A stretch of DNA of 64,000 bases from NCBI RefSeq assembly GCF_023897065.1, contig NZ_JAMHIV010000046.1, positions 1 to 64,000 of the forward strand. Reading direction: 5' to 3'. The number at the start of each line of letters is the position of its first letter. Within the stretch, counting starts at the first letter, position 1. The stretch is from Crossiella sp. SN42. GTDB lineage: Bacteria; Actinomycetota; Actinomycetes; Mycobacteriales; Pseudonocardiaceae. Below the pieces are notes generated by a model, which saw only the letters and a program-made list of their open reading frames with translations, was not told the origin of the DNA and did not search any database. The position numbers were made by a program, and so were the translations under genes. This document shows, piece after piece, positions 1 to 64,000 of the stretch.

Positions 1-96
1 AAAAATCAACCCCACCGCTGAGTGAAGAGCCCGCCGTGTCGCTGGCGCGCCACGCCTCTTTCGCAACAAGTGGCTGGGCGGCAGGGGGGTGGGGGC

Positions 97-654
97 TCAG
101 ACCCGGTCATCCGCCCAGCGCGGGTCCTCGCGGACCCGGTCCGCGGCTTTGTCGCGCTTGTCGCGCTTGGGTTTGCGGTCGCCTTCCAGCGCGGCCAGGT
201 CGGTGCGCAGGCGGTCCAGCTCGCTGCGCAGGTAGTCCCTGGTGGCGACCTCGCCGACGGCCAGGCGCAGCGCGGCCAGCTCGCGGGCCAGGTACTCGGT
301 GTCGGCCTTGGTGCGTTCGGCGCGGGCCCGGTCCTCCTCCAGGGAGATGCGGTCGCGGTCGTCCTGGCGGTTCTGCGCCAACAGGATCAGCGGGGCGGCG
401 TAGGCGGCCTGGGTGGAGAAGGCCAGGTTGAGCAGGATGAACGGGTAGGGGTCCCACTGCAGGGACACCGCGAGCAGGTTGAAGCTGATCCACACGATCA
501 CCAGCACGGTCTGCCAGAACAGGAACGTGCCGGTGCCCAGGAACCGGGCGATCCGTTCGGAGAACCGGCCGAAGGCCTCCGGGTCCAGCTCGAAGGACAG
601 CCTGCGCGGCTGGCGGGGCTGGTCGAGCCTGCGGCGGGGCAGCAGCTCAGGCAT
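97..654 (-). CDS. DUF1003 family membrane protein
   Basis: 185 aa. Two hydrophobic segments are visible, at about residues 44-64 and 72-95. A charged, coiled-coil-like tail (about 100-160) and a basic C-terminus follow. The order of a short N-terminal region, a TM pair and a coiled coil is typical of DUF1003 proteins, whose function is unknown. The ATG lies 8 nt inside the end of the upstream MgtE-like gene, so the two are probably translationally coupled. The pairing suggests a shared role near Mg2+ handling, but that is inference. Confidence 0.85.
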   Translation of the reverse strand: MPELLPRRRLDQPRQPRRLSFELDPEAFGRFSERIARFLGTGTFLFWQTVLVIVWISFNLLAVSLQWDPYPFILLNLAFSTQAAYAAPLILLAQNRQDDRDRISLEEDRARAERTKADTEYLARELAALRLAVGEVATRDYLRSELDRLRTDLAALEGDRKPKRDKRDKAADRVREDPRWADDRV

Positions 655-1957
655 GGGAACGGTCCTCCGCGTTCGGTCCTTCTGGGCTCGATTCCTCGGT
701 GACCTCGGTGTCGGGCAGGCCGCTCGCCCGCCAGTCCTCCGGCAGCAGGTGGTCCAGCACGTCGTCCACGGTGACCGCGCCGAGCAGGTGCTCGCCCTCG
801 TCCACCACCGGCGCGCACACCAGGTTGTAGGCGGCGAAGTAGCGGGTCACCTCGGACAGGGTCGCGGTCGGCGAGAGCTGGGACAGGTCCTTGTCCAGCA
901 AGCCCGCCACCAGGTCCGAGGGGGGTTCGCGGAGCAGCCGCTGGAAGTGCACGCAGCCCAGGTAGCGGCCGGTCGGGGTGGCGCTGGGCGGGCGGCAGAC
1001 GAAGACCATGCTGGCCAGCGCCGGGGTCAGGTCGCCGTTGCGCACCCTGGCCAGCGCCTCGGCGATGGTGGCGTCCGGGGCGAGCACGATCGGCTCCGGC
1101 GTCATCAGACCGCCCGCGGTGTCGTAGGAGTACTCCAGCAGCCTGCGCACCGGCGCGGACTCCTCCGGCTCCATCAGCTCCAGCAGCCGGTCCTTGTCGC
1201 CCTCGTCCAGCTCGGCCAGCAGGTCGGCCGCGTCGTCGGGGTTCATCGCCTCCAGCACGTCCGCGGCGCGCTCCTCGCCGAGGTGCCGCAGCAGCGACTT
1301 CTGGTCCTCCTCCGGCAGCTCCTCGATCACGTCGGCCAGGCGTTCGTCGTCCATCGCGTCGGCCACCTCGTACCGGCGCTTGGACGGCAGCTCGTGCAGC
1401 GCGGAGGCCACGTCCACCGCGCGCATCCCGTCGAAGACGGCCAGCAGCTGCTGGGTGCCCTGCGGCTGCTCGGCGATCCGCGCGCGGGCCAGCCCGCCCA
1501 CCTTCTCCCAGGCCAGCACCTGCACCGGCCCGCGCCTGCCCAGCCGCCCGGACCGCTGCCGCACGGCCAGCTTGTTGACCAGCCAGTCCCTGGTGCGGGT
1601 GGGTTCCAGCCCGGCGTCGACCACCACCGCCGTGCCGCCGTCGGCCAGCGTCACGTGCGCGTCCAGCAGCTCGCCGATGATCAGCGCCTCGTTGGGCCGC
1701 TGGTGGAAGTGCCGCAGGTTCACCGAACCGGTGGCCAGCGCGACCGCGCTGGGCTCGATCGAGGTGACCCGCAGCATCGGCACGAAGATCCGCCGCCGGG
1801 TGATCAGCTCCACCACCAGCCCCAGCACCCTGGGTGGCGAGCGGTCCACCCGTAGGCCCACCACCACATCCCTGACCTTGCCGATGGACTCACCGTCCGG
1901 TCCGAAGACCGTCAGACCGGCCAGCTGTGCGGCGAAAACCCGGTTCGGACCTGGCAT
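647..1957 (-). CDS. Soluble MgtE-like protein with PRC-barrel and CBS domains
   Basis: 436 aa. The N-terminal ~75 residues look like a PRC-barrel (sequence around FGPDGESIGKV). An acidic MgtE_N-type helical superhelix follows at about 165-270 (repeated LPEED, MNPDDAADLLAEL). A CBS-domain pair covers about 285-410 (GGLMTPEPIVL, VVDEGEHLLGAVTVDDVLDHLLPED). The MgtE transmembrane domain is absent, so this keeps the cytosolic Mg2+-sensing part of MgtE without the channel. It may act as a sensor or adaptor for the coupled DUF1003 protein (inference). The start is ATG, and only 23 bp separate it from the divergent PhzF-like gene. Confidence 0.85.
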   Translation of the reverse strand: MPGPNRVFAAQLAGLTVFGPDGESIGKVRDVVVGLRVDRSPPRVLGLVVELITRRRIFVPMLRVTSIEPSAVALATGSVNLRHFHQRPNEALIIGELLDAHVTLADGGTAVVVDAGLEPTRTRDWLVNKLAVRQRSGRLGRRGPVQVLAWEKVGGLARARIAEQPQGTQQLLAVFDGMRAVDVASALHELPSKRRYEVADAMDDERLADVIEELPEEDQKSLLRHLGEERAADVLEAMNPDDAADLLAELDEGDKDRLLELMEPEESAPVRRLLEYSYDTAGGLMTPEPIVLAPDATIAEALARVRNGDLTPALASMVFVCRPPSATPTGRYLGCVHFQRLLREPPSDLVAGLLDKDLSQLSPTATLSEVTRYFAAYNLVCAPVVDEGEHLLGAVTVDDVLDHLLPEDWRASGLPDTEVTEESSPEGPNAEDRSHA

Positions 1958-1980
1958 GACCGCAGGCTAACGTCACGGCC

Positions 1981-2847
1981 GTGGCACTACCGGGCAAGAC
2001 CCTCCGCATGGACCTCGTGGACGTGTTCACCGCCACGCCCTACGCCGGGAACGCGCTGGCCGTGGTGCACGGCGCGGAGGAGCTGGACACCCGGTCCATG
2101 CAGGCCATCGCGCGTGAGCTGAACCTCTCCGAGACGGCCTTCCCGCTGCCGCCCACCCAGCCCGGCGCGGACTACCGGCTGCGCGCGTTCAGCCCGCTGG
2201 TCGAACTGCCCTTCGCCGGGCACCCCAGCGTGGGCACGGCCTGGGTGCTGGCCAGGGACGGGGTGCTCGGGCACGGCACCGCGGTGCAGGAGTGCGGCGC
2301 GGGCCTGCTGCCGGTGCAGGTCGACGAGCGCGGCGCCCGGCTCACCGGCGGCACCCCGGTGCTCGGCGCGGACCTGGACGCCGAGGTGCTGGCCGAGGCG
2401 GTAGGCCTGCGCCCGGCCGAGACCTCGGTCAAGGCCGGCATCGCGGGCTGCGGGCTGGACTTCAACTACTTCCTGGCCGACCCGGCTGAACTGCCCGCCG
2501 CCACCGCCCGGCCGGAGCTGGTGCTCGCCGCGGTGCTCGGCCGCGGCATCGTGCCGGTGGCCTGGGACCCGGCCGCCCGGACCGCGACGGTGCGGATGTT
2601 CCGCGGCACCGGTGGCGAGGACCCGGCGACCGGCTCGGCAGCGCTGGGGCTGGGCGTGTGGCTGGTGGCGCGGGGGCTGCTGCCGGCGGAGGGGCGGTCG
2701 GAGTACCTGGTGCGGCAGGGGGAATGGGTGGGGCGGCCGTCGGAGCTGCACTGCGCGGTGACCGCGGCCGGTGGGCTGGCGCGGGAGGTCACGGTGTGGG
2801 GCGGGGTCGTCGAGGTGGGCCAGGGCAGCCTGCGCGTGCCGGACTAG
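1981..2847 (+). CDS. PhzF family isomerase/epimerase-like protein
   Basis: 288 aa, normal length for the diaminopimelate-epimerase-fold PhzF family. The catalytic Glu is visible in NLSETAFPL (Glu51). The two family loops are present: FAGHPSVGTAW at about 78-88 and the C-terminal GGEDPATGSAALGLG. Known members isomerise small acids, as in phenazine biosynthesis, but most are uncharacterised. No other phenazine gene is nearby, so no phenazine role is claimed. GTG 1981 is used here; an in-frame ATG at 2008 (MDLVDVF) is an alternative and would leave 50 bp for the divergent promoters. Confidence 0.85.
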   Translation: MALPGKTLRMDLVDVFTATPYAGNALAVVHGAEELDTRSMQAIARELNLSETAFPLPPTQPGADYRLRAFSPLVELPFAGHPSVGTAWVLARDGVLGHGTAVQECGAGLLPVQVDERGARLTGGTPVLGADLDAEVLAEAVGLRPAETSVKAGIAGCGLDFNYFLADPAELPAATARPELVLAAVLGRGIVPVAWDPAARTATVRMFRGTGGEDPATGSAALGLGVWLVARGLLPAEGRSEYLVRQGEWVGRPSELHCAVTAAGGLAREVTVWGGVVEVGQGSLRVPD

Positions 2848-2887
2848 CTCGTGCCCGGGAGCAGCCGCGCGCCCGTCCTGCCCTCGC

Positions 2888-3784
2888 CTAGCTCTCGGCC
2901 AGCCACTCCGCCAGCGTCTTGGCCACCTCGGCCCGTTCCTGGTGCGCTGGCCCCTGCCCGACCGCGCTGATCCACTCGTCCACCGCCCTGGCCAGCGCCC
3001 ACTCCCGCGAGCGGGCCAGGTCCAGCCCGCTGGCGTCGGTCAGCAGCGCCAGCCGCCTGCGCAGCCCGGCCGCGCCGCCGAGCTCGCCGAACCGGTTGCG
3101 CAGCAACGGAAGCAGCTCGTAGTGCGGGTCGCCGGAGATCGGCTTCGGGTCGATGGCCAGCCAGGGTTCGCGGCGGCCGGCCAGCACGTTGGCGAACTCC
3201 AGGTCGCGGTGCAGCAGCGAGGGCCGGTAGCCGCCGGAGGTCAGCTCGATGTGCGCGCGCACCGCCCGGCCGACCAGCCGGTGCGGCACGGGCTGGCCGA
3301 CCCGGTCCCACTCGTGGTGCGCGTCCGCGGCCCACAGCAGGGCGTCGTCGATCAGCCGGGGCACGCTCGGCGGCGGCGGCACCCACAGCCGCCTGGCCAG
3401 GTTGCCGACGATCTCGCAGGCCGTGTCGTGCGGCTCCCGCTCCAGCGTGCGGTGCTCGTCCAGGCGTTCCAGCAGCATCGCGCCGCGGGCCGGGTCCTCG
3501 GCGAGCAGCCGCACCGCGCCGCAGCCCGCCCAGCGGTGCAGCGCGGTGGACTCGTGCCTGGTGTCCTCGTCCAGCCAGGAGACCTTGACCACGTACCGGT
3601 CCTCGCCGCTGCGCACCGGCACCACCAGCGCGAACCGGCCGTGCGCGAGTGGGCCGTCCACCTCGACCCGCCAGAACCCGCACAGGTCGCGGATGAGCTC
3701 GGGCAACTGGTCCAGCCACGGCCGCGCGGTGTCGCCCTGCCTGGCGATGATCTCGGAGACGAACCGGGCGGGGACCGCGATCAC
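2888..3784 (-). CDS. Aminoglycoside/streptomycin phosphotransferase-like kinase
   Basis: 298 aa. Kinase-fold protein resembling the APH(6)/hydroxyurea phosphotransferase family. The catalytic loop is LLHRDLEFANVL (about 187-198), followed by WLAIDPKPISGDPHYELLPLL, where the family has its PKP-x-x-GDP motif. The usual HGD catalytic-loop triad is HRD here. The GTG start overlaps the stop of the preceding gene (GTGA), so the two are coupled. The natural substrate is unknown: chromosomal members of this family are often metabolic kinases without a resistance role, and resistance cannot be inferred from sequence. Confidence 0.8.
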   Translation of the reverse strand: MIAVPARFVSEIIARQGDTARPWLDQLPELIRDLCGFWRVEVDGPLAHGRFALVVPVRSGEDRYVVKVSWLDEDTRHESTALHRWAGCGAVRLLAEDPARGAMLLERLDEHRTLEREPHDTACEIVGNLARRLWVPPPPSVPRLIDDALLWAADAHHEWDRVGQPVPHRLVGRAVRAHIELTSGGYRPSLLHRDLEFANVLAGRREPWLAIDPKPISGDPHYELLPLLRNRFGELGGAAGLRRRLALLTDASGLDLARSREWALARAVDEWISAVGQGPAHQERAEVAKTLAEWLAES

Positions 3785-4116
3785 GTCGGTTCGACCCGGA
3801 AGACCTGGGCGCAGCGCAGCTCCGCGTTCAGCCGGGCGGCGGCCAGCGCCGTGCGGGTGTCCTGGTCCGGCTCGGTCAGCCGGGCGATGGCGGCCACCTC
3901 GGTCAGGTGGGAGTGCGTGCTGGGGGAGCGGACGGTGACCGTGCAGGCGGCGCCGTCGGTCAGTCCGGGCACGGTCTGCTCCGCGCCGCCGACCGCGATC
4001 CAGAGCGCGCCGTCCCGCCACAGCGCCCACACCAGGCTCGCCCGGCCGCCGGCCGGGGTGATCCAGACCGCGGCCGCTTTGCGGAGGGCCGCGTCCAGCA
4101 GTCGGGTGGTCTCCAC
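3781..4116 (-). CDS. Small hypothetical protein upstream of the APH-like kinase
   Basis: 111 aa, ATG start. Alternating beta-strand-like segments (ALWIAVGGAEQTV, CTVTVRSPSTHSHLTEVAAIARL) resemble a small flavin/PNPOx-type split barrel, but no diagnostic motif is present and I do not assign a function. The stop codon overlaps the kinase start, so the two form a bicistronic unit. The promoter should lie between 4117 and the upstream region. Confidence 0.65.
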   Translation of the reverse strand: METTRLLDAALRKAAAVWITPAGGRASLVWALWRDGALWIAVGGAEQTVPGLTDGAACTVTVRSPSTHSHLTEVAAIARLTEPDQDTRTALAAARLNAELRCAQVFRVEPT

Positions 4117-4231
4117 CGGTTCAGCATCGCACGCGTTGTGAGAGAGACCTCAGCGGAGTGGCCGAGTCTTGATCGGCGTGCCAGCATTCGCCCAAGCCGC
4201 GTTGTTACTGGTCGGTACAAGGAGGTCCGCA

Positions 4232-5191
4232 GTGGTCGACCGCAGGCGTTCCCGTCGTTCCTGTCTCGCCGTTCCCGGTTCGAGCCAGAAGATGATCGAC
4301 AAGGCCCGCACCCTGCCAGCCGACCAGGTGTTCCTGGACCTGGAGGACGCGTGTGCCCCGCTGGCCAAGCCGGCCGCCCGCAAGACCATCGTGGCGGCGC
4401 TGAACGAGGGCGGCTGGGAGGGCAAGACCAGGGTGGTCCGGGTCAACGACCTGACCACCGAGTGGACCTACCGCGACGTGGTCGAGGTGGTCGAGGGCGC
4501 GGGCGCGAACCTGGACTGCATCATGCTGCCCAAGGTGCAGACCGCCGACCAGGTCGCCTGGCTGGACCTGACCCTGACCCAGATCGAGAAGACCATGGGC
4601 TACGAGGTCGGCAAGATCGGCATCGAGGCCCAGATCGAGAACGCCAAGGGCCTGGTCGAGGTGGACGCCATCGCCACCGCCTCCCCGCGCATCGAGACCA
4701 TCATCTTCGGCCCGGCCGACTTCATGGCCTCCATCAACATGAAGTCCCTGGTCGTCGGCGAACAGCCCCCCGGCTACGACGTGGGCGATGCCTACCACTA
4801 CATCCTGATGCGCATCCTGATGGCCGCCCGCGCCACCGACGTGCAGGCCATCGACGGCCCCTACCTGCAGATCAAGGACGTGGACGGCTTCCGCCGGGTG
4901 GCAGGCCGCTCCGCCGCGCTGGGCTTCGACGGCAAGTGGGTCCTGCACCCCGGCCAGCTGGAGGCCGCGAACGAGGCCTACAGCCCGAACCAGTCCGACT
5001 ACGACCACGCGGAGAACATCCTGGACGCCTACGAGTGGTTCACCTCGGAGGCGGGTGGCAAGCGCGGCGCGGCGATGCTGGGCGACGAGATGATCGACGA
5101 GGCCTCGCGGAAGATGGCGCTGGTGATCAGCGCGAAGGGACGGGCGGCCGGGATGTCGCGCACGGACCGGTGGACGCCGCCGGAGAGCTGA
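4232..5191 (+). CDS. HpcH/HpaI aldolase family CoA-ester lyase (CitE/malyl-CoA lyase type)
   Basis: 319 aa. Cytosolic TIM-barrel lyase of the CitE/Mcl group, which cleaves or forms 3-hydroxyacyl-CoA esters such as malyl- or citramalyl-CoA. Visible motifs are the N-terminal CLAVPGSSQKMIDKA, the metal-site segment FLDLEDACAP, the acidic ligand in IGIEAQIENAKGL and FGPADFMASI. GTG 4232 is chosen because a perfect SD (AAGGAGG, 4219-4225) sits 6 nt upstream; a TTG 63 nt further up has none. A GC hairpin follows the stop, so the gene is probably monocistronic. The exact substrate cannot be read from sequence. Confidence 0.88.
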   Translation: MVDRRRSRRSCLAVPGSSQKMIDKARTLPADQVFLDLEDACAPLAKPAARKTIVAALNEGGWEGKTRVVRVNDLTTEWTYRDVVEVVEGAGANLDCIMLPKVQTADQVAWLDLTLTQIEKTMGYEVGKIGIEAQIENAKGLVEVDAIATASPRIETIIFGPADFMASINMKSLVVGEQPPGYDVGDAYHYILMRILMAARATDVQAIDGPYLQIKDVDGFRRVAGRSAALGFDGKWVLHPGQLEAANEAYSPNQSDYDHAENILDAYEWFTSEAGGKRGAAMLGDEMIDEASRKMALVISAKGRAAGMSRTDRWTPPES

Positions 5192-5202
5192 GGCGCGCGC
5201 GG

Positions 5203-5226
5203 CGCCGCGGCTGACCGGCCGCGGCG
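5203..5226 (+). terminator. GC-rich hairpin after the CitE-like gene
   Basis: A perfect 8-bp inverted repeat (CGCCGCGG / CCGCGGCG) with an 8-nt loop lies 11 nt after the stop codon. There is no T-tract, as is common for actinomycete terminators. Confidence 0.55.
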
Positions 5227-5246
5227 TCCGGCCGTAGAGTGATCGC

Positions 5247-6350
5247 GTGACCGAGCAGCGGGTGCGGCAGATCCTGGTGGAGGGTTTCACCTCGATCAGG
5301 TCAGCTTCGGTCGAGCTGGGGCAGCTCAACGTGCTGGTCGGTGCGAACGGTGCGGGCAAGAGCAACTTCATCCGTGCCTTCGAGATGCTGGGCCGGATCG
5401 CCGATGAGGAGCTTGGCTACTTCGTCGGCAAGAACGGTGGTGCCGCTGTTCTGCTCAACGAGGGAGCGGAAAGCGACCAGATCCACCTCCGGTTGACCGC
5501 CAGCTCGATCACTTACGAGGCCGTGCTGGAGCCTGCGGGGGAGGACTACCTCGTCCTTTCTCGCGAGACTCTCTCCAACAAGGGCTCGGTCGTCGCCCTC
5601 GGTCACGGCGGACGAGAGACCGGCATGTATCGGGATGTTCGGCACCGGGAAATCTCGGCGCACGTTGATGTGGTCGAACTGCTCCGTGGCTGCCGTGTGT
5701 TCCATTTCCACGACGCCGGTGTGAGCGCGCCGCCGAAACGCATGACGTCAACCGCCGACAACCTGATGCTTCGGCAGGACGCGGGAAATCTGGCCGCTGT
5801 GCTGCTCGCCCTGCGCGATGACCACCACACCGGCTACGCAGCCGCCTACGACCAGATCGTCAACGCGATCCGGCTGGTTGCCCCGTTCTTCCGGGATTTC
5901 GTGCTCGAGCCGAACCAAGAAGAACGGGTGCTGCTCCGCTGGCGGCAGCAAGGATCTGACCAGGTGTTCTCCGCCGGGCAGATGTCCGACGGCACCTTGC
6001 GGTTCGTCTGCCTGGCCACACTTCTGCTGCACCCGAGGCTGCCCGCCCTGGTGGTGCTGGACGAACCCGAGCTCGGCCTGCACCCCTTCGCGATCGTCCA
6101 GCTCGCCGACCTGCTGCGGGCGGCCTCGACCCGCAGCCAGGTGCTGATCGCGACCCAGTCGGTGACCCTGATGAACCAGTTCACCGTGGACGACCTGATC
6201 GTGGTCGAGCGAGCGGAGGGCGCCTCGCGGTTCCACCGGCCGGATCCGGAAGCGCTGCGGATCTGGCTGGACGAGTACTCCCTCGGTGAGATCTGGGAGA
6301 TGAACCTGATCGGTGGCCGTCCCACCAACGAGGGCTCGGCACGTGGCTGA
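5247..6350 (+). CDS. AAA ATPase (RecF/OLD-like, AAA_21 type)
   Basis: 367 aa, GTG start. ABC/SMC-type ATPase with Walker A GANGAGKS (33-40), a signature-like MSDGTLRF (about 247-254), Walker B LVVLDEPELGLHP (about 271-283) and a switch segment VLIATQSVTL. There is no transmembrane segment. The architecture matches single-polypeptide ATPases of OLD/PARIS-like anti-phage systems. The next gene starts inside this one's 3' end (GTG at 6343), so the two are translationally coupled. By eye the codons are less GC-biased than in flanking genes (GTT, GCT and CTT are frequent), suggesting acquisition by transfer. Defence is inferred from family and context, not shown. Confidence 0.85.
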   Translation: MTEQRVRQILVEGFTSIRSASVELGQLNVLVGANGAGKSNFIRAFEMLGRIADEELGYFVGKNGGAAVLLNEGAESDQIHLRLTASSITYEAVLEPAGEDYLVLSRETLSNKGSVVALGHGGRETGMYRDVRHREISAHVDVVELLRGCRVFHFHDAGVSAPPKRMTSTADNLMLRQDAGNLAAVLLALRDDHHTGYAAAYDQIVNAIRLVAPFFRDFVLEPNQEERVLLRWRQQGSDQVFSAGQMSDGTLRFVCLATLLLHPRLPALVVLDEPELGLHPFAIVQLADLLRAASTRSQVLIATQSVTLMNQFTVDDLIVVERAEGASRFHRPDPEALRIWLDEYSLGEIWEMNLIGGRPTNEGSARG

Positions 6351-6978
6351 GTACCAGCGGATCCATCTGCTCGTGGAAGGCCAGACCGAGGAGATCCTGG
6401 TACGTGAACTGTTCGGCCCCGAGCTGACGGGACTCGGTTACGGCGTCACCCATTCCTCGCTGCGCGGGGTGAGCCGGTGGGCGCGGGTCGAGGACACCAT
6501 CCGGCGTCTGCTGCACGATCGCAGCATCACCGTGCTGACCACTGTCATCGACTACTACGCGTTCCCGGGAGACGCTCCGGGAATGGCCTCGCGGGCGTTG
6601 AGTGATCCGCTCGGCCGGGTCCGCCAGGTGGAGGAGCAGGTCGCCGCGGCGATCGGCGATCCGCGGTTCGTGCCGCACCTGGTCCTGCACGAGACCGAGA
6701 GCTGGGTCTTCGCCGCCGGAGACCAACTCGCCGCGCATGTTCGCTCTCCACAACTGGCGACCAGGCTCAGCCGGGACTGCGTCAAAGCGGGTGGGCCGGA
6801 ACTGGTGAACGACGGTCCGGATTCCGCGCCGTCCAAGCGGCTGCTCCGCTACCACCCCGGTTACCTGAAAACCGCGCACGGTCCCAAGGCCATCCAGGAC
6901 CTCGGTCTCCCCGCGCTCCGCGCGCAGTGCCCGCACCTCGACGCCTGGCTCACCGAGCTGGCCCGTCGCGCCCGGTGA
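6343..6978 (+). CDS. DUF4276 family protein (TOPRIM-like partner of ATPase)
   Basis: 211 aa from GTG 6343, which overlaps the ATPase stop by 8 nt; a GTG at 6313 is in frame but adds residues unlike the family. Typical DUF4276 features are IHLLVEGQTEE near the N-terminus, TTVIDYYAFPGD in the middle, HLVLHETESWVF, and the late PSKRLLRYHPGYLK. The acidic VEG-x-TEE strand resembles the first TOPRIM motif, suggesting a metal-dependent nuclease fold. ATPase-plus-TOPRIM pairs occur in OLD, Gabija and PARIS defence systems, so this is the likely effector (inference). Confidence 0.82.
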   Translation: MAEYQRIHLLVEGQTEEILVRELFGPELTGLGYGVTHSSLRGVSRWARVEDTIRRLLHDRSITVLTTVIDYYAFPGDAPGMASRALSDPLGRVRQVEEQVAAAIGDPRFVPHLVLHETESWVFAAGDQLAAHVRSPQLATRLSRDCVKAGGPELVNDGPDSAPSKRLLRYHPGYLKTAHGPKAIQDLGLPALRAQCPHLDAWLTELARRAR

Positions 6979-7061
6979 CTGCCCGTTCGGGCAACCGTCG
7001 GCGCGCCCCCACTCGGCCAACCGTGTGGACTTCCCGCACGCCGCCCCATCCGGGTCCCGTT

Positions 7062-7076
7062 GATCAGACACTGATC
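7062..7076. promoter_or_regulatory. 15-bp palindrome abutting the patatin gene start
   Basis: GATCAG-ACA-CTGATC is a perfect inverted repeat with a 3-nt spacer. It ends 2 nt before the ATG at 7079, where an SD would normally be, and no good SD is visible. It could be an operator overlapping a leaderless or short-leader promoter. Confidence 0.4.
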
Positions 7077-7078
7077 CC

Positions 7079-10000
7079 ATGGGCCCACTCGACCCCGCTG
7101 CCGGGACCGCCGCGTCCGAGCCCGGTCACAACCGCCAGGAGCTGCGGCTTGCCCTGTCCATGCGGGGTGGGGTGTCGCTGGCGGTGTGGATCGGTGGGGC
7201 GGCTTCGGAGATCGCGCGGTTGCGGTGTGCGCTGGCGGCGGACGATCCCGGGAACCCGTGGGCGGGGCTGGCTGGGCTGGCCGGGTACGAGTCGGTGCGG
7301 ATCGATGTGCTCACCGGGGCTTCGGCGGGTGGGCTGAACAGCGCGATCATGGCGGCGAGCCTGGTGTACGGGTTCCGGTTCGACGCCATCCGGGATCTCT
7401 GGGTGCAGTTGGGCGATCTGGACGCGATGTGCCGGGCGACGCCGACCATGTTCCAGGCGAAGCCGCCCTCGTTGCTGGAGGGGGACGGGTACTTCGGCAA
7501 GGAGCTGCGGCAGCGGTTGCAGAAGCTGGTGGCCGAGCCCGCCCGTGGGCCGTTGGCGGACCGGGTGGACCTGCTGCTGACCGCGACGCTGCTGGACCCG
7601 ATCACGGTGACCCGGTGGGACGACCGGCTGGCCACCATCCGGGAGCGGCGGCGCTCGGCCGCGTTCCGGTTCCGGCACCGGGGGTGTGCCGGGGATCCGT
7701 TGTCGGACTTCGCGGCGGGCACCGAGGCGCGGCGGACGGCGGCGCAGCTGGCGCAGGCGGCGCGGACGACCTCCTCCTTCCCGCTGGCGTTCGAGCCGGC
7801 GAATGTGCGGGCGCAGCCGGACACGCCGTCCGGCGAGGTGGATCTGAACGGGTGCTTCTCCGAGACCGCGCCTGCCGGGGCCAAGGCGTTCCAGGTCATC
7901 GACGGCGGGGTGCTGGACAACATTCCGGTGGGGGCGGCGATCAAGGCGATCGCGGCCTCGCCCGCGGACGGGCCGACCGAGCGGTGGCTGGTCTACCTCA
8001 ACCCCGAACCGATCGTGGGCACCACCGCGAAGCCGGTCAGCCAGCGGCGGCGCGGACTGCCGGTGGGGCTGGCGGCGCTGGCCGCCCGGTACAACCAGGA
8101 GTCCTTGCTCACCGACATCGAGGAGCTGGACGCGCACAACCGGGAGGTGCGGCGGATCGAGCTGCGGCGGCGGGCGCTGTTCGCGCCGCTGACCGCGCTG
8201 CCGGTCGCCGAGCGCGGGACCGGGCTCACCGAGCTGGTGCGCCGGATCGGGCCTGCGCACGCGCACCTGCGGGCCTGCCTGGACGCCGAGCGGATCACCG
8301 TCACGCTGCTCGACCCGGGCAAGCGGCCGCCCGGTCTGCTGCGCCGCGCCCCGCTGCACGACGATCCGGTGGCCGGGTGGTCGCCGCAGGCCCGGCGCTC
8401 GGTGGCGCCGCGGCTGACCGAGGTGCTCGCCGCCGCGGCCGCCGCGGATCCGGAGACCGTGTTCGCCGATGTCACCGCGCTCGGCGCGGCGGTGGACCTG
8501 TGCATCCGCTGGGCTCGGGAACTGGAACTGTGGGCTGACGAGGCCTATCTGCCCGCGATCGGCGAGGTCAAGGCGGTGCTGTACCGGCTGCGCCAGATCG
8601 CCGACGTGCTGGCCGACCACGCGGACGGGCGCTGGCCCGCGCTGGCCGCGGCCGAGCCGGGTGAACCCACCGACCTGCGGGCCTGGGTCAGCGCCACCTT
8701 CGAGGAGTACCGGCAGGCGCAGCGCGAGCTGGGGCCAGGGGTGAGCGAGCCGCTGGGCTGGGTGCTGGAGGCCGCGCTCACCCCCGATCCCGGTGACGAG
8801 CAGGAGCAGGTCGAGGCGAACAAGCGGTTCCAGGGACGGCTGCTCGAACTGGCCGAGGCGCTGGAAGCCGACGGGGTGGAGGAGCGGGAGCAGGACCTGG
8901 AACCCAGGGCGGTGGACGCGCTCGGGCTGGCCTGGCCCGCCGTCTACACCGCGGCCACCCGGCTGGCCGAGGCCGCGCCGCGCCGCCCGCGCAGCACCGA
9001 CACCGAGCTGGACGCCGTGGTGCACCAGCTGCTGGAGACCGCGCCCGACCTGCCGATCACGCTGGCCCAGGTGGTCGCGCTCACCGCACCGCTGCACGCG
9101 GCGCAGAGCGCGGGCGGGCGGATCAGGTTCATGCGCATCGCCAGTGACGCGCCCACCCCGATCAACTTCCGGGAACTGTTGGCGGGCAAGGACAACCTCA
9201 GCCCGGACGACAAGCTCTGCGGCACCGACCTGGGCGCGTTCGCCGCCTTCTGCTCGGCGAAGTGGCGGGCCAACGACTGGATGTGGGGCAGGCTGGACGC
9301 CGCGGCCAGCCTGGTCTCGCTGCTCACCGATCCGGCCCGGCTGCGCGAGTTCGCCCGCGGCCGGGAGCTGGACGAGCTCTTCGCCGACATCGAGCGGATC
9401 GCCACCACCCCGCCCGGCCCGGTCGAGCTGGGCACGGAGAACCCGGTGGCGGACAAGGAATGGCGGCGTTTCCTCAGCAGGCGGTTCGAGACCCGCCGGG
9501 AGGCGGTGCGGGCCGAGCTGGCCGAGGTGCTCGCGCCCAACCCGGTGCCGCCCGCGCTGCGCGAGACCAGGGCCGCGCTCACCGAACGCGTGCAGTGGGC
9601 GGTGATCGCCGCCGAGATGTCCTTTGTGGACAGTGTCGAGCTGGGGGCCAACCCGGGCAGCCCGGAACCCGCCGCGCCGGTGCCGCCGGGCGCGCTGGAG
9701 AAGAAGGTCGCCGAGTACCAGGTGGGGCACCAGGAGATCAGGGACCTGGGCGATGTGCGGATGGCGCGCACCGCGATCCGGCTCGGCCTGCTCGCGCACC
9801 GCACCATCAAGCCGGAGTCGCACACGGTGCCGATGGTCGCCGCCCGGGTGGCCATGTCCGCGCTGAAACCGCTGCTGCTGGCCGTGCTGTTCTTCGTCAC
9901 CGCGCCGGAACGCGCGCTGCTGACCACCGCGGTCGCGCTGGCCGGGCTGGTCACCGCGCACCGCCCGGACGACTGGGTGGACATTCCCTGGTGGACCAGG

Positions 10001-10459
10001 GTCGGGCCGACGGTGTGGGACTTCGGCCGCTGGGCGCTGGTGGTGGCCACCGTGCCGGTGGTCTTCCTCGCGGCCAGGGCCGCGGTCCGCGCGGTGCGCC
10101 GCAGGTCCGTCGGCGGGGTGCGCAGGCCCGCCGCGCTGGCCGGGCTCGGCGTGCTGGCCGGCGCGGGCGGGGTGTACGCGGCCTCGGCCGGGCTCTCCTT
10201 CGGTCCGGCCGCGATCACCGTGGGCGCGGCGCTGACCACCTGGCTGGCCACCTGCTGGATGCGGGTGGACCGCAGGGTGCTGGCCGCCCTGCTCAGCGCG
10301 GCCGTCTTCGCCGGTGGCGCGCTGCTCTTCGCCGGCTACGGACTGCCGATCGGGTGGTGGTTCACCGCCTGCGCGGTGGTGGCCACCTACGCGGTCACCG
10401 CGCTGGCCAGCCTCACCGACACGCTCCCGGAACGCCGGCCGCATGAGTTCTCCAGGTAA
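7079..10459 (+). CDS. Large patatin-like phospholipase with C-terminal membrane region
   Basis: 1126 aa. The patatin catalytic dyad is visible: glycine-rich oxyanion loop RGGVSLAVW (29-37), nucleophile in GASAGG (Ser82) and Asp in IDGGVLDN (Asp275). A long middle region with no recognised motif resembles the DUF3376 extension found in large actinobacterial patatins. The last ~220 residues hold four to six hydrophobic segments from about residue 920, so the protein is anchored in the membrane. Predicted activity is lipid acyl hydrolysis; the substrate is unknown. The gene stands alone. It has no clear SD and a palindrome directly upstream. Confidence 0.85.
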   Translation: MGPLDPAAGTAASEPGHNRQELRLALSMRGGVSLAVWIGGAASEIARLRCALAADDPGNPWAGLAGLAGYESVRIDVLTGASAGGLNSAIMAASLVYGFRFDAIRDLWVQLGDLDAMCRATPTMFQAKPPSLLEGDGYFGKELRQRLQKLVAEPARGPLADRVDLLLTATLLDPITVTRWDDRLATIRERRRSAAFRFRHRGCAGDPLSDFAAGTEARRTAAQLAQAARTTSSFPLAFEPANVRAQPDTPSGEVDLNGCFSETAPAGAKAFQVIDGGVLDNIPVGAAIKAIAASPADGPTERWLVYLNPEPIVGTTAKPVSQRRRGLPVGLAALAARYNQESLLTDIEELDAHNREVRRIELRRRALFAPLTALPVAERGTGLTELVRRIGPAHAHLRACLDAERITVTLLDPGKRPPGLLRRAPLHDDPVAGWSPQARRSVAPRLTEVLAAAAAADPETVFADVTALGAAVDLCIRWARELELWADEAYLPAIGEVKAVLYRLRQIADVLADHADGRWPALAAAEPGEPTDLRAWVSATFEEYRQAQRELGPGVSEPLGWVLEAALTPDPGDEQEQVEANKRFQGRLLELAEALEADGVEEREQDLEPRAVDALGLAWPAVYTAATRLAEAAPRRPRSTDTELDAVVHQLLETAPDLPITLAQVVALTAPLHAAQSAGGRIRFMRIASDAPTPINFRELLAGKDNLSPDDKLCGTDLGAFAAFCSAKWRANDWMWGRLDAAASLVSLLTDPARLREFARGRELDELFADIERIATTPPGPVELGTENPVADKEWRRFLSRRFETRREAVRAELAEVLAPNPVPPALRETRAALTERVQWAVIAAEMSFVDSVELGANPGSPEPAAPVPPGALEKKVAEYQVGHQEIRDLGDVRMARTAIRLGLLAHRTIKPESHTVPMVAARVAMSALKPLLLAVLFFVTAPERALLTTAVALAGLVTAHRPDDWVDIPWWTRVGPTVWDFGRWALVVATVPVVFLAARAAVRAVRRRSVGGVRRPAALAGLGVLAGAGGVYAASAGLSFGPAAITVGAALTTWLATCWMRVDRRVLAALLSAAVFAGGALLFAGYGLPIGWWFTACAVVATYAVTALASLTDTLPERRPHEFSR

Positions 10460-10581
10460 TTCATGATCGAACTACGCGGCAGAATTGATCGGCCACTAAT
10501 TGTCGTCGAATTCAGTGAGATGGCACACGAAAACGCAACCTGGCTTGCTTTGCGGGGGTGCTGACCAGCGAGTCTGCTGGC

Positions 10582-10722
10582 ATGTTCTTTTTCCGGAAAC
10601 GCACCGACGATGATCTTTTGGAACGCAGTCTGCGCCCCTGCGACGGTTGTGCCGCGGACGTCCATGTTTATGCCGAGACCTGTCGGCACTGCGGGGCCAG
10701 CCTGGAGCTGGTGGCCGGCTGA
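10582..10722 (+). CDS. 46-aa zinc-ribbon-like small protein
   Basis: 46 aa, ATG to TGA. It begins MFFFRKRTDDDLLERSL and carries two CxxC pairs, CDGC and CRHC, 12 residues apart, followed by GASLELVAG. This is the pattern of a minimal zinc ribbon. The 122 bp upstream and the start of the gene are noticeably more AT-rich than the surroundings. No family name is claimed. The two intact CxxC knuckles in frame argue that it is a real gene. Confidence 0.55.
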   Translation: MFFFRKRTDDDLLERSLRPCDGCAADVHVYAETCRHCGASLELVAG

Positions 10723-10821
10723 CCCGCTGTGGTGAGCACCTTCACAGCGCGCGACCACCCCGAAGCAGCCATACTCGCCGGTAACAAACCGCGCCTACAG
10801 TGCTGTAGAAAGGGGAGCGTC

Positions 10822-12018
10822 GTGGCCAGGCTCGCCCAGACCGCCGGTCTCACCGACATCCAGCAGGAGATCCTCAGCACCGTCCGCGCGTTCGTGGACA
10901 AGGAGATCATCCCGCACGCGCAGGCCCTGGAACACGGTGACAGCTATCCCGCGGACATCGTCGAGGGCATGAAGGAGATGGGCCTGTTCGGGCTCACCAT
11001 CCCCGAGGAGTACGGCGGGCTCGGCGAGTCCCTGCTGACCTACGCGCTGGTGGTCGAGGAGATCGCCCGCGGCTGGATGAGCGTCTCCGGCGTGATCAAC
11101 ACCCACTTCATCGTGGCGCACATGGTCAAGCAGCACGCCACCGATGAGCAGAAGCAGGACCTGCTGCCCCGGATGGCCACCGGCGACCTGCGCGGCTCCT
11201 TCTCCATGTCCGAGCCGGAACTGGGCTCCGACGTGGCCGCGATCCGCACCCGCGCGGTGCGCGAGGGCGACAGCTACCTGATCAACGGCCAGAAGATGTG
11301 GCTGACCAACGGTGGCACCTCCAACCTGACCGCGGTGCTGGTGCGCACCGACGAGGGCCGGGAGAAGCCGCACCAGAACCTGACCACCTTCCTGGTGGAG
11401 AAGCCCACCGGTTACGGCGAGGTGCTGCCCGGCCTGACCGTGCCCGGCAAGATCGACAAGATGGGCTACAAGGGCGTCGACACCACCGAGATGGTCTTCG
11501 ACGACTTCCGGATCGGCGCGGAGGCGATCCTCGGCGGCGAGTCCGGCAAGGGCTTCGCGCACATGATGGACGGCGTCGAGGTGGGCCGGGTGAACGTGGC
11601 CGCGCGCGCCTGCGGCATCGCCATCCGCGCCTTCGAGCTGGCCGTCTCCTACGCCCAGCAGCGCACCACCTTCGGCAAGCCGATCGCCCAGCACCAGGCG
11701 ATCGCGTTCAAGCTGGCCGAGATGGCCACCAAGGTCGAGGCCGCGCACCTGATGATGGTCAACGCCGCCCGGCTCAAGGACTCCGGCGCGCGCAACGACG
11801 TCGAGGCCGGCATGGCCAAGCTGATCGCCAGCGAGTACTGCGTGGAGGTCACCCAGGAGGCCTTCCGCATCCACGGCGGCTACGGCTACTCCAAGGAGTA
11901 CGAGATCGAGCGCCTGATGCGCGAGGCGCCGTTCCTGCTCATCGGCGAGGGCACCAGCGAGATCCAGAAGACGATCATCAGCAGGGGACTGCTGCGTGAC
12001 TACGGTCTCCGGAACTGA
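10822..12018 (+). CDS. Acyl-CoA dehydrogenase
   Basis: 398 aa from GTG 10822, which has the SD AAAGGGGAG 4-12 nt upstream; the open frame extends further but without an SD. It is an FAD-dependent acyl-CoA dehydrogenase. Visible motifs are the substrate/FAD segment FSMSEPELGSDVAAIRT, NGQKMWLTNGGT, RTTFGKPIAQHQAI, IHGGYGYSKEYEIERLMRE, and the C-terminal GEGTSEIQKTII with the region of the usual catalytic Glu. Length is normal. It is not adjacent to the other fatty-acid genes, and no copy of their operator lies upstream. Confidence 0.9.
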   Translation: MARLAQTAGLTDIQQEILSTVRAFVDKEIIPHAQALEHGDSYPADIVEGMKEMGLFGLTIPEEYGGLGESLLTYALVVEEIARGWMSVSGVINTHFIVAHMVKQHATDEQKQDLLPRMATGDLRGSFSMSEPELGSDVAAIRTRAVREGDSYLINGQKMWLTNGGTSNLTAVLVRTDEGREKPHQNLTTFLVEKPTGYGEVLPGLTVPGKIDKMGYKGVDTTEMVFDDFRIGAEAILGGESGKGFAHMMDGVEVGRVNVAARACGIAIRAFELAVSYAQQRTTFGKPIAQHQAIAFKLAEMATKVEAAHLMMVNAARLKDSGARNDVEAGMAKLIASEYCVEVTQEAFRIHGGYGYSKEYEIERLMREAPFLLIGEGTSEIQKTIISRGLLRDYGLRN

Positions 12019-12094
12019 ATTCCGCGCGCGTCGGAGGGCGTAAACCGGGCAACCTTGGCAGGATTGAGGCTTCAGTCCTGCGGAGGTGCTTGTC

Positions 12095-12610
12095 TTGACC
12101 AGTTCGTTCTCCGGTTCCCGGCCCGGTGGCCTGCCCACCCCGCCCACCGGGTGGCCGATCGGCTCCTACGCCAAGTACGAGGAGGCGCAGCGGGCGGTCG
12201 ACTACCTCGCCGACAGTTCCTTCCCGGTGCAGGACGTGACCATCGTCGGGGTGGACCTGATGCTGGTGGAGCGCGTCACCGGGCGACTGACCTGGGGCAA
12301 GGTGCTGGGCACCGGCGCGGCCTCCGGGGCCTGGTTCGGCCTGTTCGTCGGTGTGCTGGTGAGCCTGTTCAGCAACCAGCAGGGGCTCGCGCTCGGCCCG
12401 ATCCTGATCTCGTTGATCACCGGCGTGGTGTTCTTCATGATCTTCGCCGCGGCCGGGTACGCCACCCAGCGCGGCAAGCGGGACTTCGTCTCGGCCAGCC
12501 AGCTGGTGGCCGGTCGCTACGACGTGCTCTGCTCGCCGCGCAACGCTGAGCAGGGCAGGGACATGCTGGCCAAGCTCGCCATGCGCGGGCCGATCTCCAA
12601 GACGGACTGA
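12095..12610 (+). CDS. General stress protein 17M-like (YflT domain) membrane protein
   Basis: 171 aa. TTG 12095 is chosen because GGAGG (12082-12086) lies 8 nt upstream; the in-frame GTG at 12086 overlaps that SD. The N-terminal half fits the YflT/GSP17M domain (IGSYAKYEEAQRAVDYLADSS, VTIVGVDL). The central glycine-rich hydrophobic stretch (about residues 72-127) gives two membrane segments. This combination is common in actinobacteria and poorly characterised. A stress role is inferred from the domain name only. Confidence 0.75.
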   Translation: MTSSFSGSRPGGLPTPPTGWPIGSYAKYEEAQRAVDYLADSSFPVQDVTIVGVDLMLVERVTGRLTWGKVLGTGAASGAWFGLFVGVLVSLFSNQQGLALGPILISLITGVVFFMIFAAAGYATQRGKRDFVSASQLVAGRYDVLCSPRNAEQGRDMLAKLAMRGPISKTD

Positions 12611-12636
12611 CTGGGTAACGCTGCGCCGAACGGGTA

Positions 12637-12648
12637 GGAAAATTTTCC
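12637..12648. promoter_or_regulatory. AT-core palindrome upstream of lpqY
   Basis: GGAAAATTTTCC is a perfect 12-bp palindrome, extended by outer GT/AC pairs. It lies in the 220-bp gap before the lpqY-sugABC operon and stands out in this GC-rich DNA. It is a candidate operator or promoter element. The rest of the gap shows only a weak hairpin (CGACGA / TCGTCG, about 12740-12770). Confidence 0.4.
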
Positions 12649-12830
12649 CACTTCTGTGTTTCTGAATCGTTGCTGCTTGCCGGTTGCGGCCACTGATCAG
12701 CGGCTCTAGGTTCGGTTCCCAACTCCGGGAGGGCACGACGAGGTGCCCGTTCTCACGCTTCGTCGGCCAGGTCGTCTGCACGCGGTCCAGGCTTGCCTTC
12801 CGGGTTTCAGCAGGAAGGGAGGCAGGGCGC

Positions 12831-14111
12831 ATGGATGGCCCCTGGCGAGGCAGTCGGACCAGACGCGTACGGACGTTGAGCTTGCTCACCGCCGCCGTGG
12901 TCGCCACACCGGTGCTGGCCGCGTGTGGTGGCGGCGAGTCCGGTGGCAACATCATCAACCTCTACGGCGCACCGGAACAGAACTTCCAGAAGGTGGTCGA
13001 CCGCTGCAACCAGCAGGCGGCAGGCAAGTACCAGATCGTGTGGAACAAGCTGCCCAGGGAAGCCGACGGCCAGCGCGAGCAGCAGGTGCGCAGGCTCGCC
13101 GCCGAGGACGACGAGATGGACATCGTCTACCTGGACAGCCCGTGGCTGGCCGAGTTCGCCGAGGCGGGCTGGCTGCTGGAGTGGACGGGACAGAACAAGG
13201 CGGAGGCCGAGGCCGACGTGCTGGCCGGCCCGCTGGAGTCCACCCGGTACAAGGGCAAGACCTACGCGGCCACCAAGAACACCAACGTCCAGCTGCTCTG
13301 GTACCGCGACGACGTGGTGTCCACGCCGCCGAAGACCTGGGGCGAGATGATCTCCCAGGCCCAGCAGCTCAAGGCCGAGGGCAAGCCGCACACCGCGGTG
13401 CTCACCGGCGCGCAGTACGAGGGACTGGTGGTGCACTACAACACCCTGGTCGCCTCGCTCGGCGGGAAGATCATCTCTGACGACGGCACCAGGGCCGTGG
13501 TGGACGAGGGCGCGGTCAAGGCCCTGCAGCTGCTCAAGGACTTCGCCACCTCCGGCATCGCCAGCGCCTCGCTGACCAACTCCAAGGAGGACGGGGTCCG
13601 GCTGGAGTTCGAGAAGGGCAACGCGGCCTTCCAGCTGAACTGGCCGTTCGTCTACCCGGCCATGCAGAAGGGCAACCCGGAGCTGGCCAAGAAGTTCAAG
13701 TGGGCGCGGTTCCCCGGCGCGACGGCGGACCAGCCCAGCCGGGTCACCATCGGCGGCGCGAACTGGGGCGTGAGCCGGTACACCCGCAAGCCCGAGCTGG
13801 CCTTCGCCGCCACGCTCTGCCTGCGCAGCCCGGAGAACCAGTTGTTCTCCGCGCTCAACGACGGTGTGCCGCCGACCATCGACTCGGTCTACGACCGGCC
13901 GGAGATGCTCGAGGAGTACCCGTTCAAGGAGACCATCCGCGAGGAGCTGCGGGATGCCTCCAACCGGCCGATGACGCCGGCCTGGCAGAACGTCGCCTCG
14001 GTGATGTCGCTCATCCTGTCCCCGCCCTCGGCCATCGACCCGGAGAAGACCGCGGCCCGGCTGCGGACCGAGGTCCAGGAGGCGCTCGACTCGAAGGGGG
14101 TGATGCCGTAA
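12831..14111 (+). CDS. lpqY: LpqY-like trehalose ABC transporter substrate-binding lipoprotein
   Basis: 426 aa, ATG with SD GGAAGGGAGG upstream. A twin-Arg-containing n-region and hydrophobic stretch end in the lipobox LAAC (around Cys36), so it is a lipid-anchored extracytoplasmic binding protein. The family 1 solute-binding fold and local words DRCNQQ, NKLPREADGQREQQVRRLAAED and WLAEFAEAGW match my recollection of mycobacterial LpqY. The gene order LpqY-permease-permease-ATPase is the same as in the trehalose-recycling LpqY-SugABC system. Trehalose is therefore the best substrate guess; maltose-type sugars remain possible. The stop overlaps the next start (TAATG). Confidence 0.82.
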   Translation: MDGPWRGSRTRRVRTLSLLTAAVVATPVLAACGGGESGGNIINLYGAPEQNFQKVVDRCNQQAAGKYQIVWNKLPREADGQREQQVRRLAAEDDEMDIVYLDSPWLAEFAEAGWLLEWTGQNKAEAEADVLAGPLESTRYKGKTYAATKNTNVQLLWYRDDVVSTPPKTWGEMISQAQQLKAEGKPHTAVLTGAQYEGLVVHYNTLVASLGGKIISDDGTRAVVDEGAVKALQLLKDFATSGIASASLTNSKEDGVRLEFEKGNAAFQLNWPFVYPAMQKGNPELAKKFKWARFPGATADQPSRVTIGGANWGVSRYTRKPELAFAATLCLRSPENQLFSALNDGVPPTIDSVYDRPEMLEEYPFKETIREELRDASNRPMTPAWQNVASVMSLILSPPSAIDPEKTAARLRTEVQEALDSKGVMP

Positions 14112-15013
14112 TGGCTACCAAAGTCGTGCTCAGCGAAGGGAAGAAGGCTGAGCGCAAGCTCGGCCTGCTGCTGTGCGCCCCCGCCGCGCTGGTGATGGTC
14201 GCGGTCACCGGCTGGCCGATCATCTACTCGGTCTGGCTGTCCCTGCAGCGGTTCGACCTGAAGTTCCCGGACAAGCGGGAGTTCGTCGGCCTGGACAACT
14301 ACGTGGCCGTGCTGGGCAACAGCTACTGGTGGACCGCGTTCGGGATCACCTCGTTGCTGACCCTGGTCACCGTGGTGATCGAGCTGGTGCTGGGCATGGC
14401 GCTGGCCATGATCATGCACCGCACCATCGTCGGGCGCGGGCTGGTGCGCACCTCGGCGCTGATCCCCTACGGCATCGTGACCGTGGTGGCCGCGTTCTCC
14501 TGGCGCTACGCCTGGACGCCCGGCACCGGGTACCTGGCCGAGTGGTTCGCCGGGGAGGCCGCGCCACTGACCGACAAGGTCCAGTCACTGATGATCATCT
14601 CGGTGGCGGAGATCTGGAAGACCACGCCGTTCATGGCCCTGCTGCTGATGGCCGGGCTGGCGCTGGTGCCGGATGACCTGCTCAAGGCCGCCGCGCTGGA
14701 CGGCGCCTCCGGCTGGCAGCGCTTCACCAAGGTCATCGTGCCGATGATGAAGCCGGCCATCCTGGTCGCGCTGCTGTTCCGCACCCTGGACGCCTTCCGC
14801 ATCTTCGACAACATCTTCGTGCTCACCGGCGGTGCGCAGGAGACGTCCTCGGTGTCGATGCTGACCTACAACAACCTGATCAAGGGGTTGAACCTGGGCA
14901 TCGGGTCCACCATGTCGGTGCTGATCTTCATCGCGGTGGCGATCATCGCCTTCGTGTTCATCAAGGTGTTCGGCACCGCGGCACCCGGCAGCGACCCGCA
15001 GGGGAGGCGTTGA
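14111..15013 (+). CDS. sugA: SugA-like sugar ABC transporter permease
   Basis: 300 aa, ATG overlapping the lpqY stop. Six hydrophobic segments, the first at about residues 17-42. The binding-protein-dependent transport (EAA) loop is [19 protein letters not shown] near residue 195, which docks on the ATPase. It is the MalF/UgpA-type subunit of the importer. The stop overlaps the next start. Confidence 0.85.
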
Positions 15014-15855
15014 TGGCCATCGGTGGAGCCGAGACGACCGGCCGCAAGTGGAGCTGGGGCCTGCTGAACACCGTTGTGGTGATCTACGCGCTGTTCCCGG
15101 TGCTGTGGATCGTCTCGCTGTCCTTCAAGACCCCCAAGGCGGTCAAGGACGGCGGTCTGCTGCCGAGTGAGTGGACGCTGGCCAACTACGAGGCGATCTT
15201 CAACACCACCGGGTTCCTCCGGCCGCTGGTCAACTCGATCGGCATCGCGATCATCGCCACCGCCATCGCGGTGGTGCTGGGCACCATGGCGGCCTACGCG
15301 ATCGCCAGGCTGGACTTCCCCGGCAAGCGGGCGCTGGTCGGCGTCTCGCTGCTGATCGCGATGTTCCCGCAGGTCTCGCTGGTCTCGCCGTTGTTCGACA
15401 TCGAGCGCTCGCTCGGGTTGTTCGACACCTGGCCGGGCCTGATCCTGCCGTACATCACCTTCTCCCTGCCGCTGGCGATCTACACGCTCTCGGCGTTCTT
15501 CCGGGAGATCCCGTGGGAGCTGGAGAAGGCCGCCAAGATGGACGGGGCCACCCCGAGCCAGGCGTTCTTCAAGGTGGTCGCCCCGCTGGCGGCGCCGGGG
15601 GTGTTCACCACGGCCATCCTGGTGTTCATCTTCTGCTGGAACGACTTCCTGTTCGCAATCTCGCTGACCTCCACCGAGACCTCGCGAACGGTGCCGGCGG
15701 CACTGGCGTTCTTCACCGGGGACTCGCAGTTCGAGGACCCCACCGGCACCACCTCCGCGGCCGCGGTCGTGATCACGGTGCCGATCATTCTGTTCGTGTT
15801 GTTCTTCCAGCGCCGCATCGTCGCCGGGCTGACGTCCGGCGCCGTGAAGGGGTGA
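15013..15855 (+). CDS. sugB: SugB-like sugar ABC transporter permease
   Basis: 280 aa, ATG sharing bases with the sugA stop (TGATG). MalG-type permease with six hydrophobic segments. The EAA loop [21 protein letters not shown] lies at about residues 174-194. It pairs with SugA to form the membrane channel. Confidence 0.85.
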
Positions 15856-15863
15856 GGTGAGTC

Positions 15864-17054
15864 GTGGCCGACATCGTGTTGGACAAGGTGACCAAGAAGT
15901 ACCCGGACGGCGCGCTCGCCGTGCAGGAGGTGAACGTCGAGATCGCCGACGGTGAGTTCATCATCCTGGTGGGCCCTTCCGGTTGCGGGAAGTCCACGAC
16001 GCTGAACATGATCGCGGGCCTGGAGGACATCACCTCCGGCGAGCTGCGCATCGGCGGGGAGCGGGTCAACGAGCGGGCGCCCAAGGACCGGGACATCGCC
16101 ATGGTGTTCCAGTCCTACGCGCTCTACCCGCACATGACCGTGCGGGAGAACATGGCCTTCCCGCTGCGGCTGGCCAAGGTGGACAACGCCACCGTGGAGC
16201 GCAAGGTCAACGAGGCCGCCGAGGTGCTCGACCTGGGTCAGCACCTGGACCGCAAGCCGGCCAACCTCTCCGGTGGCCAGCGCCAGCGGGTGGCCATGGG
16301 CCGGGCGATCGTGCGTAGCCCCAAGGCGTTCCTGATGGACGAGCCACTGTCCAACCTGGACGCCAAGCTGCGCGTGCAGATGCGCACCGAGGTCTCCCGG
16401 CTGCAGAAGAAGCTGGGCACCACCATGGTGTACGTGACGCACGACCAGACCGAGGCGATGACCCTCGGCGACCGGGTCGTGGTCATGCGCGGCGGTGTGG
16501 TGCAGCAGATCGGCGCCCCGCAGTTCCTCTACGAGAACCCGGCGAACCTGTTCGTGGCCGGGTTCATCGGCTCCCCGGCGATGAACTTCGTGCCGGCGAC
16601 CCTGGAGGAGGGCACGGTCCGCAGCGGCCTGGGCGACATCCCGCTCTCGGACCGGGTGCGCTCGCTGGTCTCGCAGGCGGGCGCGGGCCGCGAGGTGATC
16701 GTGGGCGTGCGCCCCGAGCACTTCGAGGACGCCGCGATCGTGGACCCGGTGGCCAAGGCCCGCGGCGCGATCTTCACCGCGCACGTGGACGTGCTGGAGT
16801 CGATGGGCTCGGACAAGTACGCCTACTTCACCGTCTCCGGCGAGCGCGCCAGCTCGGCGGACCTGGAGGAGCTGGCCGCGGACGCCGGCCTGACCGACAT
16901 CGGGTCCAGCAGCGCCGAGGGCAGCCAGATCATCTCCCGGCTGTCCGCGACCTCCGGCGCGACGGAGGGGCAGCCGCTGGAGGTCTGGTTCGACCCGGAC
17001 AAGATCCAGCTGTTCGACCCGCAGTCGGGCAAGAACCTGACGTACTCCAGCTGA
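15864..17054 (+). CDS. sugC: SugC/UgpC-like sugar ABC transporter ATPase
   Basis: 396 aa, GTG start, 8 nt after sugB. Walker A GPSGCGKST (37-45), Q-loop in VFQSYALYPHM, signature LSGGQRQRV (about 135), Walker B FLMDEP (about 156), D-loop SNLDAK and switch VTHDQTEAM. The C-terminal ~150 residues form the TOBE/OB regulatory domain (VGVRPEHFED) seen in MalK/UgpC-type ATPases. It energises the importer from the cytosolic face. It is the last gene of the operon, followed by a strong hairpin. Confidence 0.9.
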   Translation: MADIVLDKVTKKYPDGALAVQEVNVEIADGEFIILVGPSGCGKSTTLNMIAGLEDITSGELRIGGERVNERAPKDRDIAMVFQSYALYPHMTVRENMAFPLRLAKVDNATVERKVNEAAEVLDLGQHLDRKPANLSGGQRQRVAMGRAIVRSPKAFLMDEPLSNLDAKLRVQMRTEVSRLQKKLGTTMVYVTHDQTEAMTLGDRVVVMRGGVVQQIGAPQFLYENPANLFVAGFIGSPAMNFVPATLEEGTVRSGLGDIPLSDRVRSLVSQAGAGREVIVGVRPEHFEDAAIVDPVAKARGAIFTAHVDVLESMGSDKYAYFTVSGERASSADLEELAADAGLTDIGSSSAEGSQIISRLSATSGATEGQPLEVWFDPDKIQLFDPQSGKNLTYSS

Positions 17055-17059
17055 GCACA

Positions 17060-17108
17060 ACGCGAAGCGGGGCGGAGACCGGAACTCGGTCCCCGCCCCG
17101 CTTCGCGT
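17060..17108. terminator. Strong bidirectional terminator between sugC and fadB
   Basis: A long, nearly perfect inverted repeat: the left arm begins ACGCGAAGCGGGGCGG and the right arm ends CCGCCCCGCTTCGCGT, with inner GACCG/CGGTC pairs and a short loop around GAAC. It lies between the convergent ends of sugC (17054) and fadB (17113) and can serve both strands. Confidence 0.85.
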
Positions 17109-17112
17109 CGCC

Positions 17113-19284
17113 TCAGGCGCCCAGCAGCTTTTCCCGGGCGGAGGGGTCGGACAGCACGGCGGGCGGGGTGAAGCGGTCGCCGTACTTGGCGGCCAGGTCC
17201 TTGGCGCGGGCGACGAAGCCGTCCACGCCGCCTTCGTAGCCGTAGATGTACTGGATCACGCCGCCGGTCCAGGCCGGGAAGCCGATGCCGAAGATGGAGC
17301 CGATGTTGGCATCCGGCACCGAGTTGAGCACGCCCTCCTCGAAGCACTTGACCGTCTCGATGGCCTCGATGACGAGCATGCGCTCCTTGAGGTCCTCGAA
17401 CGGGATCGCGTTCGGGGTGGCCGGGAAGTGCTCGGCGAGACCGGGCCAGAGTCCGGTGCGCTTGCCGTCGGTGTAGTCGTAGAAGCCCGCGCCGCTGGAC
17501 TTGCCCTTGCGGTCGAACTCCTCGACCAGGCGGTCGATGATCGCCTCGGCCGGGTGGGCGACCCAGGTCCCGCCCGCCGCCTCGATGGCGGCCTTGGTCT
17601 CGTTGCGGATCTTGCGGGGCAGGGTGAGGGTCAGCTCGTCCATCAGCTGGAGCACCGGGGCGGGGTAGCCCGCCTGGGCCGAGGCCTGCTCGATGCTGGG
17701 CGCGGGCACGCCCTCGGCGAGCATGGACACGCCCTCGTTGAGGAAGGTGCCGATCACCCTGCTGGTGAAGAAGCCGCGGCTGTCGTTCACCACGATCGGG
17801 GTCTTCTTGATCTTGAGCACCACGTCGAAGGCCTTGGCCAGCGCCTCGTCGCTGGTCTGCTCGCCGCGGATGATCTCCACCAGCGGCATCTTGTCCACCG
17901 GGGAGAAGAAGTGCAGGCCGACGAAGTCCGGCCGCCGGGACACGCCCTCGGCCAGGCCGGTGATGGGCAGCGTGGAGGTGTTGGAGGCCAGCAGTGCGTC
18001 CGGCGCGACCACCGGCTCCACCTCGGCGAAGACCTTGTGCTTCAACGAGACGTCCTCGAAGACCGCCTCGATCACCAGGTCCGCGCCTGCCAGGTCGGCG
18101 GCGTTGTCGGTGGGCGTGATGCGGGCCAGCACCTCATCCCGCTTGTCCTGGGTGAGCTTCCCGCGCGAGACCGCCTTGTCCAGGATGGTCTGCGAGTAGG
18201 CCTTGCCCTTCTCCGCCGCGGCCACCGAGACGTCCTTGAGTAGGACCTCGATCCCGTTGCGGGCGCAGACGTAGGCGATGCCGGCGCCCATCATGCCCGC
18301 GCCCAGCACCGCGACCTTCTGGGGCTCGTACTTGGGCACCCCGGCCGGGCGGGAGCCGCCGCCGTTGATGTGCTGCAGGTCGAAGAAGAACGCCTTGATC
18401 ATGTTCTTCGAGATCTGCCCGGCGGCCAGCTCGGTCAGGTAGCGGCTCTCGATCACCAGCGCGTTGTCGATGTCGACCTGGCTGCCCTCGACCGCGGCGC
18501 ACAGGATGTTGTGCGGGGCCGGGTAGTGCGCGCCCTTGAGCTGCTTGCGCAGGTTGGCCGGGAACGCGGGCAGGTTGGCCGCGAACTTCGGGTTCGACGG
18601 GGTGCCGCCGGGGATCTTGTACCCCTTGACGTCCCAGGGCTGCACCGCGTCCGGGTTGGCCTTCACCCACTCCTTGGCGCGGGCGATCAGCTCCTCCCGG
18701 TTGCTCACCAGCTCATCGACGATGCCGGTCTCCTTGGCCTGCGCCGGGCGCAGCTGCTGGCCCTGGAGCAGCAGCTTCAGCAGCGCGTCGGCGATGCCGA
18801 GCATGCGCACCGTGCGGGTCACCCCGCCCGCGCCGGGCAGCAGGCCCAGGGTGACCTCGGGCAGGCCGAACTTGCTGCGGCCGTCGTCGATGGCGATCCG
18901 GTGGTGGCAGGCCAGCGCGATCTCCAGGCCGCCGCCCAGCGCGGTGCCGTTGAGCGCGGCCACCACCGGGCGGCCCAGCTTCTCCAGCCGCCGCAGCTGC
19001 GCCTTGACCTCGGTCAGGCCGTCGAAGAACCGCTGCGCGTCGGCCGGGGTCACCTGGCGCAGGTCGTTGAGGTCGCCACCGGCGAAGAAGGTCTTCTTGG
19101 CCGAGGTGATCACCACACCGGTGATCTGCTCGCGCTCGGCCTCCAGCCGCTCGACCGTCTCGGCCATCGAGCGCGTGTAGCGCTCGTTCATCGTGTTCGC
19201 GCTCTGCTCGGGGTCGTCCAGGGTGAGCAGGACGATGCCGTCCTCGTCGACGTCCCAGCGGATGGTGGAGGTGTGTTCCGACAT
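17113..19284 (-). CDS. fadB: FadB-type enoyl-CoA hydratase / 3-hydroxyacyl-CoA dehydrogenase
   Basis: 723 aa from ATG 19284 ([11 protein letters not shown]). The N-terminal crotonase domain (about 1-200) has [19 protein letters not shown] and [15 protein letters not shown], which carry the oxyanion and Glu positions. The NAD-binding domain starts at [16 protein letters not shown] (about 335). The dehydrogenase catalytic His is in [14 protein letters not shown], and a C-terminal helical domain follows. It catalyses the second and third steps of beta-oxidation. It lies 14 nt after fadA, so they form a fadA-fadB operon making the trifunctional complex. The operator at 20561 should govern both. 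Confidence 0.92.
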
Positions 19285-19298
19285 GTCGCCTTCCGCTC

Positions 19299-20513
19299 TC
19301 AGAGTCGCTCGATGATGGTCGCGACGCCCATGCCGCCGCCGATGCACAGGGTGATGAGGCCGTACCGGCCGCCGCGCCGCTCCAGCTCGTCCAGCACGGT
19401 GCCCAGCAGCATCGCGCCGGTCGCGCCGAGCGGGTGGCCCAGTGCGATCGCGCCGCCGTTGACGTTGACCTTCTCGTGCGGCACGTCCAGGTCGCGCATG
19501 AACTTCAGCACCACCGCGGCGAAGGCCTCGTTCATCTCGTAGAGGTCGATGTCCTCGGCGGTCAGCCCGGCCAGCGCCAGCGCCTTGCGCGCGGCCGGGG
19601 CCGGACCGGTGAGCATGATGGTGGTGTCCGCGCCGCTGAGCGCGGCCGAGACGATCCGCCCGCGCGGGGTCAGGCCCAGCTCGGTGCCCGCCCGCTCGGA
19701 GCCGACCAGCACCAGCGCCGCGCCGTCGACGATGCCGGAGGAGTTGCCGGCGTGGTGCACGTGGTTGATCTTCTCCACGTAGTGGTACTTCTGCAGCGCC
19801 ACCGCGTCGAAGCCGCCCATCTCACCGATCCCGGCGAAGGAGGGCTGGAGACCGGCCAGCGCCTGCGGGGTGGTGCCGGGGCGGAGGAACTCGTCGCGCT
19901 CCAACACGGTCAGGCCGTTGCGGTCGCGCACCGGGACCACCGAGCGGTCGAAGTACCCGTTGGCCTGCGCCTTGCCCGCGCGGCTCTGCGACTCCACCGC
20001 GAAGGCGTCCACGTCGTCGCGGCTGAAGCCCTCGATGGTGGCGATCAGGTCCGCGCTGATGCCCTGCGGCACGAAGTCCACCGCGTAGTTGGTCTCCGGG
20101 TCGTTGAACCAGGCGCCGCCGTCGGAGGCCATCGGCACCCGCGACATCGACTCCACGCCACCGGCCAGCACCAGGTCCTCCCAGCCGGAGCGGACCTTCT
20201 GCGCGGCCAGGTTCACCGCCTCCAGGCCGGAGCCGCAGAAGCGGTCGATCTGCACCCCGGCCACGGTGTCCGGCAGGCCGGCCTTCAGCGCCGCGATCCG
20301 GGAGATCACCGAGCCCTGGTCGCCGACGGGGGAGACCACGCCCAGCACCACGTCGGAGATCCAGTTCGGGTCCAGGCTGGGGTGGCGCTCGCGCAGCTCG
20401 TCGATCAGCCCGACGACCAGGCTGATCGGCTTGGTGCCGTGCAACGATCCGGTGTTCTTGCCGCGACCCCTCGGGGTGCGCACGGCTTCGTAGACAAAGG
20501 CCTCTGACGTCAT
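19299..20513 (-). CDS. fadA: Acetyl-CoA C-acyltransferase (thiolase)
   Basis: 404 aa, ATG start. Thiolase with all active-site residues: nucleophile Cys93 in [10 protein letters not shown], His360 in GHPLGATGA and Cys390 in CIGGGMG. It performs the last, thiolytic step of beta-oxidation and forms a complex with the FadB partner downstream. Its promoter region carries the palindrome TGTGAC-N9-GTCACA 48 bp upstream of the start. Confidence 0.93.
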
Positions 20514-20560
20514 CGGCGGGGAGCCTCCCTGATCGCGGCTCGTGAATCGTGCACTGGTGA

Positions 20561-20581
20561 TGTGACAGTAATGATGTCACA
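20561..20581. promoter_or_regulatory. Operator TGTGAC-N9-GTCACA upstream of fadA
   Basis: A perfect 6-bp inverted repeat with a 9-nt spacer, between the end of the oxygenase gene and fadA. The same word with the same spacing occurs at 23798-23818. Two copies in front of functionally related operons in one window are strong support for a shared regulator, probably the MerR-type protein at 23844. Confidence 0.75.
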
Positions 20582-20611
20582 GTGGTGCGGGCGAGTCTCC
20601 TGAGACCCACC

Positions 20612-21463
20612 TCACTCCGGATGAACGCCCAGATCGGCGATCCGGTAGCCCTCCGGGAAGCCGGGGTAGCTGCGGTTGCGCGGGTCGGAGGCACTGCGGG
20701 AGTGCCGCCGCACCGGCAGGTGCCGGACCAGCTTCCCGCGTCCGGCCAGCGCCCGCCCGACGGCGCGTTCCAGCCAGGCCGGCTGGCGCGGGAAGCCGAA
20801 GGCGCGCAGCAGCGGCTCGTCCATGGCCGCGTACAGCGCGCGCCGCACCGCCGGTCTGCTGGGCGCGGGGTACCAGGAGCAGAACAGGTCCACGGTGGCC
20901 GTGCCGACCCGCTGGTTGCTGTCCCGGTACTGGAAGTGCGCGCGCTCGTACTCCCGGTTGAACGACTCGAACTTCCCGTAGCCGTCCGGGATCTGCTTGA
21001 TGCCCATCCGGCTGCCCACCTCGCGGTAGAAGTGGAAGGCGGCCAGCCGCTCGTGCTCGTGCAGCGGCCGCCAGCCGTACCTGGCCAGCCACCGGATCGG
21101 CTCGTAGACGAAGGTGGACAGCACGTAGAGCATGTCGTCGTTGCTGATCTCGTAGCGGCCGTGCATCTGGTTGATCCGCTTGAGCGCGGTCCGCCCGTGC
21201 GCGGAGTCGTAGCCGTGCTCGGTCAGCGCGCCCATCAGCAGCAGGGTGTCGTCGTAGCGCCGCTGCGGGCGCTGCGCGAACTCCCGCGTCCGGTCCAGCA
21301 GCGCGGAGATGCTGGGCACCGCGTAGGTGCGGAACAGCGCGAACTCCAGCGCCTTGCGGTAGTCCCAGGGAAACTCGAAACTGGCGGACAGGCGGTAGAT
21401 CTCCCAGTGGTCCCGGATCGGATCCAGTCCCCGGATGACCTCCAGCCGCCGGTATCGGGCCAT
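20612..21463 (-). CDS. MpaB-type oxygenase family protein (DUF2236)
   Basis: 283 aa, ATG with SD GGAAGGA. The helical sequence with RINQMHGRYEISNDDMLYVLSTFVYEP near residue 95 fits the DUF2236/MpaB/latex-clearing-protein group, where an Arg/His pair in this segment contacts heme in characterised relatives. The late conserved segment is DLFCSWYPAPSRP. Activity is unproven; the related enzymes are oxygenases. It is the last gene of the racemase-dehydrogenase operon, 13 nt after the acyl-CoA dehydrogenase, so it may act on the same lipid substrate. Confidence 0.78.
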   Translation of the reverse strand: MARYRRLEVIRGLDPIRDHWEIYRLSASFEFPWDYRKALEFALFRTYAVPSISALLDRTREFAQRPQRRYDDTLLLMGALTEHGYDSAHGRTALKRINQMHGRYEISNDDMLYVLSTFVYEPIRWLARYGWRPLHEHERLAAFHFYREVGSRMGIKQIPDGYGKFESFNREYERAHFQYRDSNQRVGTATVDLFCSWYPAPSRPAVRRALYAAMDEPLLRAFGFPRQPAWLERAVGRALAGRGKLVRHLPVRRHSRSASDPRNRSYPGFPEGYRIADLGVHPE

Positions 21464-21476
21464 CGTCGTCCTTCCG

Positions 21477-22619
<1,143 letters not shown>

Positions 22620-22654
22620 CGAACTCTCCCGGGATGGGGTGTGCGGCAGGGGGA

Positions 22655-23758
22655 TCAGGCGGGGCGGGACACGTCCCAGTCGGTCAGGACTTCCTCGGTG
22701 TGCTCACCCGGCGCGGGCGGCGGCCCGACCGGCGGGTTGGGGGTGTGCGAGAAGCGGGGCGCGGGGGCGGGCTGGCGCACGCCGTCGCGTTCGGTGAAGG
22801 TGCCGCGGGCGGCCAGGTGCGGATGGTCGGGCGCCTCGGTCAGGTTCAGCACCGGGGCGGCGCAGGCGTCGCTGCCGTCGAAGACCTTGGCCCAGTGCGA
22901 CAACGGCTGGGCGCGGACGGCCTCCGCGATCAGCGCGCGCAGCTCCGGCCAGCGGGCGGTGTCGTGCTGCGGCGGAGCCTTGTCGGCGAGGTCGAGCTTG
23001 GTCAGCAGCTCGGCGAAGAACTGGGGTTCGATCGCGCCCACGGCCAGGTGCCGGTCGTCGGCGGTGGGGTAGACGTCGTAGTACGGGGCGCCGGTGTCCA
23101 GCATGTTGGCCCCGCGCTCGTCCTGCCAGCCGCCGCTGGCCAGCATGCCGAAGATCAGCGTGGCCAGGTGCGCGGTGCCGTCCACGATCGCGGCGTCCAC
23201 CACCTGACCCTTGCCGGTGGCCTTCGCGCTGAGCAGCGCGGCCAGCACGCCGACCACCAGGTACATCCCGCCGCCGCCGAAGTCGCCGAGCAGGTTGAGC
23301 GGCACCTGCGGCGGCCCGCCCGCGCGGCCGATCGCGCCCAGCGCGCCGGTGACCGCGATGTAGCCGATGTCGTGCCCGGCCATGGACGACCACGGGCCGT
23401 CCTGGCCCCAGCCGGTCATCCGGCCGTAGACCAGCTTCGGGTTGCGCGCCCAGCAGTCCGCCGGACCGAGGCCGAGGCGTTCGGTGACGCCGGGGCGGAA
23501 GCCCTCCAGCAGCACGTCGGCGCGCTCGGTCAGGCGCAGCACCAGTTCTTTCTCGGCCGGATCCTTGAGGTTGGCCACCAGCGACCGCTTGCCCCGGTTG
23601 AGCACGTCGTAGCGGCCGGTGCCGGTCAGCACGGAGCCGCCGGGCCGCTGCACCACCACCACGTCCGCGCCCAGGTCGGCCAGCAGCATGCCGGCGAAGG
23701 GGCCAGGCCCGAGCCCGGACAGCTCGACCACCCTGATCCCGCTCAGCGGGCCAGCCAT
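22655..23758 (-). CDS. mcr: Alpha-methylacyl-CoA racemase-like CoA-transferase family III protein
   Basis: 367 aa from ATG 23758, with SD GGAGG 7 nt upstream; the open frame extends across the divergent promoter but without support. CaiB/BaiF fold. The N-terminus SGIRVVELSGLGPGPFAGM and segments MTGWGQDGPWSSMAGHDIG and VVDAAIVDGTAH resemble mycobacterial Mcr, placing the His and Asp of the racemase site; AVGAIEPQFF carries the Glu. It probably epimerises 2-methylacyl-CoA so that beta-oxidation can proceed. It is the first gene of a three-gene operon behind the operator at 23798. Confidence 0.85.
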   Translation of the reverse strand: MAGPLSGIRVVELSGLGPGPFAGMLLADLGADVVVVQRPGGSVLTGTGRYDVLNRGKRSLVANLKDPAEKELVLRLTERADVLLEGFRPGVTERLGLGPADCWARNPKLVYGRMTGWGQDGPWSSMAGHDIGYIAVTGALGAIGRAGGPPQVPLNLLGDFGGGGMYLVVGVLAALLSAKATGKGQVVDAAIVDGTAHLATLIFGMLASGGWQDERGANMLDTGAPYYDVYPTADDRHLAVGAIEPQFFAELLTKLDLADKAPPQHDTARWPELRALIAEAVRAQPLSHWAKVFDGSDACAAPVLNLTEAPDHPHLAARGTFTERDGVRQPAPAPRFSHTPNPPVGPPPAPGEHTEEVLTDWDVSRPA

Positions 23759-23797
23759 CGGAGTACCTCCACCGGTGCGAGAACGTGCCGCGATGAG

Positions 23798-23818
23798 TGT
23801 GACACCACTACTGTCACA
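23798..23818. promoter_or_regulatory. Operator TGTGAC-N9-GTCACA in the mcr/MerR divergent promoter
   Basis: Inverted repeat with the same arms and 9-nt spacer as at 20561; here the arms extend to GTGTGAC/GTCACAC. It lies between the divergent mcr operon (start 23758) and the MerR-type gene (start 23844), so it could control both and give autoregulation. Confidence 0.78.
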
Positions 23819-23843
23819 CCAACAGGGGTGTATTGTCCACTCC

Positions 23844-24575
23844 GTGCTGGACGCCGAGGATCCGACGCTCACCGTGGACGAGCTGGCCGCCCGCGCGGGA
23901 ATGACCGTGCGCACGGTGCGCTTCTACGCGGGCAAGGGCATGCTGCCGCCGCCGACGCTGCGCGGCCGGGTTGGGCTGTACGGGCCCGAGCACCTGGCCA
24001 GGCTGGACCTCATCCGCGAGCTGCAGAACCTGGGCTTCACCCTGGCCGCGGTCGAGCGTTACATGGCCAGGCTGGAACCGGATGCCACCGTGCAGGACAT
24101 CGCGCTGCACGGCGCGCTGGTCGCGCCGTGGGCCGGGGAGTACGAGGAGATGGACCGGGACGCGGTGGACCGCCGCGCCGGGCGCAGGCTCACCGACGAG
24201 GAGCTCGGCCGCCTGCTCATGCTGCACGTGCTGGAGATGGTGGACGAGGACAAGTTCCGGGTGGCCAGTGCGGTGGAGTTCTCCCTCGCGCTGGAGCTGA
24301 TCGACCTGCCGATGCCCTTCGAGCTGCTGATGGACGCCGGCGAGGTGATCAACAAGCACGCCGAGCGGATCGCGGCCGACCTGCGCAAGCTGTTCTCCAC
24401 CAGGGTGTTGCGGCCCTACCAGGAGCACGGCAGGCCGCCGGAGGAGCGCGAGCAGCTGATCATCGCGCTGCGCAAGCTGCGCCCGGCCACCACCAGGGCC
24501 GTGGTCACCGCGTTCCAGCAGGCGGTGGACCGGGCGATCAAGGAAGCGGTGGACCGGTCGGGCGCACCACGCTGA
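23844..24575 (+). CDS. MerR family transcriptional regulator
   Basis: 243 aa. The winged HTH is at about residues 9-78 (LTVDELAARAGMTVRTVRFYAGKGMLPP, RLDLIRELQNLGFTL). A long helical C-terminal domain follows that lacks the metal-binding Cys of classic MerR, so it probably senses an organic ligand. GTG 23844 is chosen; it has no good SD and may be leaderless. An ATG at 23794 would run through the operator. The divergent position and shared operator predict control of the mcr operon, fadAB and itself, with an acyl-CoA or fatty acid as a plausible signal. Confidence 0.85.
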   Translation: MLDAEDPTLTVDELAARAGMTVRTVRFYAGKGMLPPPTLRGRVGLYGPEHLARLDLIRELQNLGFTLAAVERYMARLEPDATVQDIALHGALVAPWAGEYEEMDRDAVDRRAGRRLTDEELGRLLMLHVLEMVDEDKFRVASAVEFSLALELIDLPMPFELLMDAGEVINKHAERIAADLRKLFSTRVLRPYQEHGRPPEEREQLIIALRKLRPATTRAVVTAFQQAVDRAIKEAVDRSGAPR

Positions 24576-24617
24576 CCGTGGTTGATTGGCTACCCCTGGC
24601 GACCTAGGGTCCTCCTC

Positions 24618-26948
24618 GTGGGGAGCGCGCTGTCACCGCGGCCGGCGGGGAACCTGCCGGCCGAGGTGAACACTCTGGTGGGGCGCCGTCCGGACATCGC
24701 CGAGGTCAAACGCCAGCTGAGCGGCACCAGGCTGCTCACCCTCACCGGCGTGGGCGGCGTCGGCAAGACCCGGCTGGCCGCCAGGGCCGCCGCCGAGCTG
24801 CGCCGCTCCTTCCGGGACGGCGTCTGGCTGGTCGAGCTGGCCGACCTGACCGGCCCGGAGCTGGTGCCGCACGCGGTGGCCACCGCGCTCGGCCTGCACG
24901 ACGACACCGGCCGGGACCGCCTGGAGGTGCTCGCCGAACAGCTGCGCGCCCGGAGCCTGCTGCTGGTGCTGGACAACTGCGAACACCTGCTCGACGCCTG
25001 CGCCGCCCTGGCCGCCCGGCTGCTGCGCGCCGCCCCCGGCCTGCGCGTGCTGGCCACCAGCAGGCAGCCGCTGGGCGTGGCCGGCGAACAGGTCTGGCCG
25101 GTGCCGCCGCTGGTGGTGCCGGAGCCGGAGGCGGCGCGGCGGCAGGACACCGCGCTGACCCTCTTCGCCGAACGGGCCGCCGCGGTGGCCCCGGACTTCA
25201 CCCTGACCGCGGAGAACCTGCCCACGGTGGCCCGGTTGTGCAAGCAGCTGGACGGGCTGCCGCTGGCCATCGAGCTGGCCGCGGTGCGGGTGCGCGCGCT
25301 GACCGTCGGCGAGATCGAGGAACGGCTGCACGACCGCTACGGCCTGCTCACCGGCGGCAGCAGGGCCGCGCTGCCCAGGCACCAGACCCTGCGCGCCGCG
25401 GTGGACTGGAGCTTCGAGCTGTGCGCGCCGCGGGAACAGCTGCTGTGGGCCCGGCTCTCGGTGTTCGCCGGCAGCTTCGACCTGGCCGCGGCAGGCGCGG
25501 TGTGCAGCGGGGACGGGCTGCTGGTGGAGGAGGTCTTCGACCTGGTCGCCGGGCTGATGGACAAGTCGATCCTCAGCCGCGAGGACCATCCGGCGGGCGC
25601 CCGCTACCGGCTGCTGGAGACCCTGCGCCAGTTCGGGCTGGAGAAGCTGGGCGAGCCGGCCCGGATCGTGGTGCAGCACAAGCACTGCGCGCACTACCTG
25701 CGGCTGATCGAGCGCGCCGAGCGCGAGTGGTTCGGGCCGAGGCAGCTGGAGACCTTCCGCTGGCTGGAGTCCGAGCACGCCAACGTGCGGGCCGCGCTGG
25801 AGTTCTGCCTGTCCGCGCCGGAGCGGGCCGAGTGCGGCCTGCGGCTGGCCGGCGCGCTGTGGTGCTACTGGACGGGCTGCGGCTACCTCGCCGAGGGCGG
25901 CTACTGGCTCGGCAGGGCGCTGGAGCAGAACCTCGCTGACCGGCCCGCGCGGCGCAAGGCGCTGTGGGTCAACGGTTACGTGGCCAACCTGCAGGGCAGG
26001 CTGGCGGTCGCGCGGGACTGCCTGACCGAGGTCAAGGCGCTGGCCGAGGGCGACGGCGACGAGGTGGTGCTGGCCTACGCGGTGCACCGGCTGGGCTGCC
26101 TGAGCCTGCTCGGCGACGACCTGGACAACGCGGTCGAGCTGTTCGGCTCGGCGATCGACCGCTACAACCGGCTCGGCCTGGTCAACGGGCACGTGCTGAT
26201 GAGCTACGTGGAACTGGCCGTGGCGCTGAGCTTCCGCGGCGAGTTCGACCGGGCCGCGCGGCTGTGCCACACCGCCTACGGGCTGAGCAGCGCCGCCGGT
26301 GAGCGGTGGGCCTCGGCGTATGCCACCTTCTGCCTCGGCCTGGTCGACTTCTGCCGCGGTGACCTGGCCGCCGCGCGGGCAGGCGCGCAGGCCTCACTGC
26401 GGGTCAAGCGGGACTTCCACGACCTGCTCGGCATCGTGCTCGCGGTGGAGCTGCTGGCCTGGACCGCCGCGGCCGAGGGCAGGCCGGAGCGGGCCGCGGT
26501 GCTGCTCGGCGCGGCCGAGGCGCAGTGGGGCGCGGTCGGCTACCCGCTGTTCGGCTCCCGCCACTTCCTCCAGCCGCACGCCGGCTGCGTGGCCGAGACC
26601 AGGGCCGCGCTCGGCGAGGCCGCCTACATCGCGGCGCACGAGCGCGGCCGCGACCTGACCACCGAGGCCGCCATCGACCTCGCCCTCGACCTGCGCCCAC
26701 CGGCCAGGTCCCGGCCGGTCAGGGCCGGTGCGCCGGACGCGCTGACCAAGCGGGAGCGGCAGGTGGCCGAGCTGGTCGCGGAGGGCCTGTCCAACAAGGA
26801 GATCGCCGAGCGCCTGGTCATCGCGGTGCGCACCGCGGAGGGCCACGTGGAGCGGATCCTGCAGAAGCTGGGCTTCAGCTCCAGGGCCCGGATCGCGGCC
26901 TGGGTCGCGCAACGGCGCAACCGGGACAGCGGTTCGGCCGAAAGATAG
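24618..26948 (+). CDS. NB-ARC/LuxR-type large transcriptional regulator
   Basis: 776 aa, GTG start. N-terminal STAND/NB-ARC ATPase with Walker A TLTGVGGVGKTRLAA (about 37-51), Walker B LLLVLDNCEHLLD and a GLPLAIELAAVR motif. TPR-like helical repeats follow at about 370-690. The C-terminal LuxR HTH is in the last 65 residues (LTKREREQ-like: LTKRERQVAELVAEGLSNKEIAERL). Target genes are unknown. It follows the MerR gene by 42 nt on the same strand, so read-through is possible, but nothing ties it to fatty-acid control. Confidence 0.88.
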   Translation: MGSALSPRPAGNLPAEVNTLVGRRPDIAEVKRQLSGTRLLTLTGVGGVGKTRLAARAAAELRRSFRDGVWLVELADLTGPELVPHAVATALGLHDDTGRDRLEVLAEQLRARSLLLVLDNCEHLLDACAALAARLLRAAPGLRVLATSRQPLGVAGEQVWPVPPLVVPEPEAARRQDTALTLFAERAAAVAPDFTLTAENLPTVARLCKQLDGLPLAIELAAVRVRALTVGEIEERLHDRYGLLTGGSRAALPRHQTLRAAVDWSFELCAPREQLLWARLSVFAGSFDLAAAGAVCSGDGLLVEEVFDLVAGLMDKSILSREDHPAGARYRLLETLRQFGLEKLGEPARIVVQHKHCAHYLRLIERAEREWFGPRQLETFRWLESEHANVRAALEFCLSAPERAECGLRLAGALWCYWTGCGYLAEGGYWLGRALEQNLADRPARRKALWVNGYVANLQGRLAVARDCLTEVKALAEGDGDEVVLAYAVHRLGCLSLLGDDLDNAVELFGSAIDRYNRLGLVNGHVLMSYVELAVALSFRGEFDRAARLCHTAYGLSSAAGERWASAYATFCLGLVDFCRGDLAAARAGAQASLRVKRDFHDLLGIVLAVELLAWTAAAEGRPERAAVLLGAAEAQWGAVGYPLFGSRHFLQPHAGCVAETRAALGEAAYIAAHERGRDLTTEAAIDLALDLRPPARSRPVRAGAPDALTKRERQVAELVAEGLSNKEIAERLVIAVRTAEGHVERILQKLGFSSRARIAAWVAQRRNRDSGSAER

Positions 26949-27074
26949 GTATTTATCCCGTCCTCTCGCGGGCGCGGGCGGCCGACGATGACTACAGAGG
27001 GTTCCACTCCCCCCGGGAGCCCTCCGGACCGGCGCGACGCGTTTGCTGACCCCTGCGTGGCCGTGCCGGAGGCG

Positions 27075-27118
27075 GGTGGCGTCGATGTCTGACTCCCCCC
27101 TCGACCATCGACGCCACC
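27075..27118. terminator. 13-bp perfect hairpin between the LuxR and STAS genes
   Basis: GGTGGCGTCGATG and its exact reverse complement are separated by 18 nt. It lies 126 nt after the LuxR-type gene and 56 nt before the STAS gene. It may be a terminator or a leader structure. The rest of this 226-bp gap shows no gene. Confidence 0.5.
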
Positions 27119-27174
27119 GCCACTTACTCCTGTTGAAGAGTCCTCGCGGGCCGCCAGAAAGAGCGAGGCTGGAG

Positions 27175-27918
27175 ATGATGTCGGTCGAAGACAGCGTCCT
27201 GGTGACGCGGGTCGAAGCCGGTGGCGATGCCGCCGTCCTGCGGGTGGAGGGCCTGCTCGACTCCAGTTCCTACCCGCAGTTGCGCGATGTGCTGCTGCAC
27301 GCGGTCGACCCCGCCCCGCACGCGCTGGTGGTCGACCTGTCCAGGCTGACCGCGCTGACCCCGGCGCCGCTGTCGGTCTTCGCCGTGGTCCGCCTGTCGG
27401 TGGCCCGCTGGCCGGGCGTGCCGCTGCTGCTGGCCGCGCCGGGGCCGGAGCTGCGCGCGGTGATGGACCGCAGCACCGTGCTGGAGTTCGTGCCGGTGTT
27501 CCCGACCGTGCCCGCCGCGCTGGCCTCGGTGCTGGACGCGCCGCCGCGCAACCGGGTGCGCTTCAGCGTGCCGGTCTGCCGGGTCAGCCCGCAGTGGGTG
27601 GCCGAGGTGGTCGGCGAGGTGTGCCGGAACTGGGGCGTGCCCGCCTCGGCGGCGGCCGCGACCTCGGTGGCCGAGCGGCTGATCTTCGAGGCGCTGGCCG
27701 GGGACTCCTCCTGGGGCGAGGGCCTGCTGCTGCGGGTCGAGCTGTGCGACGGGCTGCTCACCGTGGCGGTCCGGGTGGACGACCCGTTCCTGCCGCAGCT
27801 GGGCGGCGGCGTCGACCGCGGCCGGGAGCTGGCCGCGGTGGCGCACACCTGGGGCTACACGCCCACCGGCGACGGCAGGCGGGTGGCCTGGGCGACGATC
27901 AGGACTTCTTCTGGCTAG
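27175..27918 (+). CDS. STAS-domain protein with degenerate anti-sigma-kinase-like C-terminus
   Basis: 247 aa. The start is one of two adjacent ATGs (27175/27178) behind a weak GAGG. Residues about 5-105 form a STAS fold (VLRVEGLLDSSSYPQLRDVLL, ALVVDLSRLTALTPAPLSVF). The phosphorylatable Ser of SpoIIAA-type antagonists, expected after DLSRL, is not obvious (Thr and Ala are there). The C-terminal half has the layout of an HATPase domain without clear ATP-binding motifs. A role in sigma-factor regulation is inferred. The stop shares CTAG with the convergent gene. Confidence 0.7.
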   Translation: MMSVEDSVLVTRVEAGGDAAVLRVEGLLDSSSYPQLRDVLLHAVDPAPHALVVDLSRLTALTPAPLSVFAVVRLSVARWPGVPLLLAAPGPELRAVMDRSTVLEFVPVFPTVPAALASVLDAPPRNRVRFSVPVCRVSPQWVAEVVGEVCRNWGVPASAAAATSVAERLIFEALAGDSSWGEGLLLRVELCDGLLTVAVRVDDPFLPQLGGGVDRGRELAAVAHTWGYTPTGDGRRVAWATIRTSSG

Positions 27919-28760
27919 GACCGCATCCGGTCCCGCAGCGCGTTGACCACCTCATCGCTCCACTGGTGGGTGCGGATCAGCCGGTAGCGCTCGCCGCTGA
28001 CCACCAGGTACGCCTCGGCCTCGGTGCGCTCGCCGACCAGGTCGGCCTGGCGCAGCATGCTCACCACCGGGGTGAACTCCTCGGTGAACCAGCGCCGCGC
28101 GATGGTGGCCCGGTCCCGGAACTCGCCCTCGTCCTGCATCAGCCGGAAGCCCCAGGCCTCGACCGACTCGCCCAGCTCGGCGTAGTCCCACGGGTCGCTC
28201 ATCACCACCGCGGCCCTGGCCTGCCCGACCAGCGGCACCCGCTCCAGGAAGATCCGCCGGTAGTCCTTGACGATCAGGTCGCCGCGGTGCCGCACGCCGT
28301 AGGGGTCCAGCTTGGTGCGCACCTCGGTCACGTAGGCCTCGATGGTGCGCAGGCCCAGCGCGTGCGCCACCGAGACCCGGTGGTGCCCGTCGTTGACGAA
28401 GTGCAGGTCGCCGATCCGGTAGACCTCGATCGGTGGCACGCTCTCCCCGCGCCGCTGGGCCAGCGCCAGCCGCTGCCAGCGCTCCCGCACCCTGGCCGAG
28501 GTCGGCCGGAACCGCCGGTCGAAGTCCCTGGTCCGGTCCACGCTGCCGACGATCGAGTCCAGCCGGATGACCTGGAGCCCGAGCCGCCGTTCGCTCTCCC
28601 GGCCCAGCGCGGCCACCACCTCGTCGAAGGGCAGCATGATGTTCACGTCGTCGGGCTCCCTGCGCAGCCAGGCGGCCAGCCTGGCCAGCACCTGCCGCCG
28701 CCGGGCGCGCAGGAAGTCGTTCTCCGCGTCGGCCCGGGGGAAACCGGTGTCACCGCGCAC
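27915..28760 (-). CDS. ParB/sulfiredoxin-like domain protein
   Basis: 281 aa from GTG 28760, with SD GAGGAGG 6 nt upstream. The central part carries VYRIGDLHFVNDGHHRVSVAHALG, the GHHR-type motif of ParB N-terminal/sulfiredoxin-fold domains. No HTH of chromosomal ParB is evident, so it is not a partitioning protein. The start overlaps the metallophosphoesterase stop by 11 nt, so they are coupled. Function unknown; this fold includes nucleases and CTP- or ATP-dependent enzymes. Confidence 0.72.
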   Translation of the reverse strand: MRGDTGFPRADAENDFLRARRRQVLARLAAWLRREPDDVNIMLPFDEVVAALGRESERRLGLQVIRLDSIVGSVDRTRDFDRRFRPTSARVRERWQRLALAQRRGESVPPIEVYRIGDLHFVNDGHHRVSVAHALGLRTIEAYVTEVRTKLDPYGVRHRGDLIVKDYRRIFLERVPLVGQARAAVVMSDPWDYAELGESVEAWGFRLMQDEGEFRDRATIARRWFTEEFTPVVSMLRQADLVGERTEAEAYLVVSGERYRLIRTHQWSDEVVNALRDRMRS

Positions 28761-29427
28761 GCCGAACCTCCTCGGTGGATCCGATGTCGAGCAGGTGATA
28801 GCCCACAACATTGCGCACCAGCGTGTCGCCCAGCCGACGATCAGGTGTCATCTCACCGTGCGGGTGGATGTGGCCGTGCAGCAGCAGCCGGGGCCGCAGC
28901 CGGTGCACGGTGTCGTGCAGGCAGGCGAACCCGCGGTGCGGCGGGTCCTCCCGGTCCCCGCAGCCCAAGGGTGGCGAGTGGGTGAGCAGCACGTCCACGG
29001 ATTTCCCGTCGCGCAGCCGCCGCCAGTCCGCCTGCCTGGCCAGCCGCCTGGCCCGGCGCGCCTGCTGCCGCTCGGTCCACTGGTTGGGCCCGGCGTTGTA
29101 CCGGATCGAACCGCCCAGCCCGGCGATCCGCAGCCCGGCCACGTCCACCACCGCGCCGTCGATGTTGGCCGCCCCCGCCGGCCCCGGCCAGCGCGCCGGC
29201 ATGCCGTCCCTGGTCCACAGGCCGCGCACGTTGCTGTAGCCAGACAGGTCGGGGTCGTGGTTGCCGGGCACGAACACGCACGGCCGGTCCAGCGTGCTGA
29301 CCAGGTACTCCAGGTAGTCGAAGGGCAGGTCGCCCGCGCCCAGGATGAGGTCGACCCGGTGCTGCCGGACCTGCTCGGTCCACAGCTGGGCGACCACCTC
29401 GTCGGAGACCACGAGCACCCGTGCCAT
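28750..29427 (-). CDS. Metallophosphoesterase family protein
   Basis: 225 aa, ATG. Calcineurin-like motifs: GAGDLPFDY, VPGNHDPD, LLTHSPPLG and LLHGHIHPHG. The usual first motif D-x-H is replaced by VVSDEV near residue 9, so one metal ligand is missing or provided by Glu. The gene is coupled to the ParB-like gene downstream. The substrate is unknown. Confidence 0.82.
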   Translation of the reverse strand: MARVLVVSDEVVAQLWTEQVRQHRVDLILGAGDLPFDYLEYLVSTLDRPCVFVPGNHDPDLSGYSNVRGLWTRDGMPARWPGPAGAANIDGAVVDVAGLRIAGLGGSIRYNAGPNQWTERQQARRARRLARQADWRRLRDGKSVDVLLTHSPPLGCGDREDPPHRGFACLHDTVHRLRPRLLLHGHIHPHGEMTPDRRLGDTLVRNVVGYHLLDIGSTEEVRRAR

Positions 29428-29498
29428 GGGGCGAGAGTAGGCCGTTCAGCGGCAGGGTGCGGTAGCTTGCCAGGGCAGTGTCGAGGCAGGGGGAGACG

Positions 29499-30236
29499 AT
29501 GACGCAGCCACCGCAGTGGGGTCAGCCGCCGCAACCGCAGCAGCCGTACGAGGGCGGGTACCCGCCGCCCGGCTACCAGCAGCCGCAAGCGCCCTACCAG
29601 CCACAACCCGGCTACCAGCAGCCTGGCGGCTACCCGCAGGGCCAGCCCCAGCCCGGGTATCAACAGCCCGGTGGCCCGCCGCCCGGCCAGCCCCAGCCCG
29701 GCTACCAGCAGCACCCCGGTTACCAGCCCGGTCCGCCGCAGGCCGGTCCCGGCAAGCAGGTGCTCCCCGGTCAGGCGAACCGGCCCAGCGAGGTCTCGGT
29801 CGCGATCGTGCTCAACTACCTGCTGGCCCTCGGCATGCTGGCCTTCGGCATCGTCATCCTGGCCATGAGCATCGGCGGCGAGGGCAGCCTGATCGTGATG
29901 ATCCCGATCTCGGTCATCGTGGCCGGGCCCGGCCTGCTCAACCTGATCGGCGCGCTCTCCCTCGCGCACAAGGACTTCCCCAACCTGCAACAGTCGCAGA
30001 TGGCCACCGGCCTGCCGATCGTGATCTGCTCGATCGGCCTGGTCCGCTCGCTGATGCGCAACATCTCGATCAGTCTGCTGCCCGTGCTGGGCACCTTCCT
30101 CATGCTCGCGGCCTGCGGCGCGGTGCTCTTCCTGCTCAGCCGTCCGCACGTGAAGGAGTGGGTGCGGCTCACCCACGAGGACTCCATCCGGCGGGGTGTG
30201 GTCCCGCGCAACGGACCGCGCACCATGAACCGCTGA
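29499..30236 (+). CDS. Membrane protein with Pro/Gln/Tyr-rich repeat head
   Basis: 245 aa from ATG 29499, SD GGGGGAGA. Residues about 1-85 are low-complexity repeats around PGYQQP and QPQPGYQQ. Four hydrophobic segments follow (about 98-120, 125-148, 168-185, 190-210) and a short polar tail. This head-plus-membrane design is common in actinobacterial hypothetical proteins. The head probably faces the cytosol and may drive self-association; function is unknown. Confidence 0.78.
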   Translation: MTQPPQWGQPPQPQQPYEGGYPPPGYQQPQAPYQPQPGYQQPGGYPQGQPQPGYQQPGGPPPGQPQPGYQQHPGYQPGPPQAGPGKQVLPGQANRPSEVSVAIVLNYLLALGMLAFGIVILAMSIGGEGSLIVMIPISVIVAGPGLLNLIGALSLAHKDFPNLQQSQMATGLPIVICSIGLVRSLMRNISISLLPVLGTFLMLAACGAVLFLLSRPHVKEWVRLTHEDSIRRGVVPRNGPRTMNR

Positions 30237-30326
30237 ACCCCTCTGCCACCAACATCTTCAGCAAGTCATCAGCTGGGTCCGACAGGGTCGCTGGGTCAGG
30301 TTCGCCACGGCTTGGGAGGAACAGCG

Positions 30327-31256
30327 ATGCGCGTTCGGAGACTGCTGGCGGGGACCGCGGTGCTGGTGGCCGCGCTGGCCGGGGCGCCGGCCGCGGTGGC
30401 CGGGACCGCGCCGTTCCCCGCTGAGTTCCCGCTGCCGAACGGGTTCCAGCCGGAGGGCATCGCCATCGGCGGCGCCTCGGCCTACTTCGGGTCCAGAGTG
30501 GACGGTTCGATCTTCAAGGTCGACCTGGCCACCGGCAAGGGCAGCGTGTTCAGCAAGGGGCCAGGCACCCCGTCGCTCGGGTTGAAGGTGGACGGGCGCG
30601 GGCGGCTGTTCGTCTCCGGCGGCAACGGCGGGGACGCGCGGGTGGTGGACACCCGGACGGGCAAGGTCCTTGCCAGTTATGCCTTCGCCGAACCGGGCAC
30701 CAGCTTCGTCAACGATGTTGTGCTCACCCGCTCGGCCGCCTACTTCACTGACTCGTTCAAGCCGGTGCTCTACCGGCTGCCGTTGGGCCGCAACGGCTCG
30801 CTGCCCGCCGCCGGTGAGTTCAGCACCATCCCGCTGACCGGCGACTTCGTCCAGGGCGCCACCGGGGTCAACGCCAACGGCCTGGTCACCACGCCGGACG
30901 GGGACGCGCTGCTGGTGGTGCAGTCCAACACCGGCAAGCTGTTCCGGGTCGACCCGCGCACCGGCGTGGCCAGGACGGTGGACCTGGGCGGCGCGCTGCT
31001 GACCAACGGTGACGGGCTGCTCCGGCTGGGCCGCACGCTGTTCGTGGTGCAGAACCGGCTCAACGTGGTGACCCAGTTCCGGCTGGCCGAGGATGGCAGC
31101 AGCGGCAAGCTGACCCGGTCCATCACCGATCCGAGATTCGACGTGCCCGCCACGGTGGCCCAGTTCGGTCACCGGCTGTACCTGCCGAACGCCCGTTTCA
31201 CCACTCCGCCCACGCCGACCACGCCGTACAACGCGGTGGCGGTCGACATTCGGTAG
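30327..31256 (+). CDS. Secreted SMP-30/NHL-like beta-propeller protein
   Basis: 309 aa, ATG with SD GGGAGGAA. Clear signal peptide (RVRRLLAGTAVLVAALA, cleavage near AVAGTA). The rest is repeated beta-propeller blades (PEGIAIGGASAYFGS, LGLKVDGRGRLFVSGG, GLVTTPDGDALLVVQS, NGDGLLRLGRTLFVV). Close relatives in actinomycetes are sometimes mislabelled superoxide dismutase; no metal site of that kind is seen. It is likely extracellular; enzymatic activity is unknown. Confidence 0.8.
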   Translation: MRVRRLLAGTAVLVAALAGAPAAVAGTAPFPAEFPLPNGFQPEGIAIGGASAYFGSRVDGSIFKVDLATGKGSVFSKGPGTPSLGLKVDGRGRLFVSGGNGGDARVVDTRTGKVLASYAFAEPGTSFVNDVVLTRSAAYFTDSFKPVLYRLPLGRNGSLPAAGEFSTIPLTGDFVQGATGVNANGLVTTPDGDALLVVQSNTGKLFRVDPRTGVARTVDLGGALLTNGDGLLRLGRTLFVVQNRLNVVTQFRLAEDGSSGKLTRSITDPRFDVPATVAQFGHRLYLPNARFTTPPTPTTPYNAVAVDIR

Positions 31257-31273
31257 CCACGCCCGCACGGGGA

Positions 31274-31306
31274 GCCGCGGGTGCTGAGCTTCCTGCCCGC
31301 GGCTTT
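31274..31306 (+). terminator. Rho-independent-like terminator after the propeller gene
   Basis: A perfect 8-bp stem GCCGCGGG / CCCGCGGC with a 14-nt loop, followed by TTT, 17 nt after the stop codon. Confidence 0.65.
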
Positions 31307-31373
31307 CCGCAGCCGGGTGAAAACCCTTGGGGGGACTGCCGATCAGTGTTCTTGAAGGACTAGCCTCGCCTCT

Positions 31374-32459
31374 GTGCTCGTGGAGCTGTTCCAGGATGCC
31401 GCCCGTGGTTGCCGCCAGCGGAGTCCGCTCAACCACGCCCTGTTGACCGCCGCGGCCGAGGACTTGGCCGCCGGTGGCGTCACGGCGTCGGTGATGGCCG
31501 GATCCGAGCGGGACCGGCGCGGAAGTGTGCCCGGTCTGCGATTCGCAGGCTCACTGCATCGGCTGGTGCTGGAGGGCAAGGCCCCCAGCCTGGCCAAGCA
31601 CTACCCGAGCGTCGGCGGCGCCACCGACCTGGGCAAGCTCTGGTCGGACGCCCAGCCGGTGCTCGCCGAGCACGCCGACGAGCTGCGCGGCCTGGTGCGC
31701 TCCACGGTCGTGCAGACCAACGAACCCGGCCGCACCGCCCCGCTCTACGGCGGGCTGCTGGTGGCCGCGAGCCGGGCCGCCGCCGCGGTCGGCCGGGCCG
31801 AGCCGTATCCGGTCCGGTTGCTGGAGATCGGCGCGAGCGGCGGGCTGAACCTGCGCCCGCACCGGGTCGGCTACCGGCTGGCCGACGGCAGGGTGCTCGG
31901 TGACAAGGGCAGCCGCCTGCTGCTCGACCCGGAGTGGACCGGCCTGCCGCCGGTCGACCTGGACCTGCCGCTGGAGCTGGTGGAGCGCGCAGGCTGTGAC
32001 CTCAACCCGGTGGACGTGTCCACTTTGGACGGGCAGCGGCAGCTGTCCTCCTTCATCTGGCCGGACCAGCTGGACCGCTGGCGCCGGTTGCAGCGGGCCA
32101 TGCGGCTGGCCGTGGACGACCCGGTGAAGGTGGAGCGCGCCGCCGGGCCGGAGTGGCTGCGGCGGCAGCTGGCCCAGCCGCGGCCGGGCGTGCTCACCGT
32201 GGTCTGGCACTCGGTGGTCTGGCAGTACGTCTCACCCGCGCAGCGCGCGCAGGGCCGCACCGTGCTGGCCGACGCGGCCGCCCGCGCCACCGAGGAGAGC
32301 CCGCTGGCGCTGCTGGTCTACGAGCCCAGGGAACGGGTGGGCGGTTTGTTCCGCTTCGACCTGTTGCTCCGATTGTGGCCTGCCGGAATTTCGCTGCACC
32401 TGGGCAGTGGCTCCGGACATGGGATCCCGTTCACATGGGACGAACAACGCTGGAGCTGA
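31374..32459 (+). CDS. DUF2332 family protein (first copy)
   Basis: 361 aa, GTG start. DUF2332 features: RFAGSLHRLVLEGKAP and HYPS near the start, RLLEIGASGGLNLRPHR (about 150) resembling a methyltransferase-like glycine loop, and WHSVVWQYVSPAQR late. Function unknown. A paralogue occurs at 51304. It is separated from the ABC operon downstream by a 199-bp leader region. Confidence 0.8.
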   Translation: MLVELFQDAARGCRQRSPLNHALLTAAAEDLAAGGVTASVMAGSERDRRGSVPGLRFAGSLHRLVLEGKAPSLAKHYPSVGGATDLGKLWSDAQPVLAEHADELRGLVRSTVVQTNEPGRTAPLYGGLLVAASRAAAAVGRAEPYPVRLLEIGASGGLNLRPHRVGYRLADGRVLGDKGSRLLLDPEWTGLPPVDLDLPLELVERAGCDLNPVDVSTLDGQRQLSSFIWPDQLDRWRRLQRAMRLAVDDPVKVERAAGPEWLRRQLAQPRPGVLTVVWHSVVWQYVSPAQRAQGRTVLADAAARATEESPLALLVYEPRERVGGLFRFDLLLRLWPAGISLHLGSGSGHGIPFTWDEQRWS

Positions 32460-32509
32460 TCCGGAATCGCTGCTAGCCTGCTGAAGGTTTGCTCGATTTC
32501 GCACGCGCG

Positions 32510-32549
32510 CTAGGAGGTGATCGCCCATGACTCTCGGTGATCCTCCTAG
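32510..32549 (+). promoter_or_regulatory. SD-sequestering hairpin in the leader of the ABC/mgtC operon
   Basis: CTAGGAGG (32510-32517) is the exact reverse complement of CCTCCTAG (32542-32549). An inner stem (32520-32525 with 32536-32541, one G-U) can stack on it after a 2-nt bulge, leaving a loop that holds the ATG of the leader peptide. The SD is thus paired with the leader's own Pro-Pro codons. A pyrimidine-rich tract (about 32557-32586) follows and could be a Rho-loading site. The permease ATG at 32659 lacks a clear SD. Confidence 0.6.
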
Positions 32550-32562
32550 TAGTCGTTTCTGA
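32527..32562 (+). CDS. 11-residue leader peptide of the ABC/mgtC operon
   Basis: ATG to TGA, encoding MTLGDPPSSRF, with an ideal SD AGGAGG 9 nt upstream. It is far too short for an enzyme and lies 96 nt before the permease gene. The acidic-Pro-Pro sequence recalls the Mg2+-sensing leaders mgtL/mgtP of enterobacteria, and the operon ends in mgtC. A similar leader precedes corA at 50594-50662. Confidence 0.55.
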   Translation: MTLGDPPSSRF

Positions 32563-32658
32563 CTTCTTTCTTCTCTTATTTCCCGGTGCGCCCTGAGCTG
32601 GCGTAGCCGGTGACTTCTGCTGCCCTTTTTCCGGCATTCGCACAGTTCGGATCCCGTC

Positions 32659-34380
32659 ATGTTCGCTGTCCTTGGCGTGCCCGCACGCCGTCGCGCCGTG
32701 CTGACCGACGCCGCCGTCGCGCTGGGCGTCGGCCTGCTGCTCTACCTGGCCATCCGCCTCGGCGCGGGCGTCATCGCGCCGCTGCCCGCCGACCATTCCC
32801 TGGACCGGATCAGCACCGATCCCTCGGTGCTGCCCTACTACGCGGGCCGCACGCTGCTGCGGATGTTCGCCGCGTTCGCGCTCTCGTTGGTCTTCACCAT
32901 GGTGGCAGGCACGCTGGCGGCCCGGTCCCGGCGCGCGGAAAAGATCATCCTGCCTGCCCTGGACATTCTCCAGTCGGTGCCGATCCTGGGTTTCCTCTCC
33001 GTCACGGTCACCGGATTCATCGCGCTTTTCCCGGGTTCCACGCTCGGGGTGGAATGCGCGTCGGTATTCGCCATCTTCACCTCGCAGGCGTGGAACATGA
33101 CCTTCGCCTGGTACCAGGCATTGCGCGCGCAGCCGAGGGAGCTCGGTGAGGCGGCCACCATGCTGCGGCTGACCCGCTGGCAGCGGTTCTGGAAGCTGGA
33201 CGCGCCGAGCACGGTGATCCCGCTGCTGTGGAACGGGATGATGAGCTTCGGCGGCGGCTGGTTCTTCGTGGTGGCCGCCGAGGCGATCAGCGTGCTCAAC
33301 CAGAGCTACGCGCTGCCCGGCATCGGCAGCTACGTGGCCGCGGCCACCGAACGCGCCCAGGACGACCGGCTGCTGCTGGCCATCGGCGCCATGGTGCTGC
33401 TGGTGCTGGCGGTGAACCTGCTGTTCTGGCGGCCGCTGACGGCCTGGGCCGAGCGGTTCCGGATCGAGGAGGCCGAGGCGGCCACCGCGCCGCGCAGCCT
33501 GGTGCTGGACCTGCTGCGCCGCTCCAGCCTGCCCCGCCGCCTGGCCGCGCTGCTGCGCCCGCTGGGCGAGGGGCTGGACCGGGCGGCCAGGGTCTTCGGC
33601 AGGCCGAGGGACCACTGGCAGGTCTCGGCTGGCCGCCGCGGGCTGGGTGACGCTGCGCTGCTGGTCGCGGTGCTGGCGCTGCTGGGCTGGGGCACGGTGT
33701 CCGCGGTCGGCTACCTGGCCGGCACCGCGAGCTGGGCCGATGTCGGCGAGGCCGCCTGGCTGGGCCTGGTCACCTTCGGCCGGGTGCTGCTGATCGTGGC
33801 GGTGTCCTCGCTGGTGTGGGTGCCGGTCGGGGTGTGGATCGGGCTGCACCCGAGGGTGTCCCGGCTGGCCCAGCCGGTGGTGCAGGTGCTGGCGAGCTTC
33901 CCGACCAACTTCCTGTTCCCGTTCGTCACCGCGCTGCTCATCGGCACCGGCGTCACCCTGGACTGGGGCGGCATCCTGCTGATGAGCCTGGGCGCGCAGT
34001 GGTACGTGCTGTTCAACGTGATCGCCGGGGCCAGCGCGATCCCGGCCGACCTGCGCGAGGCCGCCGCGGACCTGCGGCTGCGCGGCTGGCTGCGCTGGCG
34101 GCGGCTGATCCTGCCCGCGGTGTTCCCGGCCTGGGTCACCGGCGCGCTGACCGCGGCCGGCGGCGCGTGGAACGCCTCGATCGTCTCGGAGTTCGTCTCC
34201 TACGGCGGCGACACGCTCACCGCCACCGGCCTGGGCGCCTACATCAAGACCGCCACCGAGAGCGGCAACCAGCCGCACATCCTGATCGGCGTGGTGGTCA
34301 TGAGCGCCTACGTCGTCGCCCTCAACCGGCTCTGCTGGCGGCCGCTCCAGGCCCTCGCCCAGCGCCGCTACCACCTCTGA
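32659..34380 (+). CDS. Tandem-domain ABC transporter permease (NitT/TauT-like)
   Basis: 573 aa, ATG. Two binding-protein-dependent permease units are fused, at about 60-265 and 345-560. Each has an EAA-type loop: LGEAATMLRLTRWQRFWKL and LREAAADLRLRGWLRWRRL. About twelve hydrophobic segments. The fold is that of nitrate/sulfonate/taurine-type importers, but no substrate-binding protein is encoded here, so the substrate and even the direction of transport are open. It is first in an operon with the ATPase (15 nt) and mgtC. Confidence 0.85.
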   Translation: MFAVLGVPARRRAVLTDAAVALGVGLLLYLAIRLGAGVIAPLPADHSLDRISTDPSVLPYYAGRTLLRMFAAFALSLVFTMVAGTLAARSRRAEKIILPALDILQSVPILGFLSVTVTGFIALFPGSTLGVECASVFAIFTSQAWNMTFAWYQALRAQPRELGEAATMLRLTRWQRFWKLDAPSTVIPLLWNGMMSFGGGWFFVVAAEAISVLNQSYALPGIGSYVAAATERAQDDRLLLAIGAMVLLVLAVNLLFWRPLTAWAERFRIEEAEAATAPRSLVLDLLRRSSLPRRLAALLRPLGEGLDRAARVFGRPRDHWQVSAGRRGLGDAALLVAVLALLGWGTVSAVGYLAGTASWADVGEAAWLGLVTFGRVLLIVAVSSLVWVPVGVWIGLHPRVSRLAQPVVQVLASFPTNFLFPFVTALLIGTGVTLDWGGILLMSLGAQWYVLFNVIAGASAIPADLREAAADLRLRGWLRWRRLILPAVFPAWVTGALTAAGGAWNASIVSEFVSYGGDTLTATGLGAYIKTATESGNQPHILIGVVVMSAYVVALNRLCWRPLQALAQRRYHL

Positions 34381-34395
34381 GATCGGAGTGCTGAC

Positions 34396-35661
34396 ATGAC
34401 CATCGTGGCACTGGAGCACGTCTCCAAGAACTTCAGCGGCCTGCCCGTGCTGGCCGACATCAACCTGGAACTGCGCGCGGGCGAGGTGGTCGCGCTGCTC
34501 GGCAAGTCCGGTTCCGGCAAGTCGACGCTGCTGCGCACCATCGCCGGGCTGGTCGAGCCCAGCAGCGGCCGGGTCAGCTACCGCGGCGAGGCGCTGCGCG
34601 GGGCGAACCCCGGCACCGCCATGGTGTTCCAGAGCTTCGCGCTGCTGCCCTGGCTGACCGTGCGGGAGAACGTGGAGCTCGGCTTGCAGGCGCGCGGGGT
34701 CGCGCAGGCGGAACGGCGGCGGCGGGCCGAGGAGATGATCGACCTGATCGGCCTGGACGGCTTCGCCGGGGCCTACCCGAAGGAGCTCTCCGGCGGCATG
34801 CGGCAGCGGGTCGGCTTCGCCCGCGCGCTGGTGCTGGAGCCGGACGCGCTGCTGATGGACGAGCCGTTCTCCGCGCTGGACGTGCTCACTGCGGAGAACC
34901 TGCGCAGCGAGCTGATGGCGCTGTGGGGCAGCGCGCGGTTCCCGACCAGGGCGATCTGCGTGGTCACGCACAACATCGAGGAGGCCGTGCTCTTGGCCGA
35001 CCGGGTGCTGGTGTTGGGAGCAAACCCCGGCCGGATCACCGCGGAGATCACCGTGCCGCTGAGCAGGCCGAGAGACCGGCGCGGTGCGGGGTTCCTGGCC
35101 GTGGTGGACCAGATCTACACCGCTCTCACCGGCTCGGCCGCGGGCCGCACCATTCCTGACCCGCGCACCCCGCTCATGCGCCCGCTCCCCGAGGCCACCG
35201 TCGGCGGCCTGGCGGGCCTGGTCGAGCTGGTCGCGGGCAGCGGCGGCCGAGCCGAGTTGCCCGAGCTGGCCGCGCAGCTGTCCTTCGAGGTCGACGACCT
35301 GATGCCGCTGGTGGACGCGGCCGGCATGCTCGGCCTGGTCGAGGTGGCCGGGGCCGGGGCGCACCTGACCCTGGACGGGCAGGTGTGGGCCGAGGCGGAC
35401 ATCCCGGCCAGCAAGCGGCAGTTCGCCAAGCTGGCCGAGGCGCACGCGCCGCTGATCGGGATGATCACGCACGCGTTGCGCACCAGCCGCACCGGACGGC
35501 TGCGGCAGACCTTCTTCCTGGACCTGCTGCGCCGCGGGTTCACCCAACAGGAGGCGATGCGGCAACTCGCCGTGGCCGTGGACTGGGGCCGCTACGGCGA
35601 GCTGTTCGACTTCGACGCGGTGGCGCAGGAGCTGGTGCTGGCGGACGGAGAGCGGTCATGA
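34396..35661 (+). CDS. ABC transporter ATPase with C-terminal AAA-associated domain
   Basis: 421 aa, ATG. The ATPase domain (1-~250) has Walker A GKSGSGKST (36-44), VFQSFALLPWL, signature LSGGMRQRV (about 132), Walker B LLMDEPFSALD (about 152) and VTHNIEEAV. Residues about 275-415 form the AAA-associated C-terminal domain (PF09821-like), which is rare in importers and may be regulatory. Its stop overlaps the mgtC start (ATGA). Probable partner of the tandem permease. Confidence 0.85.
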   Translation: MTIVALEHVSKNFSGLPVLADINLELRAGEVVALLGKSGSGKSTLLRTIAGLVEPSSGRVSYRGEALRGANPGTAMVFQSFALLPWLTVRENVELGLQARGVAQAERRRRAEEMIDLIGLDGFAGAYPKELSGGMRQRVGFARALVLEPDALLMDEPFSALDVLTAENLRSELMALWGSARFPTRAICVVTHNIEEAVLLADRVLVLGANPGRITAEITVPLSRPRDRRGAGFLAVVDQIYTALTGSAAGRTIPDPRTPLMRPLPEATVGGLAGLVELVAGSGGRAELPELAAQLSFEVDDLMPLVDAAGMLGLVEVAGAGAHLTLDGQVWAEADIPASKRQFAKLAEAHAPLIGMITHALRTSRTGRLRQTFFLDLLRRGFTQQEAMRQLAVAVDWGRYGELFDFDAVAQELVLADGERS

Positions 35662-36362
35662 CGTTGCTGTGGTGGGAGGTCGCCGCCCGGCTGGGCTCGG
35701 CGCTGGTGCTCGGCTCGGTGATCGGGCTGGAGCGGCAGTGGCGGGCCCGGATGGCCGGGCTGCGCACCAACGCGCTGGTGGCCACAGGGGCGGCGCTGTT
35801 CGTGCTGCTCAGCGTGCTCACCCCGGGCGAGGGCAGCCCGACCAGGATCGCCGCCCAGGTGGTCTCCGGTATCGGTTTCCTGGGCGCGGGCGTGATCATC
35901 CGGGACGGGGTGAGCCTGCGCGGGATCAACACCGCGGCCACCATCTGGGGCGCGGCCGGCGTCGGCTGCCTGGCTGGCGCCGGGCTGTTCCCGCACGCCG
36001 CGGCGGGGGCGGCGGCGATCGTGCTGGCCAACGTGGTGCTGCGCTCGCTGGCCCGCAAGGTCGACCGCACCCAGTCCGAGACCGACCGGCGCTACCTGTA
36101 CGACTTCAAGGCGGTCTGCCGGGACGCCGAGGAGGCGCACATCCGCGCGCTGGTCGTGCAGTCGGTGACCACGGCCGGATTTGTGTTGCAGGGCCTGGAA
36201 AGCGAGGACCTGGGCGCCTCCGGCAAGGTGGAGGTCACCGCGCGGCTGTCCGGCAAGGGCAAGCAGGGCACCGAACTGGAGTCCGCGGTCAGCCGCCTGA
36301 GCCTGGAACCGGGCATCAGCTCGGTCAGCTGGCGGGTCGTGGAGTCCGACCCGGAGGTCTGA
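35658..36362 (+). CDS. mgtC: MgtC/SapB family membrane protein
   Basis: 234 aa, ATG within the ATPase stop. The N-terminal ~140 residues have the MgtC hydrophobic core with GSVIGLERQWRARMAGLRTNALVATGAALF and GIGFLGAGVIIRDG...GINTAATIWGAAGVG. A C-terminal ACT-like cytosolic domain follows (about 150-232). MgtC proteins are linked to survival at low Mg2+ and to ATP-synthase control in pathogens. Last gene of the operon. Confidence 0.88.
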   Translation: MTLLWWEVAARLGSALVLGSVIGLERQWRARMAGLRTNALVATGAALFVLLSVLTPGEGSPTRIAAQVVSGIGFLGAGVIIRDGVSLRGINTAATIWGAAGVGCLAGAGLFPHAAAGAAAIVLANVVLRSLARKVDRTQSETDRRYLYDFKAVCRDAEEAHIRALVVQSVTTAGFVLQGLESEDLGASGKVEVTARLSGKGKQGTELESAVSRLSLEPGISSVSWRVVESDPEV

Positions 36363-36366
36363 CCCG

Positions 36367-36399
36367 CCCCGGCCCCGGCGGAGCTCGCCGGGGCCGGGG
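36367..36399. terminator. Perfect bidirectional terminator between mgtC and the PKS
   Basis: A 14-bp stem without mismatch (CCCCGGCCCCGGCG with its exact complement) and a 5-nt loop fill the 40-bp gap between two convergent genes. Confidence 0.85.
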
Positions 36400-36402
36400 G
36401 TC

Positions 36403-39400
36403 TCACTGCCGGTTCGGCGCTGAGCTCAGCGAACGCAGCAGCTGCTTCAGGTGCGCGCCGATCACCTCGACGTTGGGCGGGTCCAGCACCGAGAGGTGGT
36501 GGCCGGGCACCCGGACCACCTCCAGCGCCGGGGCGAACTCGTCCCAGCCCAGCGGGGCGTCGTCCCGGTCGAAGCGCGGGTCCTTCAGGCCGCCGGGGGT
36601 CTTGTCGGCGGCGCTGTAGAGCACCACCCGGCCGTCGTAGAGCTCCGGCTGGTAGCGCTCCAGGACCCTGGTGTCCAGGAACGAGGTGCGCTGGTGGTGC
36701 AGGATCGCGGTGCTCACCTCCACGTTGACCAGCTGGTGCGCGGTCATCTGCTCGATCAGCAGGTCGATCTGCTCCTCGTCGTCCAGCCGGGCCAGCACGT
36801 CGTACGGCAGCTCGATCCGCCTGCCGTAGCTGGCTTCCAGGAAGTCGGCGAAGCGGCGGAAGCGCAGCTCGGCCAGCCGCACCTCGTCCAGGCCCGCCGG
36901 TAGCGGCAGCGGGTTCAGCGAGTCGATCATCGCCACCAGCTCCACCTCCGCGCCGGCCGCGGTGAGCTGCTGGGCCACCTCGTAGGCCAGGAACCCGCCG
37001 AGGGACCAGCCGGCCAGCCGGTAGGGGCCGCTGGGCTGCACCGCGCGCACGTGGTCCAGGTAGCAGCCCGCCTTCTCCGGCAGCTCGCGCACGTGGTCCA
37101 CCCGGTCCAGGCCGTAGGCGGGCTGGTCGGGGTCGAGCAGGTCGACCAGCTGCCGGTAGACCGCGGTGTCGCCGCCGGCCGGGTGGAAGAAGAACAGCGG
37201 TGGCTGGCCGCCGTCCCTGCGCAGCACCCGCAGCGGCGACTGGCCGCTGCCGACCTCGCGCTCCCGCACCCAGCGGGCCATGCCCTCCACCGTGGGCACC
37301 GCGAACAGCTCGTCCACCCGCAGCACCCGGCCGCTGCGCTCGGCCAGCAGCCCGGCGATCCGCTCGGCCTGCACCGGGGTGCCACCGGCGGACTCGAAGG
37401 TCTCGGTGACCCCGACCGGGCGCAGCAGCACCTCCTGCCACACCGCGCTGACCAACCGTTCGGCCGCGTCCCTCGGCGGCACCCTGACCGGCTGCGCGGG
37501 ACCGGACTCCCTGGCCCCCAGCGAAAGTTCGCCGAACAGCCAGGTCTCCAGCTCGGCCAGGCTCGCGCCGCGCAGCAGCAGCGCGGTGGGCAGGGTGAGC
37601 CCGAAGTCGTGCTGCACCGCGTTCTTCACCCGGACCGCCAGCAGCGAGTCCAGGCCGAGCCCGGTCAGCGGCGACTCCGCGGGCAGCGACTCGGCGGCGA
37701 AGCCCATCAGCCCGGCCACCCTGGCCCGCAGCTGCCCGGCCGCGATCCGGCGGGCCTCCGCTGGGTCCACTGTGGACAGTGCTTCGACCCCGGGCCACTC
37801 GACCTCGGCGACCGGCGCGGCCGGGACCAGCTCGGCGAAGAACGGCGTCCTGGCCGCCTCCGGGAACAGCTCGGCCAGCGCCCGCACGTCCAGGCGCAGC
37901 ACGCCGGTGGCCGGGCGGCCGGAGGCCAGCACCGCCTCCAGCGCGGCCACACCCTGGTCCGGGGTGATCGCGGCGACCGCGCCGACCTCGCGCTGGGCGG
38001 CCAGGCCGACCTCAGCCCAGGTGCCCCAGTTGATGGTGGCCGCCACCTGGCCCTCGCCGCGGCGGCGGGCGGTGACCGCGTCCAGGTAGGCGTTCGCCGC
38101 GGCGTAGGCGGCCTGGCCCGGTGAGCCGAGCAGCGCGGCCGCGGAGGAGAAGCCGAGCCACCAGTCCAGTGGCAGCCCGCTGGTGGCCTCGTGCAGCCGC
38201 CAGGCGCCGTAGGCCTTGGGCCGCCACACCCGGCGCACGTTGTCCGCGTCCAGCCGGCCCAGCACCCGGTCGTCCAGCACCGCGGCCGCGTGCACCACAC
38301 CGCGCAGGCTGGACCCGTCCTGGGCCACCTCGACCAGCCGTTCGGCCACCCCGGGTTCGGCGATGTCCCCGGTGACCACCTCGACCACGGCACCAGCGGC
38401 GCGCAGCTCGGTGATCATCTGCCGGGCGGTGGTGCCGGGGTTGGACCGGCCGTTGAGCACCACCTTGCCCGCGCCCCGCTCCACCAGCCAGCTCGCCAGC
38501 ACCAGGCCGAGTCCGCCGAGTCCGCCGGTGACCACGTACGCGCCGCCGGAGCGCACCACCGGCGCCTCGGCCGGTTCGGGCAGGGTCGCCCGCCGCAGCC
38601 GGGCCGCGTACCGGACCCCGCCGCGCCAGGCCACCTCGTCCTCGGTGCCGCCGCCGAGCAGCTCGGCCAGCAGTTCGGCCACCGCCGCGGTGGCGTCCAC
38701 GTCCACCCAGCTGGCCCGCAGCGCGGGCTGCTCGAAGGCCAGCACCCTGGCCAGTCCGCGCAGCGCGGCCGCGGCCGGGCGCACCAGCTCCGCGCCCACC
38801 ACATCGGCCCCGCCCCCGCCGACCAGCCACAACCTCGGGGTCAGGCCGCGTTCGGCGACCGCGCCGACCACGGCGGAGGCGGCCACGGTCAGCCGCAGCG
38901 CCGCGTCCAGGCCCTCCGGACCGTCCGGATCCGGTTGCACCAGCACGATCCCGGCCGGCGCCGCCTGGTCCAGCACCTCGGCCAGCAGCTCGGCGGTGAT
39001 GTCCACAGTGGACAGCAGGATCGGGTGCCTGCCCGCGGCGGCGAGGCCGTCGGCCAGGTCGCAGACCAGCTTGTCGTCCTCGCCGATCACCAGCCAGGTC
39101 CCGCTGGTCTCGCCCACCGGGGCGGGCGGCAGATCCGCGCGCTGCCACACCGTTTCCAGCAGCAGCTCACCCAGCGGCACGGTCAGCTCGGTCCGGCGCA
39201 CCTTGCGCACGAACACGCCGTTGATCTCCAGCACCAGCCTGCCGTCCGGATCGCTGAGCTGGACGTCGGCCAGGATGCCGCCGCCCTCGCCGGAGACCCG
39301 GACCTGGCACAGGCCGCCCTGGCTGACCTCGCCGTAGACCCGCACCGCGCCGAACTCCATCGGCAGGTGCAGCTCGTTGTCCGCCACCGGCGGCAGCGCC

Positions 39401-42400
39401 GCGCCGAGCACCTGCAGGCAGGAGTCCAGCACCGCGGGGTGCGCGGCGAACCGCGAGTTCGGCGGGGCCTGCTCGGGCAGCACCACGCTGGCCGCGGCGG
39501 TGCCGTCGCCGGTGGCGTGCACCTCGGTCACCCCGGCGAAGGCCGGGCCGTGCTGCTGGCCGAGGGCGCGCAGCCGCCGGTACAGCTCGGCCCGCTCGAT
39601 TCCCGGGCCGGACAACAGGTCCGAGCCGTCGAAGGGCGCCAGCTTGGCCTCCGCCGGTTCGGCCGCGGCCACCTTGGCGGTGGCGTGCAGCGTCCAGCTG
39701 TCGTCCTCGGCCCGGCTGTAGATGTTGACCAGTCCGCGCAGCCCGCCGCCGGGGATCAGCACCGTGGTCAGCCCGGTGCGCGCGCCCAGCGCCAGCGGCC
39801 GGTGCAGCGCCACGTCGCTGGCCTGCACCTGCCCGACCGGCAGCCCGAAGGCCGCGCTGGCCGCGGACAGCGCGATCTCGGCGTAGGCCACGCCCGGCAG
39901 CACCGGCACGTCGTCCACCCGGTGGTCGGTCAGCCAGGGCAGCGCCTCCAGCCCGACCTCGGCCGACCACAGGTGCCTGCCGTCCTCCGGCAGCTCCAGG
40001 TGCGTGCCCAGCAACGGATGTCCGGCGGTGGCGCCACCGCGGCGGCGGCTCGGCGCGACCCAGTACGGCTGGTGCCGCCAGGGCGTGGTGGGCAGTTCGG
40101 CGAACCCGGCCCCGGCCTTGGGCAGCGGATGCCCGGCCAGGCGCAGCCTGCCCAGCTCGTGCCGCAGCTGCCTGCGTTCCGGCTCCTGGCGGCGCAGGCT
40201 GGCCAGCACCACCGGATCGGCCTCCTCGGCCCGCGCGGTCTCGGTGATCGCCTGGGCCAGCACCGGGTGCGGGGCGATCTCCAGGAACACGCCGAACCCG
40301 TCGGCCAGCGCGCGGGAGACCGCCTCGGCGAAGCGCACCGGCTGCCGCAGGTTGGCCACCCAGTAGCCGGAGTCGAACCTCGGCTGCTCGGACACCGTGC
40401 TGTAGAAGGGGATCTCCGGCTTGCGGCCGCGCAGTCCGCGCAGCTCGGCGGCCAGCGCGGGCAGCACCGGCTCGACCAGGGCGGAGTGGCTGGCCACGTC
40501 CACCTTGACCAGCCGGGCCATCCGCCCGCTCGCCTCCACCCGGGCCACCAGCTCGGCCACCGCCTCGGCCGGTCCGGCGACCACGGTCTGGCCGGGCGCG
40601 TTCCGCACCGCGATGTCCACATCGGACAGTCCGGCGGCCAGCTCGGGCAGCTCGTCCGCGCGCAGCTCCAGCGCGGCCATCACCCCCGGCTGAGCCAGCT
40701 CCGCGGCCAGCCGGGACCGCGCGGTGACCACCCGCACCCCGTCGGCCAGTGACAGCGCGCCGCTCACCACGGCCGCGGCCACCTCGCCCACCGAGTGCCC
40801 GATCACCGCGTCCGGCCGCACCCCGGCGGCACGCCACAGCTCGGCCAGGGCCACCTGCACCGCGAACAGCGTCGGCTGTACCACGGCGAACCCGTTCAGC
40901 TCGGCCTTGGCCGACAACAGCTCCAGCGGCGAGAACCCGGCCGCCGCGCGCACCAGTTCGTCCACTTCGGACAGCGCCTCGGCGAACACCGGCTCGGTGG
41001 CCAGCAGCTCCGCGCCCATGCCCGCCCACTGCGAGCCGTGCCCGGAGAACACCCACACCACCCCGGAACCGAGCCGGTCGCCCCGGCTCACCGCGATGTT
41101 CGGCGCGACCCGGCCAGCGGCCAACGTGCGCAAGCCTTCCAGCAGCTCGGCCTTGTTCTCGGCGGTGACCAGCGCCCGGCTCGGCCCGGCGAACCGCCGG
41201 TGCAGCGCGTCGCGGACCGCGCCGAGATCGGTCTGCGCGGTGGCCAGCCACTCGGCCAGCCGGCCCGCGCTGTCCCGGATTCGTTCTGGAGAGGGGCCGG
41301 ACAACAGGTAGCCATCCGGCCCCTCCACCGTCGAAACAGAGGCAGTCGCGGCTACCTCCTCGACGATCACGTGCGCGTTGGTGCCGCCGAACCCGAAACC
41401 GGAGACTCCGGCGCGGGCCGGGCGGTCCTGACGCGGCCACGGCTGGGACTCGGCGGCCACCGCCAGTCCAAGCCGGTCGAACGGGATGTGCGGGTTGGGC
41501 TCGGTGAAGTGCAGGCTGGCCGGGATGGCGTCGTGGGCCAGCGACAGCACCACCTTGATCAGCCCGGTGATGCCGGCCGCGGCCTCCAGGTGACCCACGT
41601 TGGTCTTCACCGACCCGATCAGCAGCGGCGCGCCGGGCTCGCGGTCCGCGCCGAGCACCGCGCCCAGCGAACCGGCCTCGATCGGATCGCCGAGCAGCGT
41701 GCCGGTGCCGTGTGCCTCCACGTAGTCCACTTCGGACGGTGCGATGCCCGCGTTGGCGTAAGCCGTGCGCAGCAAGGCTTCCTGGGCCTCCGGGTTGGGT
41801 GCGGTGATGCCGTTGGACCGGCCGTCGGAGTTGACCGCCGACCCGCGCAGCACCGCGAGCACCCGGTCCCCGTCCCGCCGGGCGTCGGCCAAGCGCTTGA
41901 GCACCACCACGCCCGCGCCCTCGGCCCGGACCATGCCGTTGGCCGCGGCGTCGAAGGCCCGGCACCGGCCATCTGGCGAGGTGACGCCCATCTGGTCGAA
42001 GTTGACCGTGACACCGGGGCCCAGCAACAGGTTCACGCCGCCGGCCAGGGCCACCTCGCTCTCCCCGGCGCGCAGGCTCTGCATGGCCAGGTGCACCGCG
42101 ACCAGCGAGGAGGAGCAGGCGCTGTCCACCGCCACACTCGGCCCACGCAGGTCCAGCACGTAGGAGAGCCGGTTGGCCGCGATGCTCAGCGCCGCGCCGG
42201 TGCCGCTCCAGGCGTCGATCCGCTCGGCCTCGCTGATCGCCAGCTGCCCGTACTCGTTGCCGCTGATCCCGACGAACACCCCGGTCCGGCTGCCGCGCAG
42301 CCCGGCGGGCGCGATCCCGGCGTGCTCCAGGGCTTCCCAGCTGACCTCCAGCAGCAGTCGTTGCTGCGGGTCCATGCCGGCCGCCTCGCGCGGGCTGATG

Positions 42401-42921
42401 CCGAAGAAGTCGGCGTCGAAGCCGGTGATGTCGTCCAGGTAGCCGCCCCAGCGGGTGGTGCGGGCCAGCACCTCGGCCGCCTCCGGCGAACCGGCGTGCC
42501 CGGCCCAGCGCTGCTCGGGCACCTCGGAGATGACCTCACGGCCGCTGGAAAGCAGGTCCCAGAAGGCTTCCGGGCCGTCGACCCCGCCGGGCAGGCGGCA
42601 GCCGAGGCCGACCACCGCGATCGGCTCGGTGGCTTGCGGGGCCGCTGACGCCGCGGGCGGGACGGCGTCAGCGGCCCGTGGCGCGGCCCCATCGAGCAGG
42701 GCCGCGCTGATTCCGGCGATCGTCGGGTGCTCCCAGACCAGCGTCGCCGGAAGACTGCGGTCGAGGTGGTCCTCCAGCTGACCGGACAGCGCCACCGCGT
42801 CCCGCGAGGACAGCCCGTAGCTGTCCAGCGGCTGGTGCACGTCGATCTCCTCCGGCGTGCGGCCGACGGTCTCGGCCACCCGGCGCAGCAGCCAGTCCTG
42901 GAGTTGTTGCCTGGTGGTCAT
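36403..42921 (-). CDS. Single-module type I polyketide synthase ACP-KS-AT-DH-KR-ACP-(dead carrier)-TE
   Basis: 2172 aa from ATG 42921, overlapping the FAAL stop (ATGA). Domains by approximate residue: N-terminal ACP (YGLSS, Ser39); KS from ~99 (DSACSSS ~267, EAHGTGT, TNVGH); AT (GHSVGE ~709, VASHS ~810, a methylmalonyl-type motif); DH (LTDHRVDDVPVLPG ~1000, HPAVLDSCLQ ~1164); KR (VTGGLGGLGL ~1467, LDD motif, Tyr ~1608); ACP (GLDSL ~1757); PCP-like domain with GGTP instead of GGxS (~1848); TE (GWSLGG ~1973, GHH ~2140). No ER is seen. Predicted: a FAAL-activated acyl chain is loaded on the first ACP, extended once with a 2-methyl branch, reduced, dehydrated and released by TE. Confidence 0.9.
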   Translation of the reverse strand: MTTRQQLQDWLLRRVAETVGRTPEEIDVHQPLDSYGLSSRDAVALSGQLEDHLDRSLPATLVWEHPTIAGISAALLDGAAPRAADAVPPAASAAPQATEPIAVVGLGCRLPGGVDGPEAFWDLLSSGREVISEVPEQRWAGHAGSPEAAEVLARTTRWGGYLDDITGFDADFFGISPREAAGMDPQQRLLLEVSWEALEHAGIAPAGLRGSRTGVFVGISGNEYGQLAISEAERIDAWSGTGAALSIAANRLSYVLDLRGPSVAVDSACSSSLVAVHLAMQSLRAGESEVALAGGVNLLLGPGVTVNFDQMGVTSPDGRCRAFDAAANGMVRAEGAGVVVLKRLADARRDGDRVLAVLRGSAVNSDGRSNGITAPNPEAQEALLRTAYANAGIAPSEVDYVEAHGTGTLLGDPIEAGSLGAVLGADREPGAPLLIGSVKTNVGHLEAAAGITGLIKVVLSLAHDAIPASLHFTEPNPHIPFDRLGLAVAAESQPWPRQDRPARAGVSGFGFGGTNAHVIVEEVAATASVSTVEGPDGYLLSGPSPERIRDSAGRLAEWLATAQTDLGAVRDALHRRFAGPSRALVTAENKAELLEGLRTLAAGRVAPNIAVSRGDRLGSGVVWVFSGHGSQWAGMGAELLATEPVFAEALSEVDELVRAAAGFSPLELLSAKAELNGFAVVQPTLFAVQVALAELWRAAGVRPDAVIGHSVGEVAAAVVSGALSLADGVRVVTARSRLAAELAQPGVMAALELRADELPELAAGLSDVDIAVRNAPGQTVVAGPAEAVAELVARVEASGRMARLVKVDVASHSALVEPVLPALAAELRGLRGRKPEIPFYSTVSEQPRFDSGYWVANLRQPVRFAEAVSRALADGFGVFLEIAPHPVLAQAITETARAEEADPVVLASLRRQEPERRQLRHELGRLRLAGHPLPKAGAGFAELPTTPWRHQPYWVAPSRRRGGATAGHPLLGTHLELPEDGRHLWSAEVGLEALPWLTDHRVDDVPVLPGVAYAEIALSAASAAFGLPVGQVQASDVALHRPLALGARTGLTTVLIPGGGLRGLVNIYSRAEDDSWTLHATAKVAAAEPAEAKLAPFDGSDLLSGPGIERAELYRRLRALGQQHGPAFAGVTEVHATGDGTAAASVVLPEQAPPNSRFAAHPAVLDSCLQVLGAALPPVADNELHLPMEFGAVRVYGEVSQGGLCQVRVSGEGGGILADVQLSDPDGRLVLEINGVFVRKVRRTELTVPLGELLLETVWQRADLPPAPVGETSGTWLVIGEDDKLVCDLADGLAAAGRHPILLSTVDITAELLAEVLDQAAPAGIVLVQPDPDGPEGLDAALRLTVAASAVVGAVAERGLTPRLWLVGGGGADVVGAELVRPAAAALRGLARVLAFEQPALRASWVDVDATAAVAELLAELLGGGTEDEVAWRGGVRYAARLRRATLPEPAEAPVVRSGGAYVVTGGLGGLGLVLASWLVERGAGKVVLNGRSNPGTTARQMITELRAAGAVVEVVTGDIAEPGVAERLVEVAQDGSSLRGVVHAAAVLDDRVLGRLDADNVRRVWRPKAYGAWRLHEATSGLPLDWWLGFSSAAALLGSPGQAAYAAANAYLDAVTARRRGEGQVAATINWGTWAEVGLAAQREVGAVAAITPDQGVAALEAVLASGRPATGVLRLDVRALAELFPEAARTPFFAELVPAAPVAEVEWPGVEALSTVDPAEARRIAAGQLRARVAGLMGFAAESLPAESPLTGLGLDSLLAVRVKNAVQHDFGLTLPTALLLRGASLAELETWLFGELSLGARESGPAQPVRVPPRDAAERLVSAVWQEVLLRPVGVTETFESAGGTPVQAERIAGLLAERSGRVLRVDELFAVPTVEGMARWVREREVGSGQSPLRVLRRDGGQPPLFFFHPAGGDTAVYRQLVDLLDPDQPAYGLDRVDHVRELPEKAGCYLDHVRAVQPSGPYRLAGWSLGGFLAYEVAQQLTAAGAEVELVAMIDSLNPLPLPAGLDEVRLAELRFRRFADFLEASYGRRIELPYDVLARLDDEEQIDLLIEQMTAHQLVNVEVSTAILHHQRTSFLDTRVLERYQPELYDGRVVLYSAADKTPGGLKDPRFDRDDAPLGWDEFAPALEVVRVPGHHLSVLDPPNVEVIGAHLKQLLRSLSSAPNRQ

Positions 42922-44672
42922 AGCAGCTCTCCGTATGCCCCGCTGAGGTACTGGTCCCTGGTCGCGCCGCGGGCGATCTTGCCGCTGGAGGTGCGCCGCA
43001 CCTTGCCGGGCGGCACCAGCCGGAAGTCGGCCAGCCGCAGGTCGTGGTGGGCCGAGACGGCCTGGCGCACCGCTAGGGCGACCGCGGCCGGGTCCCGGTC
43101 CGGCTCCGGCACGTGCCGGGAGTACTCGGCGATCACCACCACGCGCTCGTCCGCGCCCTCGGTGAGCGCGAAGGCGGCCACGTAGTCCCGCCGGACCGCG
43201 GGGTGCGCCTCGTGCACGGTGCCCTCGATGTCCTGCGGGTAGTGGTTCTTGCCGTCGATGATGATCAGGTCCTTGGCCCGGCCGGTGATGAACAGCTCGC
43301 CCTGGTGCAGCGCGCCCAGGTCGCCGGTGCGCAGCCAGCCGCGTTCCGGGGCCGAGTCCGGGCCGCTGGTCAGGTGGCCGTCGAAGTCCTGTGCGGACTC
43401 CTCGGGTTTCTGCCAGTAGCCGTCGGCCACGTTCGGCCCGTGCACCCACACCTCGCCGACCGCGCCCTCGGGCAGCGCCGCGCCGGTGGCCGGGTCGACC
43501 ACCAGCACCCGCAACGCGATGCCGGTGCCCGCGCCGACCAGTTCGAGTGCGGTGTCCGAAGTGGACGGTGTCAGCCTGCCCGCGCTGAGCTCGGCCCGGT
43601 CAACCTTGAGCACGGTTGGTCCGGCGGCTCCGGTGGCGGTGACGTACACGGTGGCCTCGGCCAGGCCGTAGGACGGGCGGTGCGCCTCGGGGGCCAGTCC
43701 GGCCGGGCCGAAGGCGGCGTTGAACCGCTCGATCGTCTTGGCCCGCACCGGCTCGCTGCCGTTGATCATGATCTTGACCCTGGACAGGTTCACAGTGGAC
43801 TTGAACTCGTCACTGGTGCGCGCGACGGCGTAGTCGTAGGCGAAGTTCGGCGCCGCGGTCAGCGTGTTCGGGTGCGCGGCCAGCTGGCGCAGCCAGCGCT
43901 CCGGCCGCTGCAGGAAGGCGAACGGGGTGCAGAACACCGAGTGCGCGCCCAGCAGCACCGGCACCGCGAGCATCGACATCAGGCCCATGTCGTGGAAGAA
44001 CGGGATCCAGCCGGAGCAGGTGTAACCGGCGTCCATGCCGTAGGCCGCGGCGATCTGCGCGGAGTTCACCACCAGGTTCCGGTGCGTGATCACCGCGCCG
44101 CTGGGCGCCCTGGTGGAGCCGGAGGTGTACTGGAGGTAGGCCGGGTCGTCCATGGACACCAGCGCGGGCCGGAAACCCGCCGCCGCCGACGGATCCACCT
44201 TGTCCACCGCGAGCACCTGCTTCGGGCTGGGCGCCAGCTCGCCGTCGAGCAGCTTGCGCACCTGCGGCAACGCGTTCTCCGTGGCCAGCCACACCTCGGG
44301 ATCGCAGTCGGCCAGCGCGCCGACCAGCCGGGACCCGTGCAGGCTCACCTCGGGCGCGAACAGCGGCACGCCGATCACGCCCGCGTACAGGCAGCCCAGG
44401 AACGCGACCACGTAGTTGAGGTCGTGCGGGGTCAGGATGGCCACCCTGGCTCCCGGCGCGGTGGTCTGGCGCAGCTGCCCGGCCAGCGCGCGGGCCCGCA
44501 GGTCCAGCTCGCGCCAGGTCAGCGTGTGCTCGATCCCGGCCCGGTCCTCGTTGTAGTCGACGAAGGTGAATGCCGGGCGGTCGCTGTTCGCGTTTCGGTG
44601 CAGAAAACCGGTGAGCGGCATCGACCCGGTGAAGTCGTGCTGTGCCGGCACGGCGAATTCGATGTGGTTCAT
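42918..44672 (-). CDS. Fatty acyl-AMP ligase (FadD32-like FAAL)
   Basis: 584 aa from ATG 44672. Adenylate-forming enzyme with YTSGSTRAPSGAVITHRN (~160-178), GWIPFFHDMGLM, NGSEPVRAKTIERF, RPSYGLAEATVYV, RTGDLG and the C-terminal GKNHYPQDIE and TSSGKIAR. The DMGL segment, NGSEP and the substrate-pocket layout are typical of FAALs that hand acyl-AMP to a carrier protein rather than to CoA. It is coupled to the PKS and should load its N-terminal ACP, as FadD32 does for Pks13. Confidence 0.9.
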   Translation of the reverse strand: MNHIEFAVPAQHDFTGSMPLTGFLHRNANSDRPAFTFVDYNEDRAGIEHTLTWRELDLRARALAGQLRQTTAPGARVAILTPHDLNYVVAFLGCLYAGVIGVPLFAPEVSLHGSRLVGALADCDPEVWLATENALPQVRKLLDGELAPSPKQVLAVDKVDPSAAAGFRPALVSMDDPAYLQYTSGSTRAPSGAVITHRNLVVNSAQIAAAYGMDAGYTCSGWIPFFHDMGLMSMLAVPVLLGAHSVFCTPFAFLQRPERWLRQLAAHPNTLTAAPNFAYDYAVARTSDEFKSTVNLSRVKIMINGSEPVRAKTIERFNAAFGPAGLAPEAHRPSYGLAEATVYVTATGAAGPTVLKVDRAELSAGRLTPSTSDTALELVGAGTGIALRVLVVDPATGAALPEGAVGEVWVHGPNVADGYWQKPEESAQDFDGHLTSGPDSAPERGWLRTGDLGALHQGELFITGRAKDLIIIDGKNHYPQDIEGTVHEAHPAVRRDYVAAFALTEGADERVVVIAEYSRHVPEPDRDPAAVALAVRQAVSAHHDLRLADFRLVPPGKVRRTSSGKIARGATRDQYLSGAYGELL

Positions 44673-44776
44673 CGGAGAGTCACCCTTTTCGGGGAAGGGA
44701 GCTGAGGGAGCGGCCGTGCGTCGTCGAATGGCCGGTGTGAATCCATTGTCGAACGGATCGTTAGGAATGCAACCTC

Positions 44777-44796
44777 CCTGGGTATGTGAACCCAGG
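44777..44796. promoter_or_regulatory. Inverted repeat between esterase and FAAL genes
   Basis: CCTGGG-N8-CCCAGG, perfect arms, in the 137-bp gap that should hold the FAAL-PKS promoter. It could be an operator or a weak terminator of the esterase gene. Nothing else is evident in this gap. Confidence 0.4.
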
Positions 44797-44809
44797 CACG
44801 TGCCAGACC

Positions 44810-45652
44810 CTACTTTCGTAGTGCCGAGAGCAGAAAAGGAAAGGTAGTGTTCAGTTCGCGCCGCCAATAAGGCCAGGTGTGCGTGCCCGCATAGGCGTGC
44901 AGGCTCACCGGAATGCCCAGCTGCCCCAGTCGCGCGGCCAGGTCGAGCGTGCCGGGGCCGATGATCCACTCCAGCACCGAGCCGCCGGAGAACCGCCGGT
45001 CCAGCGGGCCGCGCCGCCCGTCGCCGGTGGACAGGTGCAGCGGGGTGCCGCGCAGCGCCTCGGCGTTGCGGTAGGGGTCCTCGGCCAGCCAGTGCGCCCG
45101 CGACGCCCACAGTGAGCTGGCCTTTTCCCCTTCCCGGCGGAGCATCGCGCGGGCGAAGGCCGGCATGCCGCGGCGGGTGGTGTGCAGCAGACCGCTGAAG
45201 GAGGCGACCGCGCGGAAGAAGCCGGGATGCCGCTGCGCGCCGCGCAGCACGCCGTAGCCGCCCATCGAGACCCCGGCCCCGGCCCGGACGTCACTGGCCC
45301 GGTAATGCTTTTCCAGCAGCTCGGGAACTTCACTGAAAACGAATTCATCCCAGTGTGGGATCGTTCCCACGTGATCCGGCGCCAGCCAGTCGCTGTACAG
45401 CCCGACCCGGCCGCCCGGCGGCATCACGACCAGAATCCCGGCCTCGTCGGCCAAGTGAAGGATATCTGTCCAGCGGAGCCAGCAGGTATGGTCATCGCCC
45501 GCGCCGTGCAACAGGTACAGCGTCGGCCAGCCCTGTTTGCTTTCGCGCCACTGCCGGGGAACCAGAAGTGTGAGTTCGGCCTCCCGGCGTAACGCGGAAG
45601 ATTTCACCTGGATGTCAACCACGCGGTCGTCGCGCCAGCGTTCACTGTGCAT
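44810..45652 (-). CDS. Antigen-85-fold esterase, apparently cytosolic
   Basis: 280 aa, ATG. Alpha/beta hydrolase of the esterase-D/mycolyltransferase family: LYLLHGAGDDHTCW (oxyanion), nucleophile in GVSMGGYG (~128), and His in GTHTWPYW, close to the SWPYW-type end of Ag85. Unlike Ag85 there is no signal peptide. It is placed between the FAAL-PKS genes and divergent exporters. It may release or transfer the PKS product (inference). True mycolyl transfer is unlikely for a cytosolic protein. Confidence 0.8.
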   Translation of the reverse strand: MHSERWRDDRVVDIQVKSSALRREAELTLLVPRQWRESKQGWPTLYLLHGAGDDHTCWLRWTDILHLADEAGILVVMPPGGRVGLYSDWLAPDHVGTIPHWDEFVFSEVPELLEKHYRASDVRAGAGVSMGGYGVLRGAQRHPGFFRAVASFSGLLHTTRRGMPAFARAMLRREGEKASSLWASRAHWLAEDPYRNAEALRGTPLHLSTGDGRRGPLDRRFSGGSVLEWIIGPGTLDLAARLGQLGIPVSLHAYAGTHTWPYWRRELNTTFPFLLSALRK

Positions 45653-45686
45653 ACGAGAAGCCTCAATTCGACGTTAGTGGGAATTC

Positions 45687-46871
45687 GTGAAAACCGAGGA
45701 ACTGACCCGTTCGCCCTGGCTCGTGCTCACCGCGGTCGCGGTCGGCTCGGTGATGACCGGCGTGGACGGCACCGCGCTCACCATCGCCGGCCCGGACCTG
45801 GCCGCCGACCTCGGCGCCTCCCTGACCGGCCTGCAGTGGGTGGCCAACGCCTACCTGCTGGCCACCGCGCTCGCCCTGCTCCCGGCAGGCGCGCTGGCCG
45901 ACCGCTACGGGCGGCGCGCGGTGTTCCTGTGCGGGGTGGCCGGTTTCACCCTGACCTCGCTGGCCATCGCGCTGGCCGGACAGGTCTGGTTGGTGATCGC
46001 CCTGCGCGCGCTGCAAGGGGTGTTCAGCGCCATGCTGCAACCGGCCGCGCTCGCCTTGCTGCGGGCCAGCTTCCCGCCGCGCACGCTGGCGCCGGCGATC
46101 GGCGTGTGGAGCGCGGTGGCCGCGCTCGGCCTGGCCGCCGGACCGCTGCTCGGCGGCCTGCTGGTGGCCGCGGGCGGCTGGTCGGCGATCTTCTACGTCA
46201 ACCTGCCGGTCGGCCTGCTCGCCATCGCGCTCACCCTGCTCTTCGTCCAGGAGTCCCGCACGGACCAGGCACTGCGCCTCCGTCAGGTGCTGGACCTGGT
46301 GCGCCCCAGGCAGTTCCGGGCCGGGGTGGCGCTGGTCGCGGTCACCTTCGGCGCGCTGTTCGGCGTGCTGTTCCTGCTCACCCTGTACCTGCAGAACCTC
46401 AAGGCCCTCGACCCGGTGACCGCCGGGCTGTGGCTGGTCCCGGTCACCGGCGTGGTGGTGCTCAGCGCCCCGCTCGGCGGCGCGCTGACCCGCCGCCACG
46501 GCCCGGTCCCGCCCGCGGTCGCCGGTCTGCTGCTGGTCGCGGCCGGACTGTTCACCATGACCACGCTGGACGTGGCCTCCGGCGCCACCGCGGTCGCGCT
46601 GGCCACCGTGCCGCTGGGCCTCGGCGGCGGGCTGGCCCTGGTCGCCGCCACCGAGGCGATCCTGGCCGCCGCGCCGCCGGCGGAGGCCGGGCTGGCCTCG
46701 GCGGTGCAGCAGGTGGCCGGTCAACTCGGTGGGCTGGCGGGCATCGCGGTGCTCGGCTCGATCCTGGACGGGGGTCGCAGCTTCACCAGCGGCCTGCACA
46801 CCGCCGTGCTGGTGGCCGCGGCCGCCGTCACCGTGAGCGCGCCGCTCGCCGCACTGCTGCGACGTCACTGA
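45687..46871 (+). CDS. MFS transporter (drug/H+ antiporter type)
   Basis: 394 aa, GTG start behind GTGGGA. About twelve hydrophobic segments. The family motif QWVANAYLLATALALLPAGALADRYGRR is split here only for length: TM2 QWVANAYLL and loop GALADRYGRR are both present, with an N-terminal GVDGTALTIAGP. Probably a proton-coupled exporter. It is divergent from the esterase, 34 bp apart, and its last 44 nt overlap the convergent MmpL gene. Confidence 0.82.
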   Translation: MKTEELTRSPWLVLTAVAVGSVMTGVDGTALTIAGPDLAADLGASLTGLQWVANAYLLATALALLPAGALADRYGRRAVFLCGVAGFTLTSLAIALAGQVWLVIALRALQGVFSAMLQPAALALLRASFPPRTLAPAIGVWSAVAALGLAAGPLLGGLLVAAGGWSAIFYVNLPVGLLAIALTLLFVQESRTDQALRLRQVLDLVRPRQFRAGVALVAVTFGALFGVLFLLTLYLQNLKALDPVTAGLWLVPVTGVVVLSAPLGGALTRRHGPVPPAVAGLLLVAAGLFTMTTLDVASGATAVALATVPLGLGGGLALVAATEAILAAAPPAEAGLASAVQQVAGQLGGLAGIAVLGSILDGGRSFTSGLHTAVLVAAAAVTVSAPLAALLRRH

Positions 46872-48903
46872 GCACCGACACTTGCCGCGCGCGGGAAAGC
46901 TTGCTGGGCCACCAGATCGCCCGCCCCAGGTCCACCGCGAGCGCGGGCACCAGCAGCGAGCGCACCACCAGCGTGTCCAGCAGCACGCCGAAGGCCACCA
47001 GGAACGCGATCTGGGCCAGGAACAGGATCGGCAGCACCGCCAGCGCGGCGAAGGTCGCGGCCAGCACCACCCCGGCCGAGGTGATCACCCCGCCGGTCAC
47101 CGACAGCCCGACCAGGGTGCCAGCCTCGGTGCCCCGGCGGGCGGCCTCCTCGCGCACCCTGGTCATCAGGAAGATGTTGTAGTCGATGCCCAGCGCGACC
47201 AGGAACACGAAGGCGTACAACGGAACCCCGGGATCCGCGCCGGGGAAGTCGAAGACGTGGTTGAACACCAGCGCGGAGACGCCGAGGGTGGCCGCGAAGG
47301 ACAGCACCACGGTCAGCATCAGCAGCAGCGGGGCCAGCAGCGAGCGCAGCAGCAGCGCCAGCACCACCAGGATCACCAGCACCACCAACGGAATGATCAG
47401 CGCCCGGTCCCGCAACGCGGTGTCCTGCACGTCCAGCTGGGCCGCGGTCGGCCCGCCCACCACCGCATCCGCCCCCGGCACCCCGTGCACCGCGGTGCGC
47501 AGCGCCCGCACCGCCTCGATCGCCGCCTCACTGTCCGCCGCGTCCCGCAGGGTGGCGTTGATCTCCACCCGCCCGTCCACGACCTTCGGCAACGCCGCCA
47601 CCTCCGCCACCCCCGGCACATCCCGCGCCACCGCGACCACCCGCTCCGCGGTCTGCTCCGCGGTCACGATCACCGCGGGTGAGCCGCTGCCGCCGGGGAA
47701 GTGCCGACCCAGCGCCTGCTGCCCGGACACGGAGTCCACTGTGGACAGGAACACGTCGGTCTGGGCCACCCCGTCCGCCTTGAGCTGGGGCACGAACGCC
47801 ACCCCGAACAGCAGCACCGCGGTGGTCAGCACCCAGGTCCAGCGCGGCCTGGCGCCCACCAGCCTGGCCACCCTGCCCCAGATCCCGTCCTTGGCCGCGG
47901 CTGGCTTGCGCGGCCAGAAAGCACCGCGCCCCAGCAACATCAGCGCGGCGGGCAGGAAGGTCAGCGAGGCCAGCAGCGAGGTGCCGATGCCGATCGCGGC
48001 CACCGGCCCGAGCCCCTTGTTCGAGTTGAGGTCGCTGAACAGCAGGCACAGCATGCCCAGCACCACGGTCCCGGCGGAGGCGCAGATCGGTTCCAGCGAG
48101 GCCCGCCAGGCCCGCCGCATGGCCAGCCTCGGTCCTGCCTGCCGCAGCTCCTCCCGGTACCGCGCGACCAGCAGCAGCGCGTAGTCCGTGGACGCGCCGA
48201 AGACCAGGATGAACAGGATGCCCTGGCTCTGCCCGTTCAGCGTGAGCACCTCGTCCCTGGCCAGCCGGTAGACCACCGCCGCCGCGCCCAGCAGCGCCAG
48301 CCCGGCCGAGGCCAGCACCACCACCGGCAGCAGCGGACTCCGGTAGACCAGCACCAGGATCAGCGCCACCACCGCCGCGGTGACCCCGAGCAGCAGCCCG
48401 TCGATCCCGCCGAAGGTGGCCGCGAAGTCCCCGACGATCCCGGCCGGTCCGGTCACATGCGCGTGCAGCCCCTCGGGCAGGCCGTCCCCGACCTTCTCCC
48501 GCAACACCTTGACCGTCTCACCGGCCCGGAACCCGTCGCTGCCGTCCACCGGCACCAGCGCCTGCGCCGCCTTCCCGTCCGGCGCGGGCAGCACCGCCGA
48601 AGCCGGTCCTTTGAGGCCGTCCACAGTGGACGCCCGCCGCACCGCGCGCGCGATCGCGTCCTGATCGGACGGTGTCAGCCCGGAGCCGCGCTCGAAGACC
48701 AGCACCGCGGGCAGCACATCGGCCTCGGTGAACCGCTTCTGCTCGTCCGCGGCCCTGGTCGCCTCGGCGCTGGCAGGCAGGAAGGAGGCATTGTCATTGC
48801 GCTGCACCTGGGAGAGTTTCCCCAGGTCAGGCCACCCGATCGCGCCCACCACAAGCCAGGCGAGCAGGGCGAACGCGGGCAGCACAAGGCGAAGTCGGGA
48901 CAC
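46828..48903 (-). CDS. MmpL/RND-type lipid transporter
   Basis: 691 aa, GTG with SD AGGGGG. Two repeats, each with an N-terminal TM, a large outer loop and a five-TM bundle. Family motifs: FGASTDYALLLVARYREE in the first bundle and GIDYNIFLMTRVREE in the second, which carry the proton-relay Asp-Tyr pairs. MmpL proteins export lipids or siderophores. Its position beside the FAAL-PKS locus suggests export of that lipid. A 17-bp palindrome upstream may be its operator. Confidence 0.88.
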   Translation of the reverse strand: MSRLRLVLPAFALLAWLVVGAIGWPDLGKLSQVQRNDNASFLPASAEATRAADEQKRFTEADVLPAVLVFERGSGLTPSDQDAIARAVRRASTVDGLKGPASAVLPAPDGKAAQALVPVDGSDGFRAGETVKVLREKVGDGLPEGLHAHVTGPAGIVGDFAATFGGIDGLLLGVTAAVVALILVLVYRSPLLPVVVLASAGLALLGAAAVVYRLARDEVLTLNGQSQGILFILVFGASTDYALLLVARYREELRQAGPRLAMRRAWRASLEPICASAGTVVLGMLCLLFSDLNSNKGLGPVAAIGIGTSLLASLTFLPAALMLLGRGAFWPRKPAAAKDGIWGRVARLVGARPRWTWVLTTAVLLFGVAFVPQLKADGVAQTDVFLSTVDSVSGQQALGRHFPGGSGSPAVIVTAEQTAERVVAVARDVPGVAEVAALPKVVDGRVEINATLRDAADSEAAIEAVRALRTAVHGVPGADAVVGGPTAAQLDVQDTALRDRALIIPLVVLVILVVLALLLRSLLAPLLLMLTVVLSFAATLGVSALVFNHVFDFPGADPGVPLYAFVFLVALGIDYNIFLMTRVREEAARRGTEAGTLVGLSVTGGVITSAGVVLAATFAALAVLPILFLAQIAFLVAFGVLLDTLVVRSLLVPALAVDLGRAIWWPSKLSRARQVSVLSDVAAVRRAARSR

Positions 48904-48966
48904 CGGGAACCCCCTGGCGGCTGGGAGAGGAAACCCGATGATGCGCGCCGCTACCTACCAACAGAC

Positions 48967-48983
48967 CATCCGAAGGTCGGATG
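48967..48983. promoter_or_regulatory. 17-bp palindromic operator upstream of mmpL
   Basis: CATCCGA-AGG-TCGGATG: 7-bp perfect arms and a 3-nt spacer, 64 bp upstream of the MmpL start and inside its only promoter space (48904-49008). The form is typical of TetR-type operators, which often control mmpL genes. No TetR gene lies in this window. Confidence 0.6.
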
Positions 48984-49008
48984 ACCGCGGTGTCCTGTCA
49001 CACAGCCC

Positions 49009-49410
49009 TCAGGGCAGCGGGATCGGGTTCACCTGCCACCGGTTGTCCGCGTGCACCGTCGGCAGGTGCAGGGTGCCCCGGGCGCCGTCCGGCCGCAGGT
49101 AGCTCACGGTCAGCTGCATCCGGCCGCGCAGCAGTTCCGGGGTGGTGCTGATGTCGCGGACCCCGGCCTCGGCGAACCCGGACACGGTGGCCTGCGCGGC
49201 CTCCTCCGCCCCGTTGGGCAGCGAGACCAGCTCGGCCAGCCGTTCCGCGTCGGCCGCCCGCAGCGCGTCGGTCACGCCGGTGGCCAGCTCCTCCACCGAG
49301 GCCGCGCCCTTCTCCGGCTGGTTGGTGATCATGATGATCAGCGCGGTGATCCAGACCGCGGCGAAGAGCACGATCCAGGTGCGCAGGCTGCGTACTGCTT
49401 TCAGCAACAT
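49009..49410 (-). CDS. Small membrane-anchored protein downstream of corA
   Basis: 133 aa, ATG, 4 nt after corA. One N-terminal TM (about 10-29), then a soluble domain outside the membrane with alternating helix and strand, possibly NTF2-like (VEELATGVTDALRAADAERLAEL, LTVSYLRPDGARGTL, RWQVNPIPL). No function is assigned. Operon position ties it to CorA. Confidence 0.7.
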   Translation of the reverse strand: MLLKAVRSLRTWIVLFAAVWITALIIMITNQPEKGAASVEELATGVTDALRAADAERLAELVSLPNGAEEAAQATVSGFAEAGVRDISTTPELLRGRMQLTVSYLRPDGARGTLHLPTVHADNRWQVNPIPLP

Positions 49411-49414
49411 GGGT

Positions 49415-50497
49415 TCACAGCCACTGGTTGCGGCGGAAGATGCGGTACAGGACCAGGCAGGCCACCAGGATCACCGACAGGATGACCGGGTAGCCGTAGG
49501 TCCACTTCAGCTCCGGCATGACGTCGAAGTTCATGCCGTAGATCCCGGCGATCATCGTGGGCACCGAGATGATGGCCACCCAGGCGCTGATCTTGCGCAT
49601 GTCGTTGTTCTGCCGCAGCGTGATCTTGGCCAGCACCGCGTCGATCAGCGTGGTCAGCATCTCGTCGAAGGTGACGATCCGGTCGTGCACGGTGGTGAGA
49701 TGGTCGTCCACGTCCCGGAAGAAGGTGCGCACCTCATCCGGCACCAGCGGGATGTAGCCCTCGGCCAGCCGCCGCAGCGGGGTGGCCAGCGGGCCCACCG
49801 CCCGGCGCAGCTCCATGACCTCGCGCTTCATCAGGTAGATCTGCTCGGGGTCCACCGCGCTGCGCGGGTCGAAGACCTCCACCTCGAGGGTGTCGATGTC
49901 GTCCTCGACCGCGCTGGTCACGTCCAGGTAGGTGTCCACCACGTGGTCGGCGATGGCGTGCAGCACCGCGGCCGGACCGAGGGCGAGCTTCTCCTCGTCC
50001 TGCTCCAGCTCGGCGCGCAGCCCGGCCAGCGCCTGGTGCTTGCCGTGCCGGACCGTGATCACGAAGTTCCGGCCGACGAAGACCATCACCTCGCCGGTCT
50101 CCACGATCTCGTTCGCCGTGGTCGGCGACTCGTGTGCGACGTAGCGCACCGTCTTGAGCACCATGAACAGGCTGTCGTCGTAGCGCTCCAGCTTGGGTCG
50201 CTGGTGCGCGTGCACCGCGTCCTCCACCGCCAGCTCGTGCAGCCCGAAGGTCTCCGCGATGCTCTGGATCTGCTGCTCGTCCGGCTCGTGCAGGCCGATC
50301 CAGACGAAGCCGGAGCCGCGCTTGCGGACCTCCTCCACCGCGCCGGTGTGGGTCCAGCGCCCAGGCAGGCGCTTGCCGTCGACGTACACGCCGCAGTCCA
50401 CCACGTAGGCGGACAGCGGCACCGGGATCTGCTGCGGCATGGCACTTCCGTTACGAGGAGCACGGCCGCGCAGGCCGAGCGTGGGCAGAACGGACAT
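49415..50497 (-). CDS. corA: CorA family magnesium/cobalt channel
   Basis: 360 aa, ATG with SD GGAG; a second ATG at 50440 is possible. Large cytosolic N-terminal domain, long stalk helix and two C-terminal TMs separated by the signature GMN in IYGMNFDVMPELKW. The basic C-terminus RRNQWL is typical. It mediates passive Mg2+ uptake as a pentamer. It is first in an operon with the 133-aa membrane protein and is preceded by a 297-bp region that encodes a short leader peptide. Confidence 0.92.
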   Translation of the reverse strand: MSVLPTLGLRGRAPRNGSAMPQQIPVPLSAYVVDCGVYVDGKRLPGRWTHTGAVEEVRKRGSGFVWIGLHEPDEQQIQSIAETFGLHELAVEDAVHAHQRPKLERYDDSLFMVLKTVRYVAHESPTTANEIVETGEVMVFVGRNFVITVRHGKHQALAGLRAELEQDEEKLALGPAAVLHAIADHVVDTYLDVTSAVEDDIDTLEVEVFDPRSAVDPEQIYLMKREVMELRRAVGPLATPLRRLAEGYIPLVPDEVRTFFRDVDDHLTTVHDRIVTFDEMLTTLIDAVLAKITLRQNNDMRKISAWVAIISVPTMIAGIYGMNFDVMPELKWTYGYPVILSVILVACLVLYRIFRRNQWL

Positions 50498-50584
50498 GGA
50501 AGGCTCCAGTCGAACGCGACGCGAACACGGGTGTGCCGCCAGAACCTGGCTGGGGCTCCGGCGCGATAGCGCGTCCCGACCGGT

Positions 50585-50668
50585 CGATGGGTCCTACCTC
50601 GTTGTAGCGAGCCCACCGGCGAGGACGCGGTCGGTACTGGGAGGGTTGCTGTCTGTACCCATCGCGTC
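50585..50668 (-). promoter_or_regulatory. Alternative hairpins in the corA leader
   Basis: Read on the minus strand, CGATGGGT around the leader-peptide start (50657-50664) can pair perfectly with ACCCATCG just after its stop (50585-50592). Alternatively GACGCG and GGTAC in the same start region pair with GTACC and CGCGTC inside the peptide gene (50624-50640). The two structures exclude each other, as in attenuators. The rest of the gap from 50498 to 50794 shows a small GCCAG/CTGGC hairpin nearer corA and no other gene. Confidence 0.5.
50594..50662 (-). CDS. 22-residue leader peptide upstream of corA
   Basis: ATG to TAG, starting MGTDSNPPSTDRVLAGG, with an ideal SD AGGAGG 9 nt upstream and the same AGGAGGTGA string as the leader at 32527. 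The Pro-Pro-Ser codons (CCT CCC AGT) match those of the other leader (CCT CCT AGT) and can pair with the SD. It ends 96 nt before corA. CorA of Salmonella also has a leader peptide (corL), so a regulatory role is plausible. Confidence 0.55.
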   Translation of the reverse strand: MGTDSNPPSTDRVLAGGLATTR

Positions 50669-50794
50669 TCACCTCCTCGGGGCCATGGCCGGAACGGTGG
50701 ATTCGCTCACAGACCGGTTGTCGAGACTACCCGTACCCGGGCAAGACTGTCCTCCCCGGTCATGGTCGATCGGCCACCACCTTTGGGAGGCAGC

Positions 50795-51298
50795 GTGCAG
50801 TTCGGGCGGTACTTCGAGGAGTTCGAGGTCGGCGCGGTGTACAAGCACTGGCCGGGAAAGACGGTCACCGAGTACGACGACCACCTGTTCTGCCTGCTCA
50901 CCATGAACCACCACCCCCTGCACATGGACGCGCACTACGCGGGGGAGACCACCGACTTCGGCAAGAACGTGGTGGTCGGCAACTACATCTACTCGCTGCT
51001 GCTGGGCATGTCAGTGGCGGATGTCTCCGGCAAGGCCATCGCCAACCTGGAGGTGGAGTCGCTGCGGCACGTCAAGCCGACCTTCCACGGCGACACCATC
51101 TACGGCGAGACCGAGGTCCTGGACAAGACCGAGTCCAAGTCCAAGGACGACCGCGGCGTGGTCTACGTGGAGACCAAGGGCTACAAGCAGGACGGCACCG
51201 TGGTCTGCGTGTTCCGGCGCAAGGTGATGGTGCCCAAGCGCTCCTACGGCGAGGCGCGCGGCGGCGAGCAGCCCGGCCGCCCCGAGCCGAAGGCCTGA
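50795..51298 (+). CDS. MaoC-like (R)-hydratase/dehydratase
   Basis: 167 aa from GTG 50795 behind GGGAGG (4-nt spacing); an ATG further up adds residues without an SD. Hot-dog fold with a MaoC-type catalytic segment around HPLHMDAHYAGETTDFGKNVVVGNYIYSLL (Asp/His in MDAHYA) and the later LRHVKPTFHGDTIYGETEV. It probably hydrates an enoyl-CoA. In other actinomycetes such proteins accompany CitE-type lyases; here the CitE-like gene is 46 kb away. Five nt separate it from the DUF2332 gene. Confidence 0.85.
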   Translation: MQFGRYFEEFEVGAVYKHWPGKTVTEYDDHLFCLLTMNHHPLHMDAHYAGETTDFGKNVVVGNYIYSLLLGMSVADVSGKAIANLEVESLRHVKPTFHGDTIYGETEVLDKTESKSKDDRGVVYVETKGYKQDGTVVCVFRRKVMVPKRSYGEARGGEQPGRPEPKA

Positions 51299-51303
51299 GC
51301 GCG

Positions 51304-52395
51304 GTGAGCGCGCCTGCCGCCGAGAGGCTGCGCGAGTTCGCCGCCGCCCAGGCCGCGGCCTCCCCGCTGTACGAGTGCCTGAGCGCCGGTGCGGCCGGGG
51401 ACGCCGAGGTGAGCGCCCTGGTCGGGGACGCCTCGCCGGAGCTGTTCCTGGCCGCGGCCCAGCGGGTGCTCTTCCGCGAGCCCTGGCACCCGCTGACCCG
51501 CTACTACTCCTCCCTGGGCGGCGCGGACGGCCCGGACGGCGAGCTGTGGCCGCTGTTCCGCGCCTTCGTGCTGGAGCGGGCCGAGGCGATCCGCCCGTTC
51601 CTGGCCGAGCGCTCGGTCCGGGAGGAGCTGGTCCGCCCGGCCGCGCTGCTCTACCCGGGCCTGGCCGTGGTGGCCAAGGAGGCGGGCAAGGCCCCGATCG
51701 GCCTGCTGGAGGCCGGCGCGGGGGCCGGGTTCCGGCTGGTGCCGGACCGCTACGGCTTCCGCTACGCGGTGGCCGGCGGCGGCCCGGACATCAGCCGGGG
51801 CAAGAAGACCGCCCGGCTGGTGCTGGACTGCCAGGTCACCGAGACGGCGGCCAAGCCGGCCGACGGCTTCGGCAAGCAGGCCAAGCTGCCCGCCATCGCG
51901 GCCAGGATCGGTCTGGACGCCGATCCGGTGGACGTGGCCGACGAGGACGAGCTGACCTGGCTGGAGGCCTGCGTCTGGCCGGACCAGCCGCGCAGGCTCC
52001 GGCTGCTCCGGCTGGCCGCGGACGAGGTGGTCGCGGCCAAACCGCCGTTGCTGCGGGCCGACCCGGTCACCGGACTGGCGGAGGCGGCGGCCCGGATTCC
52101 GGCCGAGCACCCGCTGGTGGTGACCAGCTGCGGGCTGCTGGACGGCCGCCCGGCCGAGTTCGCGGCGGCCTGGCTGGACGCCTTGCGCACGCTCGCGAGT
52201 CATCGTCCACTGTGGTGGGTCAGCCAAGAGGGTTACCAGGCGTTTCCCGGCGAACCGCGCGACGGGGCGGCTCACCTGGCCGAGGCTGACCGAGTGCTGA
52301 GCGTGATCAACTGGACCGGCGGCGAGCCCCGGGTGCGCAGGCTGGCTACCGCCGATCGGCTGACCCGGGGACTCACCTGGCTCGGTCCGAACTAG
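51304..52395 (+). CDS. DUF2332 family protein (second copy)
   Basis: 363 aa, GTG. It shares layout with the copy at 31374 ([37 protein letters not shown]). It is probably cotranscribed with the MaoC gene. Function unknown. Its TAG lies in a CTAG shared with the convergent NUDIX gene. Confidence 0.8.
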
Positions 52396-52874
52396 GCCGG
52401 CCCGGTCCCGGCCACGGCTCCGGCGGGGAGCGCTCCCCACCCGGCGAGCGCCTCCGCCAAACCGGGCGAAAGGGACCCTGCGCTGTGCAGTGCGTCGAAC
52501 ATCACACCGTCCATCCAGGCCACCGCGGAGGCGTCGTCACCAGGCCGGATGAGGCCGGGATCGGCGCGGACGGAGTAGTCGTGGATCTCGTAGATACCCG
52601 CCGGTGAGGGCCGGTCTACCGAACCGATCCAGCGATCGATCGTGCCGGTCAGACCGGTCTCCTCGGACAACTCCCTGATCACGGCCCTGTGATCATCTTC
52701 GCCGGGGTCCACCCGGCCGCCGGGGATGGACCAGCAACCGGCCGAAGGGGGCCGGCCGCGGCGTATCAACAGAATGCGGCCGAACGGGTCGAAGACGACT
52801 GCGCCGACACAGCGGACGCGCTGGTCCTGGGCCTCCGGCATGACCACGGAGAGTAGTTCACCTGGGAAGGCCAC
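52392..52874 (-). CDS. NUDIX hydrolase
   Basis: 160 aa, GTG 52874 (an ATG at 52841 is possible; neither has a strong SD). Complete Nudix box [24 protein letters not shown] split as GGRVDPGE, then RELSEETG. It hydrolyses a nucleoside diphosphate linked to another moiety; the substrate is unknown. Confidence 0.88.
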
Positions 52875-52981
52875 GTGATCCGCTGCCCCAAGTGCGGTAC
52901 AAATCTGCCATAGCGCGGCGGAGTGCGGTACAACGGTTCCGCAGGCGCCAACAAGGCCGTTAGCGGACGGGGTTGGTTTAC

Positions 52982-53143
52982 ATGAACTTGAAGAAGATCC
53001 TGATCTTCGCAGGTGTTGCTCTGGTTCTCTTCTTGCTCGTCACACAGCCAACACAGGCAGCCGACGGCGTCACCGGCATCCTCGGCACGCTTCGTGGCGC
53101 GGCTGAGTCGATCATCACCTTCGTCCGGTCGCTGTTCAACTAG
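52982..53143 (+). CDS. 53-aa small secreted or membrane protein
   Basis: ATG to [26 protein letters not shown] is a short basic end and a single hydrophobic segment, followed by [18 protein letters not shown] and an amphipathic tail ending VRSLFN. It looks like a signal anchor with a small amphipathic domain. It lies 19 nt before the PH-domain gene on the same strand, so it is likely cotranscribed. Function unknown. Confidence 0.6.
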
Positions 53144-53162
53144 CGGCCGGAGGTAGCCACAC

Positions 53163-53723
53163 GTGTTCTCGCCTCGTGACTCCGACGAGTACCTGCTCGA
53201 CACCGAGCGACGCGTCATCCGCGTGCGCCGGCACTGGGCCAGTCTGCTCTGGGATATCTTCGAGGCGATGGCGCTGCTCGCCGGAGCAGTGATGATCTCC
53301 TACCTGCTGCCACCGGATGCCTGGATCATCCAGAACCTCCTGTGGTACGCGGCGCTGGTCATCCTGCTCCGGTTCGCCTACATCGTCATCGACTGGTGGG
53401 TCGAGCGGCTGGTCATCACGGACAAGCGCTTCATGATCACCAGCGGCGTGTTCACCACCAAGGTGGCCATGATGCCGGTGACCAAGGTGACCGACCTGAC
53501 CTTCGAGCGGACCATGACCGGGCGCATGCTCGGCTACGGCACGATCGTGGTCGAGTCGGCCGGTCAGATCCAGGCGCTCAACAAGATCGAGTACCTGCCG
53601 AAGCCGGAGCAGATCAACGACGCCATCTCCGAGCTGGTGTTCGGTGACAAGAAGGCCCAGGCCGAGCGCTTCACCATGATGAAGGCGAAGAAGCAAACGG
53701 CCGGTAAGAAGATCATCGGCTGA
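53163..53723 (+). CDS. Bacterial PH-domain (bPH2/DUF304) membrane protein
   Basis: 186 aa, GTG. Two hydrophobic segments at about 34-53 and 61-77, then the bPH2 barrel (WWVERLVITDKRFMITSGVFTTKVAMMPVTKVTDL, GYGTIVVESAGQIQALNKIEYL). A basic Lys-rich tail follows. Members often act at the membrane without known enzymatic role. Confidence 0.85.
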   Translation: MFSPRDSDEYLLDTERRVIRVRRHWASLLWDIFEAMALLAGAVMISYLLPPDAWIIQNLLWYAALVILLRFAYIVIDWWVERLVITDKRFMITSGVFTTKVAMMPVTKVTDLTFERTMTGRMLGYGTIVVESAGQIQALNKIEYLPKPEQINDAISELVFGDKKAQAERFTMMKAKKQTAGKKIIG

Positions 53724-53736
53724 GTAGTCCACACTC

Positions 53737-54600
53737 GTGGGCGTGCTCATCGACCTGCACGCCCACACGACCGCGTCCGACGGGACCGACACCCCGGCCG
53801 AGCTGATGGCCGCGGCATCGGCCGCCGGACTGCACGCGGTGGCGATCACCGACCACGACACGACGGCCGGCTGGGCCGAGGCTGAGCAGGCCCGCCCGGC
53901 CGGCCTTCGTGTGGTCAGGGGCGCGGAACTGTCCTGCATCGCGCCGGACGGCCGCGGCGGCAGGCTCACCGTGCACCTGCTGGCCTACCTGTTCGACCCG
54001 GACGCGCCCGCGGTGGTGGCCGAGCAGACCCGGCTGCGCGCCGAGCGCCGCGCCCGGCTGCGCCTGATCGCCGAGCGGATGGCCGCCGACGGGCTGCCGG
54101 TGGACCCGGACGCGATGTTCGCCGGGCTCGCCCCCGACGCCTCGGTCGGCCGCCCGCACCTGGCCAGGGTGCTGGTCGCGGCCGGGCTGGTGAACACGGT
54201 GGACGAGGCCTTCGCCCGGTACCTGCGCGACGGCGGGGCCTACTACCTGCCGCGCACCGACACCCCGGTGGAGCGCGCGGTGCAGATGATCGCCGCGGCC
54301 GGTGGGGTGACCGTGTTCGCACACCCCTTCGCCCGGCGGCGCGGCCCGGTGGTCACCGCCGAGGTGATCAGGGAGCTGGTGGGCCACGGGCTGACCGGGG
54401 TGGAGGTCGACCACCCCGACCACGAGCCCGCCGACCGGGATGAGCTGCGCGCGCTGGCCGAGGAGCAGAACCTGGTGGTGACCGGCTCCAGCGACTACCA
54501 CGGCACCAACAAGACCGTCCGGCTCGGCGCGGAGAGCACCGCGCCGGAGCAGCTGGAGGCGCTGGTGTCGAAGGCGAGTGCGGTGCCGGTGCTCGGCTGA
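53737..54600 (+). CDS. PHP-domain phosphoesterase (RNase AM/TrpH-like)
   Basis: 287 aa, GTG. PHP metal motifs: DLHAHTTASDGTDTP, AVAITDHDTTAGW, RGAELSC, VFAHPFA and GSSDYHG. These proteins include the 5'-3' exonuclease/phosphatase RNase AM. It lies 13 nt after the PH-domain gene and 5 nt before the RecB-like gene, so these may form one operon with a nucleic-acid role. Confidence 0.88.
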   Translation: MGVLIDLHAHTTASDGTDTPAELMAAASAAGLHAVAITDHDTTAGWAEAEQARPAGLRVVRGAELSCIAPDGRGGRLTVHLLAYLFDPDAPAVVAEQTRLRAERRARLRLIAERMAADGLPVDPDAMFAGLAPDASVGRPHLARVLVAAGLVNTVDEAFARYLRDGGAYYLPRTDTPVERAVQMIAAAGGVTVFAHPFARRRGPVVTAEVIRELVGHGLTGVEVDHPDHEPADRDELRALAEEQNLVVTGSSDYHGTNKTVRLGAESTAPEQLEALVSKASAVPVLG

Positions 54601-54605
54601 GTACG

Positions 54606-55451
54606 GTGAGTGGCGTGGCTCAGCTCGGACTGGAACTCGAAGGCATGCCGCGCAAGCTGGTGCGGGTGACGCCGGCGAAGCTGGCCACCTGGACCGGCTG
54701 CCCGCGGCGCTACCGGATGAACTACCTGGACCGCCCGGCGCCCGCGCGCGGCGGCGCCTGGGCGCACAACACCCTGGGCGCGGTGGTGCACAACGCCTTG
54801 CGCGCCTTCTTCGACCTGCCGGTGGCCAGGCGCACGCCGGAGCAGGCCGAGTCGCTGGTGGTCAAGCACTGGAAGGGCGACGGCTTCGCCGACGGCGAGC
54901 AGGCCGGGACCTACCGGGAGCGGGCCCGCGGCTGGGTGCACGAGTACGTGCGGAACCTGGACGTGACCATCGAGCCGGTCGGGCTGGAGCGCTGGGTGTC
55001 CACGCCGACCGGAACCATCGTGGCCGAGGGCAGGGTGGACCGGATCGACGAGCGGGACGGCGAGCTGGTCATCGTCGACTACAAGACCGGCAGGCACGCG
55101 CTGACCACCGACGACGCCAGGGGCTCGCAGGCGCTGGCGCTCTACGCGCTGGCCGCCGCCCGCACCCTGCGCCGCCCCTGCCACCTGGTCGAGCTGCACC
55201 ACCTGCCCACCGGCGAGGTGGCCGCCTGGGAGCACACCGACGAGTCACTGGCCCGCCAGGTCCGCCGCGCCGAGGAGGCCGCGCAGGAACTGGCCCTGGC
55301 CGGGGAGCAGCTGGCCGCCGGTGGCGACCGGGACGCGCTGTTCCCACCGGTGACCGGACGGCACTGCTCCTGGTGCGACTTCCGCAGGCACTGCCCGGAA
55401 GGCCAGGCGGCCGCACCGGAGCTCGAGCCGTGGGCGATGCTGGCGCCATGA
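54606..55451 (+). CDS. RecB-like PD-(D/E)XK exonuclease with Fe-S cysteines
   Basis: 281 aa, GTG 54606 or 54615. Nuclease core GRVDRIDERDGELVIVDYKTG (Asp and DYK) and QALALYALAA. Four Cys, one in TGCPRRYRMNYL and three in HCSWCDFRRHC, match the AddB/RecB-family 4Fe-4S staple. Stand-alone proteins of this kind are common in actinobacteria. Probable DNA repair or end-processing exonuclease. Confidence 0.87.
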   Translation: MSGVAQLGLELEGMPRKLVRVTPAKLATWTGCPRRYRMNYLDRPAPARGGAWAHNTLGAVVHNALRAFFDLPVARRTPEQAESLVVKHWKGDGFADGEQAGTYRERARGWVHEYVRNLDVTIEPVGLERWVSTPTGTIVAEGRVDRIDERDGELVIVDYKTGRHALTTDDARGSQALALYALAAARTLRRPCHLVELHHLPTGEVAAWEHTDESLARQVRRAEEAAQELALAGEQLAAGGDRDALFPPVTGRHCSWCDFRRHCPEGQAAAPELEPWAMLAP

Positions 55452-55756
55452 CCGGAGCATTGGACGAACGGCCCCGCCGGGTCCGGCTGGGCGCGGTGCT
55501 CCGCGGCCTCAGCGGCTCGGTGGCGGCCACCGTGGTGCTGCTGGCGGTCCTGGTGATCGGCGCGCAGATCTTCGCCGCCACCGAGTCCTGGGCCGGACCG
55601 GGCTGGATCGCGGTCGGCGGGCACCTGCTGGCCGCGGCGGTCGCGGTGCTGTTGCAGTCCTACGCCGACCGGCGCACCGGGGCCGGGGCCTGGTGCGCCG
55701 GGATCGGCGTGTTCGTGGTGGCCGCGCTCGCGCTCTGGCTGTGGTGGTGGAGCTAG
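55448..55756 (+). CDS. Small membrane protein coupled to the RecB-like gene
   Basis: 102 aa, ATG overlapping the nuclease stop (ATGA). Three hydrophobic segments (about 20-40, 46-64, 80-100). No family recognised. Its TAG is the outer edge of the palindromic element at 55753-55920. Confidence 0.7.
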   Translation: MTGALDERPRRVRLGAVLRGLSGSVAATVVLLAVLVIGAQIFAATESWAGPGWIAVGGHLLAAAVAVLLQSYADRRTGAGAWCAGIGVFVVAALALWLWWWS

Positions 55757-55920
55757 TGCCCTGAGTCGGACGTTCGCCAGCGGTCTCGACGGCCCAGCTT
55801 CCCGCTGACCGCACCGCCGGCAAGCCCACGTACAACCCGGTACGAGGGCTTCCCTGCGGCACGCCCAGCGGAAAGCTGGACCGCCGATACCGCCACCGAA
55901 CGTCCGACTCAGGGCACTAG
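55753..55920. repeat. 168-bp nested palindromic (MITE-like) element
   Basis: The ends are CTAGTGCCCTGAGTCGGACG and its exact reverse complement. The next ~33 nt of each arm also match as an imperfect inverted repeat (CCAGCTT[C/T]CCGCTG inside), and the centre forms another hairpin (CAAGCCCACGTAC / GTACGAGGGCTTC). The whole element can fold into one long hairpin. It gives the stop codons of both flanking convergent genes and probably terminates both. It resembles a non-autonomous mobile element with CTAG or TA at the edges. Confidence 0.75.
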
Positions 55921-56718
55921 GTTCTTGGCGATGGTCCGCCGGACCCAGTCCGCGTAGGCCGGCGCGCTGCTGTAGAGGCCGGGGCCGTTCGCGCAGTCGC
56001 CCGGCCCGTCGCCGGGGCCTGAGGTGACCCCGACCAGCTCCCAGCGGCTGTGCTGCCCGCGCCGGATCTGCGGTCCGCCGGAGTCGCCGAAGCAGGCCAT
56101 CGCGCGCGGCACCCGGCTCACCGTGCACAGCCGGGTGTCGCCGGCATAGCCGGGCGCGCACTCGGTCCTCGCGCCGATCCGGGTGCCGAGCTGCTGGAGG
56201 CGTTCGGGGAAGACGGCCTTGAGCGGCTCGGCGTCGACCACGGTGCCGAAGCCGAGCAGCCGGGTCGGCGTGCCGGGCCTGCCGGGCTCGTCGGCGATCC
56301 GGATCGGCTGCTGCCGCACCGGGCGGTCCAGGCGGATCAGCGCGACGTCGTCCTGGTTGGGCTCGCCCTGCCGGTAGCCGGGGTGCGTCACGGTGAACTC
56401 GATCGCGCGCACCGAGCCCCCCGTGGAGCGGCGGGAGCTGCCGATCCGCACGGTCCCGTCCGGCTTGGCGCCCACCCCGGGGTCGAGGCAGTGCGCCGCG
56501 GTGAGCACCCAGCGCGGGTGCACCAGCGAGGCCCCGCACACCCCGTTGAGGTCCGTGCCGGGCAGCGAGATCGGGATCGAGGCCATGAACGGGTAGTGCC
56601 CCGTCGCCTTGCTGCCACCGACGATCGCGCCCGCGCTGCCCGCGGTCAGGGTTGCGCACACCGCGCCCGCGGCCAGGACGACCGCGGCGCGGCGCACCGT
56701 TGTCCGGTTGAAGGTCAT
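55909..56718 (-). CDS. Secreted trypsin-fold serine protease
   Basis: 269 aa, ATG. Signal peptide to about residue 31, then the activation-type N-terminus IVGG (32-35). Triad: His76 in LTAAHC, Asp124 in QDDVALIRL, Ser213 in GDSGGP. The residue six before Ser213, which sets S1 specificity, appears to be Met rather than the Asp of trypsin, so Arg/Lys cleavage is unlikely. The last three codons and stop lie in the palindromic element, so its C-terminus was probably altered by the insertion. Confidence 0.88.
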   Translation of the reverse strand: MTFNRTTVRRAAVVLAAGAVCATLTAGSAGAIVGGSKATGHYPFMASIPISLPGTDLNGVCGASLVHPRWVLTAAHCLDPGVGAKPDGTVRIGSSRRSTGGSVRAIEFTVTHPGYRQGEPNQDDVALIRLDRPVRQQPIRIADEPGRPGTPTRLLGFGTVVDAEPLKAVFPERLQQLGTRIGARTECAPGYAGDTRLCTVSRVPRAMACFGDSGGPQIRRGQHSRWELVGVTSGPGDGPGDCANGPGLYSSAPAYADWVRRTIAKNLVP

Positions 56719-56790
56719 GGGTTCATCCTGTGCGCCCCGCGGCGCCGGCTCGATCCGGGCAGCTCGACAGTTCGCGGTGGGGCCAGCCCC

Positions 56791-57657
56791 CTAGGCGTTG
56801 CAGGACAAGGCATCCCGCAGTTCCGCCAGGCCCTGGCCGCGGGAGCGGACCGGTTCGTAGCCGAGCTGGGCGCGGGCCTTGGCAGTGTCCACAGTGCACT
56901 CCAGGCCCGCGCGCCACAGGGTCAGGTAGTCCAGGGGTGGCCTGCCGGGCAGGCGCAGGGCGCGCCAGGCCGCCTCGCTGAGCGCGGTCAGGGTGTGCGC
57001 GCGGCGGTAGGAGAGGGTGCGGGCCGGGGCGGTCAGGCCGTCGGCGGCGAGCAGGTCGGCGATGAAGTGGCGGTAGGCCACCGGATCCTGGTCGGTGACG
57101 AAGTAGGTCTCGCCGGGTTGACCGTGCCGGGCGGCCAGCAGCAGCGCGTGCACCGCGTTGTCCACGTGCGTGGTGTCGGTCAGCTGACAGCCGCCGCCGA
57201 CCCAGCTGAACCGGCCCGCGCGCACCGCGGCCCACAGCCGGGGCAGCGCCGGATCGCCCGCGCCCCACAGCAGTCTCGGCCGGACGATCACCGCGCCGCG
57301 GGCCAGCGCGGCCGACTCGGCGCGGGCCTGGGCGGCGGCCACCGGCGAGGGCGAGTGCGGGCGGAGCGGGAGGTCTTCGGTGGCGCCGACCAAGGGGCGG
57401 CCGTGCTGGACGGCGGCGTCGGAGCTGAGCAGCACCAGGCGGGGGTGGCGGGGCAGGGCGGACCGGGTGGTCTGGAAGACGACCTCGGCGCTGCCCAGCG
57501 CGGCCAGGACCGGGACCGGGGTGGCGCCCAGGGCGCGCAGGCGGGTGGCGGCGGAGGCGGTGCGGGCGGGGGCGAGCACGGTGTGCCCCTCGGCCAGCAG
57601 CCGACGGATCAGGCGGACGCCGACGAACCCGGTACCCCCGGTCACTGCCACCTGCAT
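56791..57657 (-). CDS. NAD(P)-dependent epimerase/3-beta-HSD-like protein
   Basis: 288 aa from ATG 57657 with SD GGGAGG. Rossmann motif VTGGTGFVGVRLIRRLL at the N-terminus; IVRPRLLWGAGD and THVDNAVHALLLAA in the usual places. The catalytic YxxxK cannot be found where expected (SPVAAAQARAES), so it may bind without normal chemistry or use other residues. Extended SDR, possibly sterol/lipid or sugar related. Confidence 0.78.
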   Translation of the reverse strand: MQVAVTGGTGFVGVRLIRRLLAEGHTVLAPARTASAATRLRALGATPVPVLAALGSAEVVFQTTRSALPRHPRLVLLSSDAAVQHGRPLVGATEDLPLRPHSPSPVAAAQARAESAALARGAVIVRPRLLWGAGDPALPRLWAAVRAGRFSWVGGGCQLTDTTHVDNAVHALLLAARHGQPGETYFVTDQDPVAYRHFIADLLAADGLTAPARTLSYRRAHTLTALSEAAWRALRLPGRPPLDYLTLWRAGLECTVDTAKARAQLGYEPVRSRGQGLAELRDALSCNA

Positions 57658-57875
57658 CCCGGTCGTCCCTCCCGAATGCCGGCCGCCCTCCCCGCGCCCG
57701 GTCGCTGCTGCCACGGTCGAGTCCCATCCAGACAGTGCCCGCCCCCGCTGGCAACCGTGGGGTTTGCCGTTGCGGCAGAAGGAATTCCGGCGGTCCGGGA
57801 CCAGGGACCTGACCTGCGGCCGAGGGGTTATCCGTTCGGTAAGTCCTTCGGGCTCGCGGCGACTCGAAAAACGAA

Positions 57876-57891
57876 TGTGATCGGCATCACG
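57876..57891. promoter_or_regulatory. CRP-like site upstream of the LAL regulator
   Basis: TGTGA-TCGGCA-TCACG matches the CRP/GlxR consensus TGTGA-N6-TCACA except for the last base, and contains the perfect repeat GTGAT-N4-ATCAC. It lies 43 bp before the start codon, with a TAACAT hexamer (about 57904) between them that could be a -10. The remainder of the 276-bp gap has no gene. Confidence 0.5.
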
Positions 57892-57933
57892 AACGGCTGC
57901 TCACTAACATCGGCACAAAGCTGAGGGGACTGC

Positions 57934-60714
57934 ATGCCGGAACGGACCGTGCTGGAACGCGGGGCGGAGCTCGCCGTGCTCGACGACCTGGTGCGCCGGG
58001 TGCGGGACGGGGGTTCGGCGCTGGTCGTCCTGGACGGGCCGGCCGGCATCGGCAAGACCACCCTGCTGCGCTCGGTGCGGGCGCGGGCTGGCGAGGCCGG
58101 GCTGCCGGTGGTCAGCGGGGTGGGCAGCGAGCTGGAGCGGCAGTTCGGCTTCGGCGTGGTGCGGCAGCTGATCGAGCCGAGGCTGGCCGCGGCCGGGGCG
58201 GCCCGGCGGGCGGAGCTGTTCGCCGGACCGGCGCGGTTCGCCCGGCCGGTGCTGGAGGAGGCGCCAGGCCCGGTGGACGCGGTGCCGCCGGACGCGCTCG
58301 GCGCGGCGCTGCACGGGCTGTACTGGCTGCTGGCCGGGTTCGCCGACCACGGCCCGTTCCTGGTGGTGGTCGACGACGTGCACTGGGCCGACCTGTCCTC
58401 GCTGCGCTGGCTGGCCTACCTGGCCCGGCGGCTGGACGGGCTGCCGGTGGGCCTGCTGCTCGCGGTCCGGGCAGGCGAGACGCCGGCCGATCCGCGTGCG
58501 GTGGAGGAGATCCTGGCCAGTCCGCTCTGCCAGCTGCTGCGGCCGGAGCCGTTGAGCGCGGTGGCCGTGGCCGACCTGGCGCGGGCCGAGCTGGGCGGGC
58601 CGGTGGCCGCCGAGTTCGCCGCCGCCTGCCTGGACTCCACCGGCGGGAACCCGTTGCTGCTGACCGAGTTGCTGCGCGGGCTGCGCGCGCACCGGGTCAC
58701 CGGCACGGCGGCGGAGGCCGGGCTGGTGCCGGAGTTCGGCGTGGCCGCGATCGCCTCCGGCGTGCTCGGGCGGCTGCGGCGCAGCCCACCGGAGACCGGC
58801 ACGGTGGCCGAGGCGGTCGCGGTGCTCGGCCCGGCGGCCACGGCGGCTCAGGTGCAGCGGCTGACCGGGCTGGGCGCGGCGCAGGTCGAGGCGTGCGTGC
58901 GGCGGCTGGTCGCGCTGGGGCTGTTCGCGGTGGACGGGCCGCGGTTCGTGCACCCGATGGTGCGCGAGGTGGTCTACCGGGACCTGTCCGCCGCCGCCCG
59001 CTCGGCCTTGCACGAGCGGGTGGCCGAGCTGATGCAGGCGCGCGCGCCGGGTTTCGAGCGAGCCGGGCCGGACCAGGTGGCTACCCACCTGCTGCCGGTG
59101 GCGCCTGCCGGTCAGGGCTGGCGGGTGGCGGCGCTGCGCTCGGCGGCCGCGCTGGCCAGGTCCAGGGGTGCGCCGGAGACCAGCGCGGCCTACCTGGCCA
59201 GGGCGATCGAGGAGGGACCGGCGGCCGGGCCGGAGCTCTACGCCGAGCTGGGCCGGGCGCAGCTGCACTTCGACGGGGTCGCCGCGGTGCGCTCGCTGAC
59301 CACCGCGCACGAGCGCGGCGCGGCGGTCACCGTGGACCTGGCGCGGGCGCTGCTCACCGTGGGCCGCGGCGCGGAGGGCCTGTCGCTGATCACCGCGGCG
59401 GTGGCCCAGGCCGAGGGCACCAGCACGCACGGCTACCTGCAGAGCGAGCTGTACTTCCTGGCCTGGCAGCACGCGGCCACCGCGCCGATGATCACCGCCC
59501 GGCTGGCCGAGCCGACCGGGGAGGCCGACTCCGGCCTGCTCGGCATGCGCGCCTGCCACGAGGTGTTCCGGCTCGGCTCGCCCGAGGCGGCCCTGACGCA
59601 GGCCCGGCGCGCGCTGGCCGGTCAGGCGCTCTACACCGAGCACTGGGGCCCGCACATGTCCGCGGTGATGACCCTGATCCGCTGCGACGACCTGGCCCGG
59701 GCGGCCGCGGTGACCAGCGAGGCGGTCACGCACGCGCGGCGGCAGGGCTCGTTCCTGCGCTACGCGCTCTCCACCTGCCTGCGGGTGCAGGTCCGGCACC
59801 GGCAGGGCAGGCTGGACCTGGCGCTGGCCGACGCGGAGGAGTCCATCGGCGACCGCGACCCCGGCTGGCAGCCGCTGGCCGCGCACCGGTACGCGCACTA
59901 CCTGGACGTGCTGCTCGCGCTGGACCGCACCGAGGACGCGCTGGAGCTGCTCTACCGGATGCGGCTGGACGGCGAACTGCCGGAGCTGTGGCACTTCAAC
60001 CACGTGCTGGACGTGCGCGGCAGGCTCCGGCTGGCCCTGGGCGACCTGGACGGCGCACTGGCCGACTTCACCGAGTGCGGCCGACGTCTGGCCGCCTGGG
60101 GCGTGCGCAACCCCGCGGTGATCCCCTGGCGCGGCTACCAGGCCCTGGCCCTGCACGCCGCCGGGCGGCAGGCCGAGGCGTTGCGCGCCATCGAGCCGGA
60201 GCTGGCCGCGGCGCGGGAGTGGGGCCTGCCGTGGACGCTGGGCACGGTGCTGAGGATGGCGGGCACGGTCACCGGCGGCCGGGCAGGGGAGGCGCTGCTG
60301 GCCGAGGCGCTGACCGTGGTCGAGCAGGCCGAGGTGGGACTGGTGCACGCCGAGGTGCTCACCGAGCTGGGCCTGCTGCGGCACCGGCTGGGCGCGGAAC
60401 AGTCGGCCAGGGAGACCTTGCGCCGGGCGCTGGCCGTGGCCGAGCAGTGCGGGGCGACCGGGACCGTGCGGCGGGCGCGGGCGGGACTGCGCGCGGCGGG
60501 TGGGCGGGAGCGGCGGGCCGAGCACACGGGGCCGGCCGCGCTCACCGGGACCGAGCGGCGGGTGGCGGCGCTGGCGGCGGACGGGCGGTCGAACCCGCAG
60601 ATCGCGGCGGAGCTGACGGTCGGGGTGCGCACGGTGGAGATGCACCTGACCAACGCGTACCGGAAGTTGGGGGTGTCGGGGCGAGCGGAGCTGACGGCGG
60701 CGCTGGGGCGCTAG
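57934..60714 (+). CDS. LuxR family regulator with AAA ATPase domain (LAL type)
   Basis: 926 aa, ATG. Walker A LDGPAGIGKTTLLR (about 33-46), Walker B PFLVVVDDVHWADLSSLRWL. A long helical, TPR-like middle covers about 350-850. The LuxR HTH is in the last 65 residues (LTGTERRVAALAADGRSNPQIAAEL, RTVEMHLTNAYRKLGV). LAL regulators often activate sugar use or secondary metabolism; the target is not evident here. A CRP-like site precedes it. Confidence 0.9.
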   Translation: MPERTVLERGAELAVLDDLVRRVRDGGSALVVLDGPAGIGKTTLLRSVRARAGEAGLPVVSGVGSELERQFGFGVVRQLIEPRLAAAGAARRAELFAGPARFARPVLEEAPGPVDAVPPDALGAALHGLYWLLAGFADHGPFLVVVDDVHWADLSSLRWLAYLARRLDGLPVGLLLAVRAGETPADPRAVEEILASPLCQLLRPEPLSAVAVADLARAELGGPVAAEFAAACLDSTGGNPLLLTELLRGLRAHRVTGTAAEAGLVPEFGVAAIASGVLGRLRRSPPETGTVAEAVAVLGPAATAAQVQRLTGLGAAQVEACVRRLVALGLFAVDGPRFVHPMVREVVYRDLSAAARSALHERVAELMQARAPGFERAGPDQVATHLLPVAPAGQGWRVAALRSAAALARSRGAPETSAAYLARAIEEGPAAGPELYAELGRAQLHFDGVAAVRSLTTAHERGAAVTVDLARALLTVGRGAEGLSLITAAVAQAEGTSTHGYLQSELYFLAWQHAATAPMITARLAEPTGEADSGLLGMRACHEVFRLGSPEAALTQARRALAGQALYTEHWGPHMSAVMTLIRCDDLARAAAVTSEAVTHARRQGSFLRYALSTCLRVQVRHRQGRLDLALADAEESIGDRDPGWQPLAAHRYAHYLDVLLALDRTEDALELLYRMRLDGELPELWHFNHVLDVRGRLRLALGDLDGALADFTECGRRLAAWGVRNPAVIPWRGYQALALHAAGRQAEALRAIEPELAAAREWGLPWTLGTVLRMAGTVTGGRAGEALLAEALTVVEQAEVGLVHAEVLTELGLLRHRLGAEQSARETLRRALAVAEQCGATGTVRRARAGLRAAGGRERRAEHTGPAALTGTERRVAALAADGRSNPQIAAELTVGVRTVEMHLTNAYRKLGVSGRAELTAALGR

Positions 60715-60816
60715 GCGCGGCGGGTCGGGGCGGGCTGGCGGCCCGGCGCGGTCGCCGGGTGGCGCGGCCGGGTTGTCAGGTGGCGCGGTGGCGTCGCCCG
60801 ATGGCGCGGCGTGCGG

Positions 60817-61203
60817 TCAGGGCAGCACGAGCAGGCGCAGCAGCCTTTCCGTCTCCGCCGCCGGGTCCGTGGTCAGGCCGGTGTGCACCGGGCCGGGCTG
60901 CACCACCGTGCTCTTCGGCGCGGTCAGCCAGCGGAACCGCTGCCCCAGCCCCTGCCCTGCCGCCGGGCCCACCGCCGGGTCCGCGCACACCCCGGCCACC
61001 GAGCGCAGCACCGAGGTGATCGCCTCGGGGTCCGCGCTGGGATCCAGGGCGCGCAGCCGGTCGTGGTCCAGGTGCACCAGGGAGCCCAGGTAGTCCAGGC
61101 GGTGGCAGTAGACCAGCACGCCCGCGTTGATCGCCTCGCCGCGCTCGACCCTGGGGACCACGCGCAGCACGGCGTACTCGAACGGATAGCGCCGCGCGGT
61201 CAT
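60817..61203 (-). CDS. DUF3037 family protein
   Basis: 128 aa from ATG 61203, overlapping the upstream kinase-like stop (ATGA). RRYPFEYAVLRVVPRVERGEAINAGVLVYC is the DUF3037 start, and FRWLTAPKSTVVQPGPVHTGLT the conserved end. Function unknown. It is regularly found beside HipA-like genes. Confidence 0.85.
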   Translation of the reverse strand: MTARRYPFEYAVLRVVPRVERGEAINAGVLVYCHRLDYLGSLVHLDHDRLRALDPSADPEAITSVLRSVAGVCADPAVGPAAGQGLGQRFRWLTAPKSTVVQPGPVHTGLTTDPAAETERLLRLLVLP

Positions 61204-62048
61204 GTCGCGTCTCCCGGCAGGTGCTTGAGCCACTCGGGCCGGTTGCGGCCCCGTTCCGGGACCACCCGGTCGTTTCCCCGGTTCAGCGCCGCTTCCACCA
61301 GGCCCGGCAGCCAGGACTCGCGGGCGGCGAGGCGTCCGGTGAGCGCGGCCACGTAGGCCTCGCGCACGGCGTCGGTGCCCAGGAAGCCGGGTTCGTCCTC
61401 GATCCAGTCGTCGGGGACCTTGGCCAGCACCTCAGTCAGCAGCTCCTCGGTGACCAGCGGGGCCAGCGCGGCGTCCGCGGCCGCCACCTCCGGACCGAAG
61501 CCGATCAGCAGGTGGTCGGTGGCGTTGTACGGGCGGCTCGCCCAGTCCCTGGCGCCCGGCCAGTTGTGGTGGAAGATCAGCGTCGCGCCGTGGTCGATCA
61601 GCTGCGGTTTTCCGTGCCAGTACAGCATGTTCGGGTTGCGCCAGGACCGGTCCACGTTGCCGGTGAGCGCGTCGAACCACAGCACCCGGCCGGCGAACTC
61701 CGGGTCGGCGGTGAACGCGCCGGGGTCGAAGTCCAGCGCGCCCGGCAGGAAGTCCATGCCCAGGTTCAGCCCGTGGCTGGCCCGCAGCAGCTCCTGGACC
61801 TCCTCGTCCGGCTCGCTCGGCGCCATCGCCTTGTCCACCTGCGCGGTCACCAGCTCCGGCACCGGCAGGCCCAGCGCCCGCGCCAGCTCCCCGACCACTA
61901 CCTCGGCGACCAGCGTCTTGCGACCCTGGCCCGCGCCGCGGAACTTCACCACATAGGTGCCCAGGTCGTCGGCCTCCATCAGGCCGGGCAGCGAACCACC
62001 CTCCCGCAGCGGGGTGACGTATCGGGTCGCGGTGACGTGGCGGAGCAC
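61200..62048 (-). CDS. HipA-like kinase family protein
   Basis: 282 aa, GTG. TYVVKFRGAGQGRKTLVAEVVVGELARALGLPVPE gives the N-lobe Lys/Glu pair, FDALTGNVDRSWRNPNML the catalytic Asp segment and LIDHGATLIFHHNW the metal-site Asp. This is a compact HipA-type fold without the HipB antitoxin next to it. It is coupled to DUF3037. Targets are unknown. Confidence 0.8.
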   Translation of the reverse strand: MLRHVTATRYVTPLREGGSLPGLMEADDLGTYVVKFRGAGQGRKTLVAEVVVGELARALGLPVPELVTAQVDKAMAPSEPDEEVQELLRASHGLNLGMDFLPGALDFDPGAFTADPEFAGRVLWFDALTGNVDRSWRNPNMLYWHGKPQLIDHGATLIFHHNWPGARDWASRPYNATDHLLIGFGPEVAAADAALAPLVTEELLTEVLAKVPDDWIEDEPGFLGTDAVREAYVAALTGRLAARESWLPGLVEAALNRGNDRVVPERGRNRPEWLKHLPGDAT

Positions 62049-62058
62049 GCCCGCGACT

Positions 62059-62946
62059 CTAGGCGAGCCAGGCCCGCCAGGTGGGCAGGAGGGTGGCCAG
62101 CAGGGCCTCGGGGTTCTCGGTGTTGGCCGAGTGGGCCGCGTCGGAGACCACCGCGAAGTCCGCGTCCAGCCGGTCGGCCATGTCCCGCTGGGAGGCCACC
62201 GACCAGGCGTCGTCGTGCTCCCCGCAGACCACCAGCGCCGGGGTGCCCGCGGTGCGCAGCGCCGCCGCCAGCCGCCCGACCAGGTCCGGTTCCCGGCGCA
62301 GGCCCTCGGCCATACCGAGCAGACCGGCCGCGCTGGAACCCAGGAACCGGGCGCGCAGCAGCTCCTTCAACGTTTCCGGGGTCTGCTCCCAGTTCGGCGA
62401 GGCCGCGTCCCGCGCCTCGCGCAGCTGCTGGGCCGCGGGCACGCCGCCGGAACGCAGCAGCGGCTCACCGGCCTCCAGCGCGCGGCGGCGCTCACCCTCG
62501 GGCAGCTCGTTCGGGCCGGAGGACAGCAGGGTCAGGCCGTCCACCCGCACGCCGGAGAGCAGCGCGCCGCGGGCGACCAGGCCGCCGTAGGAATGGCCGA
62601 GCAGCAACACCTTGCGGCCGCCCGCGGCCAGCTGGGTGATCAGCTTCGCGATCACCGCGCCGAGCGCGGCGGGCAGGTAGGCCTGCGGGTCGTCCGGGCC
62701 GGGGGACTGGTACTGGCCGGGCAGGTCGATGGCGTGCACCGCGAACCCGGCATCGGCCAACGGGTCCAGCAGCGGCGCGAAGTCCTCTTTGGACCCGGTG
62801 TAGCCCGGCACCAGCAACGCGGTCGCGCCACGGTCGGCCTCGGCCGCCGGGACCGCGTGCAGCGCCGCGATCGGCCCGTAGTCGCCCTGCAGGTCGACCC
62901 GGCGCGCTCGGTGTGGGCTGAGCTGGGAGTACGGCAACACGCTCAC
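62059..62946 (-). CDS. Alpha/beta hydrolase
   Basis: 295 aa from GTG 62946. LVPGYTGSKEDFAPL (oxyanion), nucleophile in LLGHSYGGLVARG, acid near CGEHDDAWSV and His in SDAAHSANTENPEAL. No signal peptide, so cytosolic. The esterase or lipase substrate is unknown. It ends 11 nt before the HipA-like gene's far end region, on the same strand. Confidence 0.83.
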   Translation of the reverse strand: MSVLPYSQLSPHRARRVDLQGDYGPIAALHAVPAAEADRGATALLVPGYTGSKEDFAPLLDPLADAGFAVHAIDLPGQYQSPGPDDPQAYLPAALGAVIAKLITQLAAGGRKVLLLGHSYGGLVARGALLSGVRVDGLTLLSSGPNELPEGERRRALEAGEPLLRSGGVPAAQQLREARDAASPNWEQTPETLKELLRARFLGSSAAGLLGMAEGLRREPDLVGRLAAALRTAGTPALVVCGEHDDAWSVASQRDMADRLDADFAVVSDAAHSANTENPEALLATLLPTWRAWLA

Positions 62947-62987
62947 GTGCTGAGTCTGCCTCACCAAAGCCGGGAAAGCGCGAGAAG

Positions 62988-64000
62988 TCAGCGCAACGCG
63001 ACCAACGTGCCGCCGCGCTGTTCCACCAGCACCGGACCGGCGCTGGACAGCGTCACCAGCCCGCGGTAACCGCGCCGGTCCACCGGGATCCGGCCGAGCA
63101 CCTTGCCGGTGTTCGGGTCGGCCACGGTGAGCCCGGCCGGGGTCGGCACCACCAGCCTGCCGGCGAACAGCGTGCCGGGGCCGAGCGTGTCCTCCATCGT
63201 CCACAGTGGAGCGGTGGTGGCCGAGGCCAGCGCGATGGTGCGGGACCCGGTCCACCAGTAGATGACCGCGGGCGAGGTGGTGGCCGGTTCGCCGGTCGGG
63301 CAGGTCGAGGTGGTGGCGAAGGTCAGCGGGGTGGCCGAGCCGTCCGCGCAGCGCGCGCTGAGCACCGTGGTGGTCGGCACCACGCCACCGTCCGGATCAC
63401 CCTGGAGGTCACTGGCCGGCAGGTCCAGCGGCTGCTCGGAGACCGGGGCCCCGTTGCCGTCGTAGATGGCCAGCCGCGCCGGGTCGGGCAGCACCGCGGC
63501 CACCCGGTCCGGCCCGAGCGCGACCACCCTGGCCCCCGACCCGTTGAGCACCACGCTCGCCGAGACCTCGGGCTTGTCCCAGTCCTTCGGGTTCGGCTTG
63601 AACACGCTGAGCCGGTCACCGGGATCGTCCGGGCAGCGCTCGATCACCCCGACCCGGTTCGGCGCCACCGCCACCGAGCCGAACGTGCACCCCGTCCTGG
63701 GCTGCTTGCCGGGCTGGATCATGGCCCTGACCTGGCCGTACTCCTGGGTCTTGACCAGATCGGAGCGCCAGCCCTCCAGGTAGGTCTTGCCGGTGGTGGT
63801 CAGGTGCACCCCGTCGAAGAGCAGCCGGGTGCCCGCCTCGGCGTCGCCGTTGCGCTGCGCGCCCCGCTTGCCGGTGGCCGGGTCCAGCGCGGTCACCTCG
63901 CTGCAGGTGTCCCCGCGCTGGTAGACCGCGAGGATCTGCCCGAACGCGGGCGCCACCGTGCACAACGGCAGATCCCGCTGGTACCGCCACTTCTCCTGCC
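62988..64000 (-). CDS. PQQ-like beta-propeller protein (partial, 5' end outside window)
   Basis: At least 337 aa; the frame runs off the right edge without a start (in-frame residues continue upstream of an internal TTG at 63965). Repeated propeller-type strands: VTALDPATGKR, SVAVAPNRVGVIERC, LAIYDGNGAPV, LTVADPNTGKVLGRIPV, GPVLVEQRGGTLVALR. Several Cys suggest an extracytoplasmic domain. An N-terminal TM or signal peptide should lie beyond the window. Function not assigned. Confidence 0.75.
   Translation of the reverse strand, partial: QEKWRYQRDLPLCTVAPAFGQILAVYQRGDTCSEVTALDPATGKRGAQRNGDAEAGTRLLFDGVHLTTTGKTYLEGWRSDLVKTQEYGQVRAMIQPGKQPRTGCTFGSVAVAPNRVGVIERCPDDPGDRLSVFKPNPKDWDKPEVSASVVLNGSGARVVALGPDRVAAVLPDPARLAIYDGNGAPVSEQPLDLPASDLQGDPDGGVVPTTTVLSARCADGSATPLTFATTSTCPTGEPATTSPAVIYWWTGSRTIALASATTAPLWTMEDTLGPGTLFAGRLVVPTPAGLTVADPNTGKVLGRIPVDRRGYRGLVTLSSAGPVLVEQRGGTLVALR

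Follow-up and report, generated by a model that had tools for sequence, protein, structure and literature searches.

Two short upstream open reading frames (uORFs), one before an operon with ABC transporter and mgtC genes and one before corA, lie in the window (the 64,000-nucleotide stretch of Crossiella sp. SN42 DNA analysed here). We put at roughly one in two the probability that both leaders belong to a family of cis-acting regulatory uORFs at Mg2+-uptake operons in Actinomycetes, in which elongation along the uORF would set leader folding and expression; the best reading is probably a ribosome-dependent switch, by analogy with enterobacterial corL/mgtL. An earlier note on this DNA had proposed one leader design at two Mg2+ loci rather than coincidence, and the comparison supports a wider form of that idea, with uORFs of this kind before corA, mgtA, mgtC/ABC, and NRAMP genes and after M-box aptamers. 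The elements of the two leaders are the following.

32512..32520, + strand: Shine-Dalgarno (SD) sequence of leader 1, AGGAGGTGA, by string match
32527..32562, + strand: uORF of leader 1, MTLGDPPSSRF*, with codons GAT CCT CCT AGT AGT, from the sequence
32542..32550, + strand: CCTCCTAGT, the CCTCCYAGT match of leader 1
32509..32550, + strand: predicted leader 1 hairpin covering the SD and the start codon, GCTAGGAGG..ATCGCC with GGTGAT CCTCCTAGT (fold z -3.4)
32659..34380, + strand: ABC permease, the first gene after leader 1
34396..35661, + strand: ABC ATPase with a C-terminal AAA_assoc_C domain, by domain match
35658..36362, + strand: MgtC (PF02308, 1.8e-35)
50669..50677, - strand: SD of leader 2, AGGAGGTGA, by string match
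50663..50668, - strand: spacer GACGCG from SD to start in leader 2, complementary to CGCGTC of segment 1
50594..50662, - strand: uORF of leader 2, MGTDSNPPSTDRVLAGGLATTR*
50644-50636, - strand: CCTCCCAGT, the CCTCCYAGT match of leader 2
50616..50629, - strand: segment 1 of leader 2, CGCGTCCTCGCCGG, within the uORF soon after the AGT-ACC codons
50570..50583, - strand: segment 2 of leader 2, CCGGTCGGGACGCG, past the uORF stop, covarying with segment 1
49415..50497, - strand: corA (TIGR00383, 202.9 bits, cut-off 200.75)

As first reported, the leaders share AGGAGGTGA on opposite strands, which we take to be a perfect SD (the complement of the 16S 3' end), with an equal spacing of 9 nt from AGGAGG to ATG; each contains CCTCCYAGT and precedes genes tied to Mg2+ (ABC permease, ABC ATPase, and MgtC for leader 1, CorA for leader 2). 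The string AGGAGGTGA occurs three times in the window against 0.37 expected by chance, one copy (15925) falling within a coding sequence, and CCTCCYAGT occurs twice against 1.05 expected, a count reached by 28 of 100 shuffles. For the suggested back-pairing of CCTCCYAGT to the SD, leader 1 gives a strong fold (-24.2 kcal/mol, z -3.4, as good in 1 of 200 shuffles), but the fold predicted for leader 2 leaves it out in favour of other partners. Searching the 9.7-Mb genome with a loosened form of the combined pattern, a check that the note had suggested, returned only the two leaders (one match for the backward-read control); over 200 genomes of the family, however, 114 had a match, mostly to other sequence and at about the rate of the backward control as read off the table, not summed. 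We therefore rejected the pattern as a regulon probe. Nor does AGGAGGTGA...CCTCCYAGT hold as the defining signature: CCTCC is found in 18 of 60 distinct corA uORFs, and an in-frame AGT in all 60, an unbiased count (another, 56/59, is biased by a leader list partly picked on AGT). Pairing of CCTCC with the SD was thus rejected as the common element. CCTCC is a clade variant; the conserved feature is a short uORF that has a strong SD and uses codons seldom found in these genomes.

Both leaders are present in five of five sampled genomes of the genus, among which the 39-nt core of leader 1, from SD to AGT, shows no difference, and an orthologous leader (L033) encodes the identical peptide. Across Pseudonocardiaceae, the uORF precedes corA in 66 of 70 loci by pattern and in 67 with one added by eye, and SD, start, and open frame are retained in those 67. 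Of 80 mgtA/mgtC/ABC operon loci, 55 begin with it, irrespective of the first gene, and it is also found upstream of NRAMP genes; among mgtA genes of the family, 3 of 11 have it. These uORFs stand directly upstream of Mg2+ transporter genes, as in systems of the corL/mgtL type. Outside the family, a uORF lies at most 500 nt from corA in 5 of 29 loci, and viewing such corA loci to 1.5 kb with the AGT criterion added none. As background, a somewhat stricter pattern applied to 752,557 bases, both strands included, gave 110 other SD-led short ORFs.

All nine M-boxes from the class sample are followed by a uORF, which has a proline at position 7 in eight. The Rfam M-box (RF00380) is directly upstream of the uORF in permease-first or mgtC-first operons of other genera (L037, L073, L084, L097, L101-L104, L107, L109), the same kinds of operon as here. 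The uORF is retained where the M-box is absent, and under strict filters the M-box was found in 5 of 148 genomes of the class. Unlike those genera, the Crossiella genome gave no M-box, with none in the window at the gathering score and none genome-wide at E<=1. The sequence comparison already contradicts, most clearly for leader 2, the idea that two unrelated short ORFs with strong SDs came together by coincidence, which we consider highly improbable: orthologous leaders are conserved where CCTCC is not, and elsewhere the M-box adjoins the uORF on both kinds of operon. The points that fit coincidence are CCTCCYAGT alone at chance frequency, the combined pattern near control level across the family, and a model trained on corA uORFs that does not match leader 1.

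That held-out model, built from 20 corA uORFs and run over 46 sources (402 kb), matched three M-box uORFs, L121 (6.8e-5), L120 (3.5e-4), and L118 (0.019), as well as one corA leader from outside the family, L236 (1.3e-3). It missed six of nine M-box uORFs, four of five out-of-family corA uORFs at their place (a match to L245, 0.12, lay elsewhere), and, apart from L111 at E 1.8, the whole mgtA/mgtC class. With no match to leader 1, this model gives no direct homology between leader 1 and the corA class; orthologous operons and intermediate forms appear to tie the two together. For a second model, R1, trained on all classes, many top matches were training sequences; among the non-corA matches inspected, L224 alone was new, L222, L223, and L225 being L045 and L038 found again and L226-L230 looking false on inspection.

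Two published systems bear on the family. D'Halluin et al. (RNA 2026, PMC12810186), as far as the available portion of that text goes, describe uORF2 / Rv1805A, a conserved uORF after mycobacterial M-boxes, and call its peptide specific for mycobacteria, with one M-box-independent homologue; the earlier remark that no actinobacterial system of this form had been described is in part outdated by it. In both, an Mg2+-linked operon including mgtC follows a conserved SD and a short uORF; further likenesses to that portion are a conserved N-terminus with proline 7 and a three-part platform of TIR, anti-TIR, and anti-anti-TIR. The nine M-box uORFs sampled elsewhere fit this type (SD, short uORF, Pro7 in eight). 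The window leaders, with no M-box, fall outside it, and leader 1, judged by position, has no Pro7 in the same place. Differently from what that portion describes, many other Actinomycetes have comparable uORFs, including ones before corA and mgtA without an M-box, and in corA leaders the anti-TIR would lie inside the uORF with its other partner downstream. On our best reading, the present family would extend the uORF published in 2026. The second system, corL/mgtL of Salmonella and E. coli (PMC11552253, likewise from part of the text), also has a short uORF before corA and mgtA; there, uORF translation is inversely tied to the transporter, leaders adopt alternative folds, and prolines and acidic residues are important in mgtL. 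It belongs to a different phylum, and the actinobacterial uORFs have a block of rare codons; the likeness would be one of functional analogy.

In the corA class and in a class with the N-terminus MTGEGSS (mostly mgtA), a segment inside the uORF can pair, with covariation, with one beyond the stop codon, and only in these two is there support for RNA structure that overlaps the uORF, as in corL/mgtL. In 24 corA leaders picked out of 66, mostly with an RVL/RVP-type ending and with two of 26 prepared ones omitted, 95.5% of cells in the segment 1-2 stem were paired (22-48% for slid versions), and covariation was 0.211 against 0.158 (0 of 500 shuffles). Since the leaders share descent, shuffle counts here are not probabilities. 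By our reading of the table, the stem, in varied complementary forms, outscores every other helix in 43 of 58 distinct corA leaders, and another helix scores best in 15; single-leader significance is weak (p<0.05 in 13 of 58), and whole-duplex energy sets cognate barely above non-cognate partners (34 of 58). Segment 1 may pair alternatively with the initiation region of its own uORF: of 58 leaders, 20 reach p<0.05, 40 have the cognate above the non-cognate mean, and 38 show overlap with the best segment 2 partner; this pairing is weaker than the segment 1-2 covariation, and for leader 2 alone the spacer-segment 1 pairing has p=0.09. Inspection by eye had suggested that segment 2 might also pair close to the corA SD, an idea that was rejected (3 of 47 at p<0.05).

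In 23 of 25 leaders of the MTGEGSS class, the best helix starts within nt 22-30 of the uORF when the full remaining uORF is searched, the unrestricted search being used for position because the control search covered nt 21-47 only; within nt 21-47, the cognate partner exceeded the non-cognate mean in 24 of 25 and the shuffle p was below 0.05 in 17. RNAalifold returned no pairs for 22 of these 25 leaders, an outcome that MAFFT misalignment of the 3' side would seem to explain. No support for the stem came from M-box leaders (p<0.05 in two of nine) or from other permease-first or mgtC-first leaders (three of 32, one of MTGEGSS type), and L033, nearly identical to leader 1, has no significant downstream partner. 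In the table of that search the row for leader 1 is void, its start being set one base off, and the row for L095 is misread; leader 1 shows the SD-masking hairpin alone. Could the leader be purely an RNA element, either a metal sensor or a thermodynamic SD-masking switch, with the uORF incidental to a strong ribosome-binding site? The masking hairpin of leader 1, the complementarity between initiation region and segment 1, and an AGT codon that almost always stands ahead of segment 1 (48 of 56) would suit it; we nevertheless hold it to be quite unlikely, given that SD, start, and frame are kept in 67 of 70 corA leaders despite very different surrounding hairpins and that no Rfam family matched the window at the gathering score.

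Codon usage in the uORFs is strongly biased. Comparing codons 2-13 of 60 corA uORFs with corA itself from 30 loci, AGT makes up 148 of 249 serine codons (59%) against 7 of 400 (1.8%), and GAT (31/60 against 18/678), CAT (12/15 against 7/362), and CCT (33/100 against 11/567) are similarly favoured; AAT is not clearly enriched (2/16). An acidic residue followed by proline within five residues occurs in 49 of 56 corA, six of nine M-box, and 23 of 32 other ABC/mgtC uORFs, against 15 of 99 controls; in the MTGEGSS class, 5 of 25 have this order and all 25 an acidic residue. The residues are recognisably alike across genera and gene contexts, as a functional small peptide (acting, e.g., on the transporter, with the leader simply its mRNA) would have it, and the available portion of PMC12810186 suggests a function for the mycobacterial peptide, with a homologue outside the M-box context. 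We regard this alternative as unlikely: length and C-termini vary, rare codons dominate, in the corA class the RNA pairing falls on the conserved C-terminal codons, and biofilm formation showed no visible difference in that portion of PMC12810186. With no synonymous excess in 22 uORFs of four groups (0.220 observed, 0.213 null), selection on the peptide is not shown.

Under the ribosome-dependent reading, the strong SD would load ribosomes onto a short uORF of about 10-40 codons, whose beginning holds many genome-rare codons (AGU, GAU, CCU, CAU) and, in most classes, acidic and proline residues. In the corA and MTGEGSS classes, segment 1, just past the AGU codons, would pair with segment 2 on the far side of the stop codon and, in many corA leaders, alternatively with the initiation region; as segment 1 is common to both, these pairings would be mutually exclusive. 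Slow decoding of the early codons would keep a ribosome over segment 1, and one running through or falling off would leave it free, so that uORF elongation would set the leader fold and hence transporter expression, the output acting through translation or Rho-dependent termination. On the model of mgtL/corL, low Mg2+ may impair uORF elongation and turn the transporter on, and in some lineages an upstream M-box would serve as an additional sensor, which the Crossiella genome lacks. Scans detected no intrinsic terminator and no sigma-70-type promoter in either leader.

More tentatively, the translating ribosome could be a lineage-wide Mg2+ sensor of Actinomycetes, with the uORF family (acidic residues and prolines, rare AGU) acting riboswitch-free before several kinds of Mg2+ importer and the M-box an optional upstream addition. 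If so, leader-peptide control of CorA and MgtA/MgtC operons would extend beyond enterobacteria to Actinomycetes, and the puzzling mycobacterial M-box uORF would join a far wider family with M-box-free members. The leaders would then offer concrete codons and base pairs for testing ribosome readout of cellular Mg2+. Searches for CorA, MgtA, MgtE, and NRAMP found CorA alone in the Crossiella genome, where leaders thus precede both the sole importer among these families and the mgtC/ABC operon.

Two observations by eye concern the hairpins. Leader L047 of Allokutzneria has a pairing like the leader 1 hairpin with changed bases, and a small hairpin, seemingly missing from several mycobacterial-type leaders, is striking in some clades, with the start codon in its loop.

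Two upstream open reading frames (uORFs) sharing one design had been proposed before Mg2+-related loci of the window, and both were found in its sequence with the strings described:

32527..32562 (+), leader 1, uORF encoding MTLGDPPSSRF*, its stop 96 nt ahead of an ABC permease gene (32659) that is followed by ATPase and MgtC genes
50594..50662 (-), leader 2, uORF encoding MGTDSNPPSTDRVLAGGLATTR*, upstream of corA

Both leaders are conserved in all five sampled genomes of the genus (the window genome G000, 9.72 Mb in 82 contigs, and G055, G016, G086, and G108), and the window permease shares 94% identity with its counterpart in Crossiella sp. S99.2. A loosened form of the proposed signature, AGGAGGTGA combined with CCTCCYAGT, matches the window genome twice, exactly at leaders 1 and 2, against one match for the backward-read control. 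As the genome-wide regulon probe suggested in the earlier note, the signature was unsuccessful: in 200 family genomes (114 matching) it mostly hit other sequence, at about the control rate as judged from the table without summing. CCTCCYAGT by itself occurs at chance level, and AGGAGGTGA is a perfect Shine-Dalgarno (SD) sequence, the complement of the 16S 3' end. A third copy of AGGAGGTGA (15925-15933, +) lies outside any leader, within a coding sequence that by eye resembles an ABC sugar-transporter ATPase. The shared leader design on Mg2+ loci is real, and its scope is wider than that note proposed.

CorA is encoded in 93 of 100 family genomes (E<=1e-60). Upstream DNA was inspected for the 70 top-ranked matches (30 loci and the next 40 in the ranking): 66 have a uORF by pattern, one more was recognised by eye with a weaker SD (L156), and three lack one (L166, L189, and L190). 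The peptides include MSSGDSPLPSSASVP, MSKDPHPASTTRVLIG, MSSADTALPCSTTRVLAG, and MSGTDSAPSTSSVPTGRV; the window corA uORF is of the MSTDSNPPSTDRVL form. In the class sample, where corA occurs in 79 of 118 genomes (E<=1e-50), five of the 29 further loci listed have a uORF within 500 nt (L236, L244, L245, L258, and L261), 23 have none in the 500 nt searched, and L239 has an unrelated short ORF only.

Among the best 80 of 340 permease relatives, 55 loci have an SD-led uORF at the operon start, in a compiled list for which AGT was a criterion in part and in which family likeness is weak in some entries; three additional leaders lie elsewhere within fetched loci (L038, L074, and L091). The first gene varies: in many Pseudonocardiaceae, Amycolatopsis, and Mycolicibacterium loci it encodes an 826-916 aa protein, identified as the magnesium P-type ATPase MgtA in both loci tested (L041 and L055, TIGR01524 above cut-off), in several Nocardia loci MgtC (identity tested in L104), and in Crossiella, Microbacterium, Arthrobacter, and others the permease. 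The uORF position tracks the operon start rather than any particular gene. Peptides include MTGEGSSR, MIEGSST, MSDGHSP, MSDDHSP, MSSDPAS, and MPGGNSP, and that of Allokutzneria, VSLNPCDPPSSRRG, is close to leader 1. Three of 11 mgtA genes of the family have a uORF.

Some of these uORFs follow an M-box, the Mg2+ riboswitch RF00380. Rfam places M-boxes directly 5' of the uORF in the second L038 locus and in L073, L074, L084, L037, L097, L101, L102, L103, L104, L107, and L109; none reached the gathering score in seven loci lacking the 3' hallmark (L039, L043, L047, L052, L054, L075, and L111). Under strict filters M-boxes occur in 5 of 148 class genomes, and a uORF follows all nine (e.g., MSSSDSP, MSPGDSPY, MSPGHSP, MSSGSSP, and MPEGNSQ), eight with Pro7. 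The gene after the uORF encodes an NRAMP protein at L074 and, by eye, NRAMP-like proteins at L091 and L224. Two Streptomyces orinoci loci each combine the permease with a uORF ahead of an NRAMP-like gene: L074, with two copies of a confirmed Rfam M-box, and L091, where the 3' hallmark alone was observed. In Gandjariella, an M-box and uORF (L038:7182-7492) precede a further gene. The window genome has no M-box (E<=1), MgtA (E<=1e-150), NRAMP (E<=1e-10), or MgtE (E<=1e-5).

A model trained solely on 20 family corA uORFs and run on 46 sources (402 kb) gave seven matches at E values of at most 5: the corA leader of the window (a training sequence), three M-box uORFs and L236 (E 6.8e-5 to 0.019), L245 (E 0.12, at a place other than its uORF), and L111 (E 1.8). 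Six M-box uORFs and leader 1 were unmatched. What ties the mgtA/mgtC class and leader 1 to the corA class is therefore their operon, their design, and intermediate forms that sit under M-boxes ahead of the permease (VSSGDSS and MSDGHSP, at L073 and L084), and direct sequence statistics give no link.

Over codons 2-13, the 60 distinct corA uORFs use AGT for 148 of 249 Ser residues, against 7 of 400 in corA itself (30 loci). GAT, CAT, and CCT are enriched in the same comparison, and AAT shows no clear enrichment (2/16). All 60 have an in-frame AGT within codons 2-15, which was not a selection criterion, and AGT also encodes the last Ser of the S[ST] motif before segment 1, the stretch after the AGT codons, in 48 of the 56 uORFs with this motif (the other four have none). 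An acidic residue is followed by Pro within 5 residues in corA (49/56), M-box (6/9), and other ABC/mgtC uORFs (23/32), in 5/25 of the MTGEGSS class, found mostly before mgtA, and in 15/99 control short ORFs. Synonymous change showed no excess among 22 uORFs, so these data do not distinguish whether selection acts on the peptide or on its codons or RNA.

In 24 corA leaders chosen out of the 66, the codons right after AGT-ACC form a 12-bp stem with segment 2, beyond the stop: 95.5% of cells are paired (22-48% in slid versions), four pairs changed on both sides, and covariation is 0.211 against 0.158 (0/500 shuffles). Across 58 distinct leaders the forms remain complementary (e.g., GCGTCC/GGACGC, CGCATCCC/GGGATGCG, CCAGCGTTTCCC/GGGAAACGCTGG, CGCCTCCCGCTG/CGGCGGGAGGCG, and TCGTCCCAGC/GCTGGGACGA); by our reading the stem is the best helix in 43, the cognate score exceeds the non-cognate mean in 44, and single leaders reach p<0.05 in only 13 (mononucleotide shuffling). 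A separate version of the stem occurs in the MTGEGSS class (CCACGCGG/CCGCGTGG and variants), starting at uORF nt 22-30 in 23/25 when the rest of the uORF was searched; when only nt 21-47 were searched, the cognate score is above the non-cognate mean in 24/25 and p<0.05 is reached in 17/25. A comparable stem is unsupported in M-box leaders (2/9) and other permease/mgtC-first leaders (3/32). Segment 1 of corA leaders has a second complementary site in the initiation region of the same uORF (at best GGTGAGGACGCG/CGCGTCCTCGCC; p<0.05 in 20/58, p<0.01 in 8/58, p=0.09 in the window corA leader), and this pairing overlaps the best segment 2 partner by at least 4 nt in 38/58. The initiation region of leader 1 is masked by a strong predicted hairpin, and its ortholog L033 has no significant downstream partner. 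A scan for intrinsic terminators found none in either leader.

From their anatomy, the leaders plausibly act as a ribosome-dependent switch, in which the ribosome's position and persistence over the rare-codon, acidic/proline stretch would determine whether segment 1 pairs. A comparable mode of action, a functional likeness for which we do not claim homology, is described in PMC11552253: corA and mgtA of E. coli and Salmonella are under the control of the uORFs corL and mgtL, and prolines and acidic residues of mgtL make elongation inefficient at low Mg2+, the output being Rho-dependent termination. The pairing of corA segment 1 with the initiation region resembles the TIR/anti-TIR/anti-anti-TIR platform of mycobacterial M-boxes, which are followed by uORF2, its peptide termed mycobacteria-specific (PMC12810186). 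Among the matches listed in open-licence literature, none reports uORFs of this kind ahead of corA or mgtA in actinobacteria, nor outside mycobacteria. The leaders are probably a new form of leader-peptide control of Mg2+ transport, for which the proposed mechanism is plausible.

Around leader 1, a pyrimidine-rich tract after the uORF (32563-32585, +) could be a Rho-binding region, and a 2348-aa ORF resembling, by eye, a type I polyketide synthase (36403-43449, -) is convergent with the mgtC operon.
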